DNA from: Halochromatium roseum
GTDB lineage: Bacteria > Pseudomonadota > Gammaproteobacteria > Chromatiales > Chromatiaceae
NCBI RefSeq assembly: GCF_016653315.1
Contig: NZ_NHSH01000057.1
Span: forward strand, 207,671 to 261,782
DNA length: 54,112 nt
Direction of reading: 5' to 3'
Shown here: one piece after another, positions 1 to 54,112 of the stretch
Position numbering within the stretch: the first letter of the stretch is position 1
How the letters are laid out: the number at the start of each line of letters is the position of its first letter
Notes under the pieces: generated by a model
What the model was told of the DNA's origin: nothing
The model's database searches: none
Seen by the model: only the letters and a program-made list of their open reading frames with translations
Position numbers and translations under genes: made by a program

Positions 1-620
1 GCAGCGACCGGCGCCGCCGAACCCTGCAGGCGCAGTCTCAGCTGATTCAGCACCTCACCCCAAGGAAAGGCCGCTCCCGGATCTTGCTTGCGCTTGATCT
101 TGCGTCCCTGACAGCTGAACGACGCCTGATCCACCTCTTCATGGCCCCGCAACGCCAGCAGTCCGAGCCGATGTCGGGTCAGGATCTCCGCCAACAGATC
201 GACCAAGGCGCGAATCTGCGGTTCAGGAAAGCGGTCCTTGCCATCGCCATCGTTGACCAATTCGATGCCGATCGAATCGGCGTTCTGGCCCCTCGCGTGA
301 AAGGCCACTGCCGACTCAGGCACCATGCGCACCCGCTGTCCATCTCGGCCGATGATGTAATGGATGCTGATCTTGCCCTGATTGGCCCGGAAGTGCTTGA
401 CGATGCCCGAGAGCGAGCCGCCCTTGAAGCTCCTCGCCGGATCGCAGTCAGGCCCGCCAGTCGCGTGGATGATCACCCGCTTGATCGGCTCTTGGCGGGG
501 CTCGCCAGGGACCGGGACCGTTTCCATGGCCTGCGACGATGGCGTCAGAACAAGGGTCAGGACAAAGATCAAAGCAGCGCGACACAGCGCGCCGACACGC
601 GATGATTTTGGTTTGACCAC
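1..620 (-). CDS. Secreted N-acetylmuramoyl-L-alanine amidase, AmpD/PGRP type (C-terminus cut by window edge)
   Basis: Read on the minus strand from a GTG at 620-618, preceded by a good ribosome-binding site (GGAGG about 8 nt upstream). About 206 residues are visible before the window edge. The N-terminus is a signal peptide (Ala/Leu-rich core ending near SSQA). An amidase_2 domain follows. The expected zinc ligands are visible: His in VIIHATGG, His in VAFHARGQN, and Cys in FSCQGRK, shortly before a DPG motif. The family signature SIGIEL is also present. The family cleaves the amide between MurNAc and the stem peptide; with a signal peptide it should act in the periplasm on the sacculus or its fragments. 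It is transcribed away from the tRNA gene. The family is secure; substrate (intact sacculus or anhydro-muropeptide) is not decidable. The C-terminal end is missing. Confidence 0.88.
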   Translation of the reverse strand, partial: MVKPKSSRVGALCRAALIFVLTLVLTPSSQAMETVPVPGEPRQEPIKRVIIHATGGPDCDPARSFKGGSLSGIVKHFRANQGKISIHYIIGRDGQRVRMVPESAVAFHARGQNADSIGIELVNDGDGKDRFPEPQIRALVDLLAEILTRHRLGLLALRGHEEVDQASFSCQGRKIKRKQDPGAAFPWGEVLNQLRLRLQGSAAPVA

Positions 621-661
621 CTCGATCACCTCCGCTATTCTTGCCAGTCTTCGCAGATGTC

Positions 662-736
662 GGGCGCGTAGCTCAGTGGGAGAGCACTGCCTTCACACGG
701 CAGGGGTCGCTGGTTCGAACCCAGCCGCGCCCACCA
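662..736 (+). tRNA. tRNA-Val (anticodon CAC)
   Basis: A complete cloverleaf can be folded by eye. Acceptor strands GGGCGCG (662-668) and CGCGCCC (726-732) pair perfectly. The anticodon stem CTGCC/GGCAG encloses the loop TTCACAC, giving anticodon CAC, which reads the valine codon GUG. The T-loop GGTTCGAACC is present, and the CCA end is encoded (734-736). Confidence 0.95.
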
Positions 737-913
737 TTCAATTCAATCGCTTGCATCGCCTTTACAGCCCCCTTTTCTGATCCTGAGCAATCGTCGCGCT
801 TCCTGCATCTGTCGTCTTAACGCGAATCTCAGGCGATCTCATATACCGGGTGCTGCTCGCTGATCCTACACAACGCGACCCGACTACCGTAGCGATCGTC
901 TGCTTCCTAGCCC

Positions 914-1032
914 GACGATGTACTGTTGGTGATCGAGATCTGCGCCAGCTCGCTGCGCTACGGCCAGGAGGTCAAGTGCCCCTGTACGCAGCCCACCGCG
1001 TCCCCGAGGTCTGGCTGGTCGACCTCCAGCCA
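914..1032 (+). pseudogene. Uma2-family nuclease remnant with a one-base frameshift
   Basis: Two adjacent reading frames together spell the C-terminal half of a Uma2 (DUF820) protein. The first gives VLLVIEICASSLRYGQEVK; after losing one base near 976 the next gives PLYAAHRVPEVWLVDL. The same block in the intact gene at 1329 reads VLLLIEVAETSLRYDRDK then KLPLYARASIPECWLVDL. No N-terminal half is visible upstream. This is a dead, truncated paralogue of the neighbouring gene. Confidence 0.75.
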
Positions 1033-1104
1033 CGCTCAGGCTTCCAGGGCCTGCTTAATGACCCAACTTATCGACTCAGCTTTCAACGCAGAGGAGAACA
1101 CATC

Positions 1105-1329
1105 GTGGATACTGGCTCTTTCAAAGCCCTCGAGTTACTGGTCATCGTCGGCGTCGTCGGCTACTTCTACATCAACCAGCGCAACAACTTGCAGCGTCTC
1201 AAGGAGGAGCGCGAGGCAAAGCAGACCAAAGACGCGAACGAGGCCAACGCGACAAAGGCGACAAAGGCGACAGAGGCGACAGAGGCGAACGTGACCAACG
1301 CCGACAAGACACCGCCAGCCAACGACTGA
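1105..1329 (+). CDS. Small single-pass membrane protein with charged repetitive tail
   Basis: A GTG at 1105 follows a GAGGAG Shine-Dalgarno at 1091-1096 and gives a 74-residue protein. Residues about 7-24 form one hydrophobic segment (LELLVIVGVVGYFYI). A basic/acidic helix follows (NLQRLKEEREAKQ), then a low-complexity tail of Ala/Thr/Asn/Glu built from short near-repeats such as ATKATKATEATEA. The stop overlaps the next gene's ATG (TGATG at 1327-1331), so the two are probably co-translated. The frame is open further upstream to 850, but that part is the remnant of another gene. No family recognised and no function proposed. Confidence 0.6.
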   Translation: MDTGSFKALELLVIVGVVGYFYINQRNNLQRLKEEREAKQTKDANEANATKATKATEATEANVTNADKTPPAND

Positions 1330-1907
1330 TGACGATGTCTGCCACCGCAGAGACCCTCTACCAACGTCACCGCCTCAGCGTCGATGACTATGAGCGCATG
1401 GGCCAGGCCGACATCCTCGGCGAAGACGACCGCGTCGAGCTGATCGACGGGGAGATTATTGATATGCCGCCAATCGGCAGCCCACATGGCGGTGCCGTCA
1501 AGCGCATCGCCAATCGTCTCGCGCGCGCATTCAGCGAGACCGATGCCATTCTGGCCGTGCAAGATCCTTTCCGACTCAGCGACTTCTCCGAGCCCGAGCC
1601 CGATATCGCCCTGCTCCGTCCGCGCGATGACTTCTATGCCAAGAGCCATCCAAGGCCCGCAGATGTGCTGTTGCTGATCGAGGTCGCCGAAACCTCGCTG
1701 CGCTACGATCGCGACAAGAAACTGCCGCTCTACGCACGCGCCAGCATCCCAGAATGCTGGCTGGTCGACCTCGCCGGCCAAGCCCTTTGGCGCTATCGCG
1801 ACCCCGGCCCACAGGGCTACGCTCAGGCCAGCCAGGCCGCGGATCTTTCCGCGCTGTGCCCTCTCTGCCTGCCACAAGCTGTGATCGATCTAACCGGCCT
1901 GTTCTAG
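1329..1907 (+). CDS. Uma2 family (DUF820) PD-(D/E)XK-like protein
   Basis: A 192-residue protein of normal family length. Recognisable features are the N-terminal helical lead-in with DRVELIDGEI, the central EPDIAL motif, and the C-terminal block VLLLIEVAETSLRYDRDK followed by KLPLYARASIPECWLVDL. Uma2 proteins adopt a restriction-endonuclease-like fold; the Asp/Glu of EPD and IEV are the likely metal-binding residues. Their biological role is poorly understood, and they are often multicopy in cyanobacteria and phototrophs. The start overlaps the upstream small gene by one base; a second ATG at 1335 is an alternative start. A decayed paralogue lies directly upstream. Confidence 0.85.
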   Translation: MTMSATAETLYQRHRLSVDDYERMGQADILGEDDRVELIDGEIIDMPPIGSPHGGAVKRIANRLARAFSETDAILAVQDPFRLSDFSEPEPDIALLRPRDDFYAKSHPRPADVLLLIEVAETSLRYDRDKKLPLYARASIPECWLVDLAGQALWRYRDPGPQGYAQASQAADLSALCPLCLPQAVIDLTGLF

Positions 1908-1955
1908 CGAGAGTCTAGCGAGAGGCCGCTGCCATGGCTCAGATTTAGCGCCCCC

Positions 1956-4900
1956 GTGTCCAACGCCCACGACTGCATCCGCCTGCGCGGCGTCCGTCAG
2001 AACAACCTCAAAGACCTTGATCTCGACCTGCCGCTCGGCGAGCTGATCGTCGTTACCGGCGTCTCGGGCTCCGGCAAATCCTCGCTCGCCTTCGACACCG
2101 TTTACGCCGAAGGCCAGCGCCGCTATGTCGAGACCTTCTCGCCCTATGCCCGCCAGTTCCTCGACCGAATGGACCGGCCCCAGGCCGACCGCATCGAGGG
2201 TATCCCGCCGGCGATCGCGATCGACCAGACCAACCCGGTGCGGACCTCGCGCTCCACGGTCGGCACCATGACCGAGCTGACCGATCACCTGAAGCTCTTG
2301 TTTGCCCGTGCCGCGCAGCTGTTTTGCCATGGCTGCGGCCGCGAGGTCCGGCGCGACAGCGCTGAAGCGATCTGGGCGACGCTCCAGCGCCGCGTCCATG
2401 CGACAGAACCGACCGACCACAAGCCTCATCGCCAGCCTGTTCAGGATCACTCGCGAGCACCGGCAGCGGGCAGCGCACCCATTGCGACGCTCGAGACAAG
2501 CGAGCGCAACAAAGCGTCACCCCCTGTGCTCGTCTGTTTCGAACTCGCGATACCAGACGGCCTCAGCCCCGAACAGCTCAAGGAGCTGCTCGCGCAGCAG
2601 GGCTACATCCGCTTCCTGCATGAGGACGACAAACGACTCGAGGTCATCCAAGACCGGCTGCGGCTTGATGAAGATAACCGCAGCCGCACCCTAGAAGCAC
2701 TCGAGGCGGCGCTCGCGCATGGCGGCGGCCGGGTGCGGGTCTATCCACTCGATGCCGAGCGCAAGCCAGGCCAGCCCTGGCACTTCTCGCGCGACCTGCA
2801 CTGCCCCGACTGCGACATCGACTACCGCGACCCGATCCCGAGCCTGTTCTCATTCAACTCGCCGGTCGGCGCCTGCGAGACCTGTCGCGGCTTTGGTCGC
2901 GTGATCGGCATCGACTGGGACCTGGTGGTCCCGGACGCGCGCAAGTCGCTGCTCGATGGTGCCATCAAGCCGATCCAGTCCGATGGCTATTCGGAAATCC
3001 AGGAGGACCTGATCGCCTTCGCCCATCGGCGCGGCATCCCGACCGACATCCCCTGGTCCGAGCTGACCGAGGCGGATCGACAGTGGGTCCTAGAGGGCGA
3101 AGGCGACTGGGACGACGACCCGCACAAGCGCGTCTGGTATGGCATCCGCGGCTTCTTCGCCTGGCTCGAAGGGCGCAGCTACAAGATGCATGTGCGGGTG
3201 CTGCTCTCGCGCTATCGCAGCTACGATCCCTGCCCCGACTGCGGCGGCGCGCGACTCAAGGACAGCGCCCTCGACTTCCGCATCGGCGATCATGCGCTGG
3301 CCGATGCGGCGATGGATCGACGTCAACGCTTCCGCCATGCGCGCAGCCGCTTGCCAGAGCAGGCCTGGCTCGGCCTCCCCGGCCTGAACATCCAGGATCT
3401 GATGGTGTTGCCGATTGTGGACTTAGCGCACTTTTTCGATGCGCTCGACCTACCTGGCAGCCTGGATCAGGCGATGGAGCTGCTGCTCGCGAACATCCGC
3501 TCACGGCTGCACTATCTGACCGAGGTTGGGCTCGGCTATCTGACCCTAGAGCGCCAAACGCGCACGCTCTCGGGTGGCGAGGTGCAGCGCATCAACCTGA
3601 CCACCGCGCTCGGCACGGCCTTGGTCAATACCCTCTTCGTGCTCGACGAGCCTAGCATTGGCCTGCATCCGCGCGACCTGGATCGAGTCGTGCGCATCCT
3701 CGAGCGGCTGCGCGATACTGGCAACACGCTCTTGGTCGTCGAGCATGATCCGCAGCTGATGCGAGCCGCCGACCGCATCCTCGACATTGGCCCAGGCCCC
3801 GGTGAGCGAGGAGGTCAACTGGTGTTTCAGGGGGCGCCGGCAGCCTTGATGCAGGAGCCCGCATCGCTGACCGGCGACTTCCTCGCCGGCCGGCGTCAGG
3901 TTGCCGAGTCACGCGATCCGCAGCCACCAAGGCCAGATGAGCCCAAGTTGCAGATTCGAGGCGCGCGCGAGCACAACCTCAAGGAGGTCGACTTAGCGCT
4001 GCCGCTGCAACGGTTGGTCGTGGTCACCGGCGTCTCCGGCTCCGGCAAGTCGACGCTGGTGCAGCAGGTGCTGTTCCATCATCTGGCCAAGCAGAAGGGC
4101 CATCCGGAGGGGCCGCTCGGCGACTGCAGCGCGGTCGAGGGCGAAGCCTTGATCAAAGACGTGGTCATGGTCGATCAATCCCCGATCGGCCGCAGCTCGC
4201 GCTCAAACCCCGCCAGCTACGTCGGCGCGCTCGACGCACTCCGCAAGCTGTTCGCGGCTGTGCCACTGGCGCGCGAGCGTGGCTTCAAGGCCGGCCACTT
4301 CAGCTTCAATGCTGGTCCCGGCCGCTGCCCGACCTGCTCTGGCTCCGGTTTCGAGCAGGTCGAGATGCAATTTCTCTCCGACGTCTACCTGCGCTGCCCA
4401 GACTGCAATGGGCGCCGCTACCGACCTGAGATCCTGGAGGTGCGTTTACCGCTGCTCGCCTCGCAGCCGGCCGAGGCAGAAACGCGCAAGCCGGCCATCA
4501 TGAGCCAGACCGGTTCTGCAACAGCTGACGCCGGTGCCAGCGGCGACGGCCACCCGATCGGACGCGCAAGCCAGGCCGAAAGCGCCATTGATGCTGCGAG
4601 TGATGCTGCGAGTGATGCCACCACTGCTACCGCCAATGATGACTCTAGCAACGCCTCCAGTCAGGCTTCCAGTGATGCCTGCAATGATGCCGCCAGTGCC
4701 AGCGAGGCAGCAGGAGGGGCGAGCCTGATCGATGCCACGCCGCCGATCGGGCTAGCGAAAGGCCCCAACATCGCCGATGTGTTGGAGATGACGGTCGCAG
4801 AGGCGCTCATGGCCTTCCCCGATCAGCGCGAGCTGCAGCGATCCTTGCAGCCGCTTGTCGATGTCGGCCTGGACTATCTGCGCCTTGGCCAGCCGGTGCC

Positions 4901-7900
4901 GACCCTCTCAGGTGGCGAGGCGCAGCGCCTGAAACTGGCCGGTCATCTGGCGAAGACCGCGGGCCGCAAACCAAAGCGAAACACTAAGGATAAGGATAAT
5001 GACCAGGGCAAGGATAAGGATAAGAGCGAGCAGGACAACAATGCTTCAAGCAGGCTTCAGCCCGGCCTGCTATTCCTGTTCGACGAGCCGACCACCGGTC
5101 TGCATTTCGCCGACATCGCCACCCTGCTTGGTGCCTTTCGGCGCCTCATCGACGCTGGCCACTCGCTGATCGTGATCGAGCACAACGTCGATCTGATACG
5201 CGCTGCCGACTGGATCATTGATCTCGGCCCGGAGGGCGGCGATGGCGGCGGCGAGATCGTTGCCTGCGGCACACCAAACATGATTGCTGCCGATCTCAGC
5301 AGCCATACCGGACGCGCGCTGCGCGAAGCGACTGCGCCGCATCACGCGCCCGAGCTGGCGCCAGCCGTCGCCGAGATACCAGTCGGCTATTCGACCCCGC
5401 TCGCGGATAGTCAGCAGGCCCCGGCTGAGTCATCAAGTCAGCAGACGCGGGCTGAGGCATCGAGTCAACAGATCCGGATCGAGGCATCGAGTCAGCAGGC
5501 TCAGCCCGAGGCATCGATCCTGATCCGCCACGCCCGCGAGCACAACCTCAAGGATCTGACCCTCTCGATCCCCCGCGGCCAGTTCATCGTCATCACCGGG
5601 GTCTCGGGCAGCGGCAAGAGCACGCTGGCCTTCGACATCCTGTTCGCCGAGGGCCAACGCCGCTACCTGGAGTCGTTGAACGCCTATGCCCGACAGTTCG
5701 TGCAACCGGCGGCGCGCGCCGATGTGGATGCCCTCTTTGGCATCCCGCCCACGGTCGCGATCGAGCAGCGTAGCAGCCGCGGCGGACCCAAGAGCACGGT
5801 CGGCACCACCACCGAGATCCACCATTTCCTGCGCCTGCTCTATGTCAAGCTCGGCATCCAGCATTGTCCCGAATGCCAGGTCCCGATCCGGCCCCAAGGC
5901 CGTGCCGAGATCCTGAGCCGCATCAGCGAGGATTTCCGCGGACGGCGTTTACGCTTGCTAGCGCCGTTGGTGATTGCGCGCAAGGGCACTTACGCCGAGC
6001 TCGCCGACTGGGCCAAACGGCGCGGTGCTGAGCATCTCTTCGTCGATGGCGAGCTGCAGCCGGTCGACCCCTGGCCCAAGCTCGACCGGTTTCGCGATCA
6101 CTGGATCGATCTGCCCTTTGCGCCGATCGAGATCGATGGCTCGCACCAAGACCTGCTCTCCGAGCAGTTCGATCAGGCCCTTAGCATCGGCAAGGGGCTG
6201 GTGCGCGCCTTGCCTGCTGAGCACCTTGAACCCAGTCCCAGCGGAACTCCTGGTCCCACCGGCGCCAACGGACAGGAGATCAACACGAACGACCAAGCGG
6301 CGCCGCGCACCTATTCGACGCAACGTACCTGCCCTAGCTGTGGCACCGGCTTTGATGAACCTGATCCGCGTCTGTTCTCCTACAACTCCAAGCATGGCTG
6401 GTGCCCGACTTGCTTCGGCACCGGGCTCAAGCTAAGCGGCTTCGATGCCGAGCAGAGCGGCGAGGAAGGGCAATGGCTTGCCAGCGACGGCAGCAGCCAA
6501 ACACCCTGCCCCAGCTGCCAGGGTCAGCGACTCCGCCCGGAAGCGCTCGCGGTGACCTTTCGCGAACGCTCGATCGCCGAGCTATCGGCACTCAGCGTGA
6601 CCGACGCCGGCCAGCTCTTCGCCACGCTGACGCTGAGCGAGCGCGAGGCCGCCATCGGCCGCGACCTGCTCGCCGAGCTGCGCGCCCGCCTCAGCTTTCT
6701 CGACCGCCTCGGTCTTGGCTATCTGAGTCTGGACCGGGCCGCGCCCACCCTCTCTGGCGGCGAGGCCCAGCGCATCCGGCTCGCGGCGCAGCTCGGCTCC
6801 AACCTGCGTGGTGTCTGCTACGTGCTCGACGAGCCGAGCATCGGCCTGCATGCACGCGACAATGAGCGACTGCTCGAGACCTTGAGCGAGCTGAAAGACA
6901 AGGGCAACAGCCTGATCGTAGTCGAGCACGATGCCGCCACCATGCGCCGTGCCGACGAGATCATCGACCTTGGCCCCGGGGCCGGCATCCATGGTGGCGA
7001 GATCGTTGCCCGCGGCAATGCCCAGGCGCTCGCCGCCAACCCAGCCTCGCTGACCGGTCGTTATCTCGCGCGCGGCCGCATCGAGTCTTTGCTTGAGCAG
7101 GCGCCACTGCGATCCGCACAGCAGTCCGAGCAGCAAGACGGCAAGGACCAGTCCAGTCTCGGCCGCGATCAACGGCCCCAGCATTCGAGCCCATCGCAGA
7201 CCAGATCGCAAACGAAACACCGGATGCCGGCTGTGGTGAAGCACTGGCTTCACATCGAAGCGGCCTCGCTGCACAACCTGCAACAGCTCAATGTCCAGAT
7301 CCCGCTCACCCGCTTGGTTTGCGTCACCGGCGTCTCTGGCTCCGGCAAGTCGAGCCTCGTGCGCGATGTACTCGGCGCCTCGCTCAAGGCCTTGCTCAGC
7401 CAACCATCCGGCGGCACTAGCAGTAAGGGCAGCAAGGGCACCAACAGCAGCAGCAGCGGCAGCCGCGCCCCCAAGGCAGCGATCAGCCATCTCAACGGCT
7501 GCAGCGGCTTAGGCGGCTGGCAGGCCCTAAGCCGCGTGCTCGAGGTCGATCAAACGCCGATCGGCAAGACCCCGCGCTCCTGCCCAGCGACCTACATCGG
7601 CATCTGGGATCGCATCCGCCGTCTGTTCGCGGCCACACCCGAGGCGCGCATGCTCGGTTGGGGACCAGGCCGCTTCTCCTTCAATACCGGCGACGGTCGC
7701 TGCCCGGCCTGCGAGGGCCAAGGCGTGCAACGCATCGAGATGAGCTTTCTGCCGGATGTCAAACTCCCCTGTGAGGTCTGCGACGGCACCCGCTTCAATG
7801 CCGAGACCCGACGTATCCTATACCTGGCGAAGGACATCGGCGAGATCCTGGCCATGAGCGTCGATGAGGCTGTCGCGCTCTTTCACGCGCATCCAGGCAT

Positions 7901-8348
7901 CCGGCATCCGCTCGAACTGCTGCAGGCGGTTGGGCTCGGCTATCTGGCGCTCGGCCAAGCCAGCCCGACCCTATCCGGCGGCGAGGCGCAGCGCCTGAAA
8001 CTGGTCACCGAGCTGGCCAAGGCGCGCCCGACGGCCGATGGCAGCAGCAGTCGTCCAACCCTCTATCTGCTCGACGAGCCGACGGTTGGCCTGCACATGG
8101 CCGATACCGAGCGCCTGATCGGCGTGCTGCGACGCCTGGCGGAAGCCGGCCATTCGGTCTTGGTGATCGAGCACGATCTGGACCTGATCGCCGCCGCTGA
8201 CTGGGTGATCGACCTCGGCCCTGAGGCTGGGGCCGAGGGCGGACGCATCGTTGCCGAAGGTCATCCCGCCGAGCTGATCGCCCGCGGGGTCGGCTACACC
8301 GCCGAGGCGTTGCGCCAGCATGCGATGGCCGAGACTCAGTCGCGATAG
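1956..8348 (+). CDS. uvrA: Double-length UvrA (tandem fusion, four ABC ATPase modules)
   Basis: The gene starts at GTG 1956 and encodes 2130 residues, about twice a normal UvrA (about 940). UvrA is the damage-sensing ATPase of nucleotide excision repair, which loads UvrB. Four Walker A motifs (VSGSGKS type) lie near residues 36, 693, 1215 and 1792. Four LSGGE signatures lie near 538, 984, 1599 and 2005, each followed by a DEP Walker B. The first half spans about 1-1150, the second about 1190-2130. Each half carries UvrA zinc modules (paired CxxC, e.g. CPDC/CETC and CPTC/CPDC in the first half). Low-complexity inserts are visible: an Ala/Ser/Asp-rich stretch near 860-920, a Lys/Asp-rich stretch near 1010-1025, and SSQQ repeats in the linker near 1155-1185. 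Such fused UvrAs are known in some bacteria; whether this is the only uvrA cannot be judged here. Confidence 0.93.
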
Positions 8349-8392
8349 AGTCAGTCGCGATAACGACCGGCCATGAACGAACGCCCCGCGGT

Positions 8393-11300
8393 TCAGAGAT
8401 CAATACTCAGATTCTGCTCGCTGACCTTGCGCTTCAACGCCTGGCGCCTTGACTGCAGCCAGGGCGTCGGCTCGACGATCCCCTGCCAGCCCCAACGCAG
8501 CCAGTCCAGCAAGCGCCAGGCGAGCCAGAGTGCCCAGGCCAGCATCAGCAGCCGGTAGATCCAGATCGGCGCCGAAACCACAGTGACCGGTGCCGTCTTC
8601 TCGCCGTTGCGATCGAGGTACCAATTCAGCGCGGTTGCGCTCGAGCCATTGCCGGCGACCTGCATCGACGGACTCCCCAGCAGCCCCTGTTGCACGGCGA
8701 CTAAGAGCGCACCGAGTGCGACCATGGTCAGCCCCACCAGCGCGACCTGAGTGAGATTGAACCGCCAAGGCGCGATCGCTGTTCCGAGCCGCCGACGCGC
8801 GCCGAGCGCAAACAGCCAGAGCACGACGAGCGCGCCGACCCAGACCGAGACCTGACTGAGGCCAACGCCAAGCAAGAGCCAATCAGTGAAGCCCAGCGGT
8901 GTCAGACGCGCGCGAACGAGCAACAACGCGATGATGCCAATCACCACCAATAGGCCCCAGAACTGCACGGCCGGACCGATGCCAGGTCCCGAGGTCCATA
9001 ACAGCCAGCGATCGGCGCCGAGCCGTACCTGGGTTTCGGCATTGACACCAGCCACGCCGAGACCCACCAGGCTCGGGCGATAGACCAGGCCGAGCCCTTC
9101 AGACGCCACCCAATCGAGCGCGATCTCCTGCGTGCCTGGCGTCAATGCCAGGTCGACCGCGTTGCCCTGGGTGATCAATGGCCATTGCTGCCCATCAACG
9201 CTCAGTCGAGTCGGCTCGGCCCCCTGCGGGAGCCGCAACAGATGCCGACCGCCCTGACTGCTGCGCAGACTCAGCTCGAGCCGGGCCTCGCTCGAGTGCA
9301 AGCCTGGCCGCACCTGATAGCGGCTGCGATCCAAGGTCAGGGTTGGCCCAGCGACCGCCAGCGGCCGTGACAGACTCAGGCGCAGCACCTCGCCCGGCCA
9401 GGGCCGATAGGTCGGCAGCCAGGAAGCGTTACCCGCGGGTGGCTGCACGGCCGGCACGCCCTCCGCGCTCAGGTGCCAGATCGGGCTGACCTGGAGACGC
9501 CATGCTTCGGTCAGCCGTGGGTCCGTCGACGCGTTGAGCACCAGATGATCAACTGGACGCAATGCCGAACTCCAGCGCATGCGTGCACGTCCTGGTGGCA
9601 GCGAGACCAGAACCCCGGCCTCGTTGACCTGGGCCCCAGCCGTCGTCACCGACTCACCTGGAATCAAGCCCACTCGCACGCTAACCGGCTGGTCGAGCGA
9701 CGAAAGCCGCTCGACCTCGGTCGTCAGACCCCAGTCTAGCCCGAAGCGCAGCGTCCGCGTGATCTTGAGCAGCGGCGGTAACCTGGTCTCTGCGTTCGAC
9801 GCATCCGGTAAACCGGATACATCCGACGATAGGCCCGCATCGAGGCCGTTGCTCGGCATGGTCGGCACGCGATCATTGCGCAGCGCAATCGGCACACCGC
9901 CTTCACGGCTAAGACGGCTAAGCCGAAGCTGGTCGCCGGGAACACCATCCGCACCAACGCCCTCCAGCCGCCAGCCTGCATCAAGACTCAACTCGACCAG
10001 GCGCGGACGCAACGGCAGCGGGATCTCGATCTGATCAGCGCTGCCCAGCGGCCCGGACAACAGCAGCAGATGGCGACCTTGCGGCATCGGTGCCGCAAGC
10101 TCGCCATTGGGCCGTCTCAGCAGGCGACCCAAGGCCGCACCGTCCAACTGCACCAAGGCCGGCGACCAGCCACTGCGGGCGCCGGGAACCGGCAAGGCCA
10201 CCGCCGCAGCAGCGTCTACGGCCAGCAGCAGGCGCAGCTCAGTCGCCGATGCATCCAGCACCAACTGCGCGATCTCGGCGCAGTTTGGTACGCAATCCGG
10301 TGGCTCCAACAGCCGCTCTCGCAGCTGGTCGAGCAGCGCTGCCGAAGGGAATGCGGCATTCGCCAGCGCAGGCACCAGATAGCGATCGGGCTCAGACTCG
10401 TGCTCCGCAGCAGACCAAGACGCTGCGAGAGCGGGACTCGGCGCTAGCCAGATGCCGGCGCTGGCGATCAGGCCAACCCCGATCAGGGGCAGGACCCTGC
10501 CCTGATCTGCCTTCAGCCGCATCGGTAGCCGATCAGCGAGCCGCAGCCCCAGCAGCGGTACAAGCAGCAGCGTGACGATCGCCAGCACCAGCGTCGCCGA
10601 GGCTGGCAACAACCAGAGTCGCAACCGATGCTCGGGCGGCATCGGCCCGCTCCAGCTCAGCTCAAACCGGCTCCAGGTCCAGTTCGGCACCCCAACACCG
10701 GTCTGCAGCTGCGCCTGAGGATCGAGGCTTGGCAGCGGCTTCGGGATCACATCCGGGGCAGCCTCAGACAGCGCCCCGGAACGCTTGCTCAGCATCGCCC
10801 CGGCTGCCGCTGCCGCCGGTGCGCTCTGCGGTAAGTGGCTCGCGTCGAGATCCGCGACGCGTCCAACGGCGCCATCAGCAAAAATCCCCAGGCCAACCAG
10901 ACCACCGCCATGGGATTCCAGCTGCGGGAAGAGTCCATCGCGCATCTCACTGACCAGAAAGGGGATTGCAATCAGTGCCAGGGTCAGCAGCGCGAGCCGA
11001 TAATAGAGCCGCACCAGTCCACCCAGCCAACTCGGGCCGCGCTGGGCGGCCAGCGTTTGCGCATCGACAGCACCCGCGCTCGCGCCCGGCGACGGGCCCG
11101 GCGCCATGCTGGGCGTCATATTGGGCGTCATGCTAGGCGCAGAGCCAGGCGTCACGCTAGGCCTCTGATCGGGCGTCGAGTCGGAGCCGGAACGCCCCGG
11201 CAGCAGGCTGACCAGCGCCGCCGCGGCGATCAGGTTCAGCCAGGCCCACCGCGGTGCGCCTGGCTCCTGCCAGGTCAGCACCAGTGTCAGCAACGCCAGC

Positions 11301-12901
11301 AGCCCCCAAGGCCAGCCCCAGACGCGTGCAACGGCCAATGCCGCGATCAGCACCAGAAAGATATCCAGCAGCGTCCAGCGCGCGAGCCAGCTATCGGGCA
11401 GATTATCGACGCCGTCGACGGCGAGCAGATCCCAGCCGGGCGGCAGATCGAGCCAGGTCCTGGCACTGCTCAACGGCAGGCTCCAACCCGAGCCGGGGAC
11501 ATCCAACTGCCAACCGACCGGACCGCTGTCGATACGTGCGTCCGCCGTCAGCTCGAGCCGACCAGCGCGCAGCTCAACGCCTTCGCGCTGATCCTGCCCA
11601 GCTAAACCCTGCCCATCTATACGGGTGATCAGCCGTGGCTCGCCGTCGACGCGCACCTGCCCGAGCACCAGCGGCGGTTCGGCATCGATCCGCCAGCGCT
11701 CCTGCACCACACCACTGAGCCGATCGCGCAGACTCAGCCCAGCGCCATCGAAGTCCAGCCGCAGGGAACGCTCGAGACGAACCTGATCCACCCCTGAGGC
11801 GCCACGGCTCAGCTGTTCGAGCCTGAGGGTCTGTCCGGCCTGGAGCAGATAGGCTGGCAGCTGTTGCCAGGCTGGCGGCAGGCGAGTCTGGCGCGGGTCG
11901 ATCGGGTGCGCACCGCTGAGTTCGACTTGGCGCAGAGATGGCTGGGCCGCGAAGACCCAAACCTCCTGCGCCGGCCACTCAGAGGTCCCGGTTGCCGGCG
12001 GCTGCGGCAGGTGAAGTGCAGCCACTGGACCAGGATGATGGCTTTCCAGCGTCAGCTCCCAGCGGCCAGGTCGCAGCTGCAGCTGCAACAGGGACCTGGC
12101 TTGATCGGACTGCTGATCCGGCTCGGCATCAGACCTCGCATCAACCAAGCGCGCCGGCAACGGACTCTCGAGGCGCAGTGGGATGCCGCCTGGCAGGACG
12201 ACCGGCCCCAGCAGCAGCTCGCGCGGCTGACCCGAAACCTCGAGCAACAGACGCGTCTGCACCCTCAGCGGCACCGAGTCCTCGATGCGGCGCATCACCT
12301 CGATCGACAGGCTATCCGGCTCCTGCCGCTGCAACGGCTGGCGCTCGGCGCCCAGCCAAATCCCACCCTTGGTATCCAGGCGCGGCTGATCGATCGCGCT
12401 CCCATTCAGGCTCAGGCTGAGGAGCCCGATCTCGGCCGGCACCCGCAGCACATCCGGCCGTCTCGGCCAAGCAAAGCGCCCGCGAACCGCGCTTTCACCT
12501 GCGTCGAGTTGAATCATCGGCCGCCCATCGCGCTCGACCACCGCGATCGGCAAGCCATTTGCACTCACCTGCTGCGGCCATTGTCCGCGCCCACCGGGCA
12601 GCGGCAGCCAGCTCTGCGCGGCCAGCGTCCAGGCCTGCTCAAAACGACCACCGTTGTCGTCGAGCTCGAGCTGCAGCAGACCCGGCCAGGCGCAGACGCG
12701 ATCAGCCGTGCCATCCGCGCCGATCGGACAAGCGCGTTGATCCTCGCCCTCCAGCACCCAATCGACCCAAGGTGCGAGTGGAGCCGGTATCGTTGGCCCC
12801 TCGTCGGCAGAGGCCGTACCCAGCGCGGCGAACAGGCCGAGCTGAAGCAGGAACAGGAACAGGAACAGGGAGCGGAAAAGGGGCTGCTTTTGCCGCGACA
12901 T
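8393..12901 (-). CDS. Very large inner-membrane/periplasmic protein of unknown function
   Basis: About 1502 residues from the ATG at 12901, chosen because a signal-anchor (LFRSLFLFLFLLQLGLFAAL) follows directly. The frame is open to a TTG at 13054 but that extension lacks signal-peptide character. After the leader comes a long, beta-rich, presumably periplasmic part of about 450 residues. A hydrophobic pair (LLDIFLVLIAALAVARVW and WGLLALLTLVLTW) follows, then a Pro/Ser/Met-rich spacer with SMTPNMTPSMAP repeats, and more membrane segments. A second periplasmic region comes next, then a C-terminal group of about five helices. The residues used are rich in Leu, Trp and Arg. No catalytic motif or named family recognised. 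Downstream of cobD on the same strand but separated by about 250 bp, so probably an independent unit. Confidence 0.8.
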   Translation of the reverse strand: MSRQKQPLFRSLFLFLFLLQLGLFAALGTASADEGPTIPAPLAPWVDWVLEGEDQRACPIGADGTADRVCAWPGLLQLELDDNGGRFEQAWTLAAQSWLPLPGGRGQWPQQVSANGLPIAVVERDGRPMIQLDAGESAVRGRFAWPRRPDVLRVPAEIGLLSLSLNGSAIDQPRLDTKGGIWLGAERQPLQRQEPDSLSIEVMRRIEDSVPLRVQTRLLLEVSGQPRELLLGPVVLPGGIPLRLESPLPARLVDARSDAEPDQQSDQARSLLQLQLRPGRWELTLESHHPGPVAALHLPQPPATGTSEWPAQEVWVFAAQPSLRQVELSGAHPIDPRQTRLPPAWQQLPAYLLQAGQTLRLEQLSRGASGVDQVRLERSLRLDFDGAGLSLRDRLSGVVQERWRIDAEPPLVLGQVRVDGEPRLITRIDGQGLAGQDQREGVELRAGRLELTADARIDSGPVGWQLDVPGSGWSLPLSSARTWLDLPPGWDLLAVDGVDNLPDSWLARWTLLDIFLVLIAALAVARVWGWPWGLLALLTLVLTWQEPGAPRWAWLNLIAAAALVSLLPGRSGSDSTPDQRPSVTPGSAPSMTPNMTPSMAPGPSPGASAGAVDAQTLAAQRGPSWLGGLVRLYYRLALLTLALIAIPFLVSEMRDGLFPQLESHGGGLVGLGIFADGAVGRVADLDASHLPQSAPAAAAAGAMLSKRSGALSEAAPDVIPKPLPSLDPQAQLQTGVGVPNWTWSRFELSWSGPMPPEHRLRLWLLPASATLVLAIVTLLLVPLLGLRLADRLPMRLKADQGRVLPLIGVGLIASAGIWLAPSPALAASWSAAEHESEPDRYLVPALANAAFPSAALLDQLRERLLEPPDCVPNCAEIAQLVLDASATELRLLLAVDAAAAVALPVPGARSGWSPALVQLDGAALGRLLRRPNGELAAPMPQGRHLLLLSGPLGSADQIEIPLPLRPRLVELSLDAGWRLEGVGADGVPGDQLRLSRLSREGGVPIALRNDRVPTMPSNGLDAGLSSDVSGLPDASNAETRLPPLLKITRTLRFGLDWGLTTEVERLSSLDQPVSVRVGLIPGESVTTAGAQVNEAGVLVSLPPGRARMRWSSALRPVDHLVLNASTDPRLTEAWRLQVSPIWHLSAEGVPAVQPPAGNASWLPTYRPWPGEVLRLSLSRPLAVAGPTLTLDRSRYQVRPGLHSSEARLELSLRSSQGGRHLLRLPQGAEPTRLSVDGQQWPLITQGNAVDLALTPGTQEIALDWVASEGLGLVYRPSLVGLGVAGVNAETQVRLGADRWLLWTSGPGIGPAVQFWGLLVVIGIIALLLVRARLTPLGFTDWLLLGVGLSQVSVWVGALVVLWLFALGARRRLGTAIAPWRFNLTQVALVGLTMVALGALLVAVQQGLLGSPSMQVAGNGSSATALNWYLDRNGEKTAPVTVVSAPIWIYRLLMLAWALWLAWRLLDWLRWGWQGIVEPTPWLQSRRQALKRKVSEQNLSIDL

Positions 12902-13157
12902 CCCGTGCGACACCCGCTGTGGCGCCAATAATGGCAACGAATCGACGAGCCGGATCGGTAGGCCATCGCATAGGCCATCGCCCGGGCTTCGTTGCTGAGC
13001 AGCCAGCAAACTCTCAGAAAACAGCATAGCCTGGTGACCCCCGAGAGCTGTCAAGGAACGTCCGAACGCCGCCTGGTATCGGTCTAACGAACATAGCGCG
13101 TCGCCACCCGAGACGATGGAGCGCTTGTTTAACCCTACCTGCGCAGGTGGTAAGCGA

Positions 13158-14273
13158 TCAGAGCAAGCGCCTCATCGCCGCCAATAATCGCCGATTCTCG
13201 GCCTCAAGGCGCACTGCGATACGCAGATAGCGCGCATCGAGTCCCGCGTAATCGTCACAGACGCGCACGGCGATACCCTCCGAGCGCAGCAACCGCGCAG
13301 CGAGCTCGGCCGCCATCGGCGCCTGCTCCGGCAGTCGTAACAACAGATAATTGGCTGCGCTATCAATGACCTCCAGACCAAGCCGGCGCAACGCCTCAGT
13401 CAGCCGGCGACGCTCAGTGCCGATCAACGTGCGCGTGCGCTGTGAGAACTCAGGCAACGCCGGGTCGTTGAGGATCGCCGTGCCGGCCGCGGCGGCCAGG
13501 CTGTTGACCGACCACTCCGGGAGTAACCGCATGAACGCGGCAGCGCGCGTCGGCGCCAACACCGCATAGCCGAGCCGCAAACCGGCAAGCGCATAGAATT
13601 TGGTCATCGAGCGGATGACGATGAGATTCGGAAGCGCCCAGCGGGCAGCTGATTCGGTCCCGCTGACGAAGTCGATAAAGGCCTCATCGATGGCCCAATC
13701 GACCCGCGGATGGGCGATTACAGCCCGTCGCAACGCCTCGGGATCGACCAGGCGACCAGTCGGGTTGTTGGGCTGACCGATCCAGACCAGATCGCCCGCG
13801 CGAAACTGCGTCGAGAGACGTTCGAGATCGAGCGCGAACCCATCCTCGGGCGGGAGCGGAATCGACACCAGCGGTCGCTGCCAGACCTCAGCGGCGCGCC
13901 CGTAATCGAGGTAGGCCGGCGCGGTGACCAGTACCCGCCTGGCATCGAGCAGCCGCGGCAGCCACCAGATCAGCTGCTCGGCGCCATTCCCGACCAGGAT
14001 CTGATCAGATGCCACGTCCAGATGCTGGCCGATCGCGGCCCGTAACGCCGTGCAGGCCGGATCGGGATAATGACCGAGGGCATCAATGCCAGCGATCAAG
14101 GCCGCGCGCGCAGCCGCGGGCATGCCGAGCGGGTTGATATTGGCGCTGAAATCAAGCAGCGAAGCGGCTGCGCGGCCGCTGCGGCGCGCCAGCACCTCAA
14201 GGTTACCGCCGTGTCGAAGGCTATCCTGGCCATCCTGCTGAGTCTGCTCAGCCCGAAACAAGCGGCTCATCAT
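13158..14273 (-). CDS. cobD: Threonine-phosphate decarboxylase (cobalamin aminopropanol arm)
   Basis: A 371-residue fold-type I PLP enzyme. It matches CobD (CobC in the aerobic nomenclature), which decarboxylates L-threonine-3-phosphate to (R)-1-amino-2-propanol phosphate, the linker of the cobalamin nucleotide loop. Seen: the N-terminal RHGGN and DFSANINPLG motifs typical of the family, VGNGAEQLI, the IGQPNNPTG motif, the IDEAFIDF aspartate, and the PLP lysine in SMTKFYALAGLRLGY. Last gene of a minus-strand cobT-cobC-cobD group, 42 bp after cobC. Two adjacent Met codons make the start uncertain by one residue. Histidinol-phosphate aminotransferase is the main alternative, but the motifs and context favour CobD. 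Confidence 0.92.
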   Translation of the reverse strand: MMSRLFRAEQTQQDGQDSLRHGGNLEVLARRSGRAAASLLDFSANINPLGMPAAARAALIAGIDALGHYPDPACTALRAAIGQHLDVASDQILVGNGAEQLIWWLPRLLDARRVLVTAPAYLDYGRAAEVWQRPLVSIPLPPEDGFALDLERLSTQFRAGDLVWIGQPNNPTGRLVDPEALRRAVIAHPRVDWAIDEAFIDFVSGTESAARWALPNLIVIRSMTKFYALAGLRLGYAVLAPTRAAAFMRLLPEWSVNSLAAAAGTAILNDPALPEFSQRTRTLIGTERRRLTEALRRLGLEVIDSAANYLLLRLPEQAPMAAELAARLLRSEGIAVRVCDDYAGLDARYLRIAVRLEAENRRLLAAMRRLL

Positions 14274-14315
14274 CCAAGTTGGTGGCGATGCGCTGCGTTC
14301 ATGATCCGCACCGGA

Positions 14316-14906
14316 TCAGCAGCCATGAGCGATCAGACTGGGTAGGCCACCCTCGGCGGGCAGCCGTACACGCGAGCGGCAGGCGGTTGGCACCTCGAGC
14401 AGGATCAGCCGCTCGGCGGGGATGCCGAGCAGTTCGCCCAGGATCACTCGGATGACGCCGCCATGGGTGATCAGCAGCAGGTGATCTCCGCCCCCGGCCA
14501 GCAGTTGGCACCAGCCATCGATCACACGCTGGCGAAAGACCGCAAAGGGCTCCGAACTCGGCGGATCGTAGCCGCTCGGGTCCGCCCAGAAGCGGGCCAG
14601 GTCATCAAGCGGGATCTGATCTGCACGCAGCCCTTCCCAGGCACCGAAATCGCGCTCGCGCAAGGCCTCAACCTGCTCGACCTGCAGCCCGAGCCGTTTT
14701 CCAAGCCAGTCAGCAAAGCCCGCGCAACGCGAAGCCGGCGAGCAGAGAAGGCGATCCCAGCGGTTGCGTCCTCCGGCTGTCTGATCGGCCGTCGCAGCCT
14801 CGAGCTGCGACCAGCCCATCGCGCTGAGCGGGTCATCGCGTCGACCACGAAAGCAAGCACCGCCGGCAACCTCACCGTGACGGATCAGATCGACCAGGCG
14901 AGACAT
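14316..14906 (-). CDS. cobC: Alpha-ribazole phosphatase (histidine phosphatase family)
   Basis: A 196-residue phosphoglycerate-mutase-like protein. The phospho-accepting histidine lies in LIRHGEV near residue 10. The acid/base Glu is in RERDFGAWEG, and the second histidine is in LITHGGVIRV. CobC removes the 5'-phosphate from alpha-ribazole phosphate or adenosylcobalamin phosphate, the last step of nucleotide-loop assembly. Its ATG overlaps the TAA of cobT by one base (TAATG), so translation is probably coupled. The functional name rests on this placement between cobT and cobD; the fold alone would only say histidine phosphatase. Confidence 0.88.
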   Translation of the reverse strand: MSRLVDLIRHGEVAGGACFRGRRDDPLSAMGWSQLEAATADQTAGGRNRWDRLLCSPASRCAGFADWLGKRLGLQVEQVEALRERDFGAWEGLRADQIPLDDLARFWADPSGYDPPSSEPFAVFRQRVIDGWCQLLAGGGDHLLLITHGGVIRVILGELLGIPAERLILLEVPTACRSRVRLPAEGGLPSLIAHGC

Positions 14907-16099
14907 TAGCTGGCCTGAGCCGCGACGCCCGCCTCGGCAAAGGTCGCCATCTGCGCGTGCAGCGCACAGGCCAGACGCAACAGCGGTACCGCTGCTGCGG
15001 CGCCGCTGCCCTCGCCCAAGCGCATGCCGAGGTCCAGCAATGGCCGCAGCCCAATTGCCTCGACCATCGCCCGATGCCCGGGCTCAGCGGAGGCGTGCGC
15101 AAGCAACATCCAATCAACCGCCCCTGGGCAGAGCCGGCTTGCGACCAAGGCTGCCGCCGTGCTGATGAAGCCGTCGATGAGCATCGGTAGCCCTTGCTGG
15201 GCACAGGCCACATAGGCACCCGTCATCGCCGCGATCTCGAAGCCGCCAAGCCGCGCTAGCGCACTGAGCGGATCGGCGAGCGGATCGGCGAGTGGATCGG
15301 CGAGTGGATCGGCGAGTGGATCGGCGAGTGGATCGGCGAGTGGATCGGCGAGTGGATCGCCAAACTGGTTGCCAGGCAGACCGCCAGGTAGATTCCCAGG
15401 CTGATCGCCAAGCTGACGACGATGCAACGTCAGTGCTCGCTCGATCAGCGCGCGCTTGCGCTCGATGCCGCCGCGATCAAGCCCGGTGCCCGGGCCGACC
15501 AGATCCACCACCGGCAGCGCGAGCAGGGCGCAAGCGAGCGCTGTTGCTGGGGTCGTGTTACCGATCCCCATCTCTCCCGCGATGAAGAGTTCGGCGCCCG
15601 CCGCACGCGCCCGCCGCACCGCCGCTTTACCCTCGGCCAACGCCAGCACGAGCTGCTCAGTCGACATCGCCGCACCTTCGGCAAGGTTGGCGCTGCCGGC
15701 GTCTATCACCGCATCCCGAATCAGCGGATGCGCTGGCACGGGGACCACAGTGCCAAGGTTGATCAGCTCGATCCCGGCGCCGATTTCCCGTGCCAGTACA
15801 CTGATGGCGGCACCACCGGAGGCCATGTTGGCGACCATCTGCGCCGTGACCGCCTGCGGGAAGGCCGAAACACCTGACGCAGCAACCCCATGGTCGGCGG
15901 CAAACACGGCAATCTGCACCTGCCCCAAGGCTGGCTGCTCTCGCCCTTGCAGGGCGGCAAGCTGAATCGCGATGTCTTCCAGCCGCCCGAGTGAGCCTAG
16001 CGGCTTGGTCAGCTCGCCCTGGCGGTTGACAGCGGCTTCGCGCGCATCTAGGTCGACCGCTGCAGCGGGGGTATGAAGCCATTCGAGATCAAGAGTCAA
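14906..16099 (-). CDS. cobT: Nicotinate-nucleotide--dimethylbenzimidazole phosphoribosyltransferase
   Basis: CobT transfers ribose phosphate from nicotinate mononucleotide to dimethylbenzimidazole, giving alpha-ribazole phosphate for the lower loop of B12. Seen: the N-terminal [15 protein letters not shown] block, [26 protein letters not shown], and the C-terminal LGEGSGAA containing the catalytic Glu. The protein has 397 residues, against about 350 usual. Much of the excess is an insert near residues 248-280 made of eight near-identical DPLA units, encoded by a perfect 12-bp tandem repeat. It lies between [12 protein letters not shown] and [15 protein letters not shown], probably a surface loop. 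First gene of the cobT-cobC-cobD group. No B12 riboswitch-like box was found in the 240 bp upstream. Confidence 0.94.
15271..15354. repeat. 12-bp minisatellite inside cobT (seven units)
   Basis: Seven consecutive copies of GATCGGCGAGTG are present; the first has C in place of T. Partial copies flank both sides. On the coding (minus) strand the array encodes repeated Asp-Pro-Leu-Ala. The unit is a multiple of three, so copy-number change lengthens or shortens the CobT loop without a frameshift. Confidence 0.95.
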
Positions 16100-16340
16100 C
16101 GGTTATTCCTCGGGCGTTAAACCAAACTGGGATGGACCAAACTGTACGTTTGCGGCTTGATCTACTGTCAAGGCCCTACTGTGCCAAGCGCTCAAGGCAG
16201 CTAAGCATGACGACTTGTCATTTCTTATGGCATAGGCTAACAATACTAAGCATTACCTGTCTTCTTCGTCGGCTAAGCCTACCGTTTTGCATGGTTTCAC
16301 ATGCGCTTTACGAATGGTTGGTGCAGGGCTCGTGAACTGA

Positions 16341-16523
16341 GTGATGAGAACGCGGTTACTGCCGCGCCCCCACGAGATGCGTCTGTACCCCGACCATGCC
16401 ACCCTGCTCGATGCCATCACAGGCGGTGCCGTCGACCTCACCGAGCTTGGCCCACTGCCGTTCCTGTTGGCGCGCGAGTCTATGCCTCACCTGCAGGCGG
16501 TGGCGAAGCAGATCGCCGCCTAA
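16341..16523 (+). pseudogene. Possible fragment of a PhnD-like phosphate/phosphonate-binding protein
   Basis: A 60-codon frame upstream of queG. It contains RLYPDHATLLDAITGGAVDL then TELGPLPFLLARE, which resembles the N-terminal part of PhnD-type periplasmic binding domains (a sampling helix, then an FLGP-like motif and a hydrophobic Ala/Arg segment). A complete protein would be more than 250 residues, and neither signal peptide nor the rest is visible. Most likely a gene remnant; the family call is by eye and weak. Confidence 0.35.
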
Positions 16524-16536
16524 GCGGCGCAAAACC

Positions 16537-17646
16537 ATGCCGAATGATACGCGCCAATACTGCTCGCCAAGCGCGCTCGATGCCTTAGCCATTGACGCCT
16601 TAGCACTGGACGCCTTGGCGCTCGACATCAAGGCATGGGGACAGGCGCTCGGCTTCCAGCAGGTTGGCATTGCCGACTGCGACCTTGCGCAGGCTGAGAC
16701 CCGGTTGCAACACTGGTTAGGCGCATCGATGCACGGCGACATGCAGTACATGGCCCGGCATGGTCACAAGCGCACACGGCCAGCGCAGCTGATGCCTGGA
16801 ACCCTGTCCGTGATCTCGGCGCGGATGGACTATCTTCCCGAACATCAGCAGGCCATCGACGCGGCACTTGCCGACCCAGCCCGCGCCTTCGTCTCACGCT
16901 ATGCGCTCGGTCGCGATTATCACAAGGTGCTGCGCGCACGCCTGAAGCGCCTGGCGCAACAGCTCGAAGACCGCATCGGCGCTTACGGCTGGCGAGTCTT
17001 CGTCGACTCTGCGCCGGTCATGGAAAAGCCCCTGGCGGAGAAGGCCGGGCTCGGCTGGATCGGCAAGCACACCAACCTGATCAATCCGGATGCCGGCTCT
17101 TGGTTCTTCCTCGGCGAGATCTACTGCGACCTACCGCTGCCGCCAGATCAACCCGCGCGCGCGCACTGCGGCCGCTGCCAGACCTGCATCGATATCTGCC
17201 CAACCAAGGCCATCATTGCGCCCTTCCAGCTCGACGCGCGGCTTTGCATCTCCTATCTGACCATCGAACACTTCGGGCCAATCCCGGAGGCGTTGCGCCC
17301 GCAGATGGGCAATCACATCTATGGCTGCGATGATTGCCAGCTCTGCTGCCCCTGGAATCGCTTCGCCCGGCTGACCAACGAGACCGACTTCTTTGCTCGC
17401 CATGGGCTCGATGCGACCACCCTGATTGAGCTCTTCAGTTGGGATGAGACCACGTTCCTGTCGCGCACCGAAGGCAGCGCGATCCGCCGCCTCGGCCATG
17501 AACGCTGGCTGCGCAACATCGCTGTCGCCTTGGGCAATGCGCCCAGTTCCGAGGCGGTCCGCAGAGCCTTGCTAGCTCGCCTCAAGCACCCGAGCGCCCT
17601 GGTCCGCGAACACGTCAGCTGGGCTCTAGCCCAGCATCGTCTGTAA
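16537..17646 (+). CDS. queG: Epoxyqueuosine reductase
   Basis: QueG reduces epoxyqueuosine to queuosine in tRNA, using cobalamin and two [4Fe-4S] clusters. From ATG 16537 the protein has 369 residues, normal for the family. Seen: the family's SAPVMEKPLAEKAGLGWIGK block, the ferredoxin motif CGRCQTCIDICPTKAI, the second cysteine group CDDCQLCCPWN, and a C-terminal helical part with LGHERWLRNIAVALGNAP. The frame is open further upstream to 16396, but that part overlaps the PhnD-like remnant and lacks QueG similarity. Near the N-terminus there is a short LDALA repeat. QueG is itself cobalamin-dependent, which may explain its position between cob and btu genes. Confidence 0.93.
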   Translation: MPNDTRQYCSPSALDALAIDALALDALALDIKAWGQALGFQQVGIADCDLAQAETRLQHWLGASMHGDMQYMARHGHKRTRPAQLMPGTLSVISARMDYLPEHQQAIDAALADPARAFVSRYALGRDYHKVLRARLKRLAQQLEDRIGAYGWRVFVDSAPVMEKPLAEKAGLGWIGKHTNLINPDAGSWFFLGEIYCDLPLPPDQPARAHCGRCQTCIDICPTKAIIAPFQLDARLCISYLTIEHFGPIPEALRPQMGNHIYGCDDCQLCCPWNRFARLTNETDFFARHGLDATTLIELFSWDETTFLSRTEGSAIRRLGHERWLRNIAVALGNAPSSEAVRRALLARLKHPSALVREHVSWALAQHRL

Positions 17647-17652
17647 CGACTC

Positions 17653-18621
17653 GTGCCTCTTCAATCGATACCATCCCATCGAGGTCGCCATCGCCGCGGC
17701 CTGCTTCCGCTGCTTGTGCGCGTTGCGCTCGCAAGCGCCATCATTGCGACCATCACAGCCATGCTCAGCCAGCCGCTGATGGCGACAGAGGATCACACCC
17801 AGAGCGCCTTGGCACCCTTGCCCTCGGTGGTCAGCACCAACCTCTGCGCCGACCTACTGCTGCTGCGTCTAGCCGCACCTGAGCAGATCTTATCGGTCTC
17901 GTATCAGGCGCAAGACCCTGCACAATCGCCGATGGCGCCCTTAGCGAACCACTATCCAGCCAATCGCGGAACGGTCGAGGAGCTGCTCTACTTTAAGCCC
18001 CAGATCGCGCTGACCTATCTGGGATGGTCTGGGCGCCCACATGCCGAGCTATTGGCGCAACAAGGGATCGAGCTGGTGCCAATCCCCTACCCCCGCGAGA
18101 TCGAGGATGCCCTCTCAATGACACTGACGATCGCCCATGAGATCGGACGCGACAGCGCTGGACAGCAGCAGGTGTCGCAGGCCAGGGCTCGAGTCAACAG
18201 CCTTGCTGAGCGCGCGGCATCTTATCGGGCGTCACAGACGAGTCCGGCGCCCGGCGCGCTCTATCTGCGCCCCAATGGCGGCACTGCTGGCAGCGAAACC
18301 TATGTCGACGCGATGCTCCAGCTGATCGGCCTGCGCAACCTGGCGGCGGAAAACGGCATCCGCGGCTGGGGTAGCCTCCCACTCGAGCAGCTCGTCGCCG
18401 ATCCGCCCGATCTGTTCTTGCTCGGCTACTTCGATCAGTCACAACCGCAATCGAAATCTCGCTACGGACGCCACCCGTTGTTACGGCGTCTGCTCAAGCA
18501 GGTGCCAAGCATCCAGATGCCGAGCAGCAGCGCCTGGGGCTGTGGGGGACTCGAGCTGATCGATGCCGCCGAGTTCATCGCCGATCGCCTCGCGACGATC
18601 GAGCGCGAGCTTGAGCCTTGA
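17653..18621 (+). CDS. btuF: Corrinoid ABC transporter, periplasmic binding protein
   Basis: A 322-residue protein starting at GTG 17653, six bases after the queG stop. The basic N-terminus is followed by a hydrophobic segment (ALASAIIATITAMLSQPLM), an uncleaved anchor or signal peptide. The rest matches class III periplasmic binding proteins: VVSTNLCADLLLLRLA, then ANRGTVEELLYFKPQIAL, a long connecting helix around 150-185, and a C-terminal GCGGLELIDAAEFIADRL. BtuF delivers B12 or cobinamide to BtuCD. The assignment to corrinoids rather than iron-siderophores rests on the surrounding cobalamin genes. Followed after 93 bp by btuC and btuD on the same strand. Confidence 0.82.
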   Translation: MPLQSIPSHRGRHRRGLLPLLVRVALASAIIATITAMLSQPLMATEDHTQSALAPLPSVVSTNLCADLLLLRLAAPEQILSVSYQAQDPAQSPMAPLANHYPANRGTVEELLYFKPQIALTYLGWSGRPHAELLAQQGIELVPIPYPREIEDALSMTLTIAHEIGRDSAGQQQVSQARARVNSLAERAASYRASQTSPAPGALYLRPNGGTAGSETYVDAMLQLIGLRNLAAENGIRGWGSLPLEQLVADPPDLFLLGYFDQSQPQSKSRYGRHPLLRRLLKQVPSIQMPSSSAWGCGGLELIDAAEFIADRLATIERELEP

Positions 18622-18714
18622 GCCTGCACCAGATGATGATTGAACCTGAGCGAGAGATGATGGAACTGGCACCTGAGGTGGCGCGGTGAACAGGAAAACA
18701 CCACGGGTGACCAG

Positions 18715-19737
18715 GTGAGCGCACGCCGACAGACAACGCCGCTGACCGCTAGAGCGGCGACGCTCAATCTCGGGCTGCTGCTGCTCCTGCTCGGGCTGAG
18801 CCTGATGTCGCTGCGCTTCGGTGCAGCGCCACTGTCCCTCAGCGAAGTGGTTGCCGGGCTGTTCGGCAACGGCCCGGACACGCATCAGCTCATCGTGCAG
18901 CAGATTCGCTTACCCCGGGTCTTGCTCGCCTGGCTGGTCGGGCTCGCGCTGGGCGCCTCAGGCGCCGCGCTGCAGGGTCTGCTGCGCAATCCGCTGGCCG
19001 AGCCCGGTCTGCTCGGCATCTCCTCGAGCGCTGGCCTGGGTGCGGTCCTGACCCTGTACTTCGGTCTCAGCGCGCTCAACGCCTGGGCGCTGCCGGCGGT
19101 GGCGATGCTGTTCGCATTGATCGCAACCCTGTTTCTCTACGCACTGGCCCGCGCGGGCTCCTCGAACCTGACCCTGATCCTGGCCGGCGTCGCCGTCTCG
19201 GCGCTGGCCTCCGCGCTGACCTCCTTGGCCTTGAACCTGGCGCCGAATCCCTACGATGTGCAAGACATCGTGCTCTGGCTGCTGGGCTCGATCAGCGATC
19301 GCAGCTTTGCCGATGTGCAACTGATCCTGCCCTTCGTGCTGATCGGCGTGCTGCTGCTGCTCGCCTCCGCGCCAGCGCTGGAGGTACTTGCCCTCGGTGA
19401 AGCGGAGGCCACCAGCCTCGGCGTCAATCTGCCACGGCTGCGGGTCTTGATCATCCTCGGCACGGCGCTCAGCGTCGGCGCCTGTGTCGCGGTCACCGGC
19501 GCCATCGGCTTCGTCGGCCTGGTGGTGCCGCACATGCTGCGCCGCTTCGTCCACTATCGACCGGGCCAACTGCTACTGCCGAGCGCCTTGGGTGGAGCCA
19601 TCTTGGTGCTCACCGCCGATATTGCCCTGCGGCTGATCGGGACGCCAAAGGAGCTTCAGCTCGGGGTGGTCACGGCGCTGGTCGGCGCGCCCTTCTTCCT
19701 GGCCCTGGTGCTGCGCTCGCGGCGGGATATGCTATGA
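18715..19737 (+). CDS. btuC: Corrinoid ABC transporter, permease
   Basis: A 340-residue FecCD/BtuC-type permease starting at GTG 18715, preceded by CCAGGTGACCAGG. About ten hydrophobic helices are visible, the first at ATLNLGLLLLLLGLSLMSL. Family landmarks are RLPRVLLAWLVGLALGASGA, LRNPLAEPGLLGISSSAGLGA, and the cytoplasmic GAIGFVGLVVPHMLRR loop that contacts the ATPase. The permease forms the inner-membrane channel of the uptake system. Its last codons overlap btuD by four bases (ATGA), indicating translational coupling. Confidence 0.92.
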   Translation: MSARRQTTPLTARAATLNLGLLLLLLGLSLMSLRFGAAPLSLSEVVAGLFGNGPDTHQLIVQQIRLPRVLLAWLVGLALGASGAALQGLLRNPLAEPGLLGISSSAGLGAVLTLYFGLSALNAWALPAVAMLFALIATLFLYALARAGSSNLTLILAGVAVSALASALTSLALNLAPNPYDVQDIVLWLLGSISDRSFADVQLILPFVLIGVLLLLASAPALEVLALGEAEATSLGVNLPRLRVLIILGTALSVGACVAVTGAIGFVGLVVPHMLRRFVHYRPGQLLLPSALGGAILVLTADIALRLIGTPKELQLGVVTALVGAPFFLALVLRSRRDML

Positions 19738-20597
19738 ATGTGCTGCGAATCGAGGCGCTATCCGTCCAACTCGGCGGCCGAGCGCTGCTGAAGGACATCG
19801 ATCTGGAGATCAAGCGCGGCGAACTGTTTGGTCTGATCGGCCCGAATGGGGCCGGTAAGAGCACGCTGGTCAAGGCCATCGTGCAGCTGTTGCCCTCTAG
19901 CGGAACAGTCAGCCTCGATGGTCAGCCGCTGGCGCAACTGTCAGCGCGCGCGCGCGCGCAGCGGTTGGCCTATCTGAGCCAGGACGACCGCCTGCAATGG
20001 CCGATCAGCGTCCAAAATCTGGTCGCGCTCGGCCGGCACCCCTACCGCGGGAGTTGGTGGCGCGGCGCAGGGCTAGGCAGCGCTGGGCTCGGCGGCCGCA
20101 AAGGCGGCAATGCCCAGGCCGAGGCCGACGAGCGCGCGATCGAACAGGCGATGCAGGCGACTGACATCTGGTCACTGCGCGAGCGCCGCGCCGATGAACT
20201 CTCCGGCGGTGAGCGCGCTCGCGCCCGCCTGGCCCGCGTGCTCGCGGTGGAGGCCGATGTCCTGCTCGCCGATGAGCCGGTCGCCGCGCTCGACCCGATG
20301 CATCAGCTTCGGGTCATGGAGCTGCTGCGCGCCCGCTGCCATGCCGGACAGACCGTCGTCGTCGTCCTACATGACCTGACGTTCGCAAGCCGCTTCTGCG
20401 ATCGTCTGCTGCTGCTCGATCAAGGCGTCGCGGTCGCAAGCGGGCAGGTCGAGACCGTGCTTAGCCCCACGCATCTCGCCAGCGTCTATGGCGTGCAAGC
20501 GATCATCGGCGAGCATCAGGACGGCGACCAGGTGCACCGTTACATCGTGCCCTGGGCTTGCCAGCCACCCAACGCAAGCAAAGCCTCAAGCGTTTGA
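19734..20597 (+). CDS. btuD: Corrinoid ABC transporter, ATP-binding protein
   Basis: A 287-residue ABC ATPase. Walker A is IGPNGAGKSTLVKAI (near residue 37), the signature LSGGERARARLAR, Walker B LLADEPVAALDP, and the switch His is in VVLHDLTFAS. It energises uptake through BtuC. An Arg/Gly-rich insert of about 25 residues (after HPYRGSWW) lies between the Q-loop region and the signature and is not typical. The C-terminal extension ends with Ser/Ala-rich residues. Substrate is inferred from the neighbours; a haem or siderophore system would look alike. Confidence 0.88.
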   Translation: MNVLRIEALSVQLGGRALLKDIDLEIKRGELFGLIGPNGAGKSTLVKAIVQLLPSSGTVSLDGQPLAQLSARARAQRLAYLSQDDRLQWPISVQNLVALGRHPYRGSWWRGAGLGSAGLGGRKGGNAQAEADERAIEQAMQATDIWSLRERRADELSGGERARARLARVLAVEADVLLADEPVAALDPMHQLRVMELLRARCHAGQTVVVVLHDLTFASRFCDRLLLLDQGVAVASGQVETVLSPTHLASVYGVQAIIGEHQDGDQVHRYIVPWACQPPNASKASSV

Positions 20598-20898
20598 TTC
20601 AGGGCAACTCAGCCGCGGCACAACCAGGGCAGCAAGCCCCGCTGCATGATAATCTCCGAGTGTCATGCTGGCACGACGGCAAAGACTGTCAGGTTGTTGC
20701 AACGGTATCCGAGCGGTACCCTCGGCAATCGACTCGCTCAGCAACACCAATACGAGCCGAAGAAACCACCACTCTGAGCCACGACAACCGAATCCGGGCT
20801 GATGCAGCCATTGCCCAGGCTGCGATCGACGTGGGCACAGTACCCCCTCACTGCTGGTCCGCGCACGCGTGCGACGGCAAGATTCATCGGAGCTGACA
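20598..20898. other. Intergenic region upstream of bchE
   Basis: About 300 bp with no convincing open frame and no RNA gene seen. It should contain the bchE promoter. TGTCA-containing sequences occur at about 20659 and 20689, but neither completes the TGT-N12-ACA palindrome of CrtJ/PpsR sites, and no full FNR box was found. A weak Shine-Dalgarno (CGGAGC) precedes the bchE ATG. Confidence 0.5.
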
Positions 20899-22635
20899 AT
20901 GCGCATCCTTTTTGTCCACCCCAACTATAGCGCCGGCGCCGCCGACATCGCCGGCAACTGGTCACCAGCATGGGTCGCCTATCTGGCTGGCTATCTGAAG
21001 CAGGGCGGCTACACCGATTATCACTTCGTTGATGGCTTGGTGGACAACCTCGACGAAGAACAACTGCGGGTCGCCATCCGTGACGCCAAGGCCGACATTG
21101 TCGCCACCACCGCGATGACGCCGATGATCTACACCGCGCAGCGGCTGTTGCAGATCGCCAAGGAAGAATGCCCTAACGCCATCACGGTGCTCGGCGGCAT
21201 TCATCCCACCTTCATGTATCAACAGGTGTTCGGCGAGGCACCCTGGATCGATGTCATCGTGCGCGGCGAGGGTGAGGCGGTAACGCTGAATCTGGTGCGC
21301 GCCATCGACGAGGGCCGTTGGCCGGCAGAGCGCGAGAAGATCAAGGGCATCGCCTATCTGAACGAGGATCAGCAGGTGGTCGCCACCCCGGTCGAGCCCT
21401 CGATCAAGGACGTCGACTCGATCTGGCCAGACTGGGGCATTCTCGACTGGAAGAAGTACATCTACATCCCGCTCGGCGTCCCGGTCGCAACGCCGAACAT
21501 GGCGCGCGGCTGCCCGTTCACCTGTAGCTTCTGCTCGCAGTGGAAGTTCTGGCGTGACTATCGCGTGCGCGATCCAAAGAAGATGGTTGACGAGATCGAG
21601 GAGCTGGTGAAGGTCCACGGCGTCGGCTTCTTCATCCTTGCCGACGAAGAGCCGCAGATCAACAAGGCCAAGTTCGTCGAGTTCTGCCAGGAGCTGATCG
21701 ATCGCGATCTCGGTATCCATTGGGGCATCAACACCCGTGTCACCGATGTGATGCGCGACGAGGATCTGTTGCCCTTCTATCGCAAGGCTGGACTGGTGCA
21801 CATCTCGCTCGGCACCGAGGCCGCCGCGCAGCTGAACCTGGATCGCTTCGTCAAGGAGACCACGATCGAGCAGAACCGGCGCGCGATCGAGCTACTGCAG
21901 GAGAACGGTATCGTCACCGAGGCGCAGTTCATCGTCGGCCTCGAGAACGAGACCCGCGAGACCCTGGAAGAGACCTATCAGATGGTCATGGACTGGGGCG
22001 CCGACATGGCCAACTGGTCGATGTATACCCCCTGGCCGTTCTCGGATATGTTCGCCGAGATGGGCGACAAGGTCGAGGTCTTCGACTACTCCAAGTACAA
22101 CTTCGTGCAGCCGATCATGAAGCCGGACAGCATCGACCGCGCCGAGCTGCTCGATGGCGTCATGGCCAACTATCGCCGCTTCTACATGAAGCGGATGCTG
22201 TTCCAGTATCCCTGGGTCAAGGATCCTTTCCGTCGCAAATACCTGATCGGCTGCATCAAGGCCTTCTTCAAGAGCGCCTATGAGCGCAAGTTCTACCAGC
22301 TTGGTCAGCAGAACTACTGGGGTCCGCTGTTCAAGAAGCTGATCAGGTTCGACTACGACAAGAGCAAATCGAAGATCGTCGAGCCCGATCACAACGCCTG
22401 GAAGCAGGCGCCAGCCGCTAAGCGTCCGGCGCTCGGCACCAGCCAGGCCGTGCCCATGGCCTGCGGCGGTGGCAATCAGCAGATGGAAGACATCGAAATC
22501 GGCGGCGAGGCCTCGCCGAAGTGCCAGCCGGGTGGCTGCGGCGGCGGCATCAAGCCGGCGTCCTCCTCTGCCACTGTTGCGATGCCTGAGTTGCAGACGA
22601 GCAAACAGCGCGAGGCGGTGGCCGAGGAGGCTTAG
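20899..22635 (+). CDS. bchE: Anaerobic Mg-protoporphyrin IX monomethyl ester oxidative cyclase
   Basis: BchE forms the isocyclic ring E of bacteriochlorophyll without oxygen, giving protochlorophyllide. It uses radical SAM chemistry, cobalamin and water as oxygen source. From ATG 20899 the protein has 578 residues, the usual family length. Residues about 1-150 form the B12-binding-type domain ([34 protein letters not shown]). The radical SAM cluster motif CPFTCSFC begins at residue 205. [14 protein letters not shown] and [20 protein letters not shown] are conserved BchE segments. The C-terminal tail is rich in Gly and Cys ([15 protein letters not shown]). It lies alone between btu genes and cobQ rather than in a photosynthesis cluster. 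The aerobic AcsF route cannot be assessed here. Confidence 0.96.
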
Positions 22636-22729
22636 TCGTCAGCGTCCATCTTAGATCGTGCCTGCCGAGAGCCCCGCGGCAAGGCGCGACCTTGTATCAT
22701 TGGGGAGCCGTCTTTTGAGAGGATTCGCC

Positions 22730-22840
22730 ATGACTGAACTCGCTTCTCTCTATCAGACCGACTACCCCCAATGGACGCAACGTAACGCCGAATTCCTTCC
22801 CGAGCGCTTGCCCCTATACCATCAAGCAACTGCTGGATGA
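22730..22840 (+). pseudogene. DUF29-family 5' fragment
   Basis: A 36-residue frame with a GAGAGGA Shine-Dalgarno before ATG 22730. It begins MTELASLYQTDYPQWTQRNA, which matches the start of DUF29 proteins (about 140 residues). The rest is missing and the frame ends after LPLYHQATAG. It is a truncated gene between bchE and cobQ. Confidence 0.6.
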
Positions 22841-22885
22841 TGGCTTTTTTCCCGATCGGTGATCGGGGTGAGTAGGCGACCATCA

Positions 22886-24466
22886 ATGCCAGACACCGCA
22901 CCGACGATCGACCTTCAGCTCCCCCCGCTGCTCGACCATGGCCCACGCCGCGCGCGGACCCTGATGATCCAGGGCACCGCCTCCGATGTCGGCAAGAGCC
23001 TGTTGGTCGCCGGCCTCTGTCGCGCCTACAGCCGGCGCGGGCTTGCCGTGCGTCCATTCAAGGCGCAGAACATGAGCAACAACGCCGCGGTGACCGCAGA
23101 CTCCGATCGACCGCCCGACGCCAATGGCGAGCAACCGCGCGGCGAGATCGGTCGTGCCCAGGCCTTGCAAGCACGCGCCTGCGGCGTCGCCCCTTCGATC
23201 CACATGAACCCGGTGTTGCTCAAGCCGCAGACCAACGTCGGCTCGCAGGTGGTGCTGCGCGGGCGCTCGCTCGGCAACTGCCCGGCGCGCGTCTACCACC
23301 AGATGCGCCAGGGCATGATGCCGGCCATCCTCGACAGCTTCGAGCGCACCTGTGCCGAGGCCGATCTGGTGCTGGTCGAGGGCGCCGGCAGCGGCGCCGA
23401 GATCTATCTGCGCGACTGCGACATCACCAACATGTACTTCGCCGAGCAGGCGCGGGTGCCGGTGATCGTGCTCGGGGATCTCGACAAGGGCGGCACCATG
23501 GCCTCGCTGGTCGGCACCTGGCTGCTGCTCGATGAGGCCGATCGCGCGCGCGTGGTCGGCTATCTGGTGAACAAGTTTCGCGGCGACTTCTCGCTGTTCG
23601 AGCCGGCCTGCGACACCATCACCCGGATCACCGGCTGGCCCTTCCGTGGCGTGTTGCGCTGGTTCGAGGGCGCCGCGCGCCTGCCCGCCGAGGACTCGCT
23701 CGCGCTCGAGCGCCCCGCCGAGGGCGACTGGGCGAATGGCGGCGGCAGCATCAACATCGCCGTGCCACGGCTGTCGCGGGTCGCCAACTTCGACGATCTC
23801 GACCCGCTGGCCGCCGAGCCGGCGGTAAACCTGCGCTGGATTCAGCCCGGCGAGCCGATCCCGGCGACCACCGACGTCGTCATCCTGCCCGGCTCCAAGG
23901 CCACGCGCGTCGATCTGGAGACCTTGCGCCGCGAGGGTTGGGACATCGACATCCTCGCCCATGTCCGTCGCGGCGGCCGCCTGCTTGGCCTCTGCGCTGG
24001 ATTTCAAATGCTCGGACAACGGGTTCACGACCCCGAAGGCATCGAAGGCGAGCCCGGCGAGACGCGCGGTCTTGGTCTACTCGACCTCGACACCATCATC
24101 GGCGGCGATAAGCGCCTGCTCGACCTTGACCAGACCGACCAGCGCAGCGGCTGCCGCGTCACTGGCTACGAGATGCACATGGGGCGAACCGGCGGTGCCG
24201 GACTTGAGCGCCCCTGGCTGCTGCTCGAGGATAGCCAGGGCGGCGTCCGGGCCGAAGGTGCCATCTCCGCTGATGGCCGTGTGATGGGTGGCTATGTGCA
24301 TGGCATCTTCGCCAGCGATGGCTTCCGCGCCCACTGGCTGGAGCAGGTCGGCGCGCGCGCCGCCGCGCTCGACTTCGAGCAACGTATCGAAGCAGCGCTC
24401 GACGCCCTGGCTGATCATTGCGAGGCCAATCTCGATCTTGACGCCCTCCTCGCCCTCGCCTGCTAG
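22886..24466 (+). CDS. cobQ: Cobyric acid synthase (glutamine-hydrolysing)
   Basis: CobQ/CbiP amidates side chains b, d, e and g of adenosylcobyrinic acid a,c-diamide. From ATG 22886 there are 526 residues, a little longer than usual. The N-terminal synthetase domain begins with the P-loop-like GTASDVGKSLLVAGLCR and continues with KAQNMSNNAAVT and the LVEGAGSGAEIYLRD segment. The C-terminal glutamine amidotransferase domain has its nucleophilic Cys in LGLCAGFQMLG near residue 370, and its His in YVHGIFASDGFR. A GTG at 22859 in the same frame is the alternative start, but ATG is better placed behind GGGGTGAG. It follows bchE on the same strand, with the DUF29 remnant between. Confidence 0.95.
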   Translation: MPDTAPTIDLQLPPLLDHGPRRARTLMIQGTASDVGKSLLVAGLCRAYSRRGLAVRPFKAQNMSNNAAVTADSDRPPDANGEQPRGEIGRAQALQARACGVAPSIHMNPVLLKPQTNVGSQVVLRGRSLGNCPARVYHQMRQGMMPAILDSFERTCAEADLVLVEGAGSGAEIYLRDCDITNMYFAEQARVPVIVLGDLDKGGTMASLVGTWLLLDEADRARVVGYLVNKFRGDFSLFEPACDTITRITGWPFRGVLRWFEGAARLPAEDSLALERPAEGDWANGGGSINIAVPRLSRVANFDDLDPLAAEPAVNLRWIQPGEPIPATTDVVILPGSKATRVDLETLRREGWDIDILAHVRRGGRLLGLCAGFQMLGQRVHDPEGIEGEPGETRGLGLLDLDTIIGGDKRLLDLDQTDQRSGCRVTGYEMHMGRTGGAGLERPWLLLEDSQGGVRAEGAISADGRVMGGYVHGIFASDGFRAHWLEQVGARAAALDFEQRIEAALDALADHCEANLDLDALLALAC

Positions 24467-24530
24467 GCTGTTTCTCAACTCGCAGGCAACCTAGCCCTTA
24501 CGGGCCGTGCCAAGGCGGGCAGGCCGCCCA

Positions 24531-24755
24531 CTACCTGTGGCGGCCGCTCCCCGCCGCAATCTCCGAAACCACCGGTCGCCGACCAACTGGATCACGAAAG
24601 TTGACGGTACCGAACAGTTGCCGCACCCCGTCAAGATCTCGTGCCACGGAACTCTGCATCGCCGCAACCCGACGACTGACGTCTCTCATCGAGGCGAGAC
24701 TCAGCGGCACATCGATCTTCTGCCCGCTTCGAGTTTGCGTAACGCGACTGACCAT
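24531..24755 (-). CDS. Possible small hypothetical protein
   Basis: A 74-residue frame with ATG at 24755 and an AGAGG ribosome-binding site 8 nt upstream. The product is basic at the C-terminus (VVSEIAAGSGRHR) and has a helix-like central part (LASMRDVSRRVAAMQSSV). No family recognised. An overlapping plus-strand frame (24507-24905) lacks a Shine-Dalgarno and looks like a shadow. The 620-bp gap between cobQ and 25090 holds nothing else recognisable apart from the promoter element at 24981. Confidence 0.35.
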   Translation of the reverse strand: MVSRVTQTRSGQKIDVPLSLASMRDVSRRVAAMQSSVARDLDGVRQLFGTVNFRDPVGRRPVVSEIAAGSGRHR

Positions 24756-24980
24756 AATGAGAACCTCTATCCCGATGCTAGCAATCGACTAATCCTCCCT
24801 AAACTTGACAGCTCGAGTCCTGATAAGCAAGGTCTCTTAATTCTTCTTCATATAAAGGGACAGGCGCAGCTAAATTTCATAGCGCAGCACCACTCTCGAG
24901 CATGAATCTGGAACATGAATCTGGAACATAAATCGCGTGAGATTCACGTTAACAGCGCCTCACGCCAAAACTTTACAAAG

Positions 24981-25025
24981 CTTCATTTTCCAGCACTTGT
25001 CGGCCGACAGCGCTCAGTGTTTACT
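24981..25025 (+). promoter_or_regulatory. Composite EPS-type promoter A
   Basis: CTTCAT (24981-24986), then 10 bp, TTGTCG (24997-25002), 17 bp, TTTACT (25020-25025). A second half-site CTTTAC lies exactly 10 bp upstream at 24971. The same layout recurs at 28464, 33589 and 46351. Transcription would start near 25032, about 55 nt before the ATG of the downstream gene. The weak -10 suggests dependence on an activator bound to the direct repeat. Confidence 0.65.
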
Positions 25026-25089
25026 TAGGTATAGCGGGATGATACCTTCCCAGACACGATCATCCGCACGAGGACGGAGGATAATGATC

Positions 25090-25644
25090 ATGAACTTTCA
25101 GGGGCTCTTCGAAATGGATGTAAAGCACCTAGGTGCGCATCGTGATAATCATCCTGATCATCAGTCGGAGTTGGCTGGTGGCGATTATACAAAGTCGGCT
25201 TACTATCAGGCGCTGATTGAGATATCAGTGTCGCGAATTCCCAGAAATACCCCAACCATCATCAAGCCTCATCCGTATTTAGATTTTGGATGTTCGCCAC
25301 TGGCATTGGCGACCTTACTTGGTGAGCCCGAACTCAATCTCTACACGATCAAGGAGCATCTCTTATTCTATCGGATTGAAACAGCGGGGTATAAGCAGAG
25401 ACTCGAATTTCATTTTCATCAATCACGCCTCTTCTACGTTAAGCGCAGTTTCTGCAAACTCAGCTTGAGTGATGCCAACGAGGTATTTTGCGCTTTGAGA
25501 GCCAAATATCTCGATGACAGATTGTTTGATCCCGAAAATGAAAAGATCATTGACCCACAAGGCAATGAGATCTTTGCTCGTGATAACGATGTACTGCAAC
25601 TCGAATACCTGCGCGCGCATCACTCTACCTTCGGCAGTTTGTGA
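25090..25644 (+). CDS. Unknown protein, paralogue of the 46538 gene
   Basis: A 184-residue protein. ATG 25090 is preferred because it lies 9 nt after GGAGG (25076-25080); ATG 25084 is an alternative. No signal peptide or membrane segment is seen. It is related to the protein at 46538-47047, with the same order of motifs: KPHPYLDF, a LLFYRIETAGYKQRLEFHF segment, LFYVKRSF, and KIIDPQGNEIF near the C-terminus. The two diverge in the first 50 residues, which here are His/Asp-rich (GAHRDNHPDHQ). Both genes carry the same type of promoter and flank the EPS island, so a role in EPS or its regulation is plausible. That is inference. Family not recognised. Confidence 0.75.
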   Translation: MNFQGLFEMDVKHLGAHRDNHPDHQSELAGGDYTKSAYYQALIEISVSRIPRNTPTIIKPHPYLDFGCSPLALATLLGEPELNLYTIKEHLLFYRIETAGYKQRLEFHFHQSRLFYVKRSFCKLSLSDANEVFCALRAKYLDDRLFDPENEKIIDPQGNEIFARDNDVLQLEYLRAHHSTFGSL

Positions 25645-25913
25645 AGCATACAAGCGACCACTTAACAATCAACATGCCGGCTTTTCCAGCCCCAGTGCAT
25701 GACCGCTCAGCCCACACCAAGATAGCCGCGCCGCTCGTCCCCCGCCATTCAGCGAGCGGCACATGCGGGGCAGCCCCCACTCTTGCAGCCTTGCCCGTTG
25801 ACAACACCACTGATGCAAGAGCCCGCGCGGCGCAAGGGGGCCCTTATTTACCATCGTCGAGTTCCAGGTCGACTATTACTGCTTTATTAGATAAGGCTCA
25901 TACGCAAATCGGC

Positions 25914-27209
25914 TTAGAGCCGCACATCCGCCCCATCCGCCGGCAGCACATATTTCAGATCGTAAAGCACATGCTCCGCCTTGCCGAAGGCCCGGAGCCC
26001 TTGTTGGCCTAGCGCCTTGAACTGATCATGCGCCACGGCAACGATCACGGCGTCATAAGCCCCCTGTGCGGGCTGCGCGGTCAGCTCGATTCCATACTCA
26101 TCTCGCGCCTCCTCCGCTGAGGCCCAGGGGTCGTGCACATCGACTTGGCACTGATAGTCTTTCAGCTCGTCGATGATGTCTACCACCCTGGTGTTGCGCA
26201 GGTCCGGGCAGTTTTCCTTGAAGGTGAGGCCGAGCACGAGCAGCCGGCTGTCGCCGATGGGGATGCGTCGACGCGTCATGGCCTTGATCAGTTGCCCGAC
26301 CACGTAGGCGCCCATGGTGTCGTTGAGGCGCCGCCCGGCAAGGATGATCTCGGGATGGTAGCCGATGGCCTGGGCCTTGTGCGTCAGGTAGTAGGGATCG
26401 ACGCCGATGCAGTGGCCGCCGACCAAGCCGGGGCGGAACGGGAGGAAGTTCCATTTGCTGCCGGCGGCTTCGAGCACGGCCTGGGTATCGATGCTGAGGC
26501 GGTTGAAGATGATCGCGAGTTCGTTGATCAGCGCGATGTTGAGATCCCGCTGAGTGTTTTCGATGACCTTGGCGGCTTCGGCCACCGCGATGCTCTCGGC
26601 CTTGTGGGTACCGGCGGTGATGATCGCACGGTAGAGGGCATCGACCTGCTCGGCAATGGCGGGTGTGGAACCGGCGGTGACTTTTTTGATGGTGGTTAGG
26701 CGGTGTGCCTTGTCACCGGGATTGATGCGCTCTGGGCTGTAGCCGCAGAAAAAGTCGCGGTTGTAGGTCAGGCCGGAATGTTGCTCGAGCACCGGTACGC
26801 AGTCATCCTCGGTGCAGCCGGGGTAGACGGTGGACTCGTAGATGACCAGGTCGCCGGGCTTGAGCGCCTGGCCGACGCTGGCGCTGGCCTTGAGCAGCGG
26901 GTTGAGGTCGGGCCGCTTGTAGGCGTCGATCGGCGTGGGCACGGTGACGATGAAGATTCTGCAGGCGCGCAGGGCCTCGGGGTCGCTGGTGTATTGCAGC
27001 TGTTGTGCTTCGGCGAGATCCTCTGGGGTGGTCTCGCGGGTGCTGTCGGTGCCGGCTTGCAGCTCGGCGACGCGGCCGGGTTTGATGTCGAAGCCGATGA
27101 CCGGGCGCTGTTTACCGAATTCGACCGCCAGCGGAAGGCCGACGTAGCCCAGGCCGATGATGGCGATAGGGCTGCTTGGGTCAGTGAGGTAGGCGTGGGT
27201 TGGGTCCAT
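25914..27209 (-). CDS. tviB: UDP-N-acetylhexosamine 6-dehydrogenase (TviB/WbpO type)
   Basis: A nucleotide-sugar dehydrogenase of the UDP-glucose/GDP-mannose dehydrogenase family, making a UDP-uronic-acid-type donor for polysaccharide. ATG 27209 is preferred over 27245, giving 431 residues. Seen: Rossmann motif [18 protein letters not shown], the [13 protein letters not shown] segment with [19 protein letters not shown] typical of the TviB branch, the nucleophilic Cys in [12 protein letters not shown], and the C-terminal [16 protein letters not shown]. TviB oxidises UDP-GlcNAc to UDP-GlcNAcA, and WbpO acts on UDP-GalNAc; sequence alone does not decide here. No TviC-like 4-epimerase is present in the window. 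Confidence 0.88.
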
Positions 27210-27326
27210 GGGGCGGTGCCCTAGGTAAGCCATAGGATAAGCCAAAGCTGCCGCGATGCCCCGGTTGATCTTTTTGATCTTTTTGGGGACATTTGTTGAT
27301 GCTTGGACACCTTGGCTGGATTGTGT

Positions 27327-27360
27327 TGGCGAGTGAGTTCATCAATGAACTTGCTCGCCA
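27327..27360. terminator. 15-bp stem hairpin, terminator-like
   Basis: TGGCGAGTGAGTTCA (27327-27341) pairs with TGAACTTGCTCGCCA (27346-27360), including two G-U pairs, around the loop TCAA. TTTAA follows on the plus strand. It lies in the 356-bp gap 27210-27565 between the tviB start and the 3' end of the next minus-strand gene. The remainder of that gap has no convincing gene. Confidence 0.5.
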
Positions 27361-27490
27361 TTTAACTGTTCACGCTCGCTGATGGCAAGGGCTTTTGCCC
27401 CTAAAGCATACTCAACCGGCCGCGATTTTAACGCGCGCTCAAAGCGCGCCAGGGTCCGCGGGCACGGTTGCAACAGGCGGCAGATCATGA

Positions 27491-27515
27491 CCTGCGGCGC
27501 ATCCCGCGCCGCAGG
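27491..27515 (-). terminator. GC-rich hairpin after the 27566-28342 gene
   Basis: CCTGCGGCGC and GCGCCGCAGG form a perfect 10-bp stem around ATCCC, about 50 bp beyond the stop of the minus-strand gene ending at 27566. There is no clear U-run, so the terminator function is probable rather than certain. Confidence 0.5.
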
Positions 27516-27565
27516 CGTTGGATGGCTTCATGCAGCTCGCATCGGTCGCTTCATGCGCGATCGCG

Positions 27566-28342
27566 CTAGCGTGCTGCCGGACTGATGATCGAGCCGCCTC
27601 CACCACCACCCTCGCCGACGCTACTGGCCAGCGTGCTCACCAGCTCAGCGGCCTCTCCAGGGCCAGTGTCGCCCCCTAACCCAGCCTCATCGCCCCCAGC
27701 GGCAGGCATGACACCGGCCAGATCGGCTTGGATGTTGGCCAGCTCTTCGGCCTCAGCGACGCGCTCGTTGAATTCGGGTACGGCGGCGCTGACGGCGTCG
27801 TTGGTCTGGGCGAACTGGACCGCCTGCTCGGCGATCTCGGTCCCTGTGAGCGTGACACCTTGGCTCTCGGCCGAGCGCATCGCTAGCGTGACCACGCCCA
27901 CTACATCCGCTAGGGCCTGCCCAACGCCATTAGGATCGGTGTCAGCAACCCCGGGATAGGTCAGTACGCGGGTCGCTGACCGAGCGACGTCGACCGCCGC
28001 CTGCGGATGATCGATCGCTAGCACTTGCGCGCGCGCGACCACGGCACGCGCGGCAACGGCGGCATCGGCTGGCGCATTCACTGCCAGCACATCGAGCGCT
28101 CCTTGCAGCGCATTGATCTGATCCGGTCCTGGGTTCTCACCGAGGGCCTCGGCGATGACCTCCTCGAGGTTCCCATCAACAATGGCCTGGCTCAGGATCT
28201 CAGGCGAGATGACGACCTGAGCGCTGACAGATTCAGCGCTTGTGGCCGCTGTTTCGAGCCCGGGCTGGGCTTGGGCGCTGATGTGAACGCCAAAGGACAT
28301 CAGCATGCTCAGAAGCGGAACAGCGATGCGGAGGTTCTTCAT
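27566..28342 (-). CDS. Secreted Ala-rich helical protein with poly-Gly linker and short tail
   Basis: A 258-residue protein with a clear signal peptide (MKNLRIAVPLLSMLMSFG, cleavage near AQA). The mature part is acidic and rich in Ala and Val and looks helical, with repeated segments such as ADAAVAARAVVARAQVLA. It contains no cysteine. The C-terminus is unusual: a Gly/Asp/Glu stretch (GGDEAGLGGDTGPGEA), a short helix, then a run of six glycines followed by SIISPAAR. A Gly linker with a short defined tail suggests a recognition or anchoring tag, but it is not a PEP-CTERM signal, since it lacks a transmembrane helix and Arg cluster. Divergently transcribed from the vpsM-like gene across a region full of CTTCAT sites. 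No family recognised. Confidence 0.72.
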   Translation of the reverse strand: MKNLRIAVPLLSMLMSFGVHISAQAQPGLETAATSAESVSAQVVISPEILSQAIVDGNLEEVIAEALGENPGPDQINALQGALDVLAVNAPADAAVAARAVVARAQVLAIDHPQAAVDVARSATRVLTYPGVADTDPNGVGQALADVVGVVTLAMRSAESQGVTLTGTEIAEQAVQFAQTNDAVSAAVPEFNERVAEAEELANIQADLAGVMPAAGGDEAGLGGDTGPGEAAELVSTLASSVGEGGGGGGSIISPAAR

Positions 28343-28398
28343 TAGGGCACCTTCGTTTTAGCGGTAACCGAGATTGTCAGAGGAAGCCCTATTATCTA

Positions 28399-28451
28399 AT
28401 GAAGCCTAGGCCGATAAAAATGAAGAACGGTGAAGATGAAGAACGATGAAG
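28399..28451 (-). promoter_or_regulatory. Cluster of inverted CTTCAT sites in the divergent EPS intergenic region
   Basis: On the plus strand ATGAAG occurs at 28399, 28420, 28436 and 28446, with GTGAAG at 28430. The pairs 28420/28430 and 28436/28446 each have a 10-bp period. These are the reverse complement of the CTTCAT box of the neighbouring promoter at 28464, so the same regulator could act on the divergent gene (28342, minus) or form a larger assembly. No strong minus-strand -35/-10 pair was found. Confidence 0.5.
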
Positions 28452-28463
28452 ATGTTTACAAAA

Positions 28464-28508
28464 CTTCATCATTGAGTGCTTGTCGATCGCCAGCGCTCCG
28501 TGTTTATT
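28464..28508 (+). promoter_or_regulatory. Composite EPS-type promoter B
   Basis: CTTCAT (28464-28469), 10 bp, TTGTCG (28480-28485), 17 bp, TTTATT (28503-28508). The upstream half-site GTTTAC lies at 28454, exactly 10 bp before CTTCAT. Similarity to promoter A extends over about 80-100 bp, including the spacer (CAGCGCTC-GTG) and sequence after the -10. It drives the vpsM-N-O-P-like operon; the expected leader is about 80 nt. Confidence 0.7.
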
Positions 28509-28596
28509 TACTTGGCGCCTGATGAAGCCTTCTCGGACCGAGACGATTGACCGTTTCTCCAGAAGCAGATCCAACCTTGGTTAAAGGGGCACTGTT

Positions 28597-29868
28597 TTGC
28601 GAACACGTATTAGCAGCCTAGCGACTGCCTTCGCCTGCCTACCGCTCATTGTGCCCCTCGCTAGGGCGCAAACTGATCCCGCCGAGATTGCCTATGATCT
28701 CAGCGTCATGCAGCGCCCACTGAATCATCAAGACCCTGGATTTCTCCGCTTGGGCGGATGGACGCTGACGCCACGCCTCGACTTGGGCCTGCGCTACGAC
28801 GACAACATCTACGCAACGCCAAACGATGAGATCGATGATCTCATTACCGCCATCGTCCCCGTCGCAAGCCTTGCTTCGAATTGGAATCGGCACCAGGTCG
28901 AATTTGAGGCTGGCGGCAACCTCGGTCTTTATGAGACCAACAGCGACGAGGATTATCACAATTACTACTTCCAGAACAGCACTGTTCTGGATGTCGTACA
29001 GGGCACCCAGCTCTCCACCGACCTGCTCTACCGCCATGCCTCCACGCCGCGGTCTTCATCGTCCAACATCGGTGCCGCCAAGGAGCCGCTCACCTATGAT
29101 CAACGCGCCGCCAGCCTCGGCCTCAAGCGCGACATCAGCATCTTCACGCTGAGTCTCAGCGGCGGTATCGAGCGTCTAACCTACGCCAAGAGCCAAGCCA
29201 TCGGCGGCGGCACCCTCAACAATTCAGACCGAGACCGAACTCAGACCAATCTCGGCATGCGCCTAGGCTATGAGCCCATTCCCACGGCCACGGCCTATCT
29301 CGGAATCGGTTACCAAGACGTCGACTACGACGACTCCACGCGCTTTGGCGGCCCCAACCGCAACAACAGCGGGTTCAGTATCGATCTGGGTGCAAGCAAG
29401 ACCATCAGTGATCTCTGGGTCATTGACCTCGCCGTTGGCTATCAACCACGCAATTTTGCTGACAGCAGCCTTGAAGACATCAGCGGCCTCAATGCGCTGA
29501 CCCTGCGCGGCGATGTCCTCTGGAATCCAACCGCGCTCACCTCCGTCATGGGCACGCTCTCGCGCCAAACCTATGAAACCACCGAGGCCGGCGCCTCAGC
29601 CATCGTCAGCACCTTTGGCGCCCTCAATGTCGAACACCAGCTCTTGCAGTCGCTCGTCATCACAGCCGGACTCGACTACAACGACAGCGAATACGACGGC
29701 TCCTCCCGCAACGATCGCGATTTCGGGCTCAGCACCGGACTCAATTACACACTCACCCGCTTCGCCAGTATTCGGGCTGAGTACAGCTATCGCGAGCGCG
29801 ATAGCACCGACAACAGTGCTGATTACGACAAAAATCTAGTGCAGATCGCCTTACGTCTGAGTTTTTAA
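28597..29868 (+). CDS. Outer-membrane beta-barrel of EPS export (VpsM-like, BBP2 family)
   Basis: A 423-residue protein starting at TTG 28597 after AAAGGGG. Residues 1-24 are a signal peptide (CLPLIVPLARAQ). The remainder alternates polar and hydrophobic residues with many Tyr, Asn and Asp turns (LGLRYDDNIYATPNDE; YLGIGYQDVDYDDS), as in a barrel of 14-18 strands. It ends in LVQIALRLSF, a terminal aromatic residue typical of barrel insertion. It resembles putative beta-barrel porin family 2, found in EPS loci. The next gene is a short OPX protein lacking its own outer-membrane helix, so this barrel is the probable outer-membrane channel. Confidence 0.85.
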   Translation: MRTRISSLATAFACLPLIVPLARAQTDPAEIAYDLSVMQRPLNHQDPGFLRLGGWTLTPRLDLGLRYDDNIYATPNDEIDDLITAIVPVASLASNWNRHQVEFEAGGNLGLYETNSDEDYHNYYFQNSTVLDVVQGTQLSTDLLYRHASTPRSSSSNIGAAKEPLTYDQRAASLGLKRDISIFTLSLSGGIERLTYAKSQAIGGGTLNNSDRDRTQTNLGMRLGYEPIPTATAYLGIGYQDVDYDDSTRFGGPNRNNSGFSIDLGASKTISDLWVIDLAVGYQPRNFADSSLEDISGLNALTLRGDVLWNPTALTSVMGTLSRQTYETTEAGASAIVSTFGALNVEHQLLQSLVITAGLDYNDSEYDGSSRNDRDFGLSTGLNYTLTRFASIRAEYSYRERDSTDNSADYDKNLVQIALRLSF

Positions 29869-29915
29869 ACCTCTAAATCTTAAAATCTTTAAACTTCCAA
29901 GCCTCGACAAACGAT

Positions 29916-30482
29916 ATGGACAGAGTGCGACACGCCATCACCCAACCACCGGCTCGGTTCAGCCTGCGGCCGATACGACTCCTGCTCGGCCTATTGCTGC
30001 TGATCACGGCTCAATCCCTCATCGCGCAGGACGCCGATTATCAACTGGGACCCGGCGATAAGCTACGCGTCACCGTCTTTGGCGAGCCCTATCTTTCCGG
30101 TGAATACAACGTCAGCGCCAATGGCTCGGTCGCCATGCCCTTGATCGAGCCCGTTGCCGTTGGTGGTGGTACCGTCTTCGAGGCCCAACAACTCATCGAG
30201 CAAGCACTGCGCGCTGGCTTCTTCGGCAATCCAAGCGTCGCCGTCGAGGTGCTCGACTATCGCCCTTTCTTCATCATCGGCGAGGTCAAAAAGCCGGGCA
30301 GTTATCCCTACATGGCCGATATGACCGTCTTACACGCGGTCGCCATCGCCGGTGGATTCACGCCCCGCGCGGCCAAGAATAAGATCATGGTTCAGCGCGG
30401 CGACAAAGAGATCGGCCAGGTCCGCAACACAACGCCGATCAAGCCTGATGACGTCATCACCGTTAAAGAGCGATTCTTTTAA
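29916..30482 (+). CDS. Short polysaccharide export (OPX) protein, VpsN/GumB-like
   Basis: A 188-residue periplasmic export protein with an N-terminal hydrophobic segment (LLLGLLLLITAQSLIAQ). It lacks a lipobox cysteine at the cleavage site. The Poly_export domain begins at DYQLGPGDKLRVTVFGEP, followed by one SLBB domain (FFIIGEVKKPGSYPY; HAVAIAGGFTP). It ends directly after ITVKERFF, without the C-terminal amphipathic helix by which Wza spans the outer membrane. Such short OPX proteins work with a separate beta-barrel, here the gene upstream. 47 bp separate them, and its stop directly abuts the next start. Confidence 0.9.
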   Translation: MDRVRHAITQPPARFSLRPIRLLLGLLLLITAQSLIAQDADYQLGPGDKLRVTVFGEPYLSGEYNVSANGSVAMPLIEPVAVGGGTVFEAQQLIEQALRAGFFGNPSVAVEVLDYRPFFIIGEVKKPGSYPYMADMTVLHAVAIAGGFTPRAAKNKIMVQRGDKEIGQVRNTTPIKPDDVITVKERFF

Positions 30483-32792
30483 TTGAAACCTGAAAACGTA
30501 TGGACGTCGCCCGCAGGTCCGCCATTACCGACCGTGCCACAACGGCCTTCAACCGCAATGGACACTGCCCCTGCCAACCCGGCAGGCGCCGAACTCATCG
30601 ACATCCGCGAGTTACTGAGTGTGCTCTGGCGGCGGCGAGTCGTCATCCTCGGCACGGCCATGTTCCTCTGTCTGCTGGCGTTCATGGTGCTGGTGCAGCT
30701 CACCCCGCGCTATACCGCCTCGGCCCTGCTCAGCCTGCAGACGCGCAGCGAATCCGTGATCGATATCCAAGCCGTCATCTCCGGCTTGTCGGCCGATGCC
30801 AGCGCCATCCGCACCGAACTCGACATCATCTCCTCACGTCGACTCGTCAGTCAGCTCGTCGAGCGGCTCAACCTGATCAACAATCCGGAGTTCAACGCCG
30901 CGCTGCGCGATGAGCGCTCGATCTTACAGTTCCTCGACCCGCGCACCTACCTCTCCTCAGACTGGCTGATCGCATTGGGGCTGAAAAGACCCGCCGAGCC
31001 CCTGAGCGAAGAAGAGCGCCTGGCGCGCGAGCGCGCGAGCGTGGTCAATGCGGTGAGCAGCGCGCTGACAGTCACAAACCCCAAGCTGTCTTATTCGATC
31101 AGCATCGACTTCGAGACCGAAGACCCAAAGCTGTCCGCACGTCTGGCCAATACCCTGGCCGACATCTATCTAGACGACCAACTCGAGGCCAAATACGAGG
31201 GCACTGAGCGCGCCACCAACTGGCTCAGCACCCGCATTGCCGAGCTGCGCAAGCGCGTGCAAGACGCCGAACAAGCCGTGCAGGCCTACCGGGAACAATT
31301 CTCCATCATCGAATCCGGCCAAGGCACCATCAGCGAGCAGCAGCTCGCTCAGATCAACATGGACCTGGTCAACGCCAAGACCCAGCTCGCCGAGGCACAG
31401 GCACGCTATCGCCAAGTGCTGGCTCGTGGCCAAACCAGCGCCGTTGCCCTCGCCGAGGTCTTGGATTCCTCGATGATCCAAAACCTCGGCCAGCAAGAGG
31501 CGCAAGTCCGCCGCAAGCTCGCCGAGATCTCCGAGCGCTACGGCCCGCGCCATCCCGACAGCATCGACGTCCGCTCCGAGCTGCGCGACATCCGTAGCAA
31601 GCTCGATGAAGAGGTCAAGAAGATCACCCAAAGCCTCGAGAACGAGGTCCAGGTCGCACAGGCCCGGGTCGCCGCCCTCAGCGAAAACCTCGAACTCCTC
31701 AAAGACGAAAGCGCTGACCTGCAAAAGGCCAGCATCCAACTGCGCGAGCTCGAGCGCGAAGCCGAAACCAGCCGCGTGCTGCTCGAGACCTTCCTCGCCC
31801 GCTTCAAAGAGACCAGCAATCAGGACCAGATGCAGCAGGCCGACGCCCGCATCATCTCCAAGGCCCAAGTACCCACAGGCCCCAGCTTTCCCAACAAGAA
31901 ACTGATCCTGGCCGTCGCCCTCGTGTTATCGCTGATGATCGGCCTGGGCCTCGCCTTCCTGCTCGAGGCTCTAGATAACGGCTATCGCACCCCAGAGCAG
32001 CTCGAAAAGGCACTGCACATCAAAGGGCTAGGCATGGTGCCAAAACTCAGCCCACTCAAGCTCAAAGGCCAAGAGCCACACCAGTACGTGCAGAGGAAGC
32101 CCACCTCCTCCTATGCCGAGGCCTTGCGTTCGGTGTACACCTCCATCGCCTATGCGTGCCCGGCCGGCGAGAAACCAAAGCGCCTGCTAGTCACCTCCGC
32201 GCTGCCCAATGAAGGCAAGAGCACCTTCTGCCTCAGCTTTGGGCGCCTGCTCGCCCTGGCTGGCAATAACCGCGTGCTGCTCATCGAGGCCGATCTACGC
32301 CGCGGTAAGATCGGTAAGACCCTGTTCAATAGCGCCGCCGCCGACAACACCGATGTCCTCGCCGCTTATCTGACCGGCGAGGTCACGGATTGGCGCCAAT
32401 GCCTGCAGACCGACCCCGCCAGTGGTCTCCACGCCCTGACCTCGAGCGGCAACATCGAGCATCCACAGACCCTACTGCAGTCCGACAACATGCGGCGCCT
32501 GCTCGACGAAGCTGGACAAGACTACGACCTCATCCTCGTCGATACCCCACCGTTGCTGGCCGTCTCAGACGCGCTCCTGCTCAGCCACCAGGTCGACGCC
32601 GCCGTCTTCGTCGTCAAATGGGAATCCACCCCCCGCGATGCCGTGAAGCATGCCTTGGCCCTGCTCCGCAAGGCCCATGCCCCGGAGGCCGGCGCCCTGC
32701 TCACCCAGGTCAACTTGAAAAAACACGCTTACTATGGCTACGGCGACTACGCCTCCTACTACAACCGCTATGGTAACTACTACCGCAACTAA
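30483..32792 (+). CDS. Polysaccharide co-polymerase with BY-kinase domain (Wzc/VpsO-like)
   Basis: About 769 residues from TTG 30483, immediately after the OPX stop; ATG 30558 is the main alternative. Order of parts: a Wzz domain with first membrane helix (VVILGTAMFLCLLAFMVLV), a large periplasmic coiled-coil region (about 230-460), the second helix (LILAVALVLSLMIGLGLAFLL, about 475-500), and a cytoplasmic tyrosine kinase. Kinase motifs: Walker A SALPNEGKS, Walker A' LLIEADLRRGK, Walker B LILVDTPP. The C-terminal Tyr cluster (HAYYGYGDYASYYNRYGNYY) is the autophosphorylation tail. It controls chain length and export of EPS. The last 23 bp overlap the next gene. Confidence 0.95.
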   Translation: MKPENVWTSPAGPPLPTVPQRPSTAMDTAPANPAGAELIDIRELLSVLWRRRVVILGTAMFLCLLAFMVLVQLTPRYTASALLSLQTRSESVIDIQAVISGLSADASAIRTELDIISSRRLVSQLVERLNLINNPEFNAALRDERSILQFLDPRTYLSSDWLIALGLKRPAEPLSEEERLARERASVVNAVSSALTVTNPKLSYSISIDFETEDPKLSARLANTLADIYLDDQLEAKYEGTERATNWLSTRIAELRKRVQDAEQAVQAYREQFSIIESGQGTISEQQLAQINMDLVNAKTQLAEAQARYRQVLARGQTSAVALAEVLDSSMIQNLGQQEAQVRRKLAEISERYGPRHPDSIDVRSELRDIRSKLDEEVKKITQSLENEVQVAQARVAALSENLELLKDESADLQKASIQLRELEREAETSRVLLETFLARFKETSNQDQMQQADARIISKAQVPTGPSFPNKKLILAVALVLSLMIGLGLAFLLEALDNGYRTPEQLEKALHIKGLGMVPKLSPLKLKGQEPHQYVQRKPTSSYAEALRSVYTSIAYACPAGEKPKRLLVTSALPNEGKSTFCLSFGRLLALAGNNRVLLIEADLRRGKIGKTLFNSAAADNTDVLAAYLTGEVTDWRQCLQTDPASGLHALTSSGNIEHPQTLLQSDNMRRLLDEAGQDYDLILVDTPPLLAVSDALLLSHQVDAAVFVVKWESTPRDAVKHALALLRKAHAPEAGALLTQVNLKKHAYYGYGDYASYYNRYGNYYRN

Positions 32793-33510
32793 GCACTGGA
32801 CGCCGGGCGACTCCGTGCGCGCAACCTTGGTCGCAGCCATCGCCCTCGCCTTATTCTTACTTGCCGGCAACCAACTACTCAGCCAGCTCAGCCGCATCCC
32901 CGCCAACAGCTATTTCGAGCAGCAGCAGGCACGCTTCACCGATAAAGAACAAGCGCAGGCTGTCCTCCGCGACAGTGCTGAGCGTTATGCACGCATCCCG
33001 CCGCAACGCCGTGGCGCACAAGAATGGCGCCGCCTGGCCAGCACAGCACTCCTGCTGCGCCAGTACAGCCATGACCCACAGACGCGTGAACAGCAACACG
33101 CCGCCATCCACAGCGCCCTCACCGCCAGCCTGGCTCGCGCCCCGGTCCAGCCGCTGGCCTGGGCCTACCTGGCCAACCTGCGCCTGCCACCGGCCGGCGA
33201 CTGCGCACAGGCCATGGCCGCCCTGCAGCAGTCCTACCGGGTCGCGCCGATCGAGCCCAACCTCCTCACCTACCGCCTCGAGCTTGCCACCCACTGCCCC
33301 AGGCACTGGAACAGGGTCTTACTCAAACGGCTGCGCACCGACGTGCAATCGGCTTACCTGGGGCCAGCGAAACACGGAGTCCCGCGCGCGATCATCACCT
33401 GGGTCAGCAATCGGCATCGCCGAGCCACGCTGATCAGACAGTTGCTCAGAGACCAGCCCCAGGCCCTGGCCCAATTCGAGCAACAACTGACGCGCGCCAC
33501 ACAACACTAA
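32770..33510 (+). CDS. VpsP-like membrane-anchored EPS protein
   Basis: About 246 residues from ATG 32770, overlapping the Wzc-like gene in another frame; an earlier ATG at 32734 lies deeper in the overlap. One membrane helix (LVAAIALALFLLAGNQLL) is followed by a periplasmic domain of helical pairs resembling TPR repeats (PLAWAYLANLRLPPAGD; AMAALQQSYRVAPIEPNLL). Position after an OM barrel, OPX and BY-kinase matches VpsP in the Vibrio vps-II order. The function of VpsP proteins is not established. Confidence 0.72.
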   Translation: MVTTTATKHWTPGDSVRATLVAAIALALFLLAGNQLLSQLSRIPANSYFEQQQARFTDKEQAQAVLRDSAERYARIPPQRRGAQEWRRLASTALLLRQYSHDPQTREQQHAAIHSALTASLARAPVQPLAWAYLANLRLPPAGDCAQAMAALQQSYRVAPIEPNLLTYRLELATHCPRHWNRVLLKRLRTDVQSAYLGPAKHGVPRAIITWVSNRHRRATLIRQLLRDQPQALAQFEQQLTRATQH

Positions 33511-33588
33511 TGATCTTTCTTATTGATCGAGCAGCCCATCCTTCATCTTTCTTCATGGACCGCTATTCTTCATCCTTGATTTACATGT

Positions 33589-33633
33589 CTTCATAAACAC
33601 TATCTTGATTAAGCTTTAGCATAGGCCAATAAT
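33589..33633 (+). promoter_or_regulatory. Composite EPS-type promoter D
   Basis: CTTCAT (33589-33594), 10 bp, TTGATT (33605-33610), 17 bp, AATAAT (33628-33633). The half-site ATTTAC lies at 33579, 10 bp upstream. Further CTTCAT copies occur at 33541, 33551 (10 bp apart) and 33568. It lies in the 200-bp gap before the phosphoglycosyl transferase gene, which starts at 33710. Confidence 0.65.
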
Positions 33634-33709
33634 CAGTCTGTCACAGCGCATCATCAGCTTGCCAGACCAAAGGCAGGTCGTTTCTCGTCGGTAATGGAGA
33701 AGGAGCGTC

Positions 33710-35176
33710 ATGCAATTATCATCAACGATAGCCATGCCCAAGCAATGGCCGATCAGTTGGCAAAAACCAGCCTGGATCAGCCGACCAAACTATCTACTGT
33801 TCCTTGCCGATTCAGTAGCGCTCATCCTCGGCGGGCTGCTCTTCTTCCTCATCCTGCTTCCCGAATCCAACCAGGCCACCTGGATTCGCTATGGCGGCGC
33901 CATACTCATCGCCTGGATCGCCTTTGCAACCTACAGCTTTGCCAGTAAATTCTACGACTGGCGCCACTTTGCCGAACAGATCGCATGTACCACCAAGGCG
34001 TTCGCCGCCATCCTGGTAGCCTTTGGCACCCTGCTGCTGATCGGTTTCATCCTCAAGTGGACCGATGACTACTCTCGTCTCTGGGTCGGCAGCTGGCTGC
34101 TGCTCTTCACCTTCTACGTGCTCGCCAGCCGCGTGGTGCTGACCTGGTACCTGGCCCGAACACGGCAAGGCCAGATCCTACACCGCCGCGCCGTCATCGT
34201 CGGTGCCGGCCCCCAAGGCCAAAAGGTCTATCAGCAGCTCAACAGCTTCAAAGGTCATGGGATTGACATTGTTGGATTCATCGACGACCGCGAAACCCGA
34301 CATGCCATGCATCGCGCCCCCGATGCGCCTCTACTCGGCGATACCGACATCATCCAGTCCTTGGTTGCAAATCAAAGTATTGATCTGGTGATCATCGCCC
34401 TACCGCGCACCGCCGTCGCACGCATCCATCAACTGGTACAAAAGCTCTCCCATTGGGCCGTCGACCTCTACATGGCGCCCGACCATATCGAGCTCAGTTA
34501 CGCCGATCGCCCGATGTATCGCATTGGCGGCATGCACGTGCTCAGCCTCAAAGACCGGCCCATCAGCGACTGGAGCGCACTGCTCAAGCGCGCTGAAGAC
34601 CTCGCCATTGCGATACCTGCTGTCATGCTCTTACTGCCGCTGCTTGGGCTCATTGCTCTGGCGATCAAGCTCGAATCGAAAGGCCCGATTCTCTTTGTTC
34701 AAGAACGGCTCGGATTCAACAACAATCTAATCAAGATCTATAAATTCCGCTCCATGTTTGTCGAGCAGACCGATGCCCATGCCGATCAACAGACCCAGCG
34801 GCACGACCCACGCGTGACACGAGTAGGCCGTTGGATTCGCCGAACTAGCCTCGACGAGCTGCCGCAATTGTTCAATGTCATTGAGGGCTCGATGTCAGTG
34901 GTTGGACCCCGCCCCCACGCACTGAATACGAAAGCCGGAGGCCTGCTGTTTCAAGAAGCCGTCGACGCCTACGCCAGCCGCCATCGCGTCAAGCCCGGCA
35001 TCACTGGCTGGGCCCAATGCAACGGTTGGCGCGGCGAAACCGACCATGTCCACAAGTTGGTCAAGCGCGTCGAGCACGATCTCTACTATATCGATCACTG
35101 GAGCCTCTTCCTTGACCTGGTGGTGCTGCTGAAGACCGCCAAGATCCTGGTCAGCCAACAGCAAAACGCTTACTGA
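33710..35176 (+). CDS. Undecaprenyl-phosphate sugar phosphotransferase (VpsL/WcaJ-like)
   Basis: A 488-residue polyisoprenyl-phosphate hexose-1-phosphate transferase with GGAG seven nt before ATG 33710. It starts EPS repeat-unit synthesis by loading sugar-1-phosphate onto undecaprenyl phosphate. N-terminal part: four membrane helices (about 30-145), then a CoA-binding/Rossmann-like domain ([15 protein letters not shown]). A further helix ([20 protein letters not shown]) precedes the catalytic domain. Catalytic domain motifs: [43 protein letters not shown], and [13 protein letters not shown]. The length and fused N-terminal region match the WcaJ-type large PGTs. The sugar, often glucose, is not determined. 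Confidence 0.93.
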
Positions 35177-35197
35177 ATCGCACTCCAGAGATCATTG

Positions 35198-36472
35198 ATG
35201 TTGACCCGCAACAAAGACCAGTTCGACGACGACGCCCCTAGAGTCGTGATCGTCTCACTCTGTTATTGGCCAGAAAAGGCAGGTGGTGCGCCACCCGTGC
35301 AGCAAATGGCCGAGGCCTTTGTCGCCGCCGGCGCCCAGGTCACTGTCTTGACCACTCGCCCGTCCTATCCCGAGCAAGCCATCTTCCCGGACTATCGAGA
35401 CGGCGCGCGCGATCGCGAAACCCACCAGGGAGTCTCGATCATCCGGGTTCCAGCACCGCCCCAGACCGGCGGTCGTCTGCGATCGATCCTCATGGCCGAG
35501 GGTCTGCATGCGCTTGGCTCCTGGTGGCACCTTGTCAGACGCCCCAAGCCAACCGTTGCCATCGCCATCTGCCCCTCCATCTTGGCCGTGGCCGCCATGC
35601 AGCTAGCAGTGCCCGCGAGCACCCGCCGCATCGCCATCGTGCACGACATCCAGTCCGGCCTCGCCCAATCGCTCAAGATTACGCGGCCATCGCCGCTGAC
35701 CCAACTGCTCGAACGCCTGGAACGCATCGCCCTCAATCGCGCCGACCAGATCGTGACCCTGTCCTCGGCCATGAAGACGACGATCGAAAGGCTTGGGGTG
35801 CGCACACCAACCAGCATCATCCCACCCACCGTCGACGACCAACGGATTTATCCGCTGCCCGAGCCACCGGGACCCATTACCCTGCTCTACAGCGGCAACA
35901 TCGGCCGCAAACAGGGCCTGGACCAACTCATCGACCTCGCCGAGCAGCTACAGCACCAACAGCCCCAGGCCAGACTGATCATCCGTGGCCAAGGCAACTA
36001 CCGCGAGACGCTCCAACAACATGCCGAGGCACGCAGCCTCAACAATCTGCACTTCGAACCCTTGCGACCAGCCGAACAACTCAACGCCGGCTTAGCTGAA
36101 GGTCACATCCACTTGGTACCGCAAGAACCCGCCGGCGCAGCCTTTGCCGTGCCGAGCAAGATCTACGCAATCATGGCCGCGGGCCGCCCCTTCATCTGCA
36201 CTGCCGCCCCCGGCTCACCGCTCGACCAGCTCCGCTACGAAACCGATGCCTTCGTCACCTGCGCACCGAATCAACCACAAGCGCTAGCCGACGCCGTTTA
36301 TCTGCTGAGTGCCGACCCGGCCGAGCGGAAGCGTTTGGGACGGAATGGGCGTGAGTATGTTGAGCGGCATGCTGGGCGTAAAGCCGCAAGCGGTGACTAT
36401 CTCACACTTATCGCCAAACTGAAAAATACTGAGGCAAAGAATCTAAATCATGCCTACAAAGGCATTGGTTAA
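35198..36472 (+). CDS. Glycosyltransferase family 4 (WcaI-like)
   Basis: About 424 residues from ATG 35198, 21 bp after the phosphoglycosyl transferase, so probably in the same transcript. GT-B fold: N-terminal VVIVSLCYWPEKAGGAPP with VLTTRPSYPEQ; central ALNRADQIVTLSSAMK; C-terminal donor domain with ITLLYSGNIGRKQGLDQLI, VPQEPAGAAFAVPSKIYAIM and AAGRPFICTA. This is typical of colanic-acid WcaI-type transferases. It acts on the cytoplasmic face of the membrane on the lipid-linked EPS precursor. Donor and linkage unknown. Confidence 0.88.
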   Translation: MLTRNKDQFDDDAPRVVIVSLCYWPEKAGGAPPVQQMAEAFVAAGAQVTVLTTRPSYPEQAIFPDYRDGARDRETHQGVSIIRVPAPPQTGGRLRSILMAEGLHALGSWWHLVRRPKPTVAIAICPSILAVAAMQLAVPASTRRIAIVHDIQSGLAQSLKITRPSPLTQLLERLERIALNRADQIVTLSSAMKTTIERLGVRTPTSIIPPTVDDQRIYPLPEPPGPITLLYSGNIGRKQGLDQLIDLAEQLQHQQPQARLIIRGQGNYRETLQQHAEARSLNNLHFEPLRPAEQLNAGLAEGHIHLVPQEPAGAAFAVPSKIYAIMAAGRPFICTAAPGSPLDQLRYETDAFVTCAPNQPQALADAVYLLSADPAERKRLGRNGREYVERHAGRKAASGDYLTLIAKLKNTEAKNLNHAYKGIG

Positions 36473-36510
36473 ACTATGCCAAAATAATCAATTTTCAGCA
36501 CTGAAAAAAC

Positions 36511-36862
36511 ATGAACACCATCAAGCAGTATTTTTATCCGGAAACCACCGTCAGGGGTTTCTCATCTGTCGACAGAACCATTCAATTCTATCAGAGAGTC
36601 AATGCGTTGCTAAGAAAGGATATGGTCGTTCTCGACCTTGGCGCTGGGCGTGGCGCAGCTGCATACACAGAAAGGTCAGAGTATAAAAAAGCGCTGATGA
36701 CACCTACCGGGAAGTTCGCGACTGTCATCGGCGTAGATATCAAATGCTGAGCCAGCATATTTTGGCTCATCTGAATCGGCATGGTTTATGATGAAAATAC
36801 TATTTCGCCTAACACCTGAAGCATTTGGAGCAATTTGGAACATTTTCGTCAAAAAGAAATAA
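36511..36862 (+). pseudogene. SAM methyltransferase gene with large internal deletion
   Basis: The first 78 codons (36511-36747) encode a class I methyltransferase N-terminus ending in motif I and beyond (VVLDLGAGRGAA; FATVIGVDIK). A stop at 36748 ends this frame. In the +1 frame, from 36746 to a TAA at 36862, the sequence reads AEPAYFGSSESAWFMMKILF and ends with IWNIFVKKK. This is a plausible C-terminus of the same kind of enzyme. So the middle (about 150 residues) seems deleted with a frameshift. The junction coincides with a 7-bp inverted repeat TGAGCCA/TGGCTCA (36748-36769). The C-terminal assignment is inference. Confidence 0.6.
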
Positions 36863-37229
36863 AACCAGGCATCAATACGTGTAGTTTGAGCAGATTTCAG
36901 GCAAGACAGTGAGTGTAGCACCTCAACAGTCCATGGCGCATCACCAACAAATGCCTAATCAAAGCCTTTAGCAACTCGATAAAGCCTTGGTTTTTACAAT
37001 GAGCAACCGCTCGCCTGCAAACAAGGCCCCAACCCTCGCAAGCACGAAATCTTCGCTACTGCCATTTCAGCATCATCATAAAACTAATCTTTAACAGTTA
37101 CCGCCTGATCATAAAATACAGAATGGGTGGACTAGAGGCAATTGGCATCTAGGAGAAGTTCACCCGATGTGCAGCAATTTGCTAAACGCACCTAATCACG
37201 CCGTCACCGAATCCCGTTTATAGTTATGA
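36863..37229. other. AT-rich intergenic stretch without recognised genes
   Basis: About 370 bp between the methyltransferase remnant and the 3' end of the minus-strand polymerase gene. All frames are short and broken. No hairpin, tRNA or insertion-sequence end was recognised. It marks the meeting point of the two converging EPS transcripts. Confidence 0.5.
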
Positions 37230-38396
37230 TTAAGTTGTGACTATCGTATTCGGCACAGGTGTTCCATCATCAGTCAAAAGAAAGATTGTCATTAGCGCAA
37301 ATGCATCGCCGAAATTGATCAGTTGCGGAATAAAAAAACCTGAAAATAGCCACGCGCACCAGCATCCAATCCTCAACAGGTCTCGACGATTCCATTCGTG
37401 CCGGACCCGCACCACACATTGCAATAAACGCGCAAGTATAATGACAAAGAAGAGCGCGAATAATAATACACCATTCTCAAGCATATAATCCAAGATACCA
37501 TTATGCGTCGGGAAATAAGCGTTGCGATTCCGAAAACCATAGCCAAACAGCGGACGTTGATTGATCTGGGGGTAAAAGTCAGAATACATATCCAAACGCC
37601 CACTGAATCCACTACCAATACCACGTGAAGGATCATCAGTTTGCAGAAGAGTCTGCAGGAAATAATCAAATCCTATGGCTAATATAAAAACAACAGCAGA
37701 GAAACTAATCATCAACAGTAGAAGCTTAGTCATTGACAATCTCAGATTAACCGCCAACGCATCCGAGATAATGACTAGAGTTATCGCTACGATCGCATAA
37801 CGAGAAGAGACAATGGCAGAGAAAAAAAACGCGATTGCATACATAACCCAGCGTAGATTACTAGATGAACGAGCAGCAAAATAGGTAGCAGCTAGGGCAA
37901 AAGCTCCAGTAAAACCTGGGTGAAGACCGCCAATCCAACGCCCATCAGGAAAACCATGAACCATAACAAGGACAAGCAGTATGGCAATAAGAGCACTAGA
38001 TAATGCAAAGTAATGTTGACAACTAAAAACTCTATTAGCATGCATCGCGACCAGAACGAAAACTAAAAAAATTATAGAGTACCCCGAAGCTTCAAGGTTC
38101 AACTGAATTAGATTTATAATAAAAATAGCGAGCGCAAGTACAATAATTAGAAAATTCGCAATACTGCCTTTAATGACACTGATAGTCTGGCTGAACATTC
38201 TAACCAAGATCAACAATGCAGTAGCCCCAAACAATGCCGCAACGGCTAGCATCATCGACCGGGATCGTTCAATCTCGACCAACACACCATCAACGTATAG
38301 TCGCGGCGGTGCAGTCAATGCTTCATAAAATAGCGCTAACACCCAAAAAAATATGACTACTGCTATAACCTGCCTAAGAGAAATTCTCACGTCCAT
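37230..38396 (-). CDS. O-antigen ligase/Wzy-type EPS polymerase
   Basis: A 388-residue polytopic membrane protein with about ten hydrophobic helices. A large extracytoplasmic loop before the last helices contains GFSGRLDMYSDFYPQINQRP followed by FGYGFRNRNAYFPTHNGILD, typical of the Wzy/WaaL (Wzy_C) superfamily with its His in THNGILDY. In an EPS locus with Wzc and OPX the likely role is periplasmic polymerisation of lipid-linked repeat units. No flippase (Wzx) gene is seen in this window. Codon and base use is more AT-rich than the flanks. Confidence 0.85.
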   Translation of the reverse strand: MDVRISLRQVIAVVIFFWVLALFYEALTAPPRLYVDGVLVEIERSRSMMLAVAALFGATALLILVRMFSQTISVIKGSIANFLIIVLALAIFIINLIQLNLEASGYSIIFLVFVLVAMHANRVFSCQHYFALSSALIAILLVLVMVHGFPDGRWIGGLHPGFTGAFALAATYFAARSSSNLRWVMYAIAFFFSAIVSSRYAIVAITLVIISDALAVNLRLSMTKLLLLMISFSAVVFILAIGFDYFLQTLLQTDDPSRGIGSGFSGRLDMYSDFYPQINQRPLFGYGFRNRNAYFPTHNGILDYMLENGVLLFALFFVIILARLLQCVVRVRHEWNRRDLLRIGCWCAWLFSGFFIPQLINFGDAFALMTIFLLTDDGTPVPNTIVTT

Positions 38397-38412
38397 TACT
38401 CCAAAATGAGTT

Positions 38413-39537
38413 TTAGCTGCAAGATTTCAATACCCCATCAACAAATTGACACACATCCCCCTGCGGCGCACTTGCAATCGCCTCCTTGCACATCCGTCGC
38501 CATAATCCATCATCCTCGCTCAAAAGCCTCATGAAATACGCCATGCCGCATGGATTATCAGGCTCAACGACAAAACCGTTGACCCCGCTACGCACCAGCA
38601 GATCTCGTGCGCCGCAATTATCGGAGAGGATGACTGGTAGCCCCATCGCCTGCGCCTCGATCACGACAATGCCAAATTGCTCCTCAACACTTGGTAACAG
38701 CAAGGCGAGGGTTTTCCCAAGCGTCTGGCTGATCGCCTCATCCTGTAACCAGCCGCTAAAGACGAGATAATCAGTGATGCCCAAGGTATCAGCCTGTTGC
38801 CTCAGAGCAGCTTCGCCTGGTCCTGAACCGCAGAGATACAATGGGCGTGGCTTATCAACCGTCTTCCAATATATGGCGTAGGCGGACAAGAGCATAGACA
38901 GGTTTTTCTTCGGCACGAAACGCGCAATCACAGTGAAATGCCGTTCTTGGAATACTGGTCCATCTGGGGCAGGCGGCACACCAGCTTGACGACGGATACG
39001 TTCTAGGCTAACTGTGTTGCATTCACCATGAATTGTCTCAGGCTTCAAGCCGAGAAATTGCCAATACTGCTTAGAGCGCACGCCATTAGAGAGCGCCCCG
39101 TGATAGGGCCAAAGATAAAAAGCTTTACCGATCTCGCGCCAAACCTGCCTAGGCTTATCATCGAATTTCGAGTCGTTTATCGTGATAACTCGACCGCCGC
39201 GTAAATGTAGAACGATCGCCAGCAGGAAAATAGCGGAATTCTGATAATGACAAAGGAAAAAACAGGTCTCATGCGGTGGCGGCAGATGAGCGAGGATTCG
39301 GAGCAATCGCAAAATCGGCGATTTGGGAACCTTGCCTGTGAAGACGGTACGCTTCTCAAAGGTATCGGATATCCTTGACGCCCAAGCATACGTATCACTT
39401 TTCGGCGTCAGCTCAATCCCAATAACCTTAAACCGTTTTGCAAGATGTCGTTGCACAGCCTCAATCCGATCCATGTGATAGGGGCCAAAGTTATCCCAGA
39501 GAAAAACAATTGTGGTTTTATCCCGTCCTATTTGCAT
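38413..39537 (-). CDS. Glycosyltransferase (GT-B, family 4-like)
   Basis: About 374 residues from ATG 39537; the frame extends to 39582 but starts there with a weak codon. N-terminal VFLWDNFGPYHMDRIEAV is characteristic of a sub-group of EPS transferases. The C-terminal donor domain shows HFTVIARFVPKKNLSMLLSA, LYLCGSGPGE, and the E-x7-E motif in PSVEEQFGIVVIEAQAMGLP. Located 17 bp upstream of the polymerase gene in the same operon. Acceptor and donor are not predictable. Confidence 0.87.
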   Translation of the reverse strand: MQIGRDKTTIVFLWDNFGPYHMDRIEAVQRHLAKRFKVIGIELTPKSDTYAWASRISDTFEKRTVFTGKVPKSPILRLLRILAHLPPPHETCFFLCHYQNSAIFLLAIVLHLRGGRVITINDSKFDDKPRQVWREIGKAFYLWPYHGALSNGVRSKQYWQFLGLKPETIHGECNTVSLERIRRQAGVPPAPDGPVFQERHFTVIARFVPKKNLSMLLSAYAIYWKTVDKPRPLYLCGSGPGEAALRQQADTLGITDYLVFSGWLQDEAISQTLGKTLALLLPSVEEQFGIVVIEAQAMGLPVILSDNCGARDLLVRSGVNGFVVEPDNPCGMAYFMRLLSEDDGLWRRMCKEAIASAPQGDVCQFVDGVLKSCS

Positions 39538-39640
39538 TATTAATCTACCACTTGTTCTCTCAGAGACGACCTTTTGCTGCAAACATTACCGTAACTTAAG
39601 TATCACAATCACTTCCTTTGAATCTATCACTCCAATACGT

Positions 39641-40813
39641 TTAATCATCTATTAATCGCCGGTACTCTTGACTTAGTTTTTCAACGATACTTGGCCATGT
39701 ATATCGCCTATGTGAAGCCTGCCGACCTGAAACACCCATCCGCTTTCGCCGTTCTGAATCATTAAGCAGTTCTAGTATTGCACTTGCAACATCATCAGCA
39801 TCACAGTCTGTTACCAAGCCAGCGCCCTCCTCCGCTACCTCTCGATGAATGTTGACGTTACGTGAAATGACCACTGGTAATTCACAGGCCATCGCTTCGA
39901 CAACCGTCATGCCAAAGCTTTCTGTGTAAGATGGCAACACGAAGACATCGGAATCCACATAGGCTTGGATCACGTCAGCACCGGTCATAAAGTCAACAAA
40001 GATCACAGCGGCTTCGAGTTCCCGTTCCCGCACCCAAACACGCACCCGCTCGCCATAGTCGTCGTTAACTGGACCAACAATGGCTAAGCGGGCATCTGGA
40101 TGTAACTGGTGTACTCGATCGAAGGCTGTGATCAAGATATCAAGCCCCTTTACGTAATGCAGGCGACCGAGGAACAGCAATAATGGGGCTTCACCAAGCG
40201 AGTGTGCCGCTCGAAAATCACCACGGGTTGGTAGATGTTCAAAAGGTGCCCAATCCAGGCCATTGGGCACCACGAAGGACGGCGATCGCAGGTTCAAGAA
40301 ACCGGCGAGGCGGCGCTCGTCCTCTGCGGTGTAATGAATGGCGCTGGCGCCGTTCAGATTGGGGCGGTCGAACCAGCGTTCATAGCGACGTTTTAGCCAG
40401 AGGGATTTCCCGCTGCGGGCATACAGATAAGGGTCTAGCGCCCCATGCGGCATGACGATGTAGGGGATACCGAGTTTTCTAGCAAGCCATGCGCAGTAAG
40501 TAGGGGGAAAGCGGTACAGACCATGGATATGGATAAGATCAAAGCGCGGCAGCGTTTTCCTTGCCCAGCGACGCAGAGTGTGCGAAACGACCAATGGCTG
40601 AAAATCGACCGAGAAATACCAAGTGGTGACACCTTCTTCCTCTATCGGGACATTGGGCTGTACATCCAGGACACCTCTGGGATGATCAGCGTTTGTGGTG
40701 CAAATCGTCACCTTAAGGCCCGCTCGCGCCTGCTGTTGCGCCAGCGCCTTTAAGACTGTGGTGGGTCCTCCGTAACGAGGGGCCAGGGTGGTAATGACAT
40801 GCAGGATGTTCAT
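39641..40813 (-). CDS. Glycosyltransferase family 4
   Basis: A 390-residue GT-B enzyme. It starts MNILHVITTLAPRYGGPTTV, a classic family-4 N-terminus with the GG loop. Further motifs: HIHGLYRFPPTYCAWLARK, MPHGALDPYL, LLFLGRLHYVKGLDILI, and the E-x7-E signature in PSYTESFGMTVVEAMACELP. It retains the high GC content of the host, unlike the gene at 41785. Probably adds one sugar of the EPS repeat unit. Confidence 0.9.
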   Translation of the reverse strand: MNILHVITTLAPRYGGPTTVLKALAQQQARAGLKVTICTTNADHPRGVLDVQPNVPIEEEGVTTWYFSVDFQPLVVSHTLRRWARKTLPRFDLIHIHGLYRFPPTYCAWLARKLGIPYIVMPHGALDPYLYARSGKSLWLKRRYERWFDRPNLNGASAIHYTAEDERRLAGFLNLRSPSFVVPNGLDWAPFEHLPTRGDFRAAHSLGEAPLLLFLGRLHYVKGLDILITAFDRVHQLHPDARLAIVGPVNDDYGERVRVWVRERELEAAVIFVDFMTGADVIQAYVDSDVFVLPSYTESFGMTVVEAMACELPVVISRNVNIHREVAEEGAGLVTDCDADDVASAILELLNDSERRKRMGVSGRQASHRRYTWPSIVEKLSQEYRRLIDD

Positions 40814-40860
40814 TCAAAGCCCTTGGGGGGAAATGAAGCGAGTAGGTATGACATCAACCT

Positions 40861-41562
40861 TTAACGCTGAAACAGCCAATCGGCTTGAATGCGCTGCCCC
40901 TTTTCAAGTTGATCATTGAAATGCCCTGCTTCGTCAAATCCGGCCTCAGTGAGCAACTGTTCGACTTCGCCCCTGAGCGCTTGACCATGGTAGAGTTCCA
41001 AATCTGAGGCCTCGACATAGATCGTATCGATCTCGGGCAACAGCGCGGTTGCGCCCTTGAGCACTTCCAGTTCAAAGCCCTGAACGTCGATCTTCAGCAA
41101 ACTCGGCCGCGCGATCGGCGGGCTAATGCAGGTATCCAGGCGTTGGATGGGAACTCGCAGTGTCCCTGATTCCTCCATCCCGAAGATGGCCTTTTGGCGG
41201 TCACCCAGCGCCAGCAGCGAGGAAGAGTCGGTGCGTGTGGCGATATGCATGTCGCCTTCACCTGAATCAGCACCAAGGGCGCAGTCGTGAATCTCAGCCT
41301 GACCACGCATGACGCGTTCAAGCTTGGCCCTGGCCTCAGGTAGGGGCTCGAAACAGATCCGACGAGCATCAGGCCAGCGCAACCGGGCGTAGGTGGCGAA
41401 CTGGCCCTTGTTGGCGCCGACATCGATGACGGTCGCGTAATGCTCACCACCCAGGGCACTGTCGTGCTCCAGCGTCGCGGCAACGCCTTGCATCAAGGCT
41501 GGCCAGCAGGCGGGACACTGCAGAAGCTTGAGATATTTGTGCATACGTGGAGACATCAGCAT
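40861..41562 (-). CDS. FkbM family methyltransferase
   Basis: A 233-residue SAM-dependent methyltransferase. Motif I is VIDVGANKGQFATYARL, and the FkbM hallmark LLKIDVQGFELEVLKGA lies in the C-terminal half. FkbM enzymes O-methylate sugars or other hydroxyl groups. In this position, between glycosyltransferases, it probably methylates an EPS sugar. The intact gene here contrasts with the deletion-fused methyltransferase at 36511. Confidence 0.9.
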   Translation of the reverse strand: MLMSPRMHKYLKLLQCPACWPALMQGVAATLEHDSALGGEHYATVIDVGANKGQFATYARLRWPDARRICFEPLPEARAKLERVMRGQAEIHDCALGADSGEGDMHIATRTDSSSLLALGDRQKAIFGMEESGTLRVPIQRLDTCISPPIARPSLLKIDVQGFELEVLKGATALLPEIDTIYVEASDLELYHGQALRGEVEQLLTEAGFDEAGHFNDQLEKGQRIQADWLFQR

Positions 41563-41784
41563 TTCCTTTTAGGAGGCAGCAGATCATTACCCTCGAGCCG
41601 TATATCACAGTTGGCCCGGTTACGGCCGCCAGCATATCTTAATTGGGCTATACCCGGCTGATACAAAAAATTCACATTGCGCATGTCTATTATTAATTCT
41701 TTAGAAAATTATTATTAAAAATGTTTAGAGCAGCAACTTTACAAAGCAGCACCAGATATTATCAGACAGCCTTTGCTTTCTGGA

Positions 41785-43032
41785 CTAGCTCGATAATATA
41801 TCTATTAACTTGGCGCTCTCAGATTCAAAATTAACTTTTGACGCTAAAATTGACGAATTGCACTTCATCTTTAAAATACTTTCAGGGGTACAGGTGACTA
41901 TTGCAGACCTAAGATCTTCGACAGTGAATGCCTTTGTCACCAGGCCAATATCATACTTATTAATTATTTCGCTCATATCTTCCGAGGGCCCTGATATAAC
42001 AGCCAAGCGAGCCTGAACATACTCAAAGAATTTATTCGGTAATGCATCCTCTAGGCTGGAGTGCAATGGAGGGAAAAACGCCAAGCCTACATCATAACTA
42101 TTTGTTTCAGTAATAAGGCGTTCATACGCTATTGGTTCATGGAAGTGTATTTTTTTAGATGCTATTTTTCTAAGAGACTCAAGATATTCAACAGAAATGT
42201 CTGTTAAATACAAATGTAAGGATATGTTTTCTGGTGATAAATTCACTGCCTCAATCAACATATCTATACTTCTTTGACGGTTGCCGATTCCGTGGTATAC
42301 CAGCTTTATATCTTCTGAATTCACCGGCTGCGGGGCCAAGTCTTGCCGGTATTCAACAGCGCTTAAAACAACGCTTGAATTTATATTAAAAATATTTCTC
42401 AACTTTTTTGAGTGGCCATTACTAACACAAATGACTTCATCATATTTTGGTAGAAACTCTAAGTAGGTCTTTTTGGTAAGCAAATGATCTAGCGCCTTGA
42501 CCGCAATGGCTATAATTTTAGTCAAGCCTCGCTCTGAACTAGACCCTATCAAATCGTTGCGCCAATAGAAGTCTCTTAGATCAAGTACAAATTTTGCGTG
42601 ACTGATAGATTTTATCTTCAGCCCTAAAAGGCTGAGACTGATATCCTCAACTAGAATAAGATTTACATCACTTAATGCCTCAATCTTATATGGGCTTAGA
42701 ATTTTACTTTGAGTAGTTAAAAACCAAGACAACCAAAAGCCACCAAATAAAGCAGCCATTAAAGATAAAGGGAGTGTAGTAGCAAACCATAATGTAGTTG
42801 TGATTTTTTTTATAAAGCTACCTGCTTGCAAATCGTTGATGCTACGGCTTTGAAGCGGCCAATATAGTAAATGCTTATCAGTCGGCACATGTGGCGAAGA
42901 CACAAGCAGTTTATACCCCATATCTTCCAATACCTTAATATTCCTCGAAATTCGTTTTCTTGATTCAAAATTAGCATTAGTCAAGACAATAGCGATCGGC
43001 TTTTTTATTGTTTTGCCAGTCATCTTTTCCAT
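41785..43032 (-). CDS. Glycosyltransferase (GT4-like), AT-rich, probably acquired
   Basis: A 415-residue protein with a glycosyltransferase-like arrangement: AIVLTNANFESRKRISRNIK at the N-terminus, an internal hydrophobic stretch (LWFATTLPLSLMAALFGGFW) that may contact the membrane, DEVICVSNGHSKKLR, IKLVYHGIGNRQRSIDMLIE, and PNKFFEYVQARLAVISGP. The gene is rich in AAA, ATT and TTA codons and clearly more AT-rich than the genes around it, indicating recent transfer. A 220-bp AT-rich gap separates it from the FkbM gene. First gene of the minus-strand EPS group. Confidence 0.78.
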   Translation of the reverse strand: MEKMTGKTIKKPIAIVLTNANFESRKRISRNIKVLEDMGYKLLVSSPHVPTDKHLLYWPLQSRSINDLQAGSFIKKITTTLWFATTLPLSLMAALFGGFWLSWFLTTQSKILSPYKIEALSDVNLILVEDISLSLLGLKIKSISHAKFVLDLRDFYWRNDLIGSSSERGLTKIIAIAVKALDHLLTKKTYLEFLPKYDEVICVSNGHSKKLRNIFNINSSVVLSAVEYRQDLAPQPVNSEDIKLVYHGIGNRQRSIDMLIEAVNLSPENISLHLYLTDISVEYLESLRKIASKKIHFHEPIAYERLITETNSYDVGLAFFPPLHSSLEDALPNKFFEYVQARLAVISGPSEDMSEIINKYDIGLVTKAFTVEDLRSAIVTCTPESILKMKCNSSILASKVNFESESAKLIDILSS

Positions 43033-43132
43033 AAGTTTTCCATGCGAAAGCGCGAGTTGGTCAAGTTGAATATGGTTGTGATGCGTGTATGAGCGCTATA
43101 ATCCCGCTGCGATAGCCGAGACCACGGTACCT

Positions 43133-43200
43133 GCTCTCCTGGAGGCCGGAGTGCGGATACTCGCGGCAGGTGCCACAGCGGAAGTTGGGGAGCGCTGCGT
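43133..43200 (-). pseudogene. Small fragment of the deacetylase repeat gene
   Basis: About 65 bp resemble the segment encoding CGTCREYPLYDLQ in the deacetylase copies (compare 53083-53130: the block GCGGATACTCACGGCAGGTG recurs here with one change). Divergent on both sides. It is the leftmost trace of the deacetylase copies in this window. Confidence 0.55.
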
Positions 43201-43221
43201 TGGGCACCAGATTCGATAGAA

Positions 43222-43398
43222 CTACACCGATGACGGCATACCATCATCTGCATCTAATACATCGGGATGAAAGGCGTCTGACTTCTTCTCATCGTCAACA
43301 AACCATACACACAAGATCTCGGTGTCAGACTTTATGAGTGCGACGGTCATCAACGGGCCGCCGGTTTTTAACCTAACAGTATCTCCAATCTTAAACAT
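43222..43398 (-). CDS. YodC-like small protein (DUF2158)
   Basis: A 58-residue protein with GAGG shortly before ATG 43398. It begins MFKIGDTVRLKTGGPLMTVA and continues with ILCVWFVDDEKKSDAFHPDVL. This is the DUF2158 pattern: a small beta-barrel-like domain with a K(S/T)GGP-MTV motif and a C-x-WF segment. Function of the family is not known. Transcribed on the same strand as the EPS genes downstream of it but separated from them by the deacetylase fragment. Confidence 0.8.
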   Translation of the reverse strand: MFKIGDTVRLKTGGPLMTVALIKSDTEILCVWFVDDEKKSDAFHPDVLDADDGMPSSV

Positions 43399-43441
43399 TC
43401 AATTTTCCTCTAGAATGAAATGTTAAACCAACAATCAAAAA

Positions 43442-43460
43442 CTTCTCGCATCACGAGAAG
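43442..43460. terminator. Bidirectional rho-independent terminator
   Basis: CTTCTCG and CGAGAAG form a perfect 7-bp stem around CATCA. On the plus strand TGATTTTT follows; on the minus strand TTTTTGATTG follows. It would stop minus-strand transcripts before the DUF2158 gene. Confidence 0.7.
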
Positions 43461-43976
43461 TGATTTTTCCCATGCATATTCAGAACGTTAAAAATAAGAA
43501 ACTTACTCTAACATTCTGAGGCCATCTGAGAGATGGACTAAGCCCTGACAGGTCCAGATGAGCACTTCAGTAACACTCAACGCTGCTTGGTTTGGCTGTA
43601 CCTGTGTTTTCAACTTGACATAAACATGCGCCCTCTCATAGCGAGGGTGCAAGCTGCTTATGATTAAGAAGTATTAAGAGCCCTCGCTCGCCCCTTAGGG
43701 GGTTGAAGATCAGGCGTAAAGTGACCAGGCTCGAATGGCAGTAAGATAAGCGCAGCTTGTCGCCTCGACATCGCGCTTGAGCGAGGCTGGTTGCCGGGTC
43801 CCTGGCCTGTGGGGGGAGGGTAAGGGGCGGTTCGCTGCTGAGCTTTGTTACCTGCTGCGAGGTTGCTTTCCCTGCGCTGGATTCCGGCTTCCCGGCCGGA
43901 ATGACGGAGGGGATGACGGAAGGAAGGTGGCAGGGAAGCCGGGACCTAGGCCAGTGAGGGTAAGCGGGTGGTCTGC
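43461..43976. other. Intergenic region with repeats, no supported gene
   Basis: About 516 bp between the terminator and the coiled-coil gene. A minus-strand frame covers 43636-44040 but its product is Pro/Ser/Arg-rich with no protein-like pattern, so it is not called. The region contains repeat Q1 (43851-43905) and a copy of the GGGAAGCCGGGACC core near 43930. Confidence 0.5.
43851..43905. repeat. Dispersed repeat Q, copy 1
   Basis: 55 bp nearly identical to 46116-46170. It contains the inverted repeat ATTCCGG...CCGGAAT around CTTCCCGG, so it can fold as a REP-like hairpin. Same family as the R repeats at 44500 and 46227. Confidence 0.75.
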
Positions 43977-44333
43977 TTAGAGATAGCGTATCGCGGTGAT
44001 CACCAGGCCAACGCCAGTGGCGATGAATCCGATCAGCCACAGGAAGTGTTTGTCGTGGCGCTTGAGCATCTCGTCGAAGCGCTTGTCCATGTCGGTTTTC
44101 ATGAGCTCCAGGCGCTTATCGACCTGCTCCAAGCGCTTGTCGACCTGCTCGAAGCCTTGGCGCATCAACTCGCGTTGGTGCTTGAGCTCTTCCTCGACGC
44201 GCACCATGCGCTCACGTAGTTCGATCTCATAGACCACGGGCGGTTTTCCAAGGCTTTGCTCGGCGATCCATTCACCGATGTGGTTTTTGACGTACTCGCC
44301 GATTTGTTGAAGGTCTTCCTGGGCCAGGGCCAT
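43977..44333 (-). CDS. Coiled-coil protein with C-terminal membrane anchor
   Basis: About 118 residues from ATG 44333, with GGAG 8 nt upstream; the frame extends to 44396 without a better start. Residues about 35-95 form a heptad-rich coiled coil, with repeats EQVDKRLEQVDKRLE and MDKRFDEMLKRHDKH. A single C-terminal helix (FLWLIGFIATGVGLVITAI) follows. This is a common layout for small tail-anchored bacterial proteins of unknown function. The 5' end of the gene with its RBS is duplicated at 46283-46340. Confidence 0.7.
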   Translation of the reverse strand: MALAQEDLQQIGEYVKNHIGEWIAEQSLGKPPVVYEIELRERMVRVEEELKHQRELMRQGFEQVDKRLEQVDKRLELMKTDMDKRFDEMLKRHDKHFLWLIGFIATGVGLVITAIRYL

Positions 44334-44499
44334 GGTGGTGTCTCCGGATGACTCGCGGTGCGTGGGCGCTATGCTTGGGGCACGGGGCTGCGCCAAGGCT
44401 TGCTATTGACATGCTAGCAGTGCGCTAACCTTTGGCGCTAGCTGGACATCCGCTGCGCAGCCCTGTTAAGTGCGCCCGCTGGAGGGACGGACGTGAGGT

Positions 44500-44553
44500 G
44501 GCCGGATGCCCTCCTTCTCTCGTCGTCCCGGCCGGGAAGCCGGGACCCAGGCC
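44500..44553. repeat. Dispersed repeat R, copy 1
   Basis: About 54 bp nearly identical to 46227-46281. It contains the hairpin GTCCCGGC/GCCGGGAC around CGGGAA. It forms one boundary of the rearranged deacetylase fragment at 44556. Confidence 0.75.
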
Positions 44554-44555
44554 AG

Positions 44556-44748
44556 GGATGCCCTCCTCCTCGAGTACGCAGCGCAGGGTGGCGACGGATC
44601 GGGCCATGGCCTCGGGCTGGCGATAGCTGTTGTAGCCGGGGCGGATGCAGACATCGTCGCGCGCGGCTTGCGTCAGGCGATAAGGCAGGCCAAGCCAGTC
44701 GTCGAGGAGCACGCCGAGGACGTAGGCGCGCTCAGTCTCGCGGCCGGG
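44556..44748 (-). pseudogene. Deacetylase fragment: N-terminus fused to middle
   Basis: On the minus strand the frame reads ETERAYVLGVLLDDWLGLPY and RLTQAARDDV, as in the N-terminus of the copy at 49565. It then jumps directly to PGYNSYRQPEAMARSVATLR and VLEEEGI, which belongs far downstream in the complete gene. The catalytic DVD motif and most of the protein are deleted. Ends at repeat R. Confidence 0.75.
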
Positions 44749-44752
44749 TGGG

Positions 44753-44817
44753 GGCGCTCGACCAGACCAGCACCCCGTTGATAAGCCCGCAAGGTCGCAT
44801 GCGTCGCCCGCGCAATC
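44753..44817 (-). pseudogene. DUF433 gene fragment
   Basis: 65 bp nearly identical to 50174-50238 inside the intact DUF433 gene (shared block CACCCCGTTGATAAGCCCGC). It encodes the N-terminal ARATHATLRAYQRGA region only. It lies directly at the 3' end of the AbiEii-like gene. Confidence 0.75.
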
Positions 44818-45568
44818 ATGAGGCGTCGGACTGATCGCCCTGGGTTTCTCGACGCTTCTCGATCAGGTCGCGCGCCAGCGCGATTTCCCGGGCCTGCAAC
44901 AGTTCCTCAAAATATGCGTGGATGGAGGTCAGGGTGATGCCCACATCGACGGGGTCCAGTCCTTCGTCATCGGTATCCAACGGCAGCAGCCCGAGCAGTT
45001 TGTGCTCAACCACGGTCGGCACCTCGGGTCCGGCGTCGGCAGCCTGGGCGGCGGCAACGATGTCAGTCAAGGTCTTACCCTGATGCTGGCAGAACCACAT
45101 CAGGTCGAAGTAATCGCGAGCGCGTGAACGCTTGAGTAGCAGGGCGCTCATCATGGCGAACAGGGTCGGCAAATCTGCCAACCCGAAACGCCAGCCGGGC
45201 TGCGAACGCACACCTATGGCATAGCGTTTTCCCCGGGGATCGGCAAAACACTGCACTTTGACGCCATCAAGGACGTAATCCTGCACATGGGCCAGCAGGT
45301 CAAGGCCATTGATCTTGGCGGCCGAGATCATGGACGCCGGCGTCACCAAGGTGGCGCCTCTCGACTGCATGGCGCTGAACAGCGCGTGTTTATCGAGCGA
45401 CGCTTCAAAGGTGATGAGATCGACATCGAGACTTCGACGGTGACCGGCCTGCAGCGCCATCGCGGTGCCGCCCACCAGACAAAAGCCAGACAGCGCTTCT
45501 TCATTGGCGAGCTTGTCGATCACCGCGATCGTCGCCTGGGGCAACGACTCAGGTTTGAGCGCTGTCAT
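44816..45568 (-). CDS. AbiEii/AbiGii-type nucleotidyltransferase toxin
   Basis: A 250-residue protein of the AbiEii nucleotidyltransferase family. Seen: FCLVGGTAMALQAGHR followed by SLDVDLITF, giving the GG motif and the metal-binding DxD. RARDYFDLMWFCQHQGKTL is the typical downstream segment. In AbiE systems the toxin stops growth through tRNA nucleotidylation, and the module gives phage resistance. Overlaps the upstream HTH gene by four bases (ATGA), the expected antitoxin-toxin order. Confidence 0.82.
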   Translation of the reverse strand: MTALKPESLPQATIAVIDKLANEEALSGFCLVGGTAMALQAGHRRSLDVDLITFEASLDKHALFSAMQSRGATLVTPASMISAAKINGLDLLAHVQDYVLDGVKVQCFADPRGKRYAIGVRSQPGWRFGLADLPTLFAMMSALLLKRSRARDYFDLMWFCQHQGKTLTDIVAAAQAADAGPEVPTVVEHKLLGLLPLDTDDEGLDPVDVGITLTSIHAYFEELLQAREIALARDLIEKRRETQGDQSDAS

Positions 45569-46023
45569 GCCGTGTGGCGCTGGCTAAGCTCTTCTGACAG
45601 CGCAATATCGATGCTGCGCAGCATGCGGGCGAGGATGCGCTCGAGAATGGGGCGCTCAGCCGCTGGCACCAGACCCAGCGCCGTTTCGACGCGCCCCTTG
45701 ACCCTGTCCAGGCCTTGATCGATGCAGAGTTGCACCAGGTCTGCAAAGTCTGCTCGCCGCAGGACGGCAAGGATCAGGGCATTGTCGGTCATGGCAGGAT
45801 CGGACCAGTCATAGGGTTTGCTAAAACCGCTCGACTGCCGAACGCCATAGTGCGCGGCCAACAGGCGCAGGGCTGTTTCGGGCATGCGCCGAAAATCACC
45901 CGAGGTTTCAGGCAGTAGCCATTTATCCAGTGCGCGCCGCGACACGCCGAGGCCCTCGGCCATCCGCTGGCGTGTCTGGCCGCTCTGTTTCATGGCGGTG
46001 CGGAGCATCTCTTGTTGACGCAT
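45565..46023 (-). CDS. HTH partner (putative antitoxin) of the AbiEii-like toxin
   Basis: A 152-residue protein. Residues about 1-40 look like a Cro/XRE-like helix-turn-helix (QTRQRMAEGLGVSRRALDKW). The rest is helical and contains LPETSGDFRRMPETALRLLA and a C-terminal RILARMLRSIDIALSEEL. It is not the classical AbiEi sequence, but its position, overlap and HTH make it the likely autoregulating antitoxin. Confidence 0.65.
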   Translation of the reverse strand: MRQQEMLRTAMKQSGQTRQRMAEGLGVSRRALDKWLLPETSGDFRRMPETALRLLAAHYGVRQSSGFSKPYDWSDPAMTDNALILAVLRRADFADLVQLCIDQGLDRVKGRVETALGLVPAAERPILERILARMLRSIDIALSEELSQRHTA

Positions 46024-46115
46024 GCGTAAAGACTATCCCCAGTGGGGATGCACTTGCAACGCACGCGGTGTTGAAACCAGCGCCCTGCCGTACGGCAGTG
46101 CCTGCTGCTTCAGTG

Positions 46116-46170
46116 CCTGCTGCGAGGTTGCTTTCCCTGCACTGGATTCCGGCTTCCCGGCTGGAATGAC
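46116..46170. repeat. Dispersed repeat Q, copy 2
   Basis: Near-identical to 43851-43905, with a few single-base differences. It contains the same ATTCCGG-type palindrome. Confidence 0.75.
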
Positions 46171-46226
46171 TAACGTGAAGTGACTGGAATGACTAACGTG
46201 AAGTGACCGGGAAGCCGGACGATGGT

Positions 46227-46281
46227 GGCCGGAATACCCTCCTTCTCTCGTCGTCCCAGCCGGGAAGCCGGGACCTAGGCC
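46227..46281. repeat. Dispersed repeat R, copy 2
   Basis: Near-identical to 44500-44553. It is joined directly to the coiled-coil gene fragment at 46283, so the repeat marks a rearrangement junction. Confidence 0.75.
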
Positions 46282-46282
46282 G

Positions 46283-46340
46283 ATTTGTTGAAGTCTTCCT
46301 GGGCCAGGGCCATGGTGGTGTCTCCGGATGGCTCGCGGGC
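46283..46340 (-). pseudogene. Duplicated 5' end of the coiled-coil gene
   Basis: 58 bp matching 44301-44357, including the RBS, the start codon and the first 11 codons (MALAQEDLQQI), with one base deleted. The rest of the gene is absent. Confidence 0.75.
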
Positions 46341-46350
46341 CTTCATAAGT

Positions 46351-46395
46351 CTTCATCTTTCTCGCCTTGTCGATGTTGCAGACAGAGTGTTTACT
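46351..46395 (+). promoter_or_regulatory. Composite EPS-type promoter C
   Basis: CTTCAT (46351-46356), 10 bp, TTGTCG (46367-46372), 17 bp, TTTACT (46390-46395). A second CTTCAT lies at 46341, exactly 10 bp upstream. The spacer keeps CAG and GAGTG of promoters A and B. The downstream gene starts at 46538, giving a leader of about 135 nt. Confidence 0.65.
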
Positions 46396-46537
46396 GGAAC
46401 AGATGGCCATCTGCTTTTGCGTCGGAAAGGCCGTGACTAACTTACCGCTAGTAGCCTGTGCTATCAAACGCCTGTCTGGCACAGGTTATCTTTATCGCAG
46501 CGCCTAAATCTATTGCAACTGAACTTATTGAACAAAC

Positions 46538-47047
46538 ATGTTTGAGCGCTATCTTCATTTCTCACACTACCAGAGTATTGTAAAAGACTCACGGATGCGT
46601 AGACCAAAGCGCACCCGGTCAATCATCAATCCTCACCCCAATCTCGACTTCGCCAGTTCGACACGGGATCTGATACGCAAACTCGGCCAACCGAGCTTGA
46701 AGCTATCGCCGCAAAACACCTCAAGCGAGCAGCTGTATCTCTATCGCCGAGAGATCTCTGGCTATAAGGTCAACTTTGAGTTTCACTTACACGAAGATCA
46801 GCTCTACTATACTAGGCATATCTTTCGCCATACCAGCGCCAAAGAGACTGAACTCATCATCAAGGCGATTGGGAAAAAGTATAGTGAAGACGCCACTTTC
46901 AACGACCGCCAGGATAAGATCATTGACCAGCAGGGCAATGAGCTAATCATCAATCGTGGTCTCTATCTCAGTATCGATTATCTCTATGCGCAGGGTACGA
47001 CCTTACGCGAGTTCCAAGCTCCAGAGGCCGTGTACGCAATGGCCTAA
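46538..47047 (+). CDS. Unknown protein, paralogue of the 25090 gene
   Basis: A 169-residue soluble protein. Shared landmarks with the product of 25090-25644: NPHPNLDF (KPHPYLDF there), LYLYRREISGYKVNFEFHLH, LYYTRHIF, and KIIDQQGNEL near the C-terminus. The N-terminal 30 residues differ and are basic (RMRRPKRTRS). No catalytic motif recognised. The matching promoter type and location at the other flank of the EPS island link the two genes. An accessory EPS role is inference. Confidence 0.75.
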   Translation: MFERYLHFSHYQSIVKDSRMRRPKRTRSIINPHPNLDFASSTRDLIRKLGQPSLKLSPQNTSSEQLYLYRREISGYKVNFEFHLHEDQLYYTRHIFRHTSAKETELIIKAIGKKYSEDATFNDRQDKIIDQQGNELIINRGLYLSIDYLYAQGTTLREFQAPEAVYAMA

Positions 47048-47650
47048 TGCCAGCGCGCGGCTGTCCCAGCGCGGCACGAAGTGCAATCCAGGGGCGGACC
47101 ACCTACCAACGCCCGATAAAACCGCCGATCGGCCCCGGACCCTAGATGCGAGTTATGCCAGAGCAGCGTGAAGTCACCACCAAAGCGCTGGCAGGTGTTG
47201 CGATAGCGCTGCATCAGGGCCAGGGCCTGGTCGCTGTAGCCTAGCCCCAGGTAGCGCTCGGCGATGACGGAACATTCCATGACGATCAGCGGGCGCTCGC
47301 GCAGGCGCAGGGGGCGGCGCTGCTGGAGGTCGTAGAGCGGATACTCTCGACAGGTGCCACAGCGGAAGCCGGGGCGGTCGGCATAGCTGAGGGTGCTGTC
47401 GTAGTCGAGGCCGTTGTCGTCCCAGAGGCGCGCGGTGGTGGGCGTTTCCCAGCGCAGATAATGCTGGCGGCCGCCGAGCTGGGGTTGGTCGATGCCCTCC
47501 TCCTCGAGCACGCGGCGCAGGGTGGCGACGGAACGGGCCATGGCCTCGGGGTGGCGATAGCTGTTGTAGCCGGGGTGGAGGCCGATCTCGTGGCCGCGGG
47601 CGTGGCGCGGCTTGCGCTGCAGGCGGGGCCAGCGTCGCTGCATCGCGGCT
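47044..47650 (-). pseudogene. Deacetylase copy with catalytic region deleted
   Basis: Retains QRRWPRLQRKPRHAR joined directly to GHEIGLHPGYNSY, then the complete C-terminal half up to LLWHNSHLGSGADRRFY. Compared with the copy at 52819, about 140 residues including the DVD motif are missing, and there is no N-terminal domain. The last residues (after ALVG) are replaced by unrelated sequence. Beyond 47650 a short broken frame runs to 47780 without a start codon. Confidence 0.8.
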
Positions 47651-47789
47651 TTGTCAAAGATCAGGTGAGCTTTAATGTCGCTCGCTTGAGCATTCGCGTC
47701 ACCGCATCGGTTTTGTTGATGGCATGCAATTCAATCCGAGGGTTTTTGTGTCGGTCTTCACGCAGGCCATGACACTGAGTGCCATCCGC

Positions 47790-48566
47790 TCATGCCGTGG
47801 CTTCGAGCGCTTCAACCAGAGCCTCCGGTTCCGACCAGCGCCGTACCTCAGACAGAGAATCCAGAAGGGTGAAATCCTCGTCCTGCCAGACATCGGCCGT
47901 GTCATCGAACAGGCTGATCAACCTCAATGCCTCAGCCCCGTAGGTGAGCTGATTCAGATCGTGCCACATCGCCAGCGTATGCTCTGCAACGGGGCGCGCC
48001 GATGCGCGATTCCCAGTGCTGAGCACCGAAACGAGCGAGCCCTGCTGTGGCAGGATGATATGGAAGTCGGGCCTCCACCCGCGACCTGAGCGACCCATCA
48101 GCTTCGGTCGGCGATCAAACGGAATGTCGCGTTCAGCCAGGAAATCCGACACTTCGTCGGCCGTGGATTCAACAGCTCGGGTTCTGAAAGTGAACCAGAG
48201 ATCGGAAACTCTCAGGCACGCCTGTGCCACGCGCAGCGTCACGGCGGCCAATGTCATACCGGATCTACAGCGGGCCAGAAGCGTCCCTTTGTACTGCTCG
48301 ATACCATGCGTCAGGCAAACGTCTGCAATCATGGCGTTCTGTTTCGGTGTCCGCTTGGGCGATAGGGTCTGCGAGCGCAGCCAGCGCAGGGTTTCGCCAA
48401 GGTCAGAGACGATCAGTCCACCGTGTTTCTCGGTGATGAACAGATCAATGTTGTCTCCATCCGGATACAGGAAGGGCGTGCGGATTCTTGTGTGACGTTC
48501 GCTCGTGACGCAAGTGAAGAGTTCACTAAGCTCATTCGCTAGTTCTTTACAGGGCGTTGTCATCAC
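47790..48566 (-). CDS. DUF1828-domain protein
   Basis: A 258-residue protein. The N-terminal half has the DUF1828 pattern: TPFLYPDGDNIDLFITEKHG, then LIVSDLGETLRWLRSQ. The C-terminal half (DVSDFLAERDIPFD-like region, then RGWRPDFHIILPQQGSLVSV and TADVWQDEDFTLLDSLSEV) resembles the DUF1829-type tail. These proteins are found in mobile and defence-rich regions; function is not established. The start overlaps the upstream gene by four bases. Confidence 0.72.
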   Translation of the reverse strand: MMTTPCKELANELSELFTCVTSERHTRIRTPFLYPDGDNIDLFITEKHGGLIVSDLGETLRWLRSQTLSPKRTPKQNAMIADVCLTHGIEQYKGTLLARCRSGMTLAAVTLRVAQACLRVSDLWFTFRTRAVESTADEVSDFLAERDIPFDRRPKLMGRSGRGWRPDFHIILPQQGSLVSVLSTGNRASARPVAEHTLAMWHDLNQLTYGAEALRLISLFDDTADVWQDEDFTLLDSLSEVRRWSEPEALVEALEATA

Positions 48567-49021
48567 GGCCAGAATCGATCATCTGAGTACGATGGCGGAG
48601 GAAACATGCGGCCGTTATGGGCGATCGCCGCTTCTGCACAGAATTGGTTCCAAACCGTGACGGGATCTTCCGCCGTGGCGGTGATGTCCTCGGGTATGTA
48701 GGCATCTTTGTCGCGACATGCTTCCGTCCAGCGATGCTTGTGGCACTCACCCACTTGGCTGCACTGAGGATTATGGTGATCCTTCCCGAGGTCGAGGCCG
48801 TAGATTCGTCCATCGCTTTTGAGGATCAAGCTGTAGCTCAATGCCGGTATGAGCGGATTGTACGTGCCCTTGATGAACAAGGGCCAGCCCCCTGCTGACG
48901 AGACCTCCATGCGAAACTCGACACAGTGCGAGTGATCTTCGTCTGTCGTCCATCGAATGTCCCCAAGGATCTGTTTTGTCTGATCGTTAAGGATGCTGTC
49001 GAACTCAGCGCTGTTTAGCAT
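48563..49021 (-). CDS. Unknown partner of the DUF1828 protein
   Basis: A 152-residue protein, upstream of and overlapping (ATGA) the DUF1828 gene. The N-terminal half looks like a small beta-rich domain (VEFRMEVSSAGGWPLFIKG; LSYSLILKSDGRIYGLDLG). A His/Cys-rich segment follows (GKDHHNPQCSQVGECHKHRW), possibly metal-binding, with KDAYIPEDITATAEDPVTVW behind it. No family named with certainty. The coupling suggests a two-component module, perhaps toxin-antitoxin or defence; that is inference. Confidence 0.65.
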   Translation of the reverse strand: MLNSAEFDSILNDQTKQILGDIRWTTDEDHSHCVEFRMEVSSAGGWPLFIKGTYNPLIPALSYSLILKSDGRIYGLDLGKDHHNPQCSQVGECHKHRWTEACRDKDAYIPEDITATAEDPVTVWNQFCAEAAIAHNGRMFPPPSYSDDRFWP

Positions 49022-49077
49022 GATGTCGTTCCCTATCGGAATCTATTCGTGTGCCACGTATGCTGATCAGCCATCTG

Positions 49078-49565
49078 GGCCGACGCGGTTGTCGAGCTTG
49101 GGGTCGGTGTTCTCCGGGATGAAATAGAAGGCGACGGCGCGGCCGCGCGCGAGGCGATAGCCTGCCGCGGCCGTTGTTTTGCCACGGAAGAACACGGAAG
49201 TCCACGGAAACGGTGCTTCTTGTCCCTTCCGTGTTCGTCCGTGGCCAGTCTTTCGCGTGACCCAGACCCGGCGTTGAAGGCGAACGGGCTGTCGACATCA
49301 CAGCTGACCAGGGTGCTGGCTTGGCGCGGCTTGCGCTGCAGGCTGGGCCAGCGTCGCTGAGCCAGGTCTCAGGTGCCTGCCGGAACTGGCTGAAAAAGCC
49401 GTCAGGCAGCCGCAGCTCGCCGGGCTGATCGGTTAGGAGGATGCTGACATCCTCGCGCGCGGCTTGCGTCAGGCGATACGGCAGGCCAAGCCAGTCGTCG
49501 AGGAGCACGCCGAGGATGTAGGCGCGCTCGGTCTCGCAGCCGGGTAGGGTTTGGATTTCAAGCAC
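49078..49565 (-). pseudogene. Deacetylase copy with two internal deletions and frameshift
   Basis: Begins with an intact N-terminus (MLEIQTLPGCETERAYILGV, LPYRLTQAAREDV, LPDGFFSQFRQAPETWLS). At about 49360 it jumps to the RRWPSLQRKPRQA region, out of frame, via shared AGCGACGC. It continues through DVDSPFAF and a shortened palindromic element (49181-49245). Near 49140 it jumps again to the region encoding FYFIPENTDPKLDNRV and then ends. This copy shows the N-terminus the family must have had. Confidence 0.82.
49181..49245. repeat. Palindromic element in deacetylase, shortened copy
   Basis: 65 bp with arms GCCACGGAAGAACACGG and CCGTGTTCGTCCGTGGC. Lacks 10 bp relative to the copies at 51143 and 53647, so it no longer keeps the frame. 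Confidence 0.8.
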
Positions 49566-49588
49566 CAGGGAGCCCTGGATTGCGATGC

Positions 49589-49819
49589 CTATGCCGCATA
49601 GCGTTCAACGGGCACCACACGGGCATCATGGTGACCCCGCTCACGCAGCCTTTCGATTTCACTCAGCGTCTGTGCCGTCAAATAATGCTCGTGGCAAGCG
49701 CGACACGCAATAACAGGAATATCTTCAATCACCAACAGGTCATTGCCTTGGCCGAATGCCTTGGTGACATGCTTGATGGTTGCAGCACCGCCGCAGACAG
49801 GACAAAGACTTTCATTCAT
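49589..49819 (-). CDS. YgiT-type zinc-finger protein (putative antitoxin)
   Basis: A 76-residue protein with two CxxC pairs (CPVCGG near residue 6; CRACHEHY near residue 40), separated by a short beta region, and a C-terminal LTAQTLSEIERLRER helix. It matches the MqsA N-terminal/YgiT zinc-finger family, usually the antitoxin after a DUF4258 toxin. A broken DUF4258-like end lies immediately upstream with overlapping stop and start, so the antitoxin appears orphaned. Confidence 0.85.
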   Translation of the reverse strand: MNESLCPVCGGAATIKHVTKAFGQGNDLLVIEDIPVIACRACHEHYLTAQTLSEIERLRERGHHDARVVPVERYAA

Positions 49820-49932
49820 AGCAAATACACCGTAATAATAACAACCGTACCCTTAATCATTGCCACGATCTCGGCGTCCAGCCCCTGAGTAGTTGGGCCA
49901 TACACTTTGAGTAATGAACGAGTTATTGAAAA
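49816..49932 (-). pseudogene. DUF4258-like toxin remnant (3' end)
   Basis: An open frame without a start codon ends at TGA 49818-49816, overlapping the YgiT ATG. It reads LDAEIVAMIKGTVVIITVYL, like the last strands of DUF4258 proteins. The upstream part is missing and an in-frame stop follows. Confidence 0.55.
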
Positions 49933-50250
49933 TCAAGGCACTGGCAAGACTGCAACCGCAGGACGTTGAATTTTCAAGGGCTTCGCCGTCCGTCCTGGGG
50001 TCTTGCCCATGCGTGCGCGCAGCTCGGCATAATGCAGCGCTTGTGCGCTGAGCTGCGGATAGTCTTCGGCGATTTCTGCCACCGGCACGCCGGCGCGAAA
50101 TTGCTCCACCACCTGCGTTACCGGCACCCGTGTCCCTCGGAACACCAGTTCGCCTGAGCAAATATCCGCGTGGCGCTCCACCAGATCGGCACCCCGTTGA
50201 TAAGCCCGCAAGGTCGCATGCGTCGCCCGCGCAATCTTGGTCAGATCCAT
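49933..50250 (-). CDS. DUF433 protein (putative antitoxin, orphan)
   Basis: About 105 residues from ATG 50250 (an in-frame ATG at 50280 is also possible). The DUF433 core is clear: ERHADICSGELVFRGTRVPV, QVVEQFRAGVPVAEIAEDYP and the final helix of the domain. DUF433 proteins are usually antitoxins of PIN-like DUF5615 toxins, encoded next to them. No such toxin is seen downstream, where the DUF4258 remnant lies. The C-terminal 20 residues (basic, then Pro/Val-rich) exceed the normal domain. Confidence 0.78.
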   Translation of the reverse strand: MDLTKIARATHATLRAYQRGADLVERHADICSGELVFRGTRVPVTQVVEQFRAGVPVAEIAEDYPQLSAQALHYAELRARMGKTPGRTAKPLKIQRPAVAVLPVP

Positions 50251-50280
50251 GGTCACCGGCACCTCGCCCGTGCGTTCCAA

Positions 50281-50434
50281 AATACCAACTCAGTGTGAGT
50301 CTTATTTTAGCAGCAATCATCTGATGGCGATCGCCCTTTGTGGGAAAAGCACCAAGGCCATTTGCCACTCGCATTTCGGCAACACGGAGTTTCTCAGCGG
50401 CTTTCCGCAATACCGGCTCGATTTGAGGGGTCAT
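50281..50434 (-). pseudogene. Possible HEPN-domain gene fragment
   Basis: On the minus strand MTPQIEPVLRKAAEKLRVAE then MRVANG resembles the first helix of HEPN proteins, but the characteristic AYYAM segment does not follow. The frame then runs into unrelated sequence across the DUF433 start. Probably debris of a MNT/HEPN pair; weak by-eye call. Confidence 0.3.
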
Positions 50435-50458
50435 AATCGCCGCCCTTCGCGCTCATAG

Positions 50459-51667
50459 TCAGGGCCAGCGGAGTGCCTTGCCGCTGTAACCCAGCCCCAG
50501 GTAGCGCTCGGCGATGACGGAGCATTCCATGACGATCAGCGGGCGCTCGCGCAGGCGCAGGGGTCGGCGCTGCTGGAGGTCGTAGAGCGGATACTCACGG
50601 CAGGTGCCGCAGCGAAAGCCGGGGCGGTCGGCGTAGCTGAGGGTGCTGTCGCAGTCCAGACCGTTGTCGTCCCAGAGGCGCGCGGTGGTGGGCGTTTCCC
50701 AGCGCAGATAATGCTGGCGGCCGCCGAGCTGGGGTTGGTCGATGCCCTCCTCGTCCAGCACGCGGCGCAGGGTTTGCACGGAGCGTGTCATGGCCTCGGG
50801 GTGGCGGTAGGTGTTGTAGCCGGGGTGGAGGCCGATCTCGTGACCGCGCGCGTGGATCTGACGCAGCAGAGCGCGCAGGCGCGGGTCGTCGAGGCTGACG
50901 CGGTTGTCGAGCTTGGGGTCGGTGTTCTCCGGGATGAAATAGAAGGCGACGGCGCGGCCGGCGCGTTCGTTGAGGTCCATGATGTGCTCAAGGCCGAGAC
51001 GATGCGGGTCGAGGCTGTGATCGCCGCGACGGGAGCGCCACTGGCCGCGCAGATTGCGCCAGGCCAGGCTGGGCGAGCGGCGTTTGAGCAGGTCGCCGGT
51101 GAGGCCGCGCGCGAGGCGATAGCCCGCCGCGGCCGTTGTTTTGCCAGGGAAGAACACGGAGGTCCACGGAAACGGTGCTTCTTGTCCCTTCCGTGTGCGT
51201 CCGTGTTCTTCCGTGGCCAGTCTTTCGCGTGACCCAGACCCGGCGTTGAAGGCGAACGGGCTGTCGACATCGCAGCTGACCAGGATACGGGCTTGACGCG
51301 GCTTGCGCTGCAGGCGGGGCCAGCGTCGGTGCATCGCGGCCCAGAGGGTCTCGACGTACTCGTCGATAATCGGCCGATCGAGAAAGCCGGCGCGCTGGGC
51401 CAGCGAGGCGGTGGCCGGGAAACGGTCGTGGTTGTCGCGCTCGGGCAGCACGGCCTCTTCGTAGCGCGAGAGCATGAAGAAGGCGGCGCCGAAGACATCG
51501 AGTGGCAGATCGATGCGGTCGCCCTGCTCGGCCGCGCGCCCAGGTCCGGGGCTGGTGTCAGCGTCGCCATAGAGGATCGGCAGCCGCGGATCGGTGAGCA
51601 GGATGTCCTGCGCTAGCGCGCGGCTATCCCAGCTCGGCAGTTGGCCTGCGGGCGTTAGGGCCGGCAG
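50459..51667 (-). pseudogene. Deacetylase copy truncated at both ends
   Basis: Contains the middle of the N-terminal region (WDSRALAQDILLTDPRLPIL; DLPLDVFGAAFFMLSRYEEA), the DVDSPF motif, the 75-bp palindromic insert in frame, HEIGLHPGYN, and YADRPGFRCGTCREYPLYDL. It ends at LGLGYSGKALRWP, losing the final 50 residues with LLWHNSHL, and upstream of LPALTPAG it changes to unrelated sequence. Inactive unless the lost ends are dispensable. Confidence 0.82.
51143..51217. repeat. Palindromic element in deacetylase, 75-bp copy
   Basis: 75 bp bounded by near-perfect 18-bp inverted repeats (GCCAGGGAAGAACACGGA and TCCGTGTTCTTCCGTGGC). Its length is a multiple of three and it is read through in frame. 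Confidence 0.88.
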
Positions 51668-51802
51668 CGAGGCGTCGCTGAGCCTGCCAGTGCTTGAAGA
51701 AGGTGATCCAGGCGCGCAGCGGTCCGGGTGGGTGAACGGCTGTTGATGATAAGCGTCTCACAGACCGCAGAGATGATGTCAGGGTGCGGCTATACTCGCT
51801 CC

Positions 51803-52762
51803 ATGACCACGACACCGACACCGCACGATTGCTTCTTCCGCGAGAACTTCGCGCGGCCTGTGATTGCGCGCGACTTTTTGCAGCATCACCTGCCCGCCGC
51901 ATTGCTCCCCGAGCTGGACCTCGAGCGAATGAGCATCTCGCCGGATACCTTCGTCACCGAGGCGCTGCGCAAGGTCTACTCCGATCTGATCTACCAGATT
52001 CCCTATCGCAACACTCAGCTCTCGGTCTATCTGCTCTTCGAGCACAAGAGCCGCTCCGAGCATTGGGTGCTGTTGCAACTGTTGCGCTACGTTGTCGCCA
52101 GCGGCGAGCTGTACCGCGACCAGAATCCTGAGGCCAAGAGCCTGCCACCCATTTACCCGCTGGTGCTCTACCATGGACAGGAACACTGGCGCGCACCCGC
52201 GCACTTTCACGACCTCATCGATCCCCTGCCTGAGGCGCTCAAGCCCTTCGTGCCCCAGTTTGGCTATGCGCTGCACGATATCTCGGCCAGGAGCAACACC
52301 GAGATCAAGGGTGCGGTGCTGTCACGACTCGTGCAACTCGCACTGCGTTACATCTATAGCGACCAACCCGCAGAGCGCTTCCGAGAGCTGCTCGAATTGA
52401 TCGCCAAGGTCAGCCGCGACGAGACGGCGATGGCGATTCTCGAATCCCTGCTGCGCTACTTTGTCCAAGGCACTGGGCGCCTGGATGAGCAGCAAGCGCG
52501 CACCTTACTTGAACAGACCTTCTCCGGAGAACCGCTAATGGAAACCTTCATCGACCGTTACATTGCCCAAGGCGAACAGCGTGGCGAACAGCGTGGCGAA
52601 CAGCGCGGCCGAGCAACCACCCTACTGCATCTCATCGAGCGCAAATTCGGCCCACCCAGCGAGCCCATCCGCGAGCGGATTACGCAGGCTGATCCCGACA
52701 CCCTCCTGCGCTGGTTCGACCGTGCCATCGACGCCCGCAACCTCGACGAGGTCTTGCACTGA
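51803..52762 (+). CDS. Rpn family recombination-promoting nuclease (PD-(D/E)XK)
   Basis: About 319 residues from ATG 51803; the frame extends further 5' without a better start. Family landmarks: HDCFFRENFARPVIARDFLQ, VYSDLIYQIPYR and VYLLFEHKSRSEHWVLLQLL containing the catalytic Asp and E-x-K, PLVLYHG, and a C-terminal (GEQR)n hinge followed by ATTLLHLIERKFGP. Rpn proteins are DNA nucleases that raise RecA-independent recombination and are increasingly linked to phage defence. A TATACT hexamer at 51791-51796 lies so close to the ATG that the transcript might be leaderless. It sits between two deacetylase copies. Confidence 0.88.
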   Translation: MTTTPTPHDCFFRENFARPVIARDFLQHHLPAALLPELDLERMSISPDTFVTEALRKVYSDLIYQIPYRNTQLSVYLLFEHKSRSEHWVLLQLLRYVVASGELYRDQNPEAKSLPPIYPLVLYHGQEHWRAPAHFHDLIDPLPEALKPFVPQFGYALHDISARSNTEIKGAVLSRLVQLALRYIYSDQPAERFRELLELIAKVSRDETAMAILESLLRYFVQGTGRLDEQQARTLLEQTFSGEPLMETFIDRYIAQGEQRGEQRGEQRGRATTLLHLIERKFGPPSEPIRERITQADPDTLLRWFDRAIDARNLDEVLH

Positions 52763-52818
52763 GCTCGGTCCGGCACTGAACCCGACCGCACTGCCGTCCA
52801 TCTAGCATCATCGCAAGA

Positions 52819-54112
52819 TCAATGTGTCAGGCTTGCAACATCTGCCGCATTCTCGCCAACCAACGCCGCATAAAACCGCCGATCGGCCCCGGACCCTAGA
52901 TGCGAGTTATGCCATAGCAGCGTGAAGTCGCCACCAAAGCGATGGCAGGTGTCGCGATAGTGCTGCATCAGGGCCAGGGCCTGGTCGCTGTAGCCCAGGC
53001 CCAGGTAGCGCTCGGCGATAACGGAGCATTCCATGACGATCAGCGGGCGCTCGCGCAGGCGCAGGGGGCGGCGCTGCTGGAGGTCGTAGAGCGGATACTC
53101 ACGGCAGGTGCCGCAGCGAAAGCCGGGGCGGTCGGCGTAGCTGAGGGTGCTGTCGTAGTCGAGGCCGTTGTCGTCCCAGAGGCGCGCGGTGGTGGGCGTT
53201 TCCCAGCGCAGATAATGCTGGCGGCCGCCGAGCTGGGGTTGGTCGATGCCCTCCTCGTCCAGCACGCGGCGCAGGGTTTGCACGGAGCGGGTCATGGCCT
53301 CGGGGTGGCGATAGCTGTTGTAGCCGGGGTGGAGGCCGATCTCGTGACCGCGCGCGTGGATCTGACGCAGCAGAGCGCGCAGGCGCGGGTCGTCGAGGCT
53401 GACGCGGTTGTCGAGCTTGGGGTGGGTGTTCTCCGGGATGAAGTAGAAGGCGACGGCGCGGCTGGCGCGCTCGTTGAGGTCCATGATGTGCTCAAGGCCG
53501 AGGCGGTGCGGGTCCAGGCTGTAATCGCCGCGACGGGCGCGCCACTGGCCGCGCAGGTTGCGCCAGGCTAGGCTGGGCGAGCGGCGTTTAAGCAGGTCGG
53601 CGGCGAGGCCGCGCGCGAGGCGATAGCCCGCCGCGGCCGTTGTTTTGCCACGGAAGAACACGGAGGTCCACGGAAACGGTGCTTCTTGTCCCTTCCTTGT
53701 GCGTCCGTGTTCTTCCGTGGCCAGTCTTTCGCGTGACCCAGACCCTGCGTTGAAGGCGAAGGGGCTATCGACATCGCAGCTGACCAGGGTGCGGGCTTGG
53801 CGAGGCTTGCGCTGCAGGCTGGGCCAGCGTTGGTGGAGCGCGGTCCAGAGGGTCTCGACGTACTCGTCGATAATCGGCCGATCGAGAAAGCCGGCGCGCT
53901 GGGCCAGCGAGGCGGTGGCCGGGAAACGGTCGTGGTTGTCGCGATCGGGCAGCACGGCCTCTTCGTAGCGCGAGAGCATGAAGAAGGCGGCGCCGAAGAC
54001 ATCGAGTGGCAGATCGATGCGGTCGCCCTGCTCGGCCGCGCGCCCAGGTCCGGGGCTGGTGTCAGCGTCGCCATAGAGGATCGGCAGCCGCGGATCGGTG
54101 AGCAGGATGTCT
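52819..54112 (-). CDS. Polysaccharide deacetylase family protein (5' end beyond window)
   Basis: The best-preserved copy of the family: the frame is open from the stop at 52819 to the window edge (431 codons). Parts in order: the end of an N-terminal accessory domain (LPLDVFGAAFFMLSRYEEA), the NodB-like DVDSPF motif (LVSCDVDSPFAF), a 25-codon insert from the palindromic element, FYFIPENTHPKLDN, HARGHEIGLHPGYNSY with the metal-binding HxxxH, DYDSTLSYADRPGFRCGTCR, and GGDFTLLWHNSHLG. The family removes acetyl groups from polysaccharide sugars. Next to an EPS island, this may be its substrate. The insert lies between the DVD motif and the next conserved block, so activity is uncertain. Confidence 0.82.
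   Translation of the reverse strand, partial: DILLTDPRLPILYGDADTSPGPGRAAEQGDRIDLPLDVFGAAFFMLSRYEEAVLPDRDNHDRFPATASLAQRAGFLDRPIIDEYVETLWTALHQRWPSLQRKPRQARTLVSCDVDSPFAFNAGSGSRERLATEEHGRTRKGQEAPFPWTSVFFRGKTTAAAGYRLARGLAADLLKRRSPSLAWRNLRGQWRARRGDYSLDPHRLGLEHIMDLNERASRAVAFYFIPENTHPKLDNRVSLDDPRLRALLRQIHARGHEIGLHPGYNSYRHPEAMTRSVQTLRRVLDEEGIDQPQLGGRQHYLRWETPTTARLWDDNGLDYDSTLSYADRPGFRCGTCREYPLYDLQQRRPLRLRERPLIVMECSVIAERYLGLGYSDQALALMQHYRDTCHRFGGDFTLLWHNSHLGSGADRRFYAALVGENAADVASLTH
53647..53721. repeat. Palindromic element in deacetylase, 75-bp copy with perfect arms
   Basis: Arms GCCACGGAAGAACACGGA (53647-53664) and TCCGTGTTCTTCCGTGGC (53704-53721) are perfect inverted repeats of 18 bp. The 75-bp unit adds exactly 25 codons to the reading frame. 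Confidence 0.9.

Follow-up and report, generated by a model that had tools for sequence, protein, structure and literature searches.

Introduction

ArcA, an example of the OmpR/PhoB family of response regulators, is described as carrying a winged-helix (Trans_reg_C) domain and as binding two half-sites in direct repeat, spaced by roughly one helical turn (11 bp between centres), with further half-sites at some sites (PMC3798270), and the CpxR box, which has a 10-bp period, is given as GTAAA-N5-GTAAA (PMC12802237). The Pseudomonas Roc system, as presented in PMC12051241, combines two response regulators, one DNA-binding and one of the receiver-EAL type, with a hybrid kinase; in its RocA regulators the DNA-binding domain is of the GerE/NarL type, and its targets are cup fimbriae. 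In Vibrio, VpsT is reported as a c-di-GMP-linked regulator of polysaccharide genes that reads a degenerate palindrome, the T-box (PMC8754643).

Here we describe four composite sites (A to D) in a 54,112-nucleotide stretch of Halochromatium roseum DNA (the window), each built on a direct repeat of TTYAY and CTTCAT. Two features of the OmpR/PhoB family are found, namely a regulator with receiver and Trans_reg_C domains and a direct-repeat operator within the 10-11 bp range of periods. Compared with ArcA as described, the period is 10 bp rather than 11, the half-site words differ, and the putative regulon is limited to the genus, with polysaccharide genes and a family of proteins that we call the gene-A family as predicted targets. 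Read in reverse, sites A, B and C each hold a single GTAAA half, but the other half is ATGAA and the operator at D has no GTAAA, so that the full CpxR box as published is not present. The gene set matches that given for Roc, whereas the DNA-binding domain is of the OmpR type and the predicted targets are not fimbrial. A c-di-GMP-linked regulator before polysaccharide genes recalls the published account of VpsT, although here it is predicted from the genes; the candidate belongs to a different family, and a palindromic VpsT-type site was ruled out because the site is a direct repeat.

Four composite sites and the genes behind them

The initial annotation had proposed a four-copy layout with identical spacing, and a letter-by-letter reading bore out every spacing:

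Site A: 24972..25025, plus strand; TTTAC at 24972, CTTCAT at 24981, N10, TTGTCG at 24997, N17, TTTACT at 25020; operator TTTAC-N4-CTTCAT at 24972-24986
Site B: 28455..28508, plus strand; TTTAC at 28455, CTTCAT at 28464, TTGTCG at 28480, TTTATT at 28503; operator TTTAC-N4-CTTCAT
Site C: 33580..33633, plus strand; TTTAC at 33580, CTTCAT at 33589, TTGATT at 33605, AATAAT at 33628; operator TTTAC-N4-CTTCAT
Site D: 46342..46395, plus strand; TTCAT at 46342, CTTCAT at 46351, TTGTCG at 46367, TTTACT at 46390; operator TTCAT-N4-CTTCAT

The -35-like TTGTCG and -10-like TTTACT are poor sigma-70 hexamers (4/6 each). A consensus promoter scan of 24800-36500, which took in A to C and stopped short of D, listed only C among them and counted no more promoters than in shuffled sequence (2 vs 3.3). 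A reading of the block as an RNA element was considered and then dropped.

The pattern TTYAYN4CTTCATN10TTG matched four times in the window (mean 0.00, largest 0, in 100 dinucleotide shuffles). The genome-wide search that the initial annotation had called for, with the question of whether the pattern is equally common in coding DNA, returned from 5.17 Mb only the upstream sites A to D (4/4; reversed control 0). A sample of 66 other family genomes, drawn without the sister species G001, G002, G005, G006 and G007, gave four single matches in four genomes (G000 to G007 denote the eight genomes of the genus, G000 being that of H. roseum). The operator alone (TTYAYN4CTTCAT) had seven matches in the window (shuffle mean 0.06, largest 1, n = 100), all seven being head-to-tail direct repeats with a 10-bp period; the three additional matches, at 28420 and 28436 (minus strand) and 33542 (plus strand), adjoin B or C. 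Across the whole genome there were ten (reversed control 0), eight of them at gene starts within one 50-kb stretch between C57:232642 and 283021.

Searched across 112 genomes, the full composite pattern gave 32 matches, six with no mismatch (three in G000, one in G002, two in G007), none with one and 26 with two, against ten in all for the reversed control. Matches with two mismatches are mostly attributable to chance, the exception being G001:C53:7335-7388, the best composite in G001, which precedes that genome's gene of the gene-A family. Operator matches elsewhere in the genus numbered 8 in G001, 3 in G002, 2 in G003, 0 in G004, 3 in G005, 0 in G006 and 6 in G007, the reversed control giving 3 in G002 (equal to the true matches), 2 in G005 and 0 in the others. 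Inspection covered 23 loci, G000:C82:44756 not being one of them, and several lay within open frames; those at G001:C30:44501 and G005:C266 coincide with the start of a coding frame and are therefore ascribed to chance, and the G007 matches at the contig ends of C2 and C17 are one and the same site.

The genes and additional operators associated with the four sites are as follows:

25084..25644, plus strand: gene A, downstream of site A; no Pfam match; member of the genus-restricted gene-A family
27566..28342, minus strand: divergent gene, 258 aa; no Pfam or NCBIfam match
28436-28450 and 28420-28434, minus strand: two further operators facing the divergent gene
28597..29868, plus strand: beta-barrel outer membrane protein (BBP2_2), VpsM-like in the naming of the initial annotation
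29916..30482, plus strand: Poly_export/SLBB polysaccharide export protein, from domain matches
30483..32792, plus strand: Wzz/GNVR/AAA_31 chain-length and tyrosine-kinase protein, from domain matches
32734..33510, plus strand: 258-aa protein, last gene in the row; no Pfam or NCBIfam match
33542..33556, plus strand: additional operator (TTCAT-N4-CTTCAT), lying 38 bp before that of site C
33710..35176, plus strand: WcaJ-type undecaprenyl-phosphate sugar phosphotransferase (TIGR03023, 462.5 bits against a cut-off of 410.75)
35195..36472, plus strand: glycosyltransferase (Glycos_transf_1), after the WcaJ-type gene
46538..47047, plus strand: paralogue of gene A, downstream of site D; no Pfam or NCBIfam match

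The sites had been interpreted as a candidate EPS regulon; of the four, only B and C stand before recognisable polysaccharide genes, and the operator scan of the window found no match in the polysaccharide gene group at 37230-43032 (minus strand). Polysaccharide operons in G024, G037 and G039 (porin orthologues, 43-46%) are accompanied neither by the regulator described below (E 1e-45) nor by the full pattern. One of the two operators facing the divergent gene is retained upstream of its G002 homologue, and in both G001 and G002 that homologue lies directly before a porin gene in the same direction. Members of the gene-A family occur in 5 of the 112 genomes, G050 being the only one outside the genus, and nine members fall within the genus; two of the four in G007 have no operator upstream. 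A search of the genome contigs yielded no named relatives of the gene A protein, and a class-wide search of 369 sampled genomes, in which the sister species known to carry the family were absent, recovered it from H. roseum only.

A candidate regulator outside the window

Independently of the motif, a gene for an OmpR-type response regulator (Response_reg and Trans_reg_C) was found in G002 between two homologues of gene A. Its relative in H. roseum, C57:283110-283820 (Response_reg 92.8 bits, Trans_reg_C 62 bits), lies 21 kb to the right of the window, so that the regulator is indeed absent from the window, as the initial annotation had stated, and yet has a candidate nearby. An operator stands 103 bp before its start, within a 123-bp upstream gap; by arithmetic from 10 matches per 5.17 Mb, the chance of one in a given gap of that size is ~2.4e-4. 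Beside the gene lie those for a hybrid PAS/GAF histidine kinase, its putative partner, and for a receiver-EAL protein. Three of the five regulator genes of this type have an operator directly upstream (C57, G001 and, as a one-letter variant, G002:C55); those at G002:C31 and G007:C2 do not, and in G007 an operator lies just after the regulator, between it and the receiver-EAL gene. Promoters of the regulator genes lack a TTG 10 bp past CTTCAT. In the tree, the G007 regulator falls with confidence in neither of two groups, and among the 80 loci (33-40% identical) that a search of the genome contigs with the regulator alignment brought up, none was of this type; these loci were left out of the further comparisons.

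Regulator type, gene-A family and promoter occur together in G000, G001, G002 and G007, the promoter being exact in three and carrying two mismatches in the fourth, and none of the three was found in G003 to G006 (four of the eight genomes each). A single OmpR/PhoB-family response regulator is likely to use TTYAY-N4-CTTCAT as its operator, with C57:283110-283820 the foremost candidate; the earlier proposal of one such regulator on a 10-bp-period direct repeat remains the best fit to the sequence, given a matching regulator found independently in G002 and an operator in the promoter region of its H. roseum relative.

The operator could be genuine and yet be read by another OmpR-family protein, either the paralogue C42:129012-129695 or the CpxR-like C40:43636-44307, which we regard as unlikely. 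The C42-type paralogue has the recognition-helix stretch RSIDVH[IV]GNIRRKL in almost the same form and could therefore read the same site; however, C42-type regulators are present in G003, G005 and G006, all without promoter and gene-A family, the divergent promoter regions of this type in G000 and G003 contain no operator, and G007, which has promoter and gene-A family, showed no C42-type regulator above 41% among the matches listed. Read from the opposite strand as ATGAAG-N4-GTAAA, the operator looks similar to a CpxR box, and the C40 protein is the genome's best match to the CpxR model NF008199. Yet its 186.6 bits fall below the cut-off of 341, which none of seven matches exceeded (the C57 regulator scored 122), and both halves of site D are TTCAT, not TTTAC; CpxR was rejected as the regulator.

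Relatedness of the sites

The initial annotation had argued for a regulator from identical spacing at four separate loci; the spacing stands, but the independence of the loci does not, because A and B share an 84-bp homologous stretch (72.6% identity, starting exactly at TTTAC) and A and D lie upstream of paralogues. Over 57 bases, A and B share 43 and A and D share 33. Were A, B and D alike mainly by descent, through one promoter copied with or beside genes of the gene-A family, their spacing would be uninformative about a regulator. We think this improbable: site C matches the others at only 22-25 of 57 bases, with little resemblance outside the shared words, although its operator and TTG stay in register; operators are also present before the divergent gene (opposite strand) and before regulator genes; and the block is kept between G000 and G007 despite diverged flanks, site D sharing 39/57 bases with the promoter of its G007 homologue (proteins 53% identical), against 28/57 for the best off-register 57-mer between the 450-bp upstream stretches. 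Site A keeps 54/57 bases in G002. Finally, a small dispersed repeat devoid of regulatory role, which TTCAT arrays before gene-A family members in G001 and G002 might suggest, is highly improbable given the clustering of 8 of 10 matches at gene starts in one 50-kb stretch and the position of the repeats, locked to -35/-10-like words.

A probable lineage-specific regulon and its meaning

The locus is probably a lineage-specific, autoregulated OmpR-family regulon, as judged from sequence comparison. The two half-sites, one helical turn apart, would each be occupied by one of two regulator subunits in head-to-tail arrangement; from there, just upstream of a poor -35, the pair may bring RNA polymerase to a weak promoter (TTG-N20-TTTACT). 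Besides its own gene, the regulator is predicted to control the polysaccharide export operon, the sugar-transferase gene, the divergent gene and the two paralogous genes of the gene-A family. Its gene forms a row with those for the hybrid kinase and the receiver-EAL protein, the latter a predicted c-di-GMP phosphodiesterase, so that a signal, once sensed, would govern transcription as well as the level of c-di-GMP. More tentatively, this OmpR-type regulator, phosphodiesterase and hybrid kinase might form a lineage-specific phosphorelay whose primary target is the nearly genus-restricted gene-A family, polysaccharide export having been added later by promoter copying (B from A).

Four look-alike promoters have in this way led to a testable circuit, in which a single cassette brings together a candidate regulator gene, an operator, predicted targets and a predicted c-di-GMP enzyme. 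Should A and B go back to a single promoter that was copied to a new operon, they would offer a readable case of an existing regulator capturing a polysaccharide operon. The circuit also provides a first functional lead for the gene-A protein family, whose members, if they are the primary target, would represent a new matrix or biofilm factor.

Promoter layout and rarity

The initial annotation described one composite promoter at four sites (A–D, with operators starting at 24972, 28455, 33580 and 46342 of the window), and read letter by letter that layout was exact at all four. The full word, comprising the operator TTYAY-N4-CTTCAT followed by N10-TTG, occurred four times in the window versus zero times in 100 shuffles, and the whole-genome search proposed as a check returned four matches, all of them A–D. 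Across 66 other sampled family genomes, in which other genus members were represented by G003 and G004 only, there were four single matches in four genomes, with zero in the reversed control among the matches listed. The operator alone had seven matches in the window (0.06 expected) and ten in the genome (reversed control, 0), eight of them within C57:232642-283021 on the contig carrying the window. The remaining two were:

C49:107403, overlapping an open-frame start
C82:44756

The longer composite, including the -10 word, matched exactly six times in 112 relatives, with three matches in H. roseum (G000; A, B and D), one in G002 and two in G007; allowing two mismatches gave 26 further matches versus 10 reversed-control matches in all.

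Sites A and B can be aligned from exactly TTTAC onward for 84 bp (72.6% identity), and one was therefore probably copied from the other. A and D, which both precede paralogues, share 33 of 57 bases. C, with 22 to 25 of 57 bases identical to A, B and D, is the best independent case within the window.

Putative target genes

Downstream of A (25084-25644) and D (46538-47047): two paralogous genes, no Pfam match (with their relatives, the A/D family)
Downstream of B: BBP2_2 porin, Poly_export protein, Wzz/AAA_31 protein, 258-aa protein without matches
Downstream of C: WcaJ-type transferase (above the NCBIfam cut-off), then glycosyltransferase
25914-27245: UDP-sugar dehydrogenase gene, same strand as, and behind, the divergent 258-aa gene beside B

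Two minus-strand operators beside B face the divergent 258-aa gene, itself without matches, with which the UDP-sugar dehydrogenase gene might be co-transcribed. The suggestion of an EPS regulon holds in part: B and C precede polysaccharide genes, but the operator pattern had no match at 37230-43032, a minus-strand group encoding Wzy_C, glycosyltransferase-type and FkbM methyltransferase proteins, and the regulon therefore includes some of the polysaccharide genes.

Other features of the window were:

1956-8348 (+): 2130-aa UvrA-like protein, about twice the usual length, with ABC, UvrA_inter and UvrA DNA-binding matches
8393-13054 (-): 1553-aa open frame, no Pfam match
44816-46023 (-): AbiEii-type nucleotidyltransferase and small protein (weak HTH_8 match), divergent from D
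50459-51475 and 52819-53979 (-): two proteins sharing a DUF7033 N-terminus, either side of a YhgA-like transposase gene

Conservation in the genus

The block at A kept 54 of 57 bases in its G002 orthologue, and that at D kept 39 of 57 in a G007 relative (protein 53% identical); when the 450-bp upstream stretches of this latter pair were compared out of register, the best 57-mer reached 28. Nine A/D-family genes were found in the genus (two in G000, one in G001, two in G002, four in G007), five with an exact composite upstream. Upstream of the G001 gene, a composite with two mismatches is accompanied by a TTCAT-word array; the second G002 gene has such an array, and neither composite nor array was seen upstream of two of the four G007 genes. 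At L132:10457-13373 (G007:C10), a family gene without upstream operator has a Bac_transf sugar transferase on one side and a Glycos_transf_4 protein on the other; at L133:4628-6628 (G001:C53), one is followed on the same strand by genes for a glycosyltransferase and a GDP-mannose dehydratase.

A candidate regulator

An OmpR/PhoB-family regulator had been proposed, and gene neighbourhood, independently of the motif, gained that proposal a candidate: at G002 locus L130 (all minus), A/D-family genes (4267-4818 and 6026-6580) flank an OmpR-type response regulator (5064-5774). Among 19 genomes its relatives were G001:C53 (82%), G000:C57 (66%), G002:C55 (64%) and G007:C2 (62%), followed by a second type at 56-57% (G000:C42, G001:C6, G002:C8, G003, G005 and G006). 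In the regulator tree, G000:C57, G002:C55, G002:C31 (the L130 gene) and G001:C53 formed one group (support 100/98) and the second type a separate one (83/99), with the G007 regulator not placed firmly in either.

G000:C57, 283110-283820: regulator gene, then receiver-EAL gene and hybrid kinase (PAS, GAF, HATPase_c and receiver domains)
L147:2535-7987 (G000:C57, left of the regulator): second receiver-EAL gene and kinase without receiver domain match

This cassette looks partly doubled. Judged by eye, the EAL proteins retain the usual motifs, and phosphodiesterase activity is therefore no more than predicted.

The first regulator type, the A/D family and the promoter were present together in G000, G001 (promoter with two mismatches), G002 and G007, and all three were absent from G003–G006 (G005 is 87% and G007 89% complete). 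The second type is not required for promoter or family and does not suffice for them, since G007 had none among the matches listed (next best 40%) and G003, G005 and G006 had only that type. This four-versus-four split is suggestive support for co-occurrence among genomes that are not independent, the species being related. Outside the genus, porin orthologues in G024, G037 and G039 (43-46% identity) came with neither the regulator at E 1e-45 nor the full word; a looser scan of 20-kb stretches gave two relaxed matches in G037 and none in G024 and G039.

Operators were also found at regulator genes, in the 123-bp gap upstream of G000:C57 (TTTACACTTCTTCAT), upstream of G002:C55 (as a one-letter variant, TTTACACTTCTTTAT) and G001:C53 (TTCATACTTCTTCAT), and in G007 between regulator and receiver-EAL gene (TTCATCATTCTTCAT); the chance of one in a given 123-bp gap is ~2.4e-4 (ten operators per 5.17 Mb). 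None lay directly before the G007 or G002:C31 regulators, or in the divergent regions beside the C42-type genes in G000 and G003. Because TTG is missing 10 bp further on, the regulator genes with an operator have that element in common with A–D, not the entire promoter. At L164 (G007:C5:63665), an operator match (TTTACAATTCTTCAT) lies 111 bp upstream of an open frame encoding PAS and HisKA domains, perhaps one more target.

Proposed mechanism and comparison with known systems

The half-sites lie ~48 and ~39 bases upstream of the -10 word, and a regulator dimer, just upstream of a poor -35, would therefore contact polymerase. The weak -10 elements of A–C had been read as fitting activation; TTGTCG and TTTACT, each with four of six consensus bases, do suit a need for an activator, but such words alone are weak evidence.

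Sites of the OmpR family consist of direct repeats spaced by about one turn, 11 bp for ArcA (PMC3798270). The CpxR site, GTAAA-N5-GTAAA, resembles the reverse strand of our operator in one half (PMC12802237); no protein here reached the CpxR cut-off. The Roc system has the same kinds of parts but differs by its DNA-binding regulator of GerE/NarL type (PMC12051241), and the VpsT site is a palindrome (PMC8754643). Rather than with Cpx, Roc or Vps, we file this system among the OmpR/PhoB-family regulons, as a new, lineage-specific kind of member.
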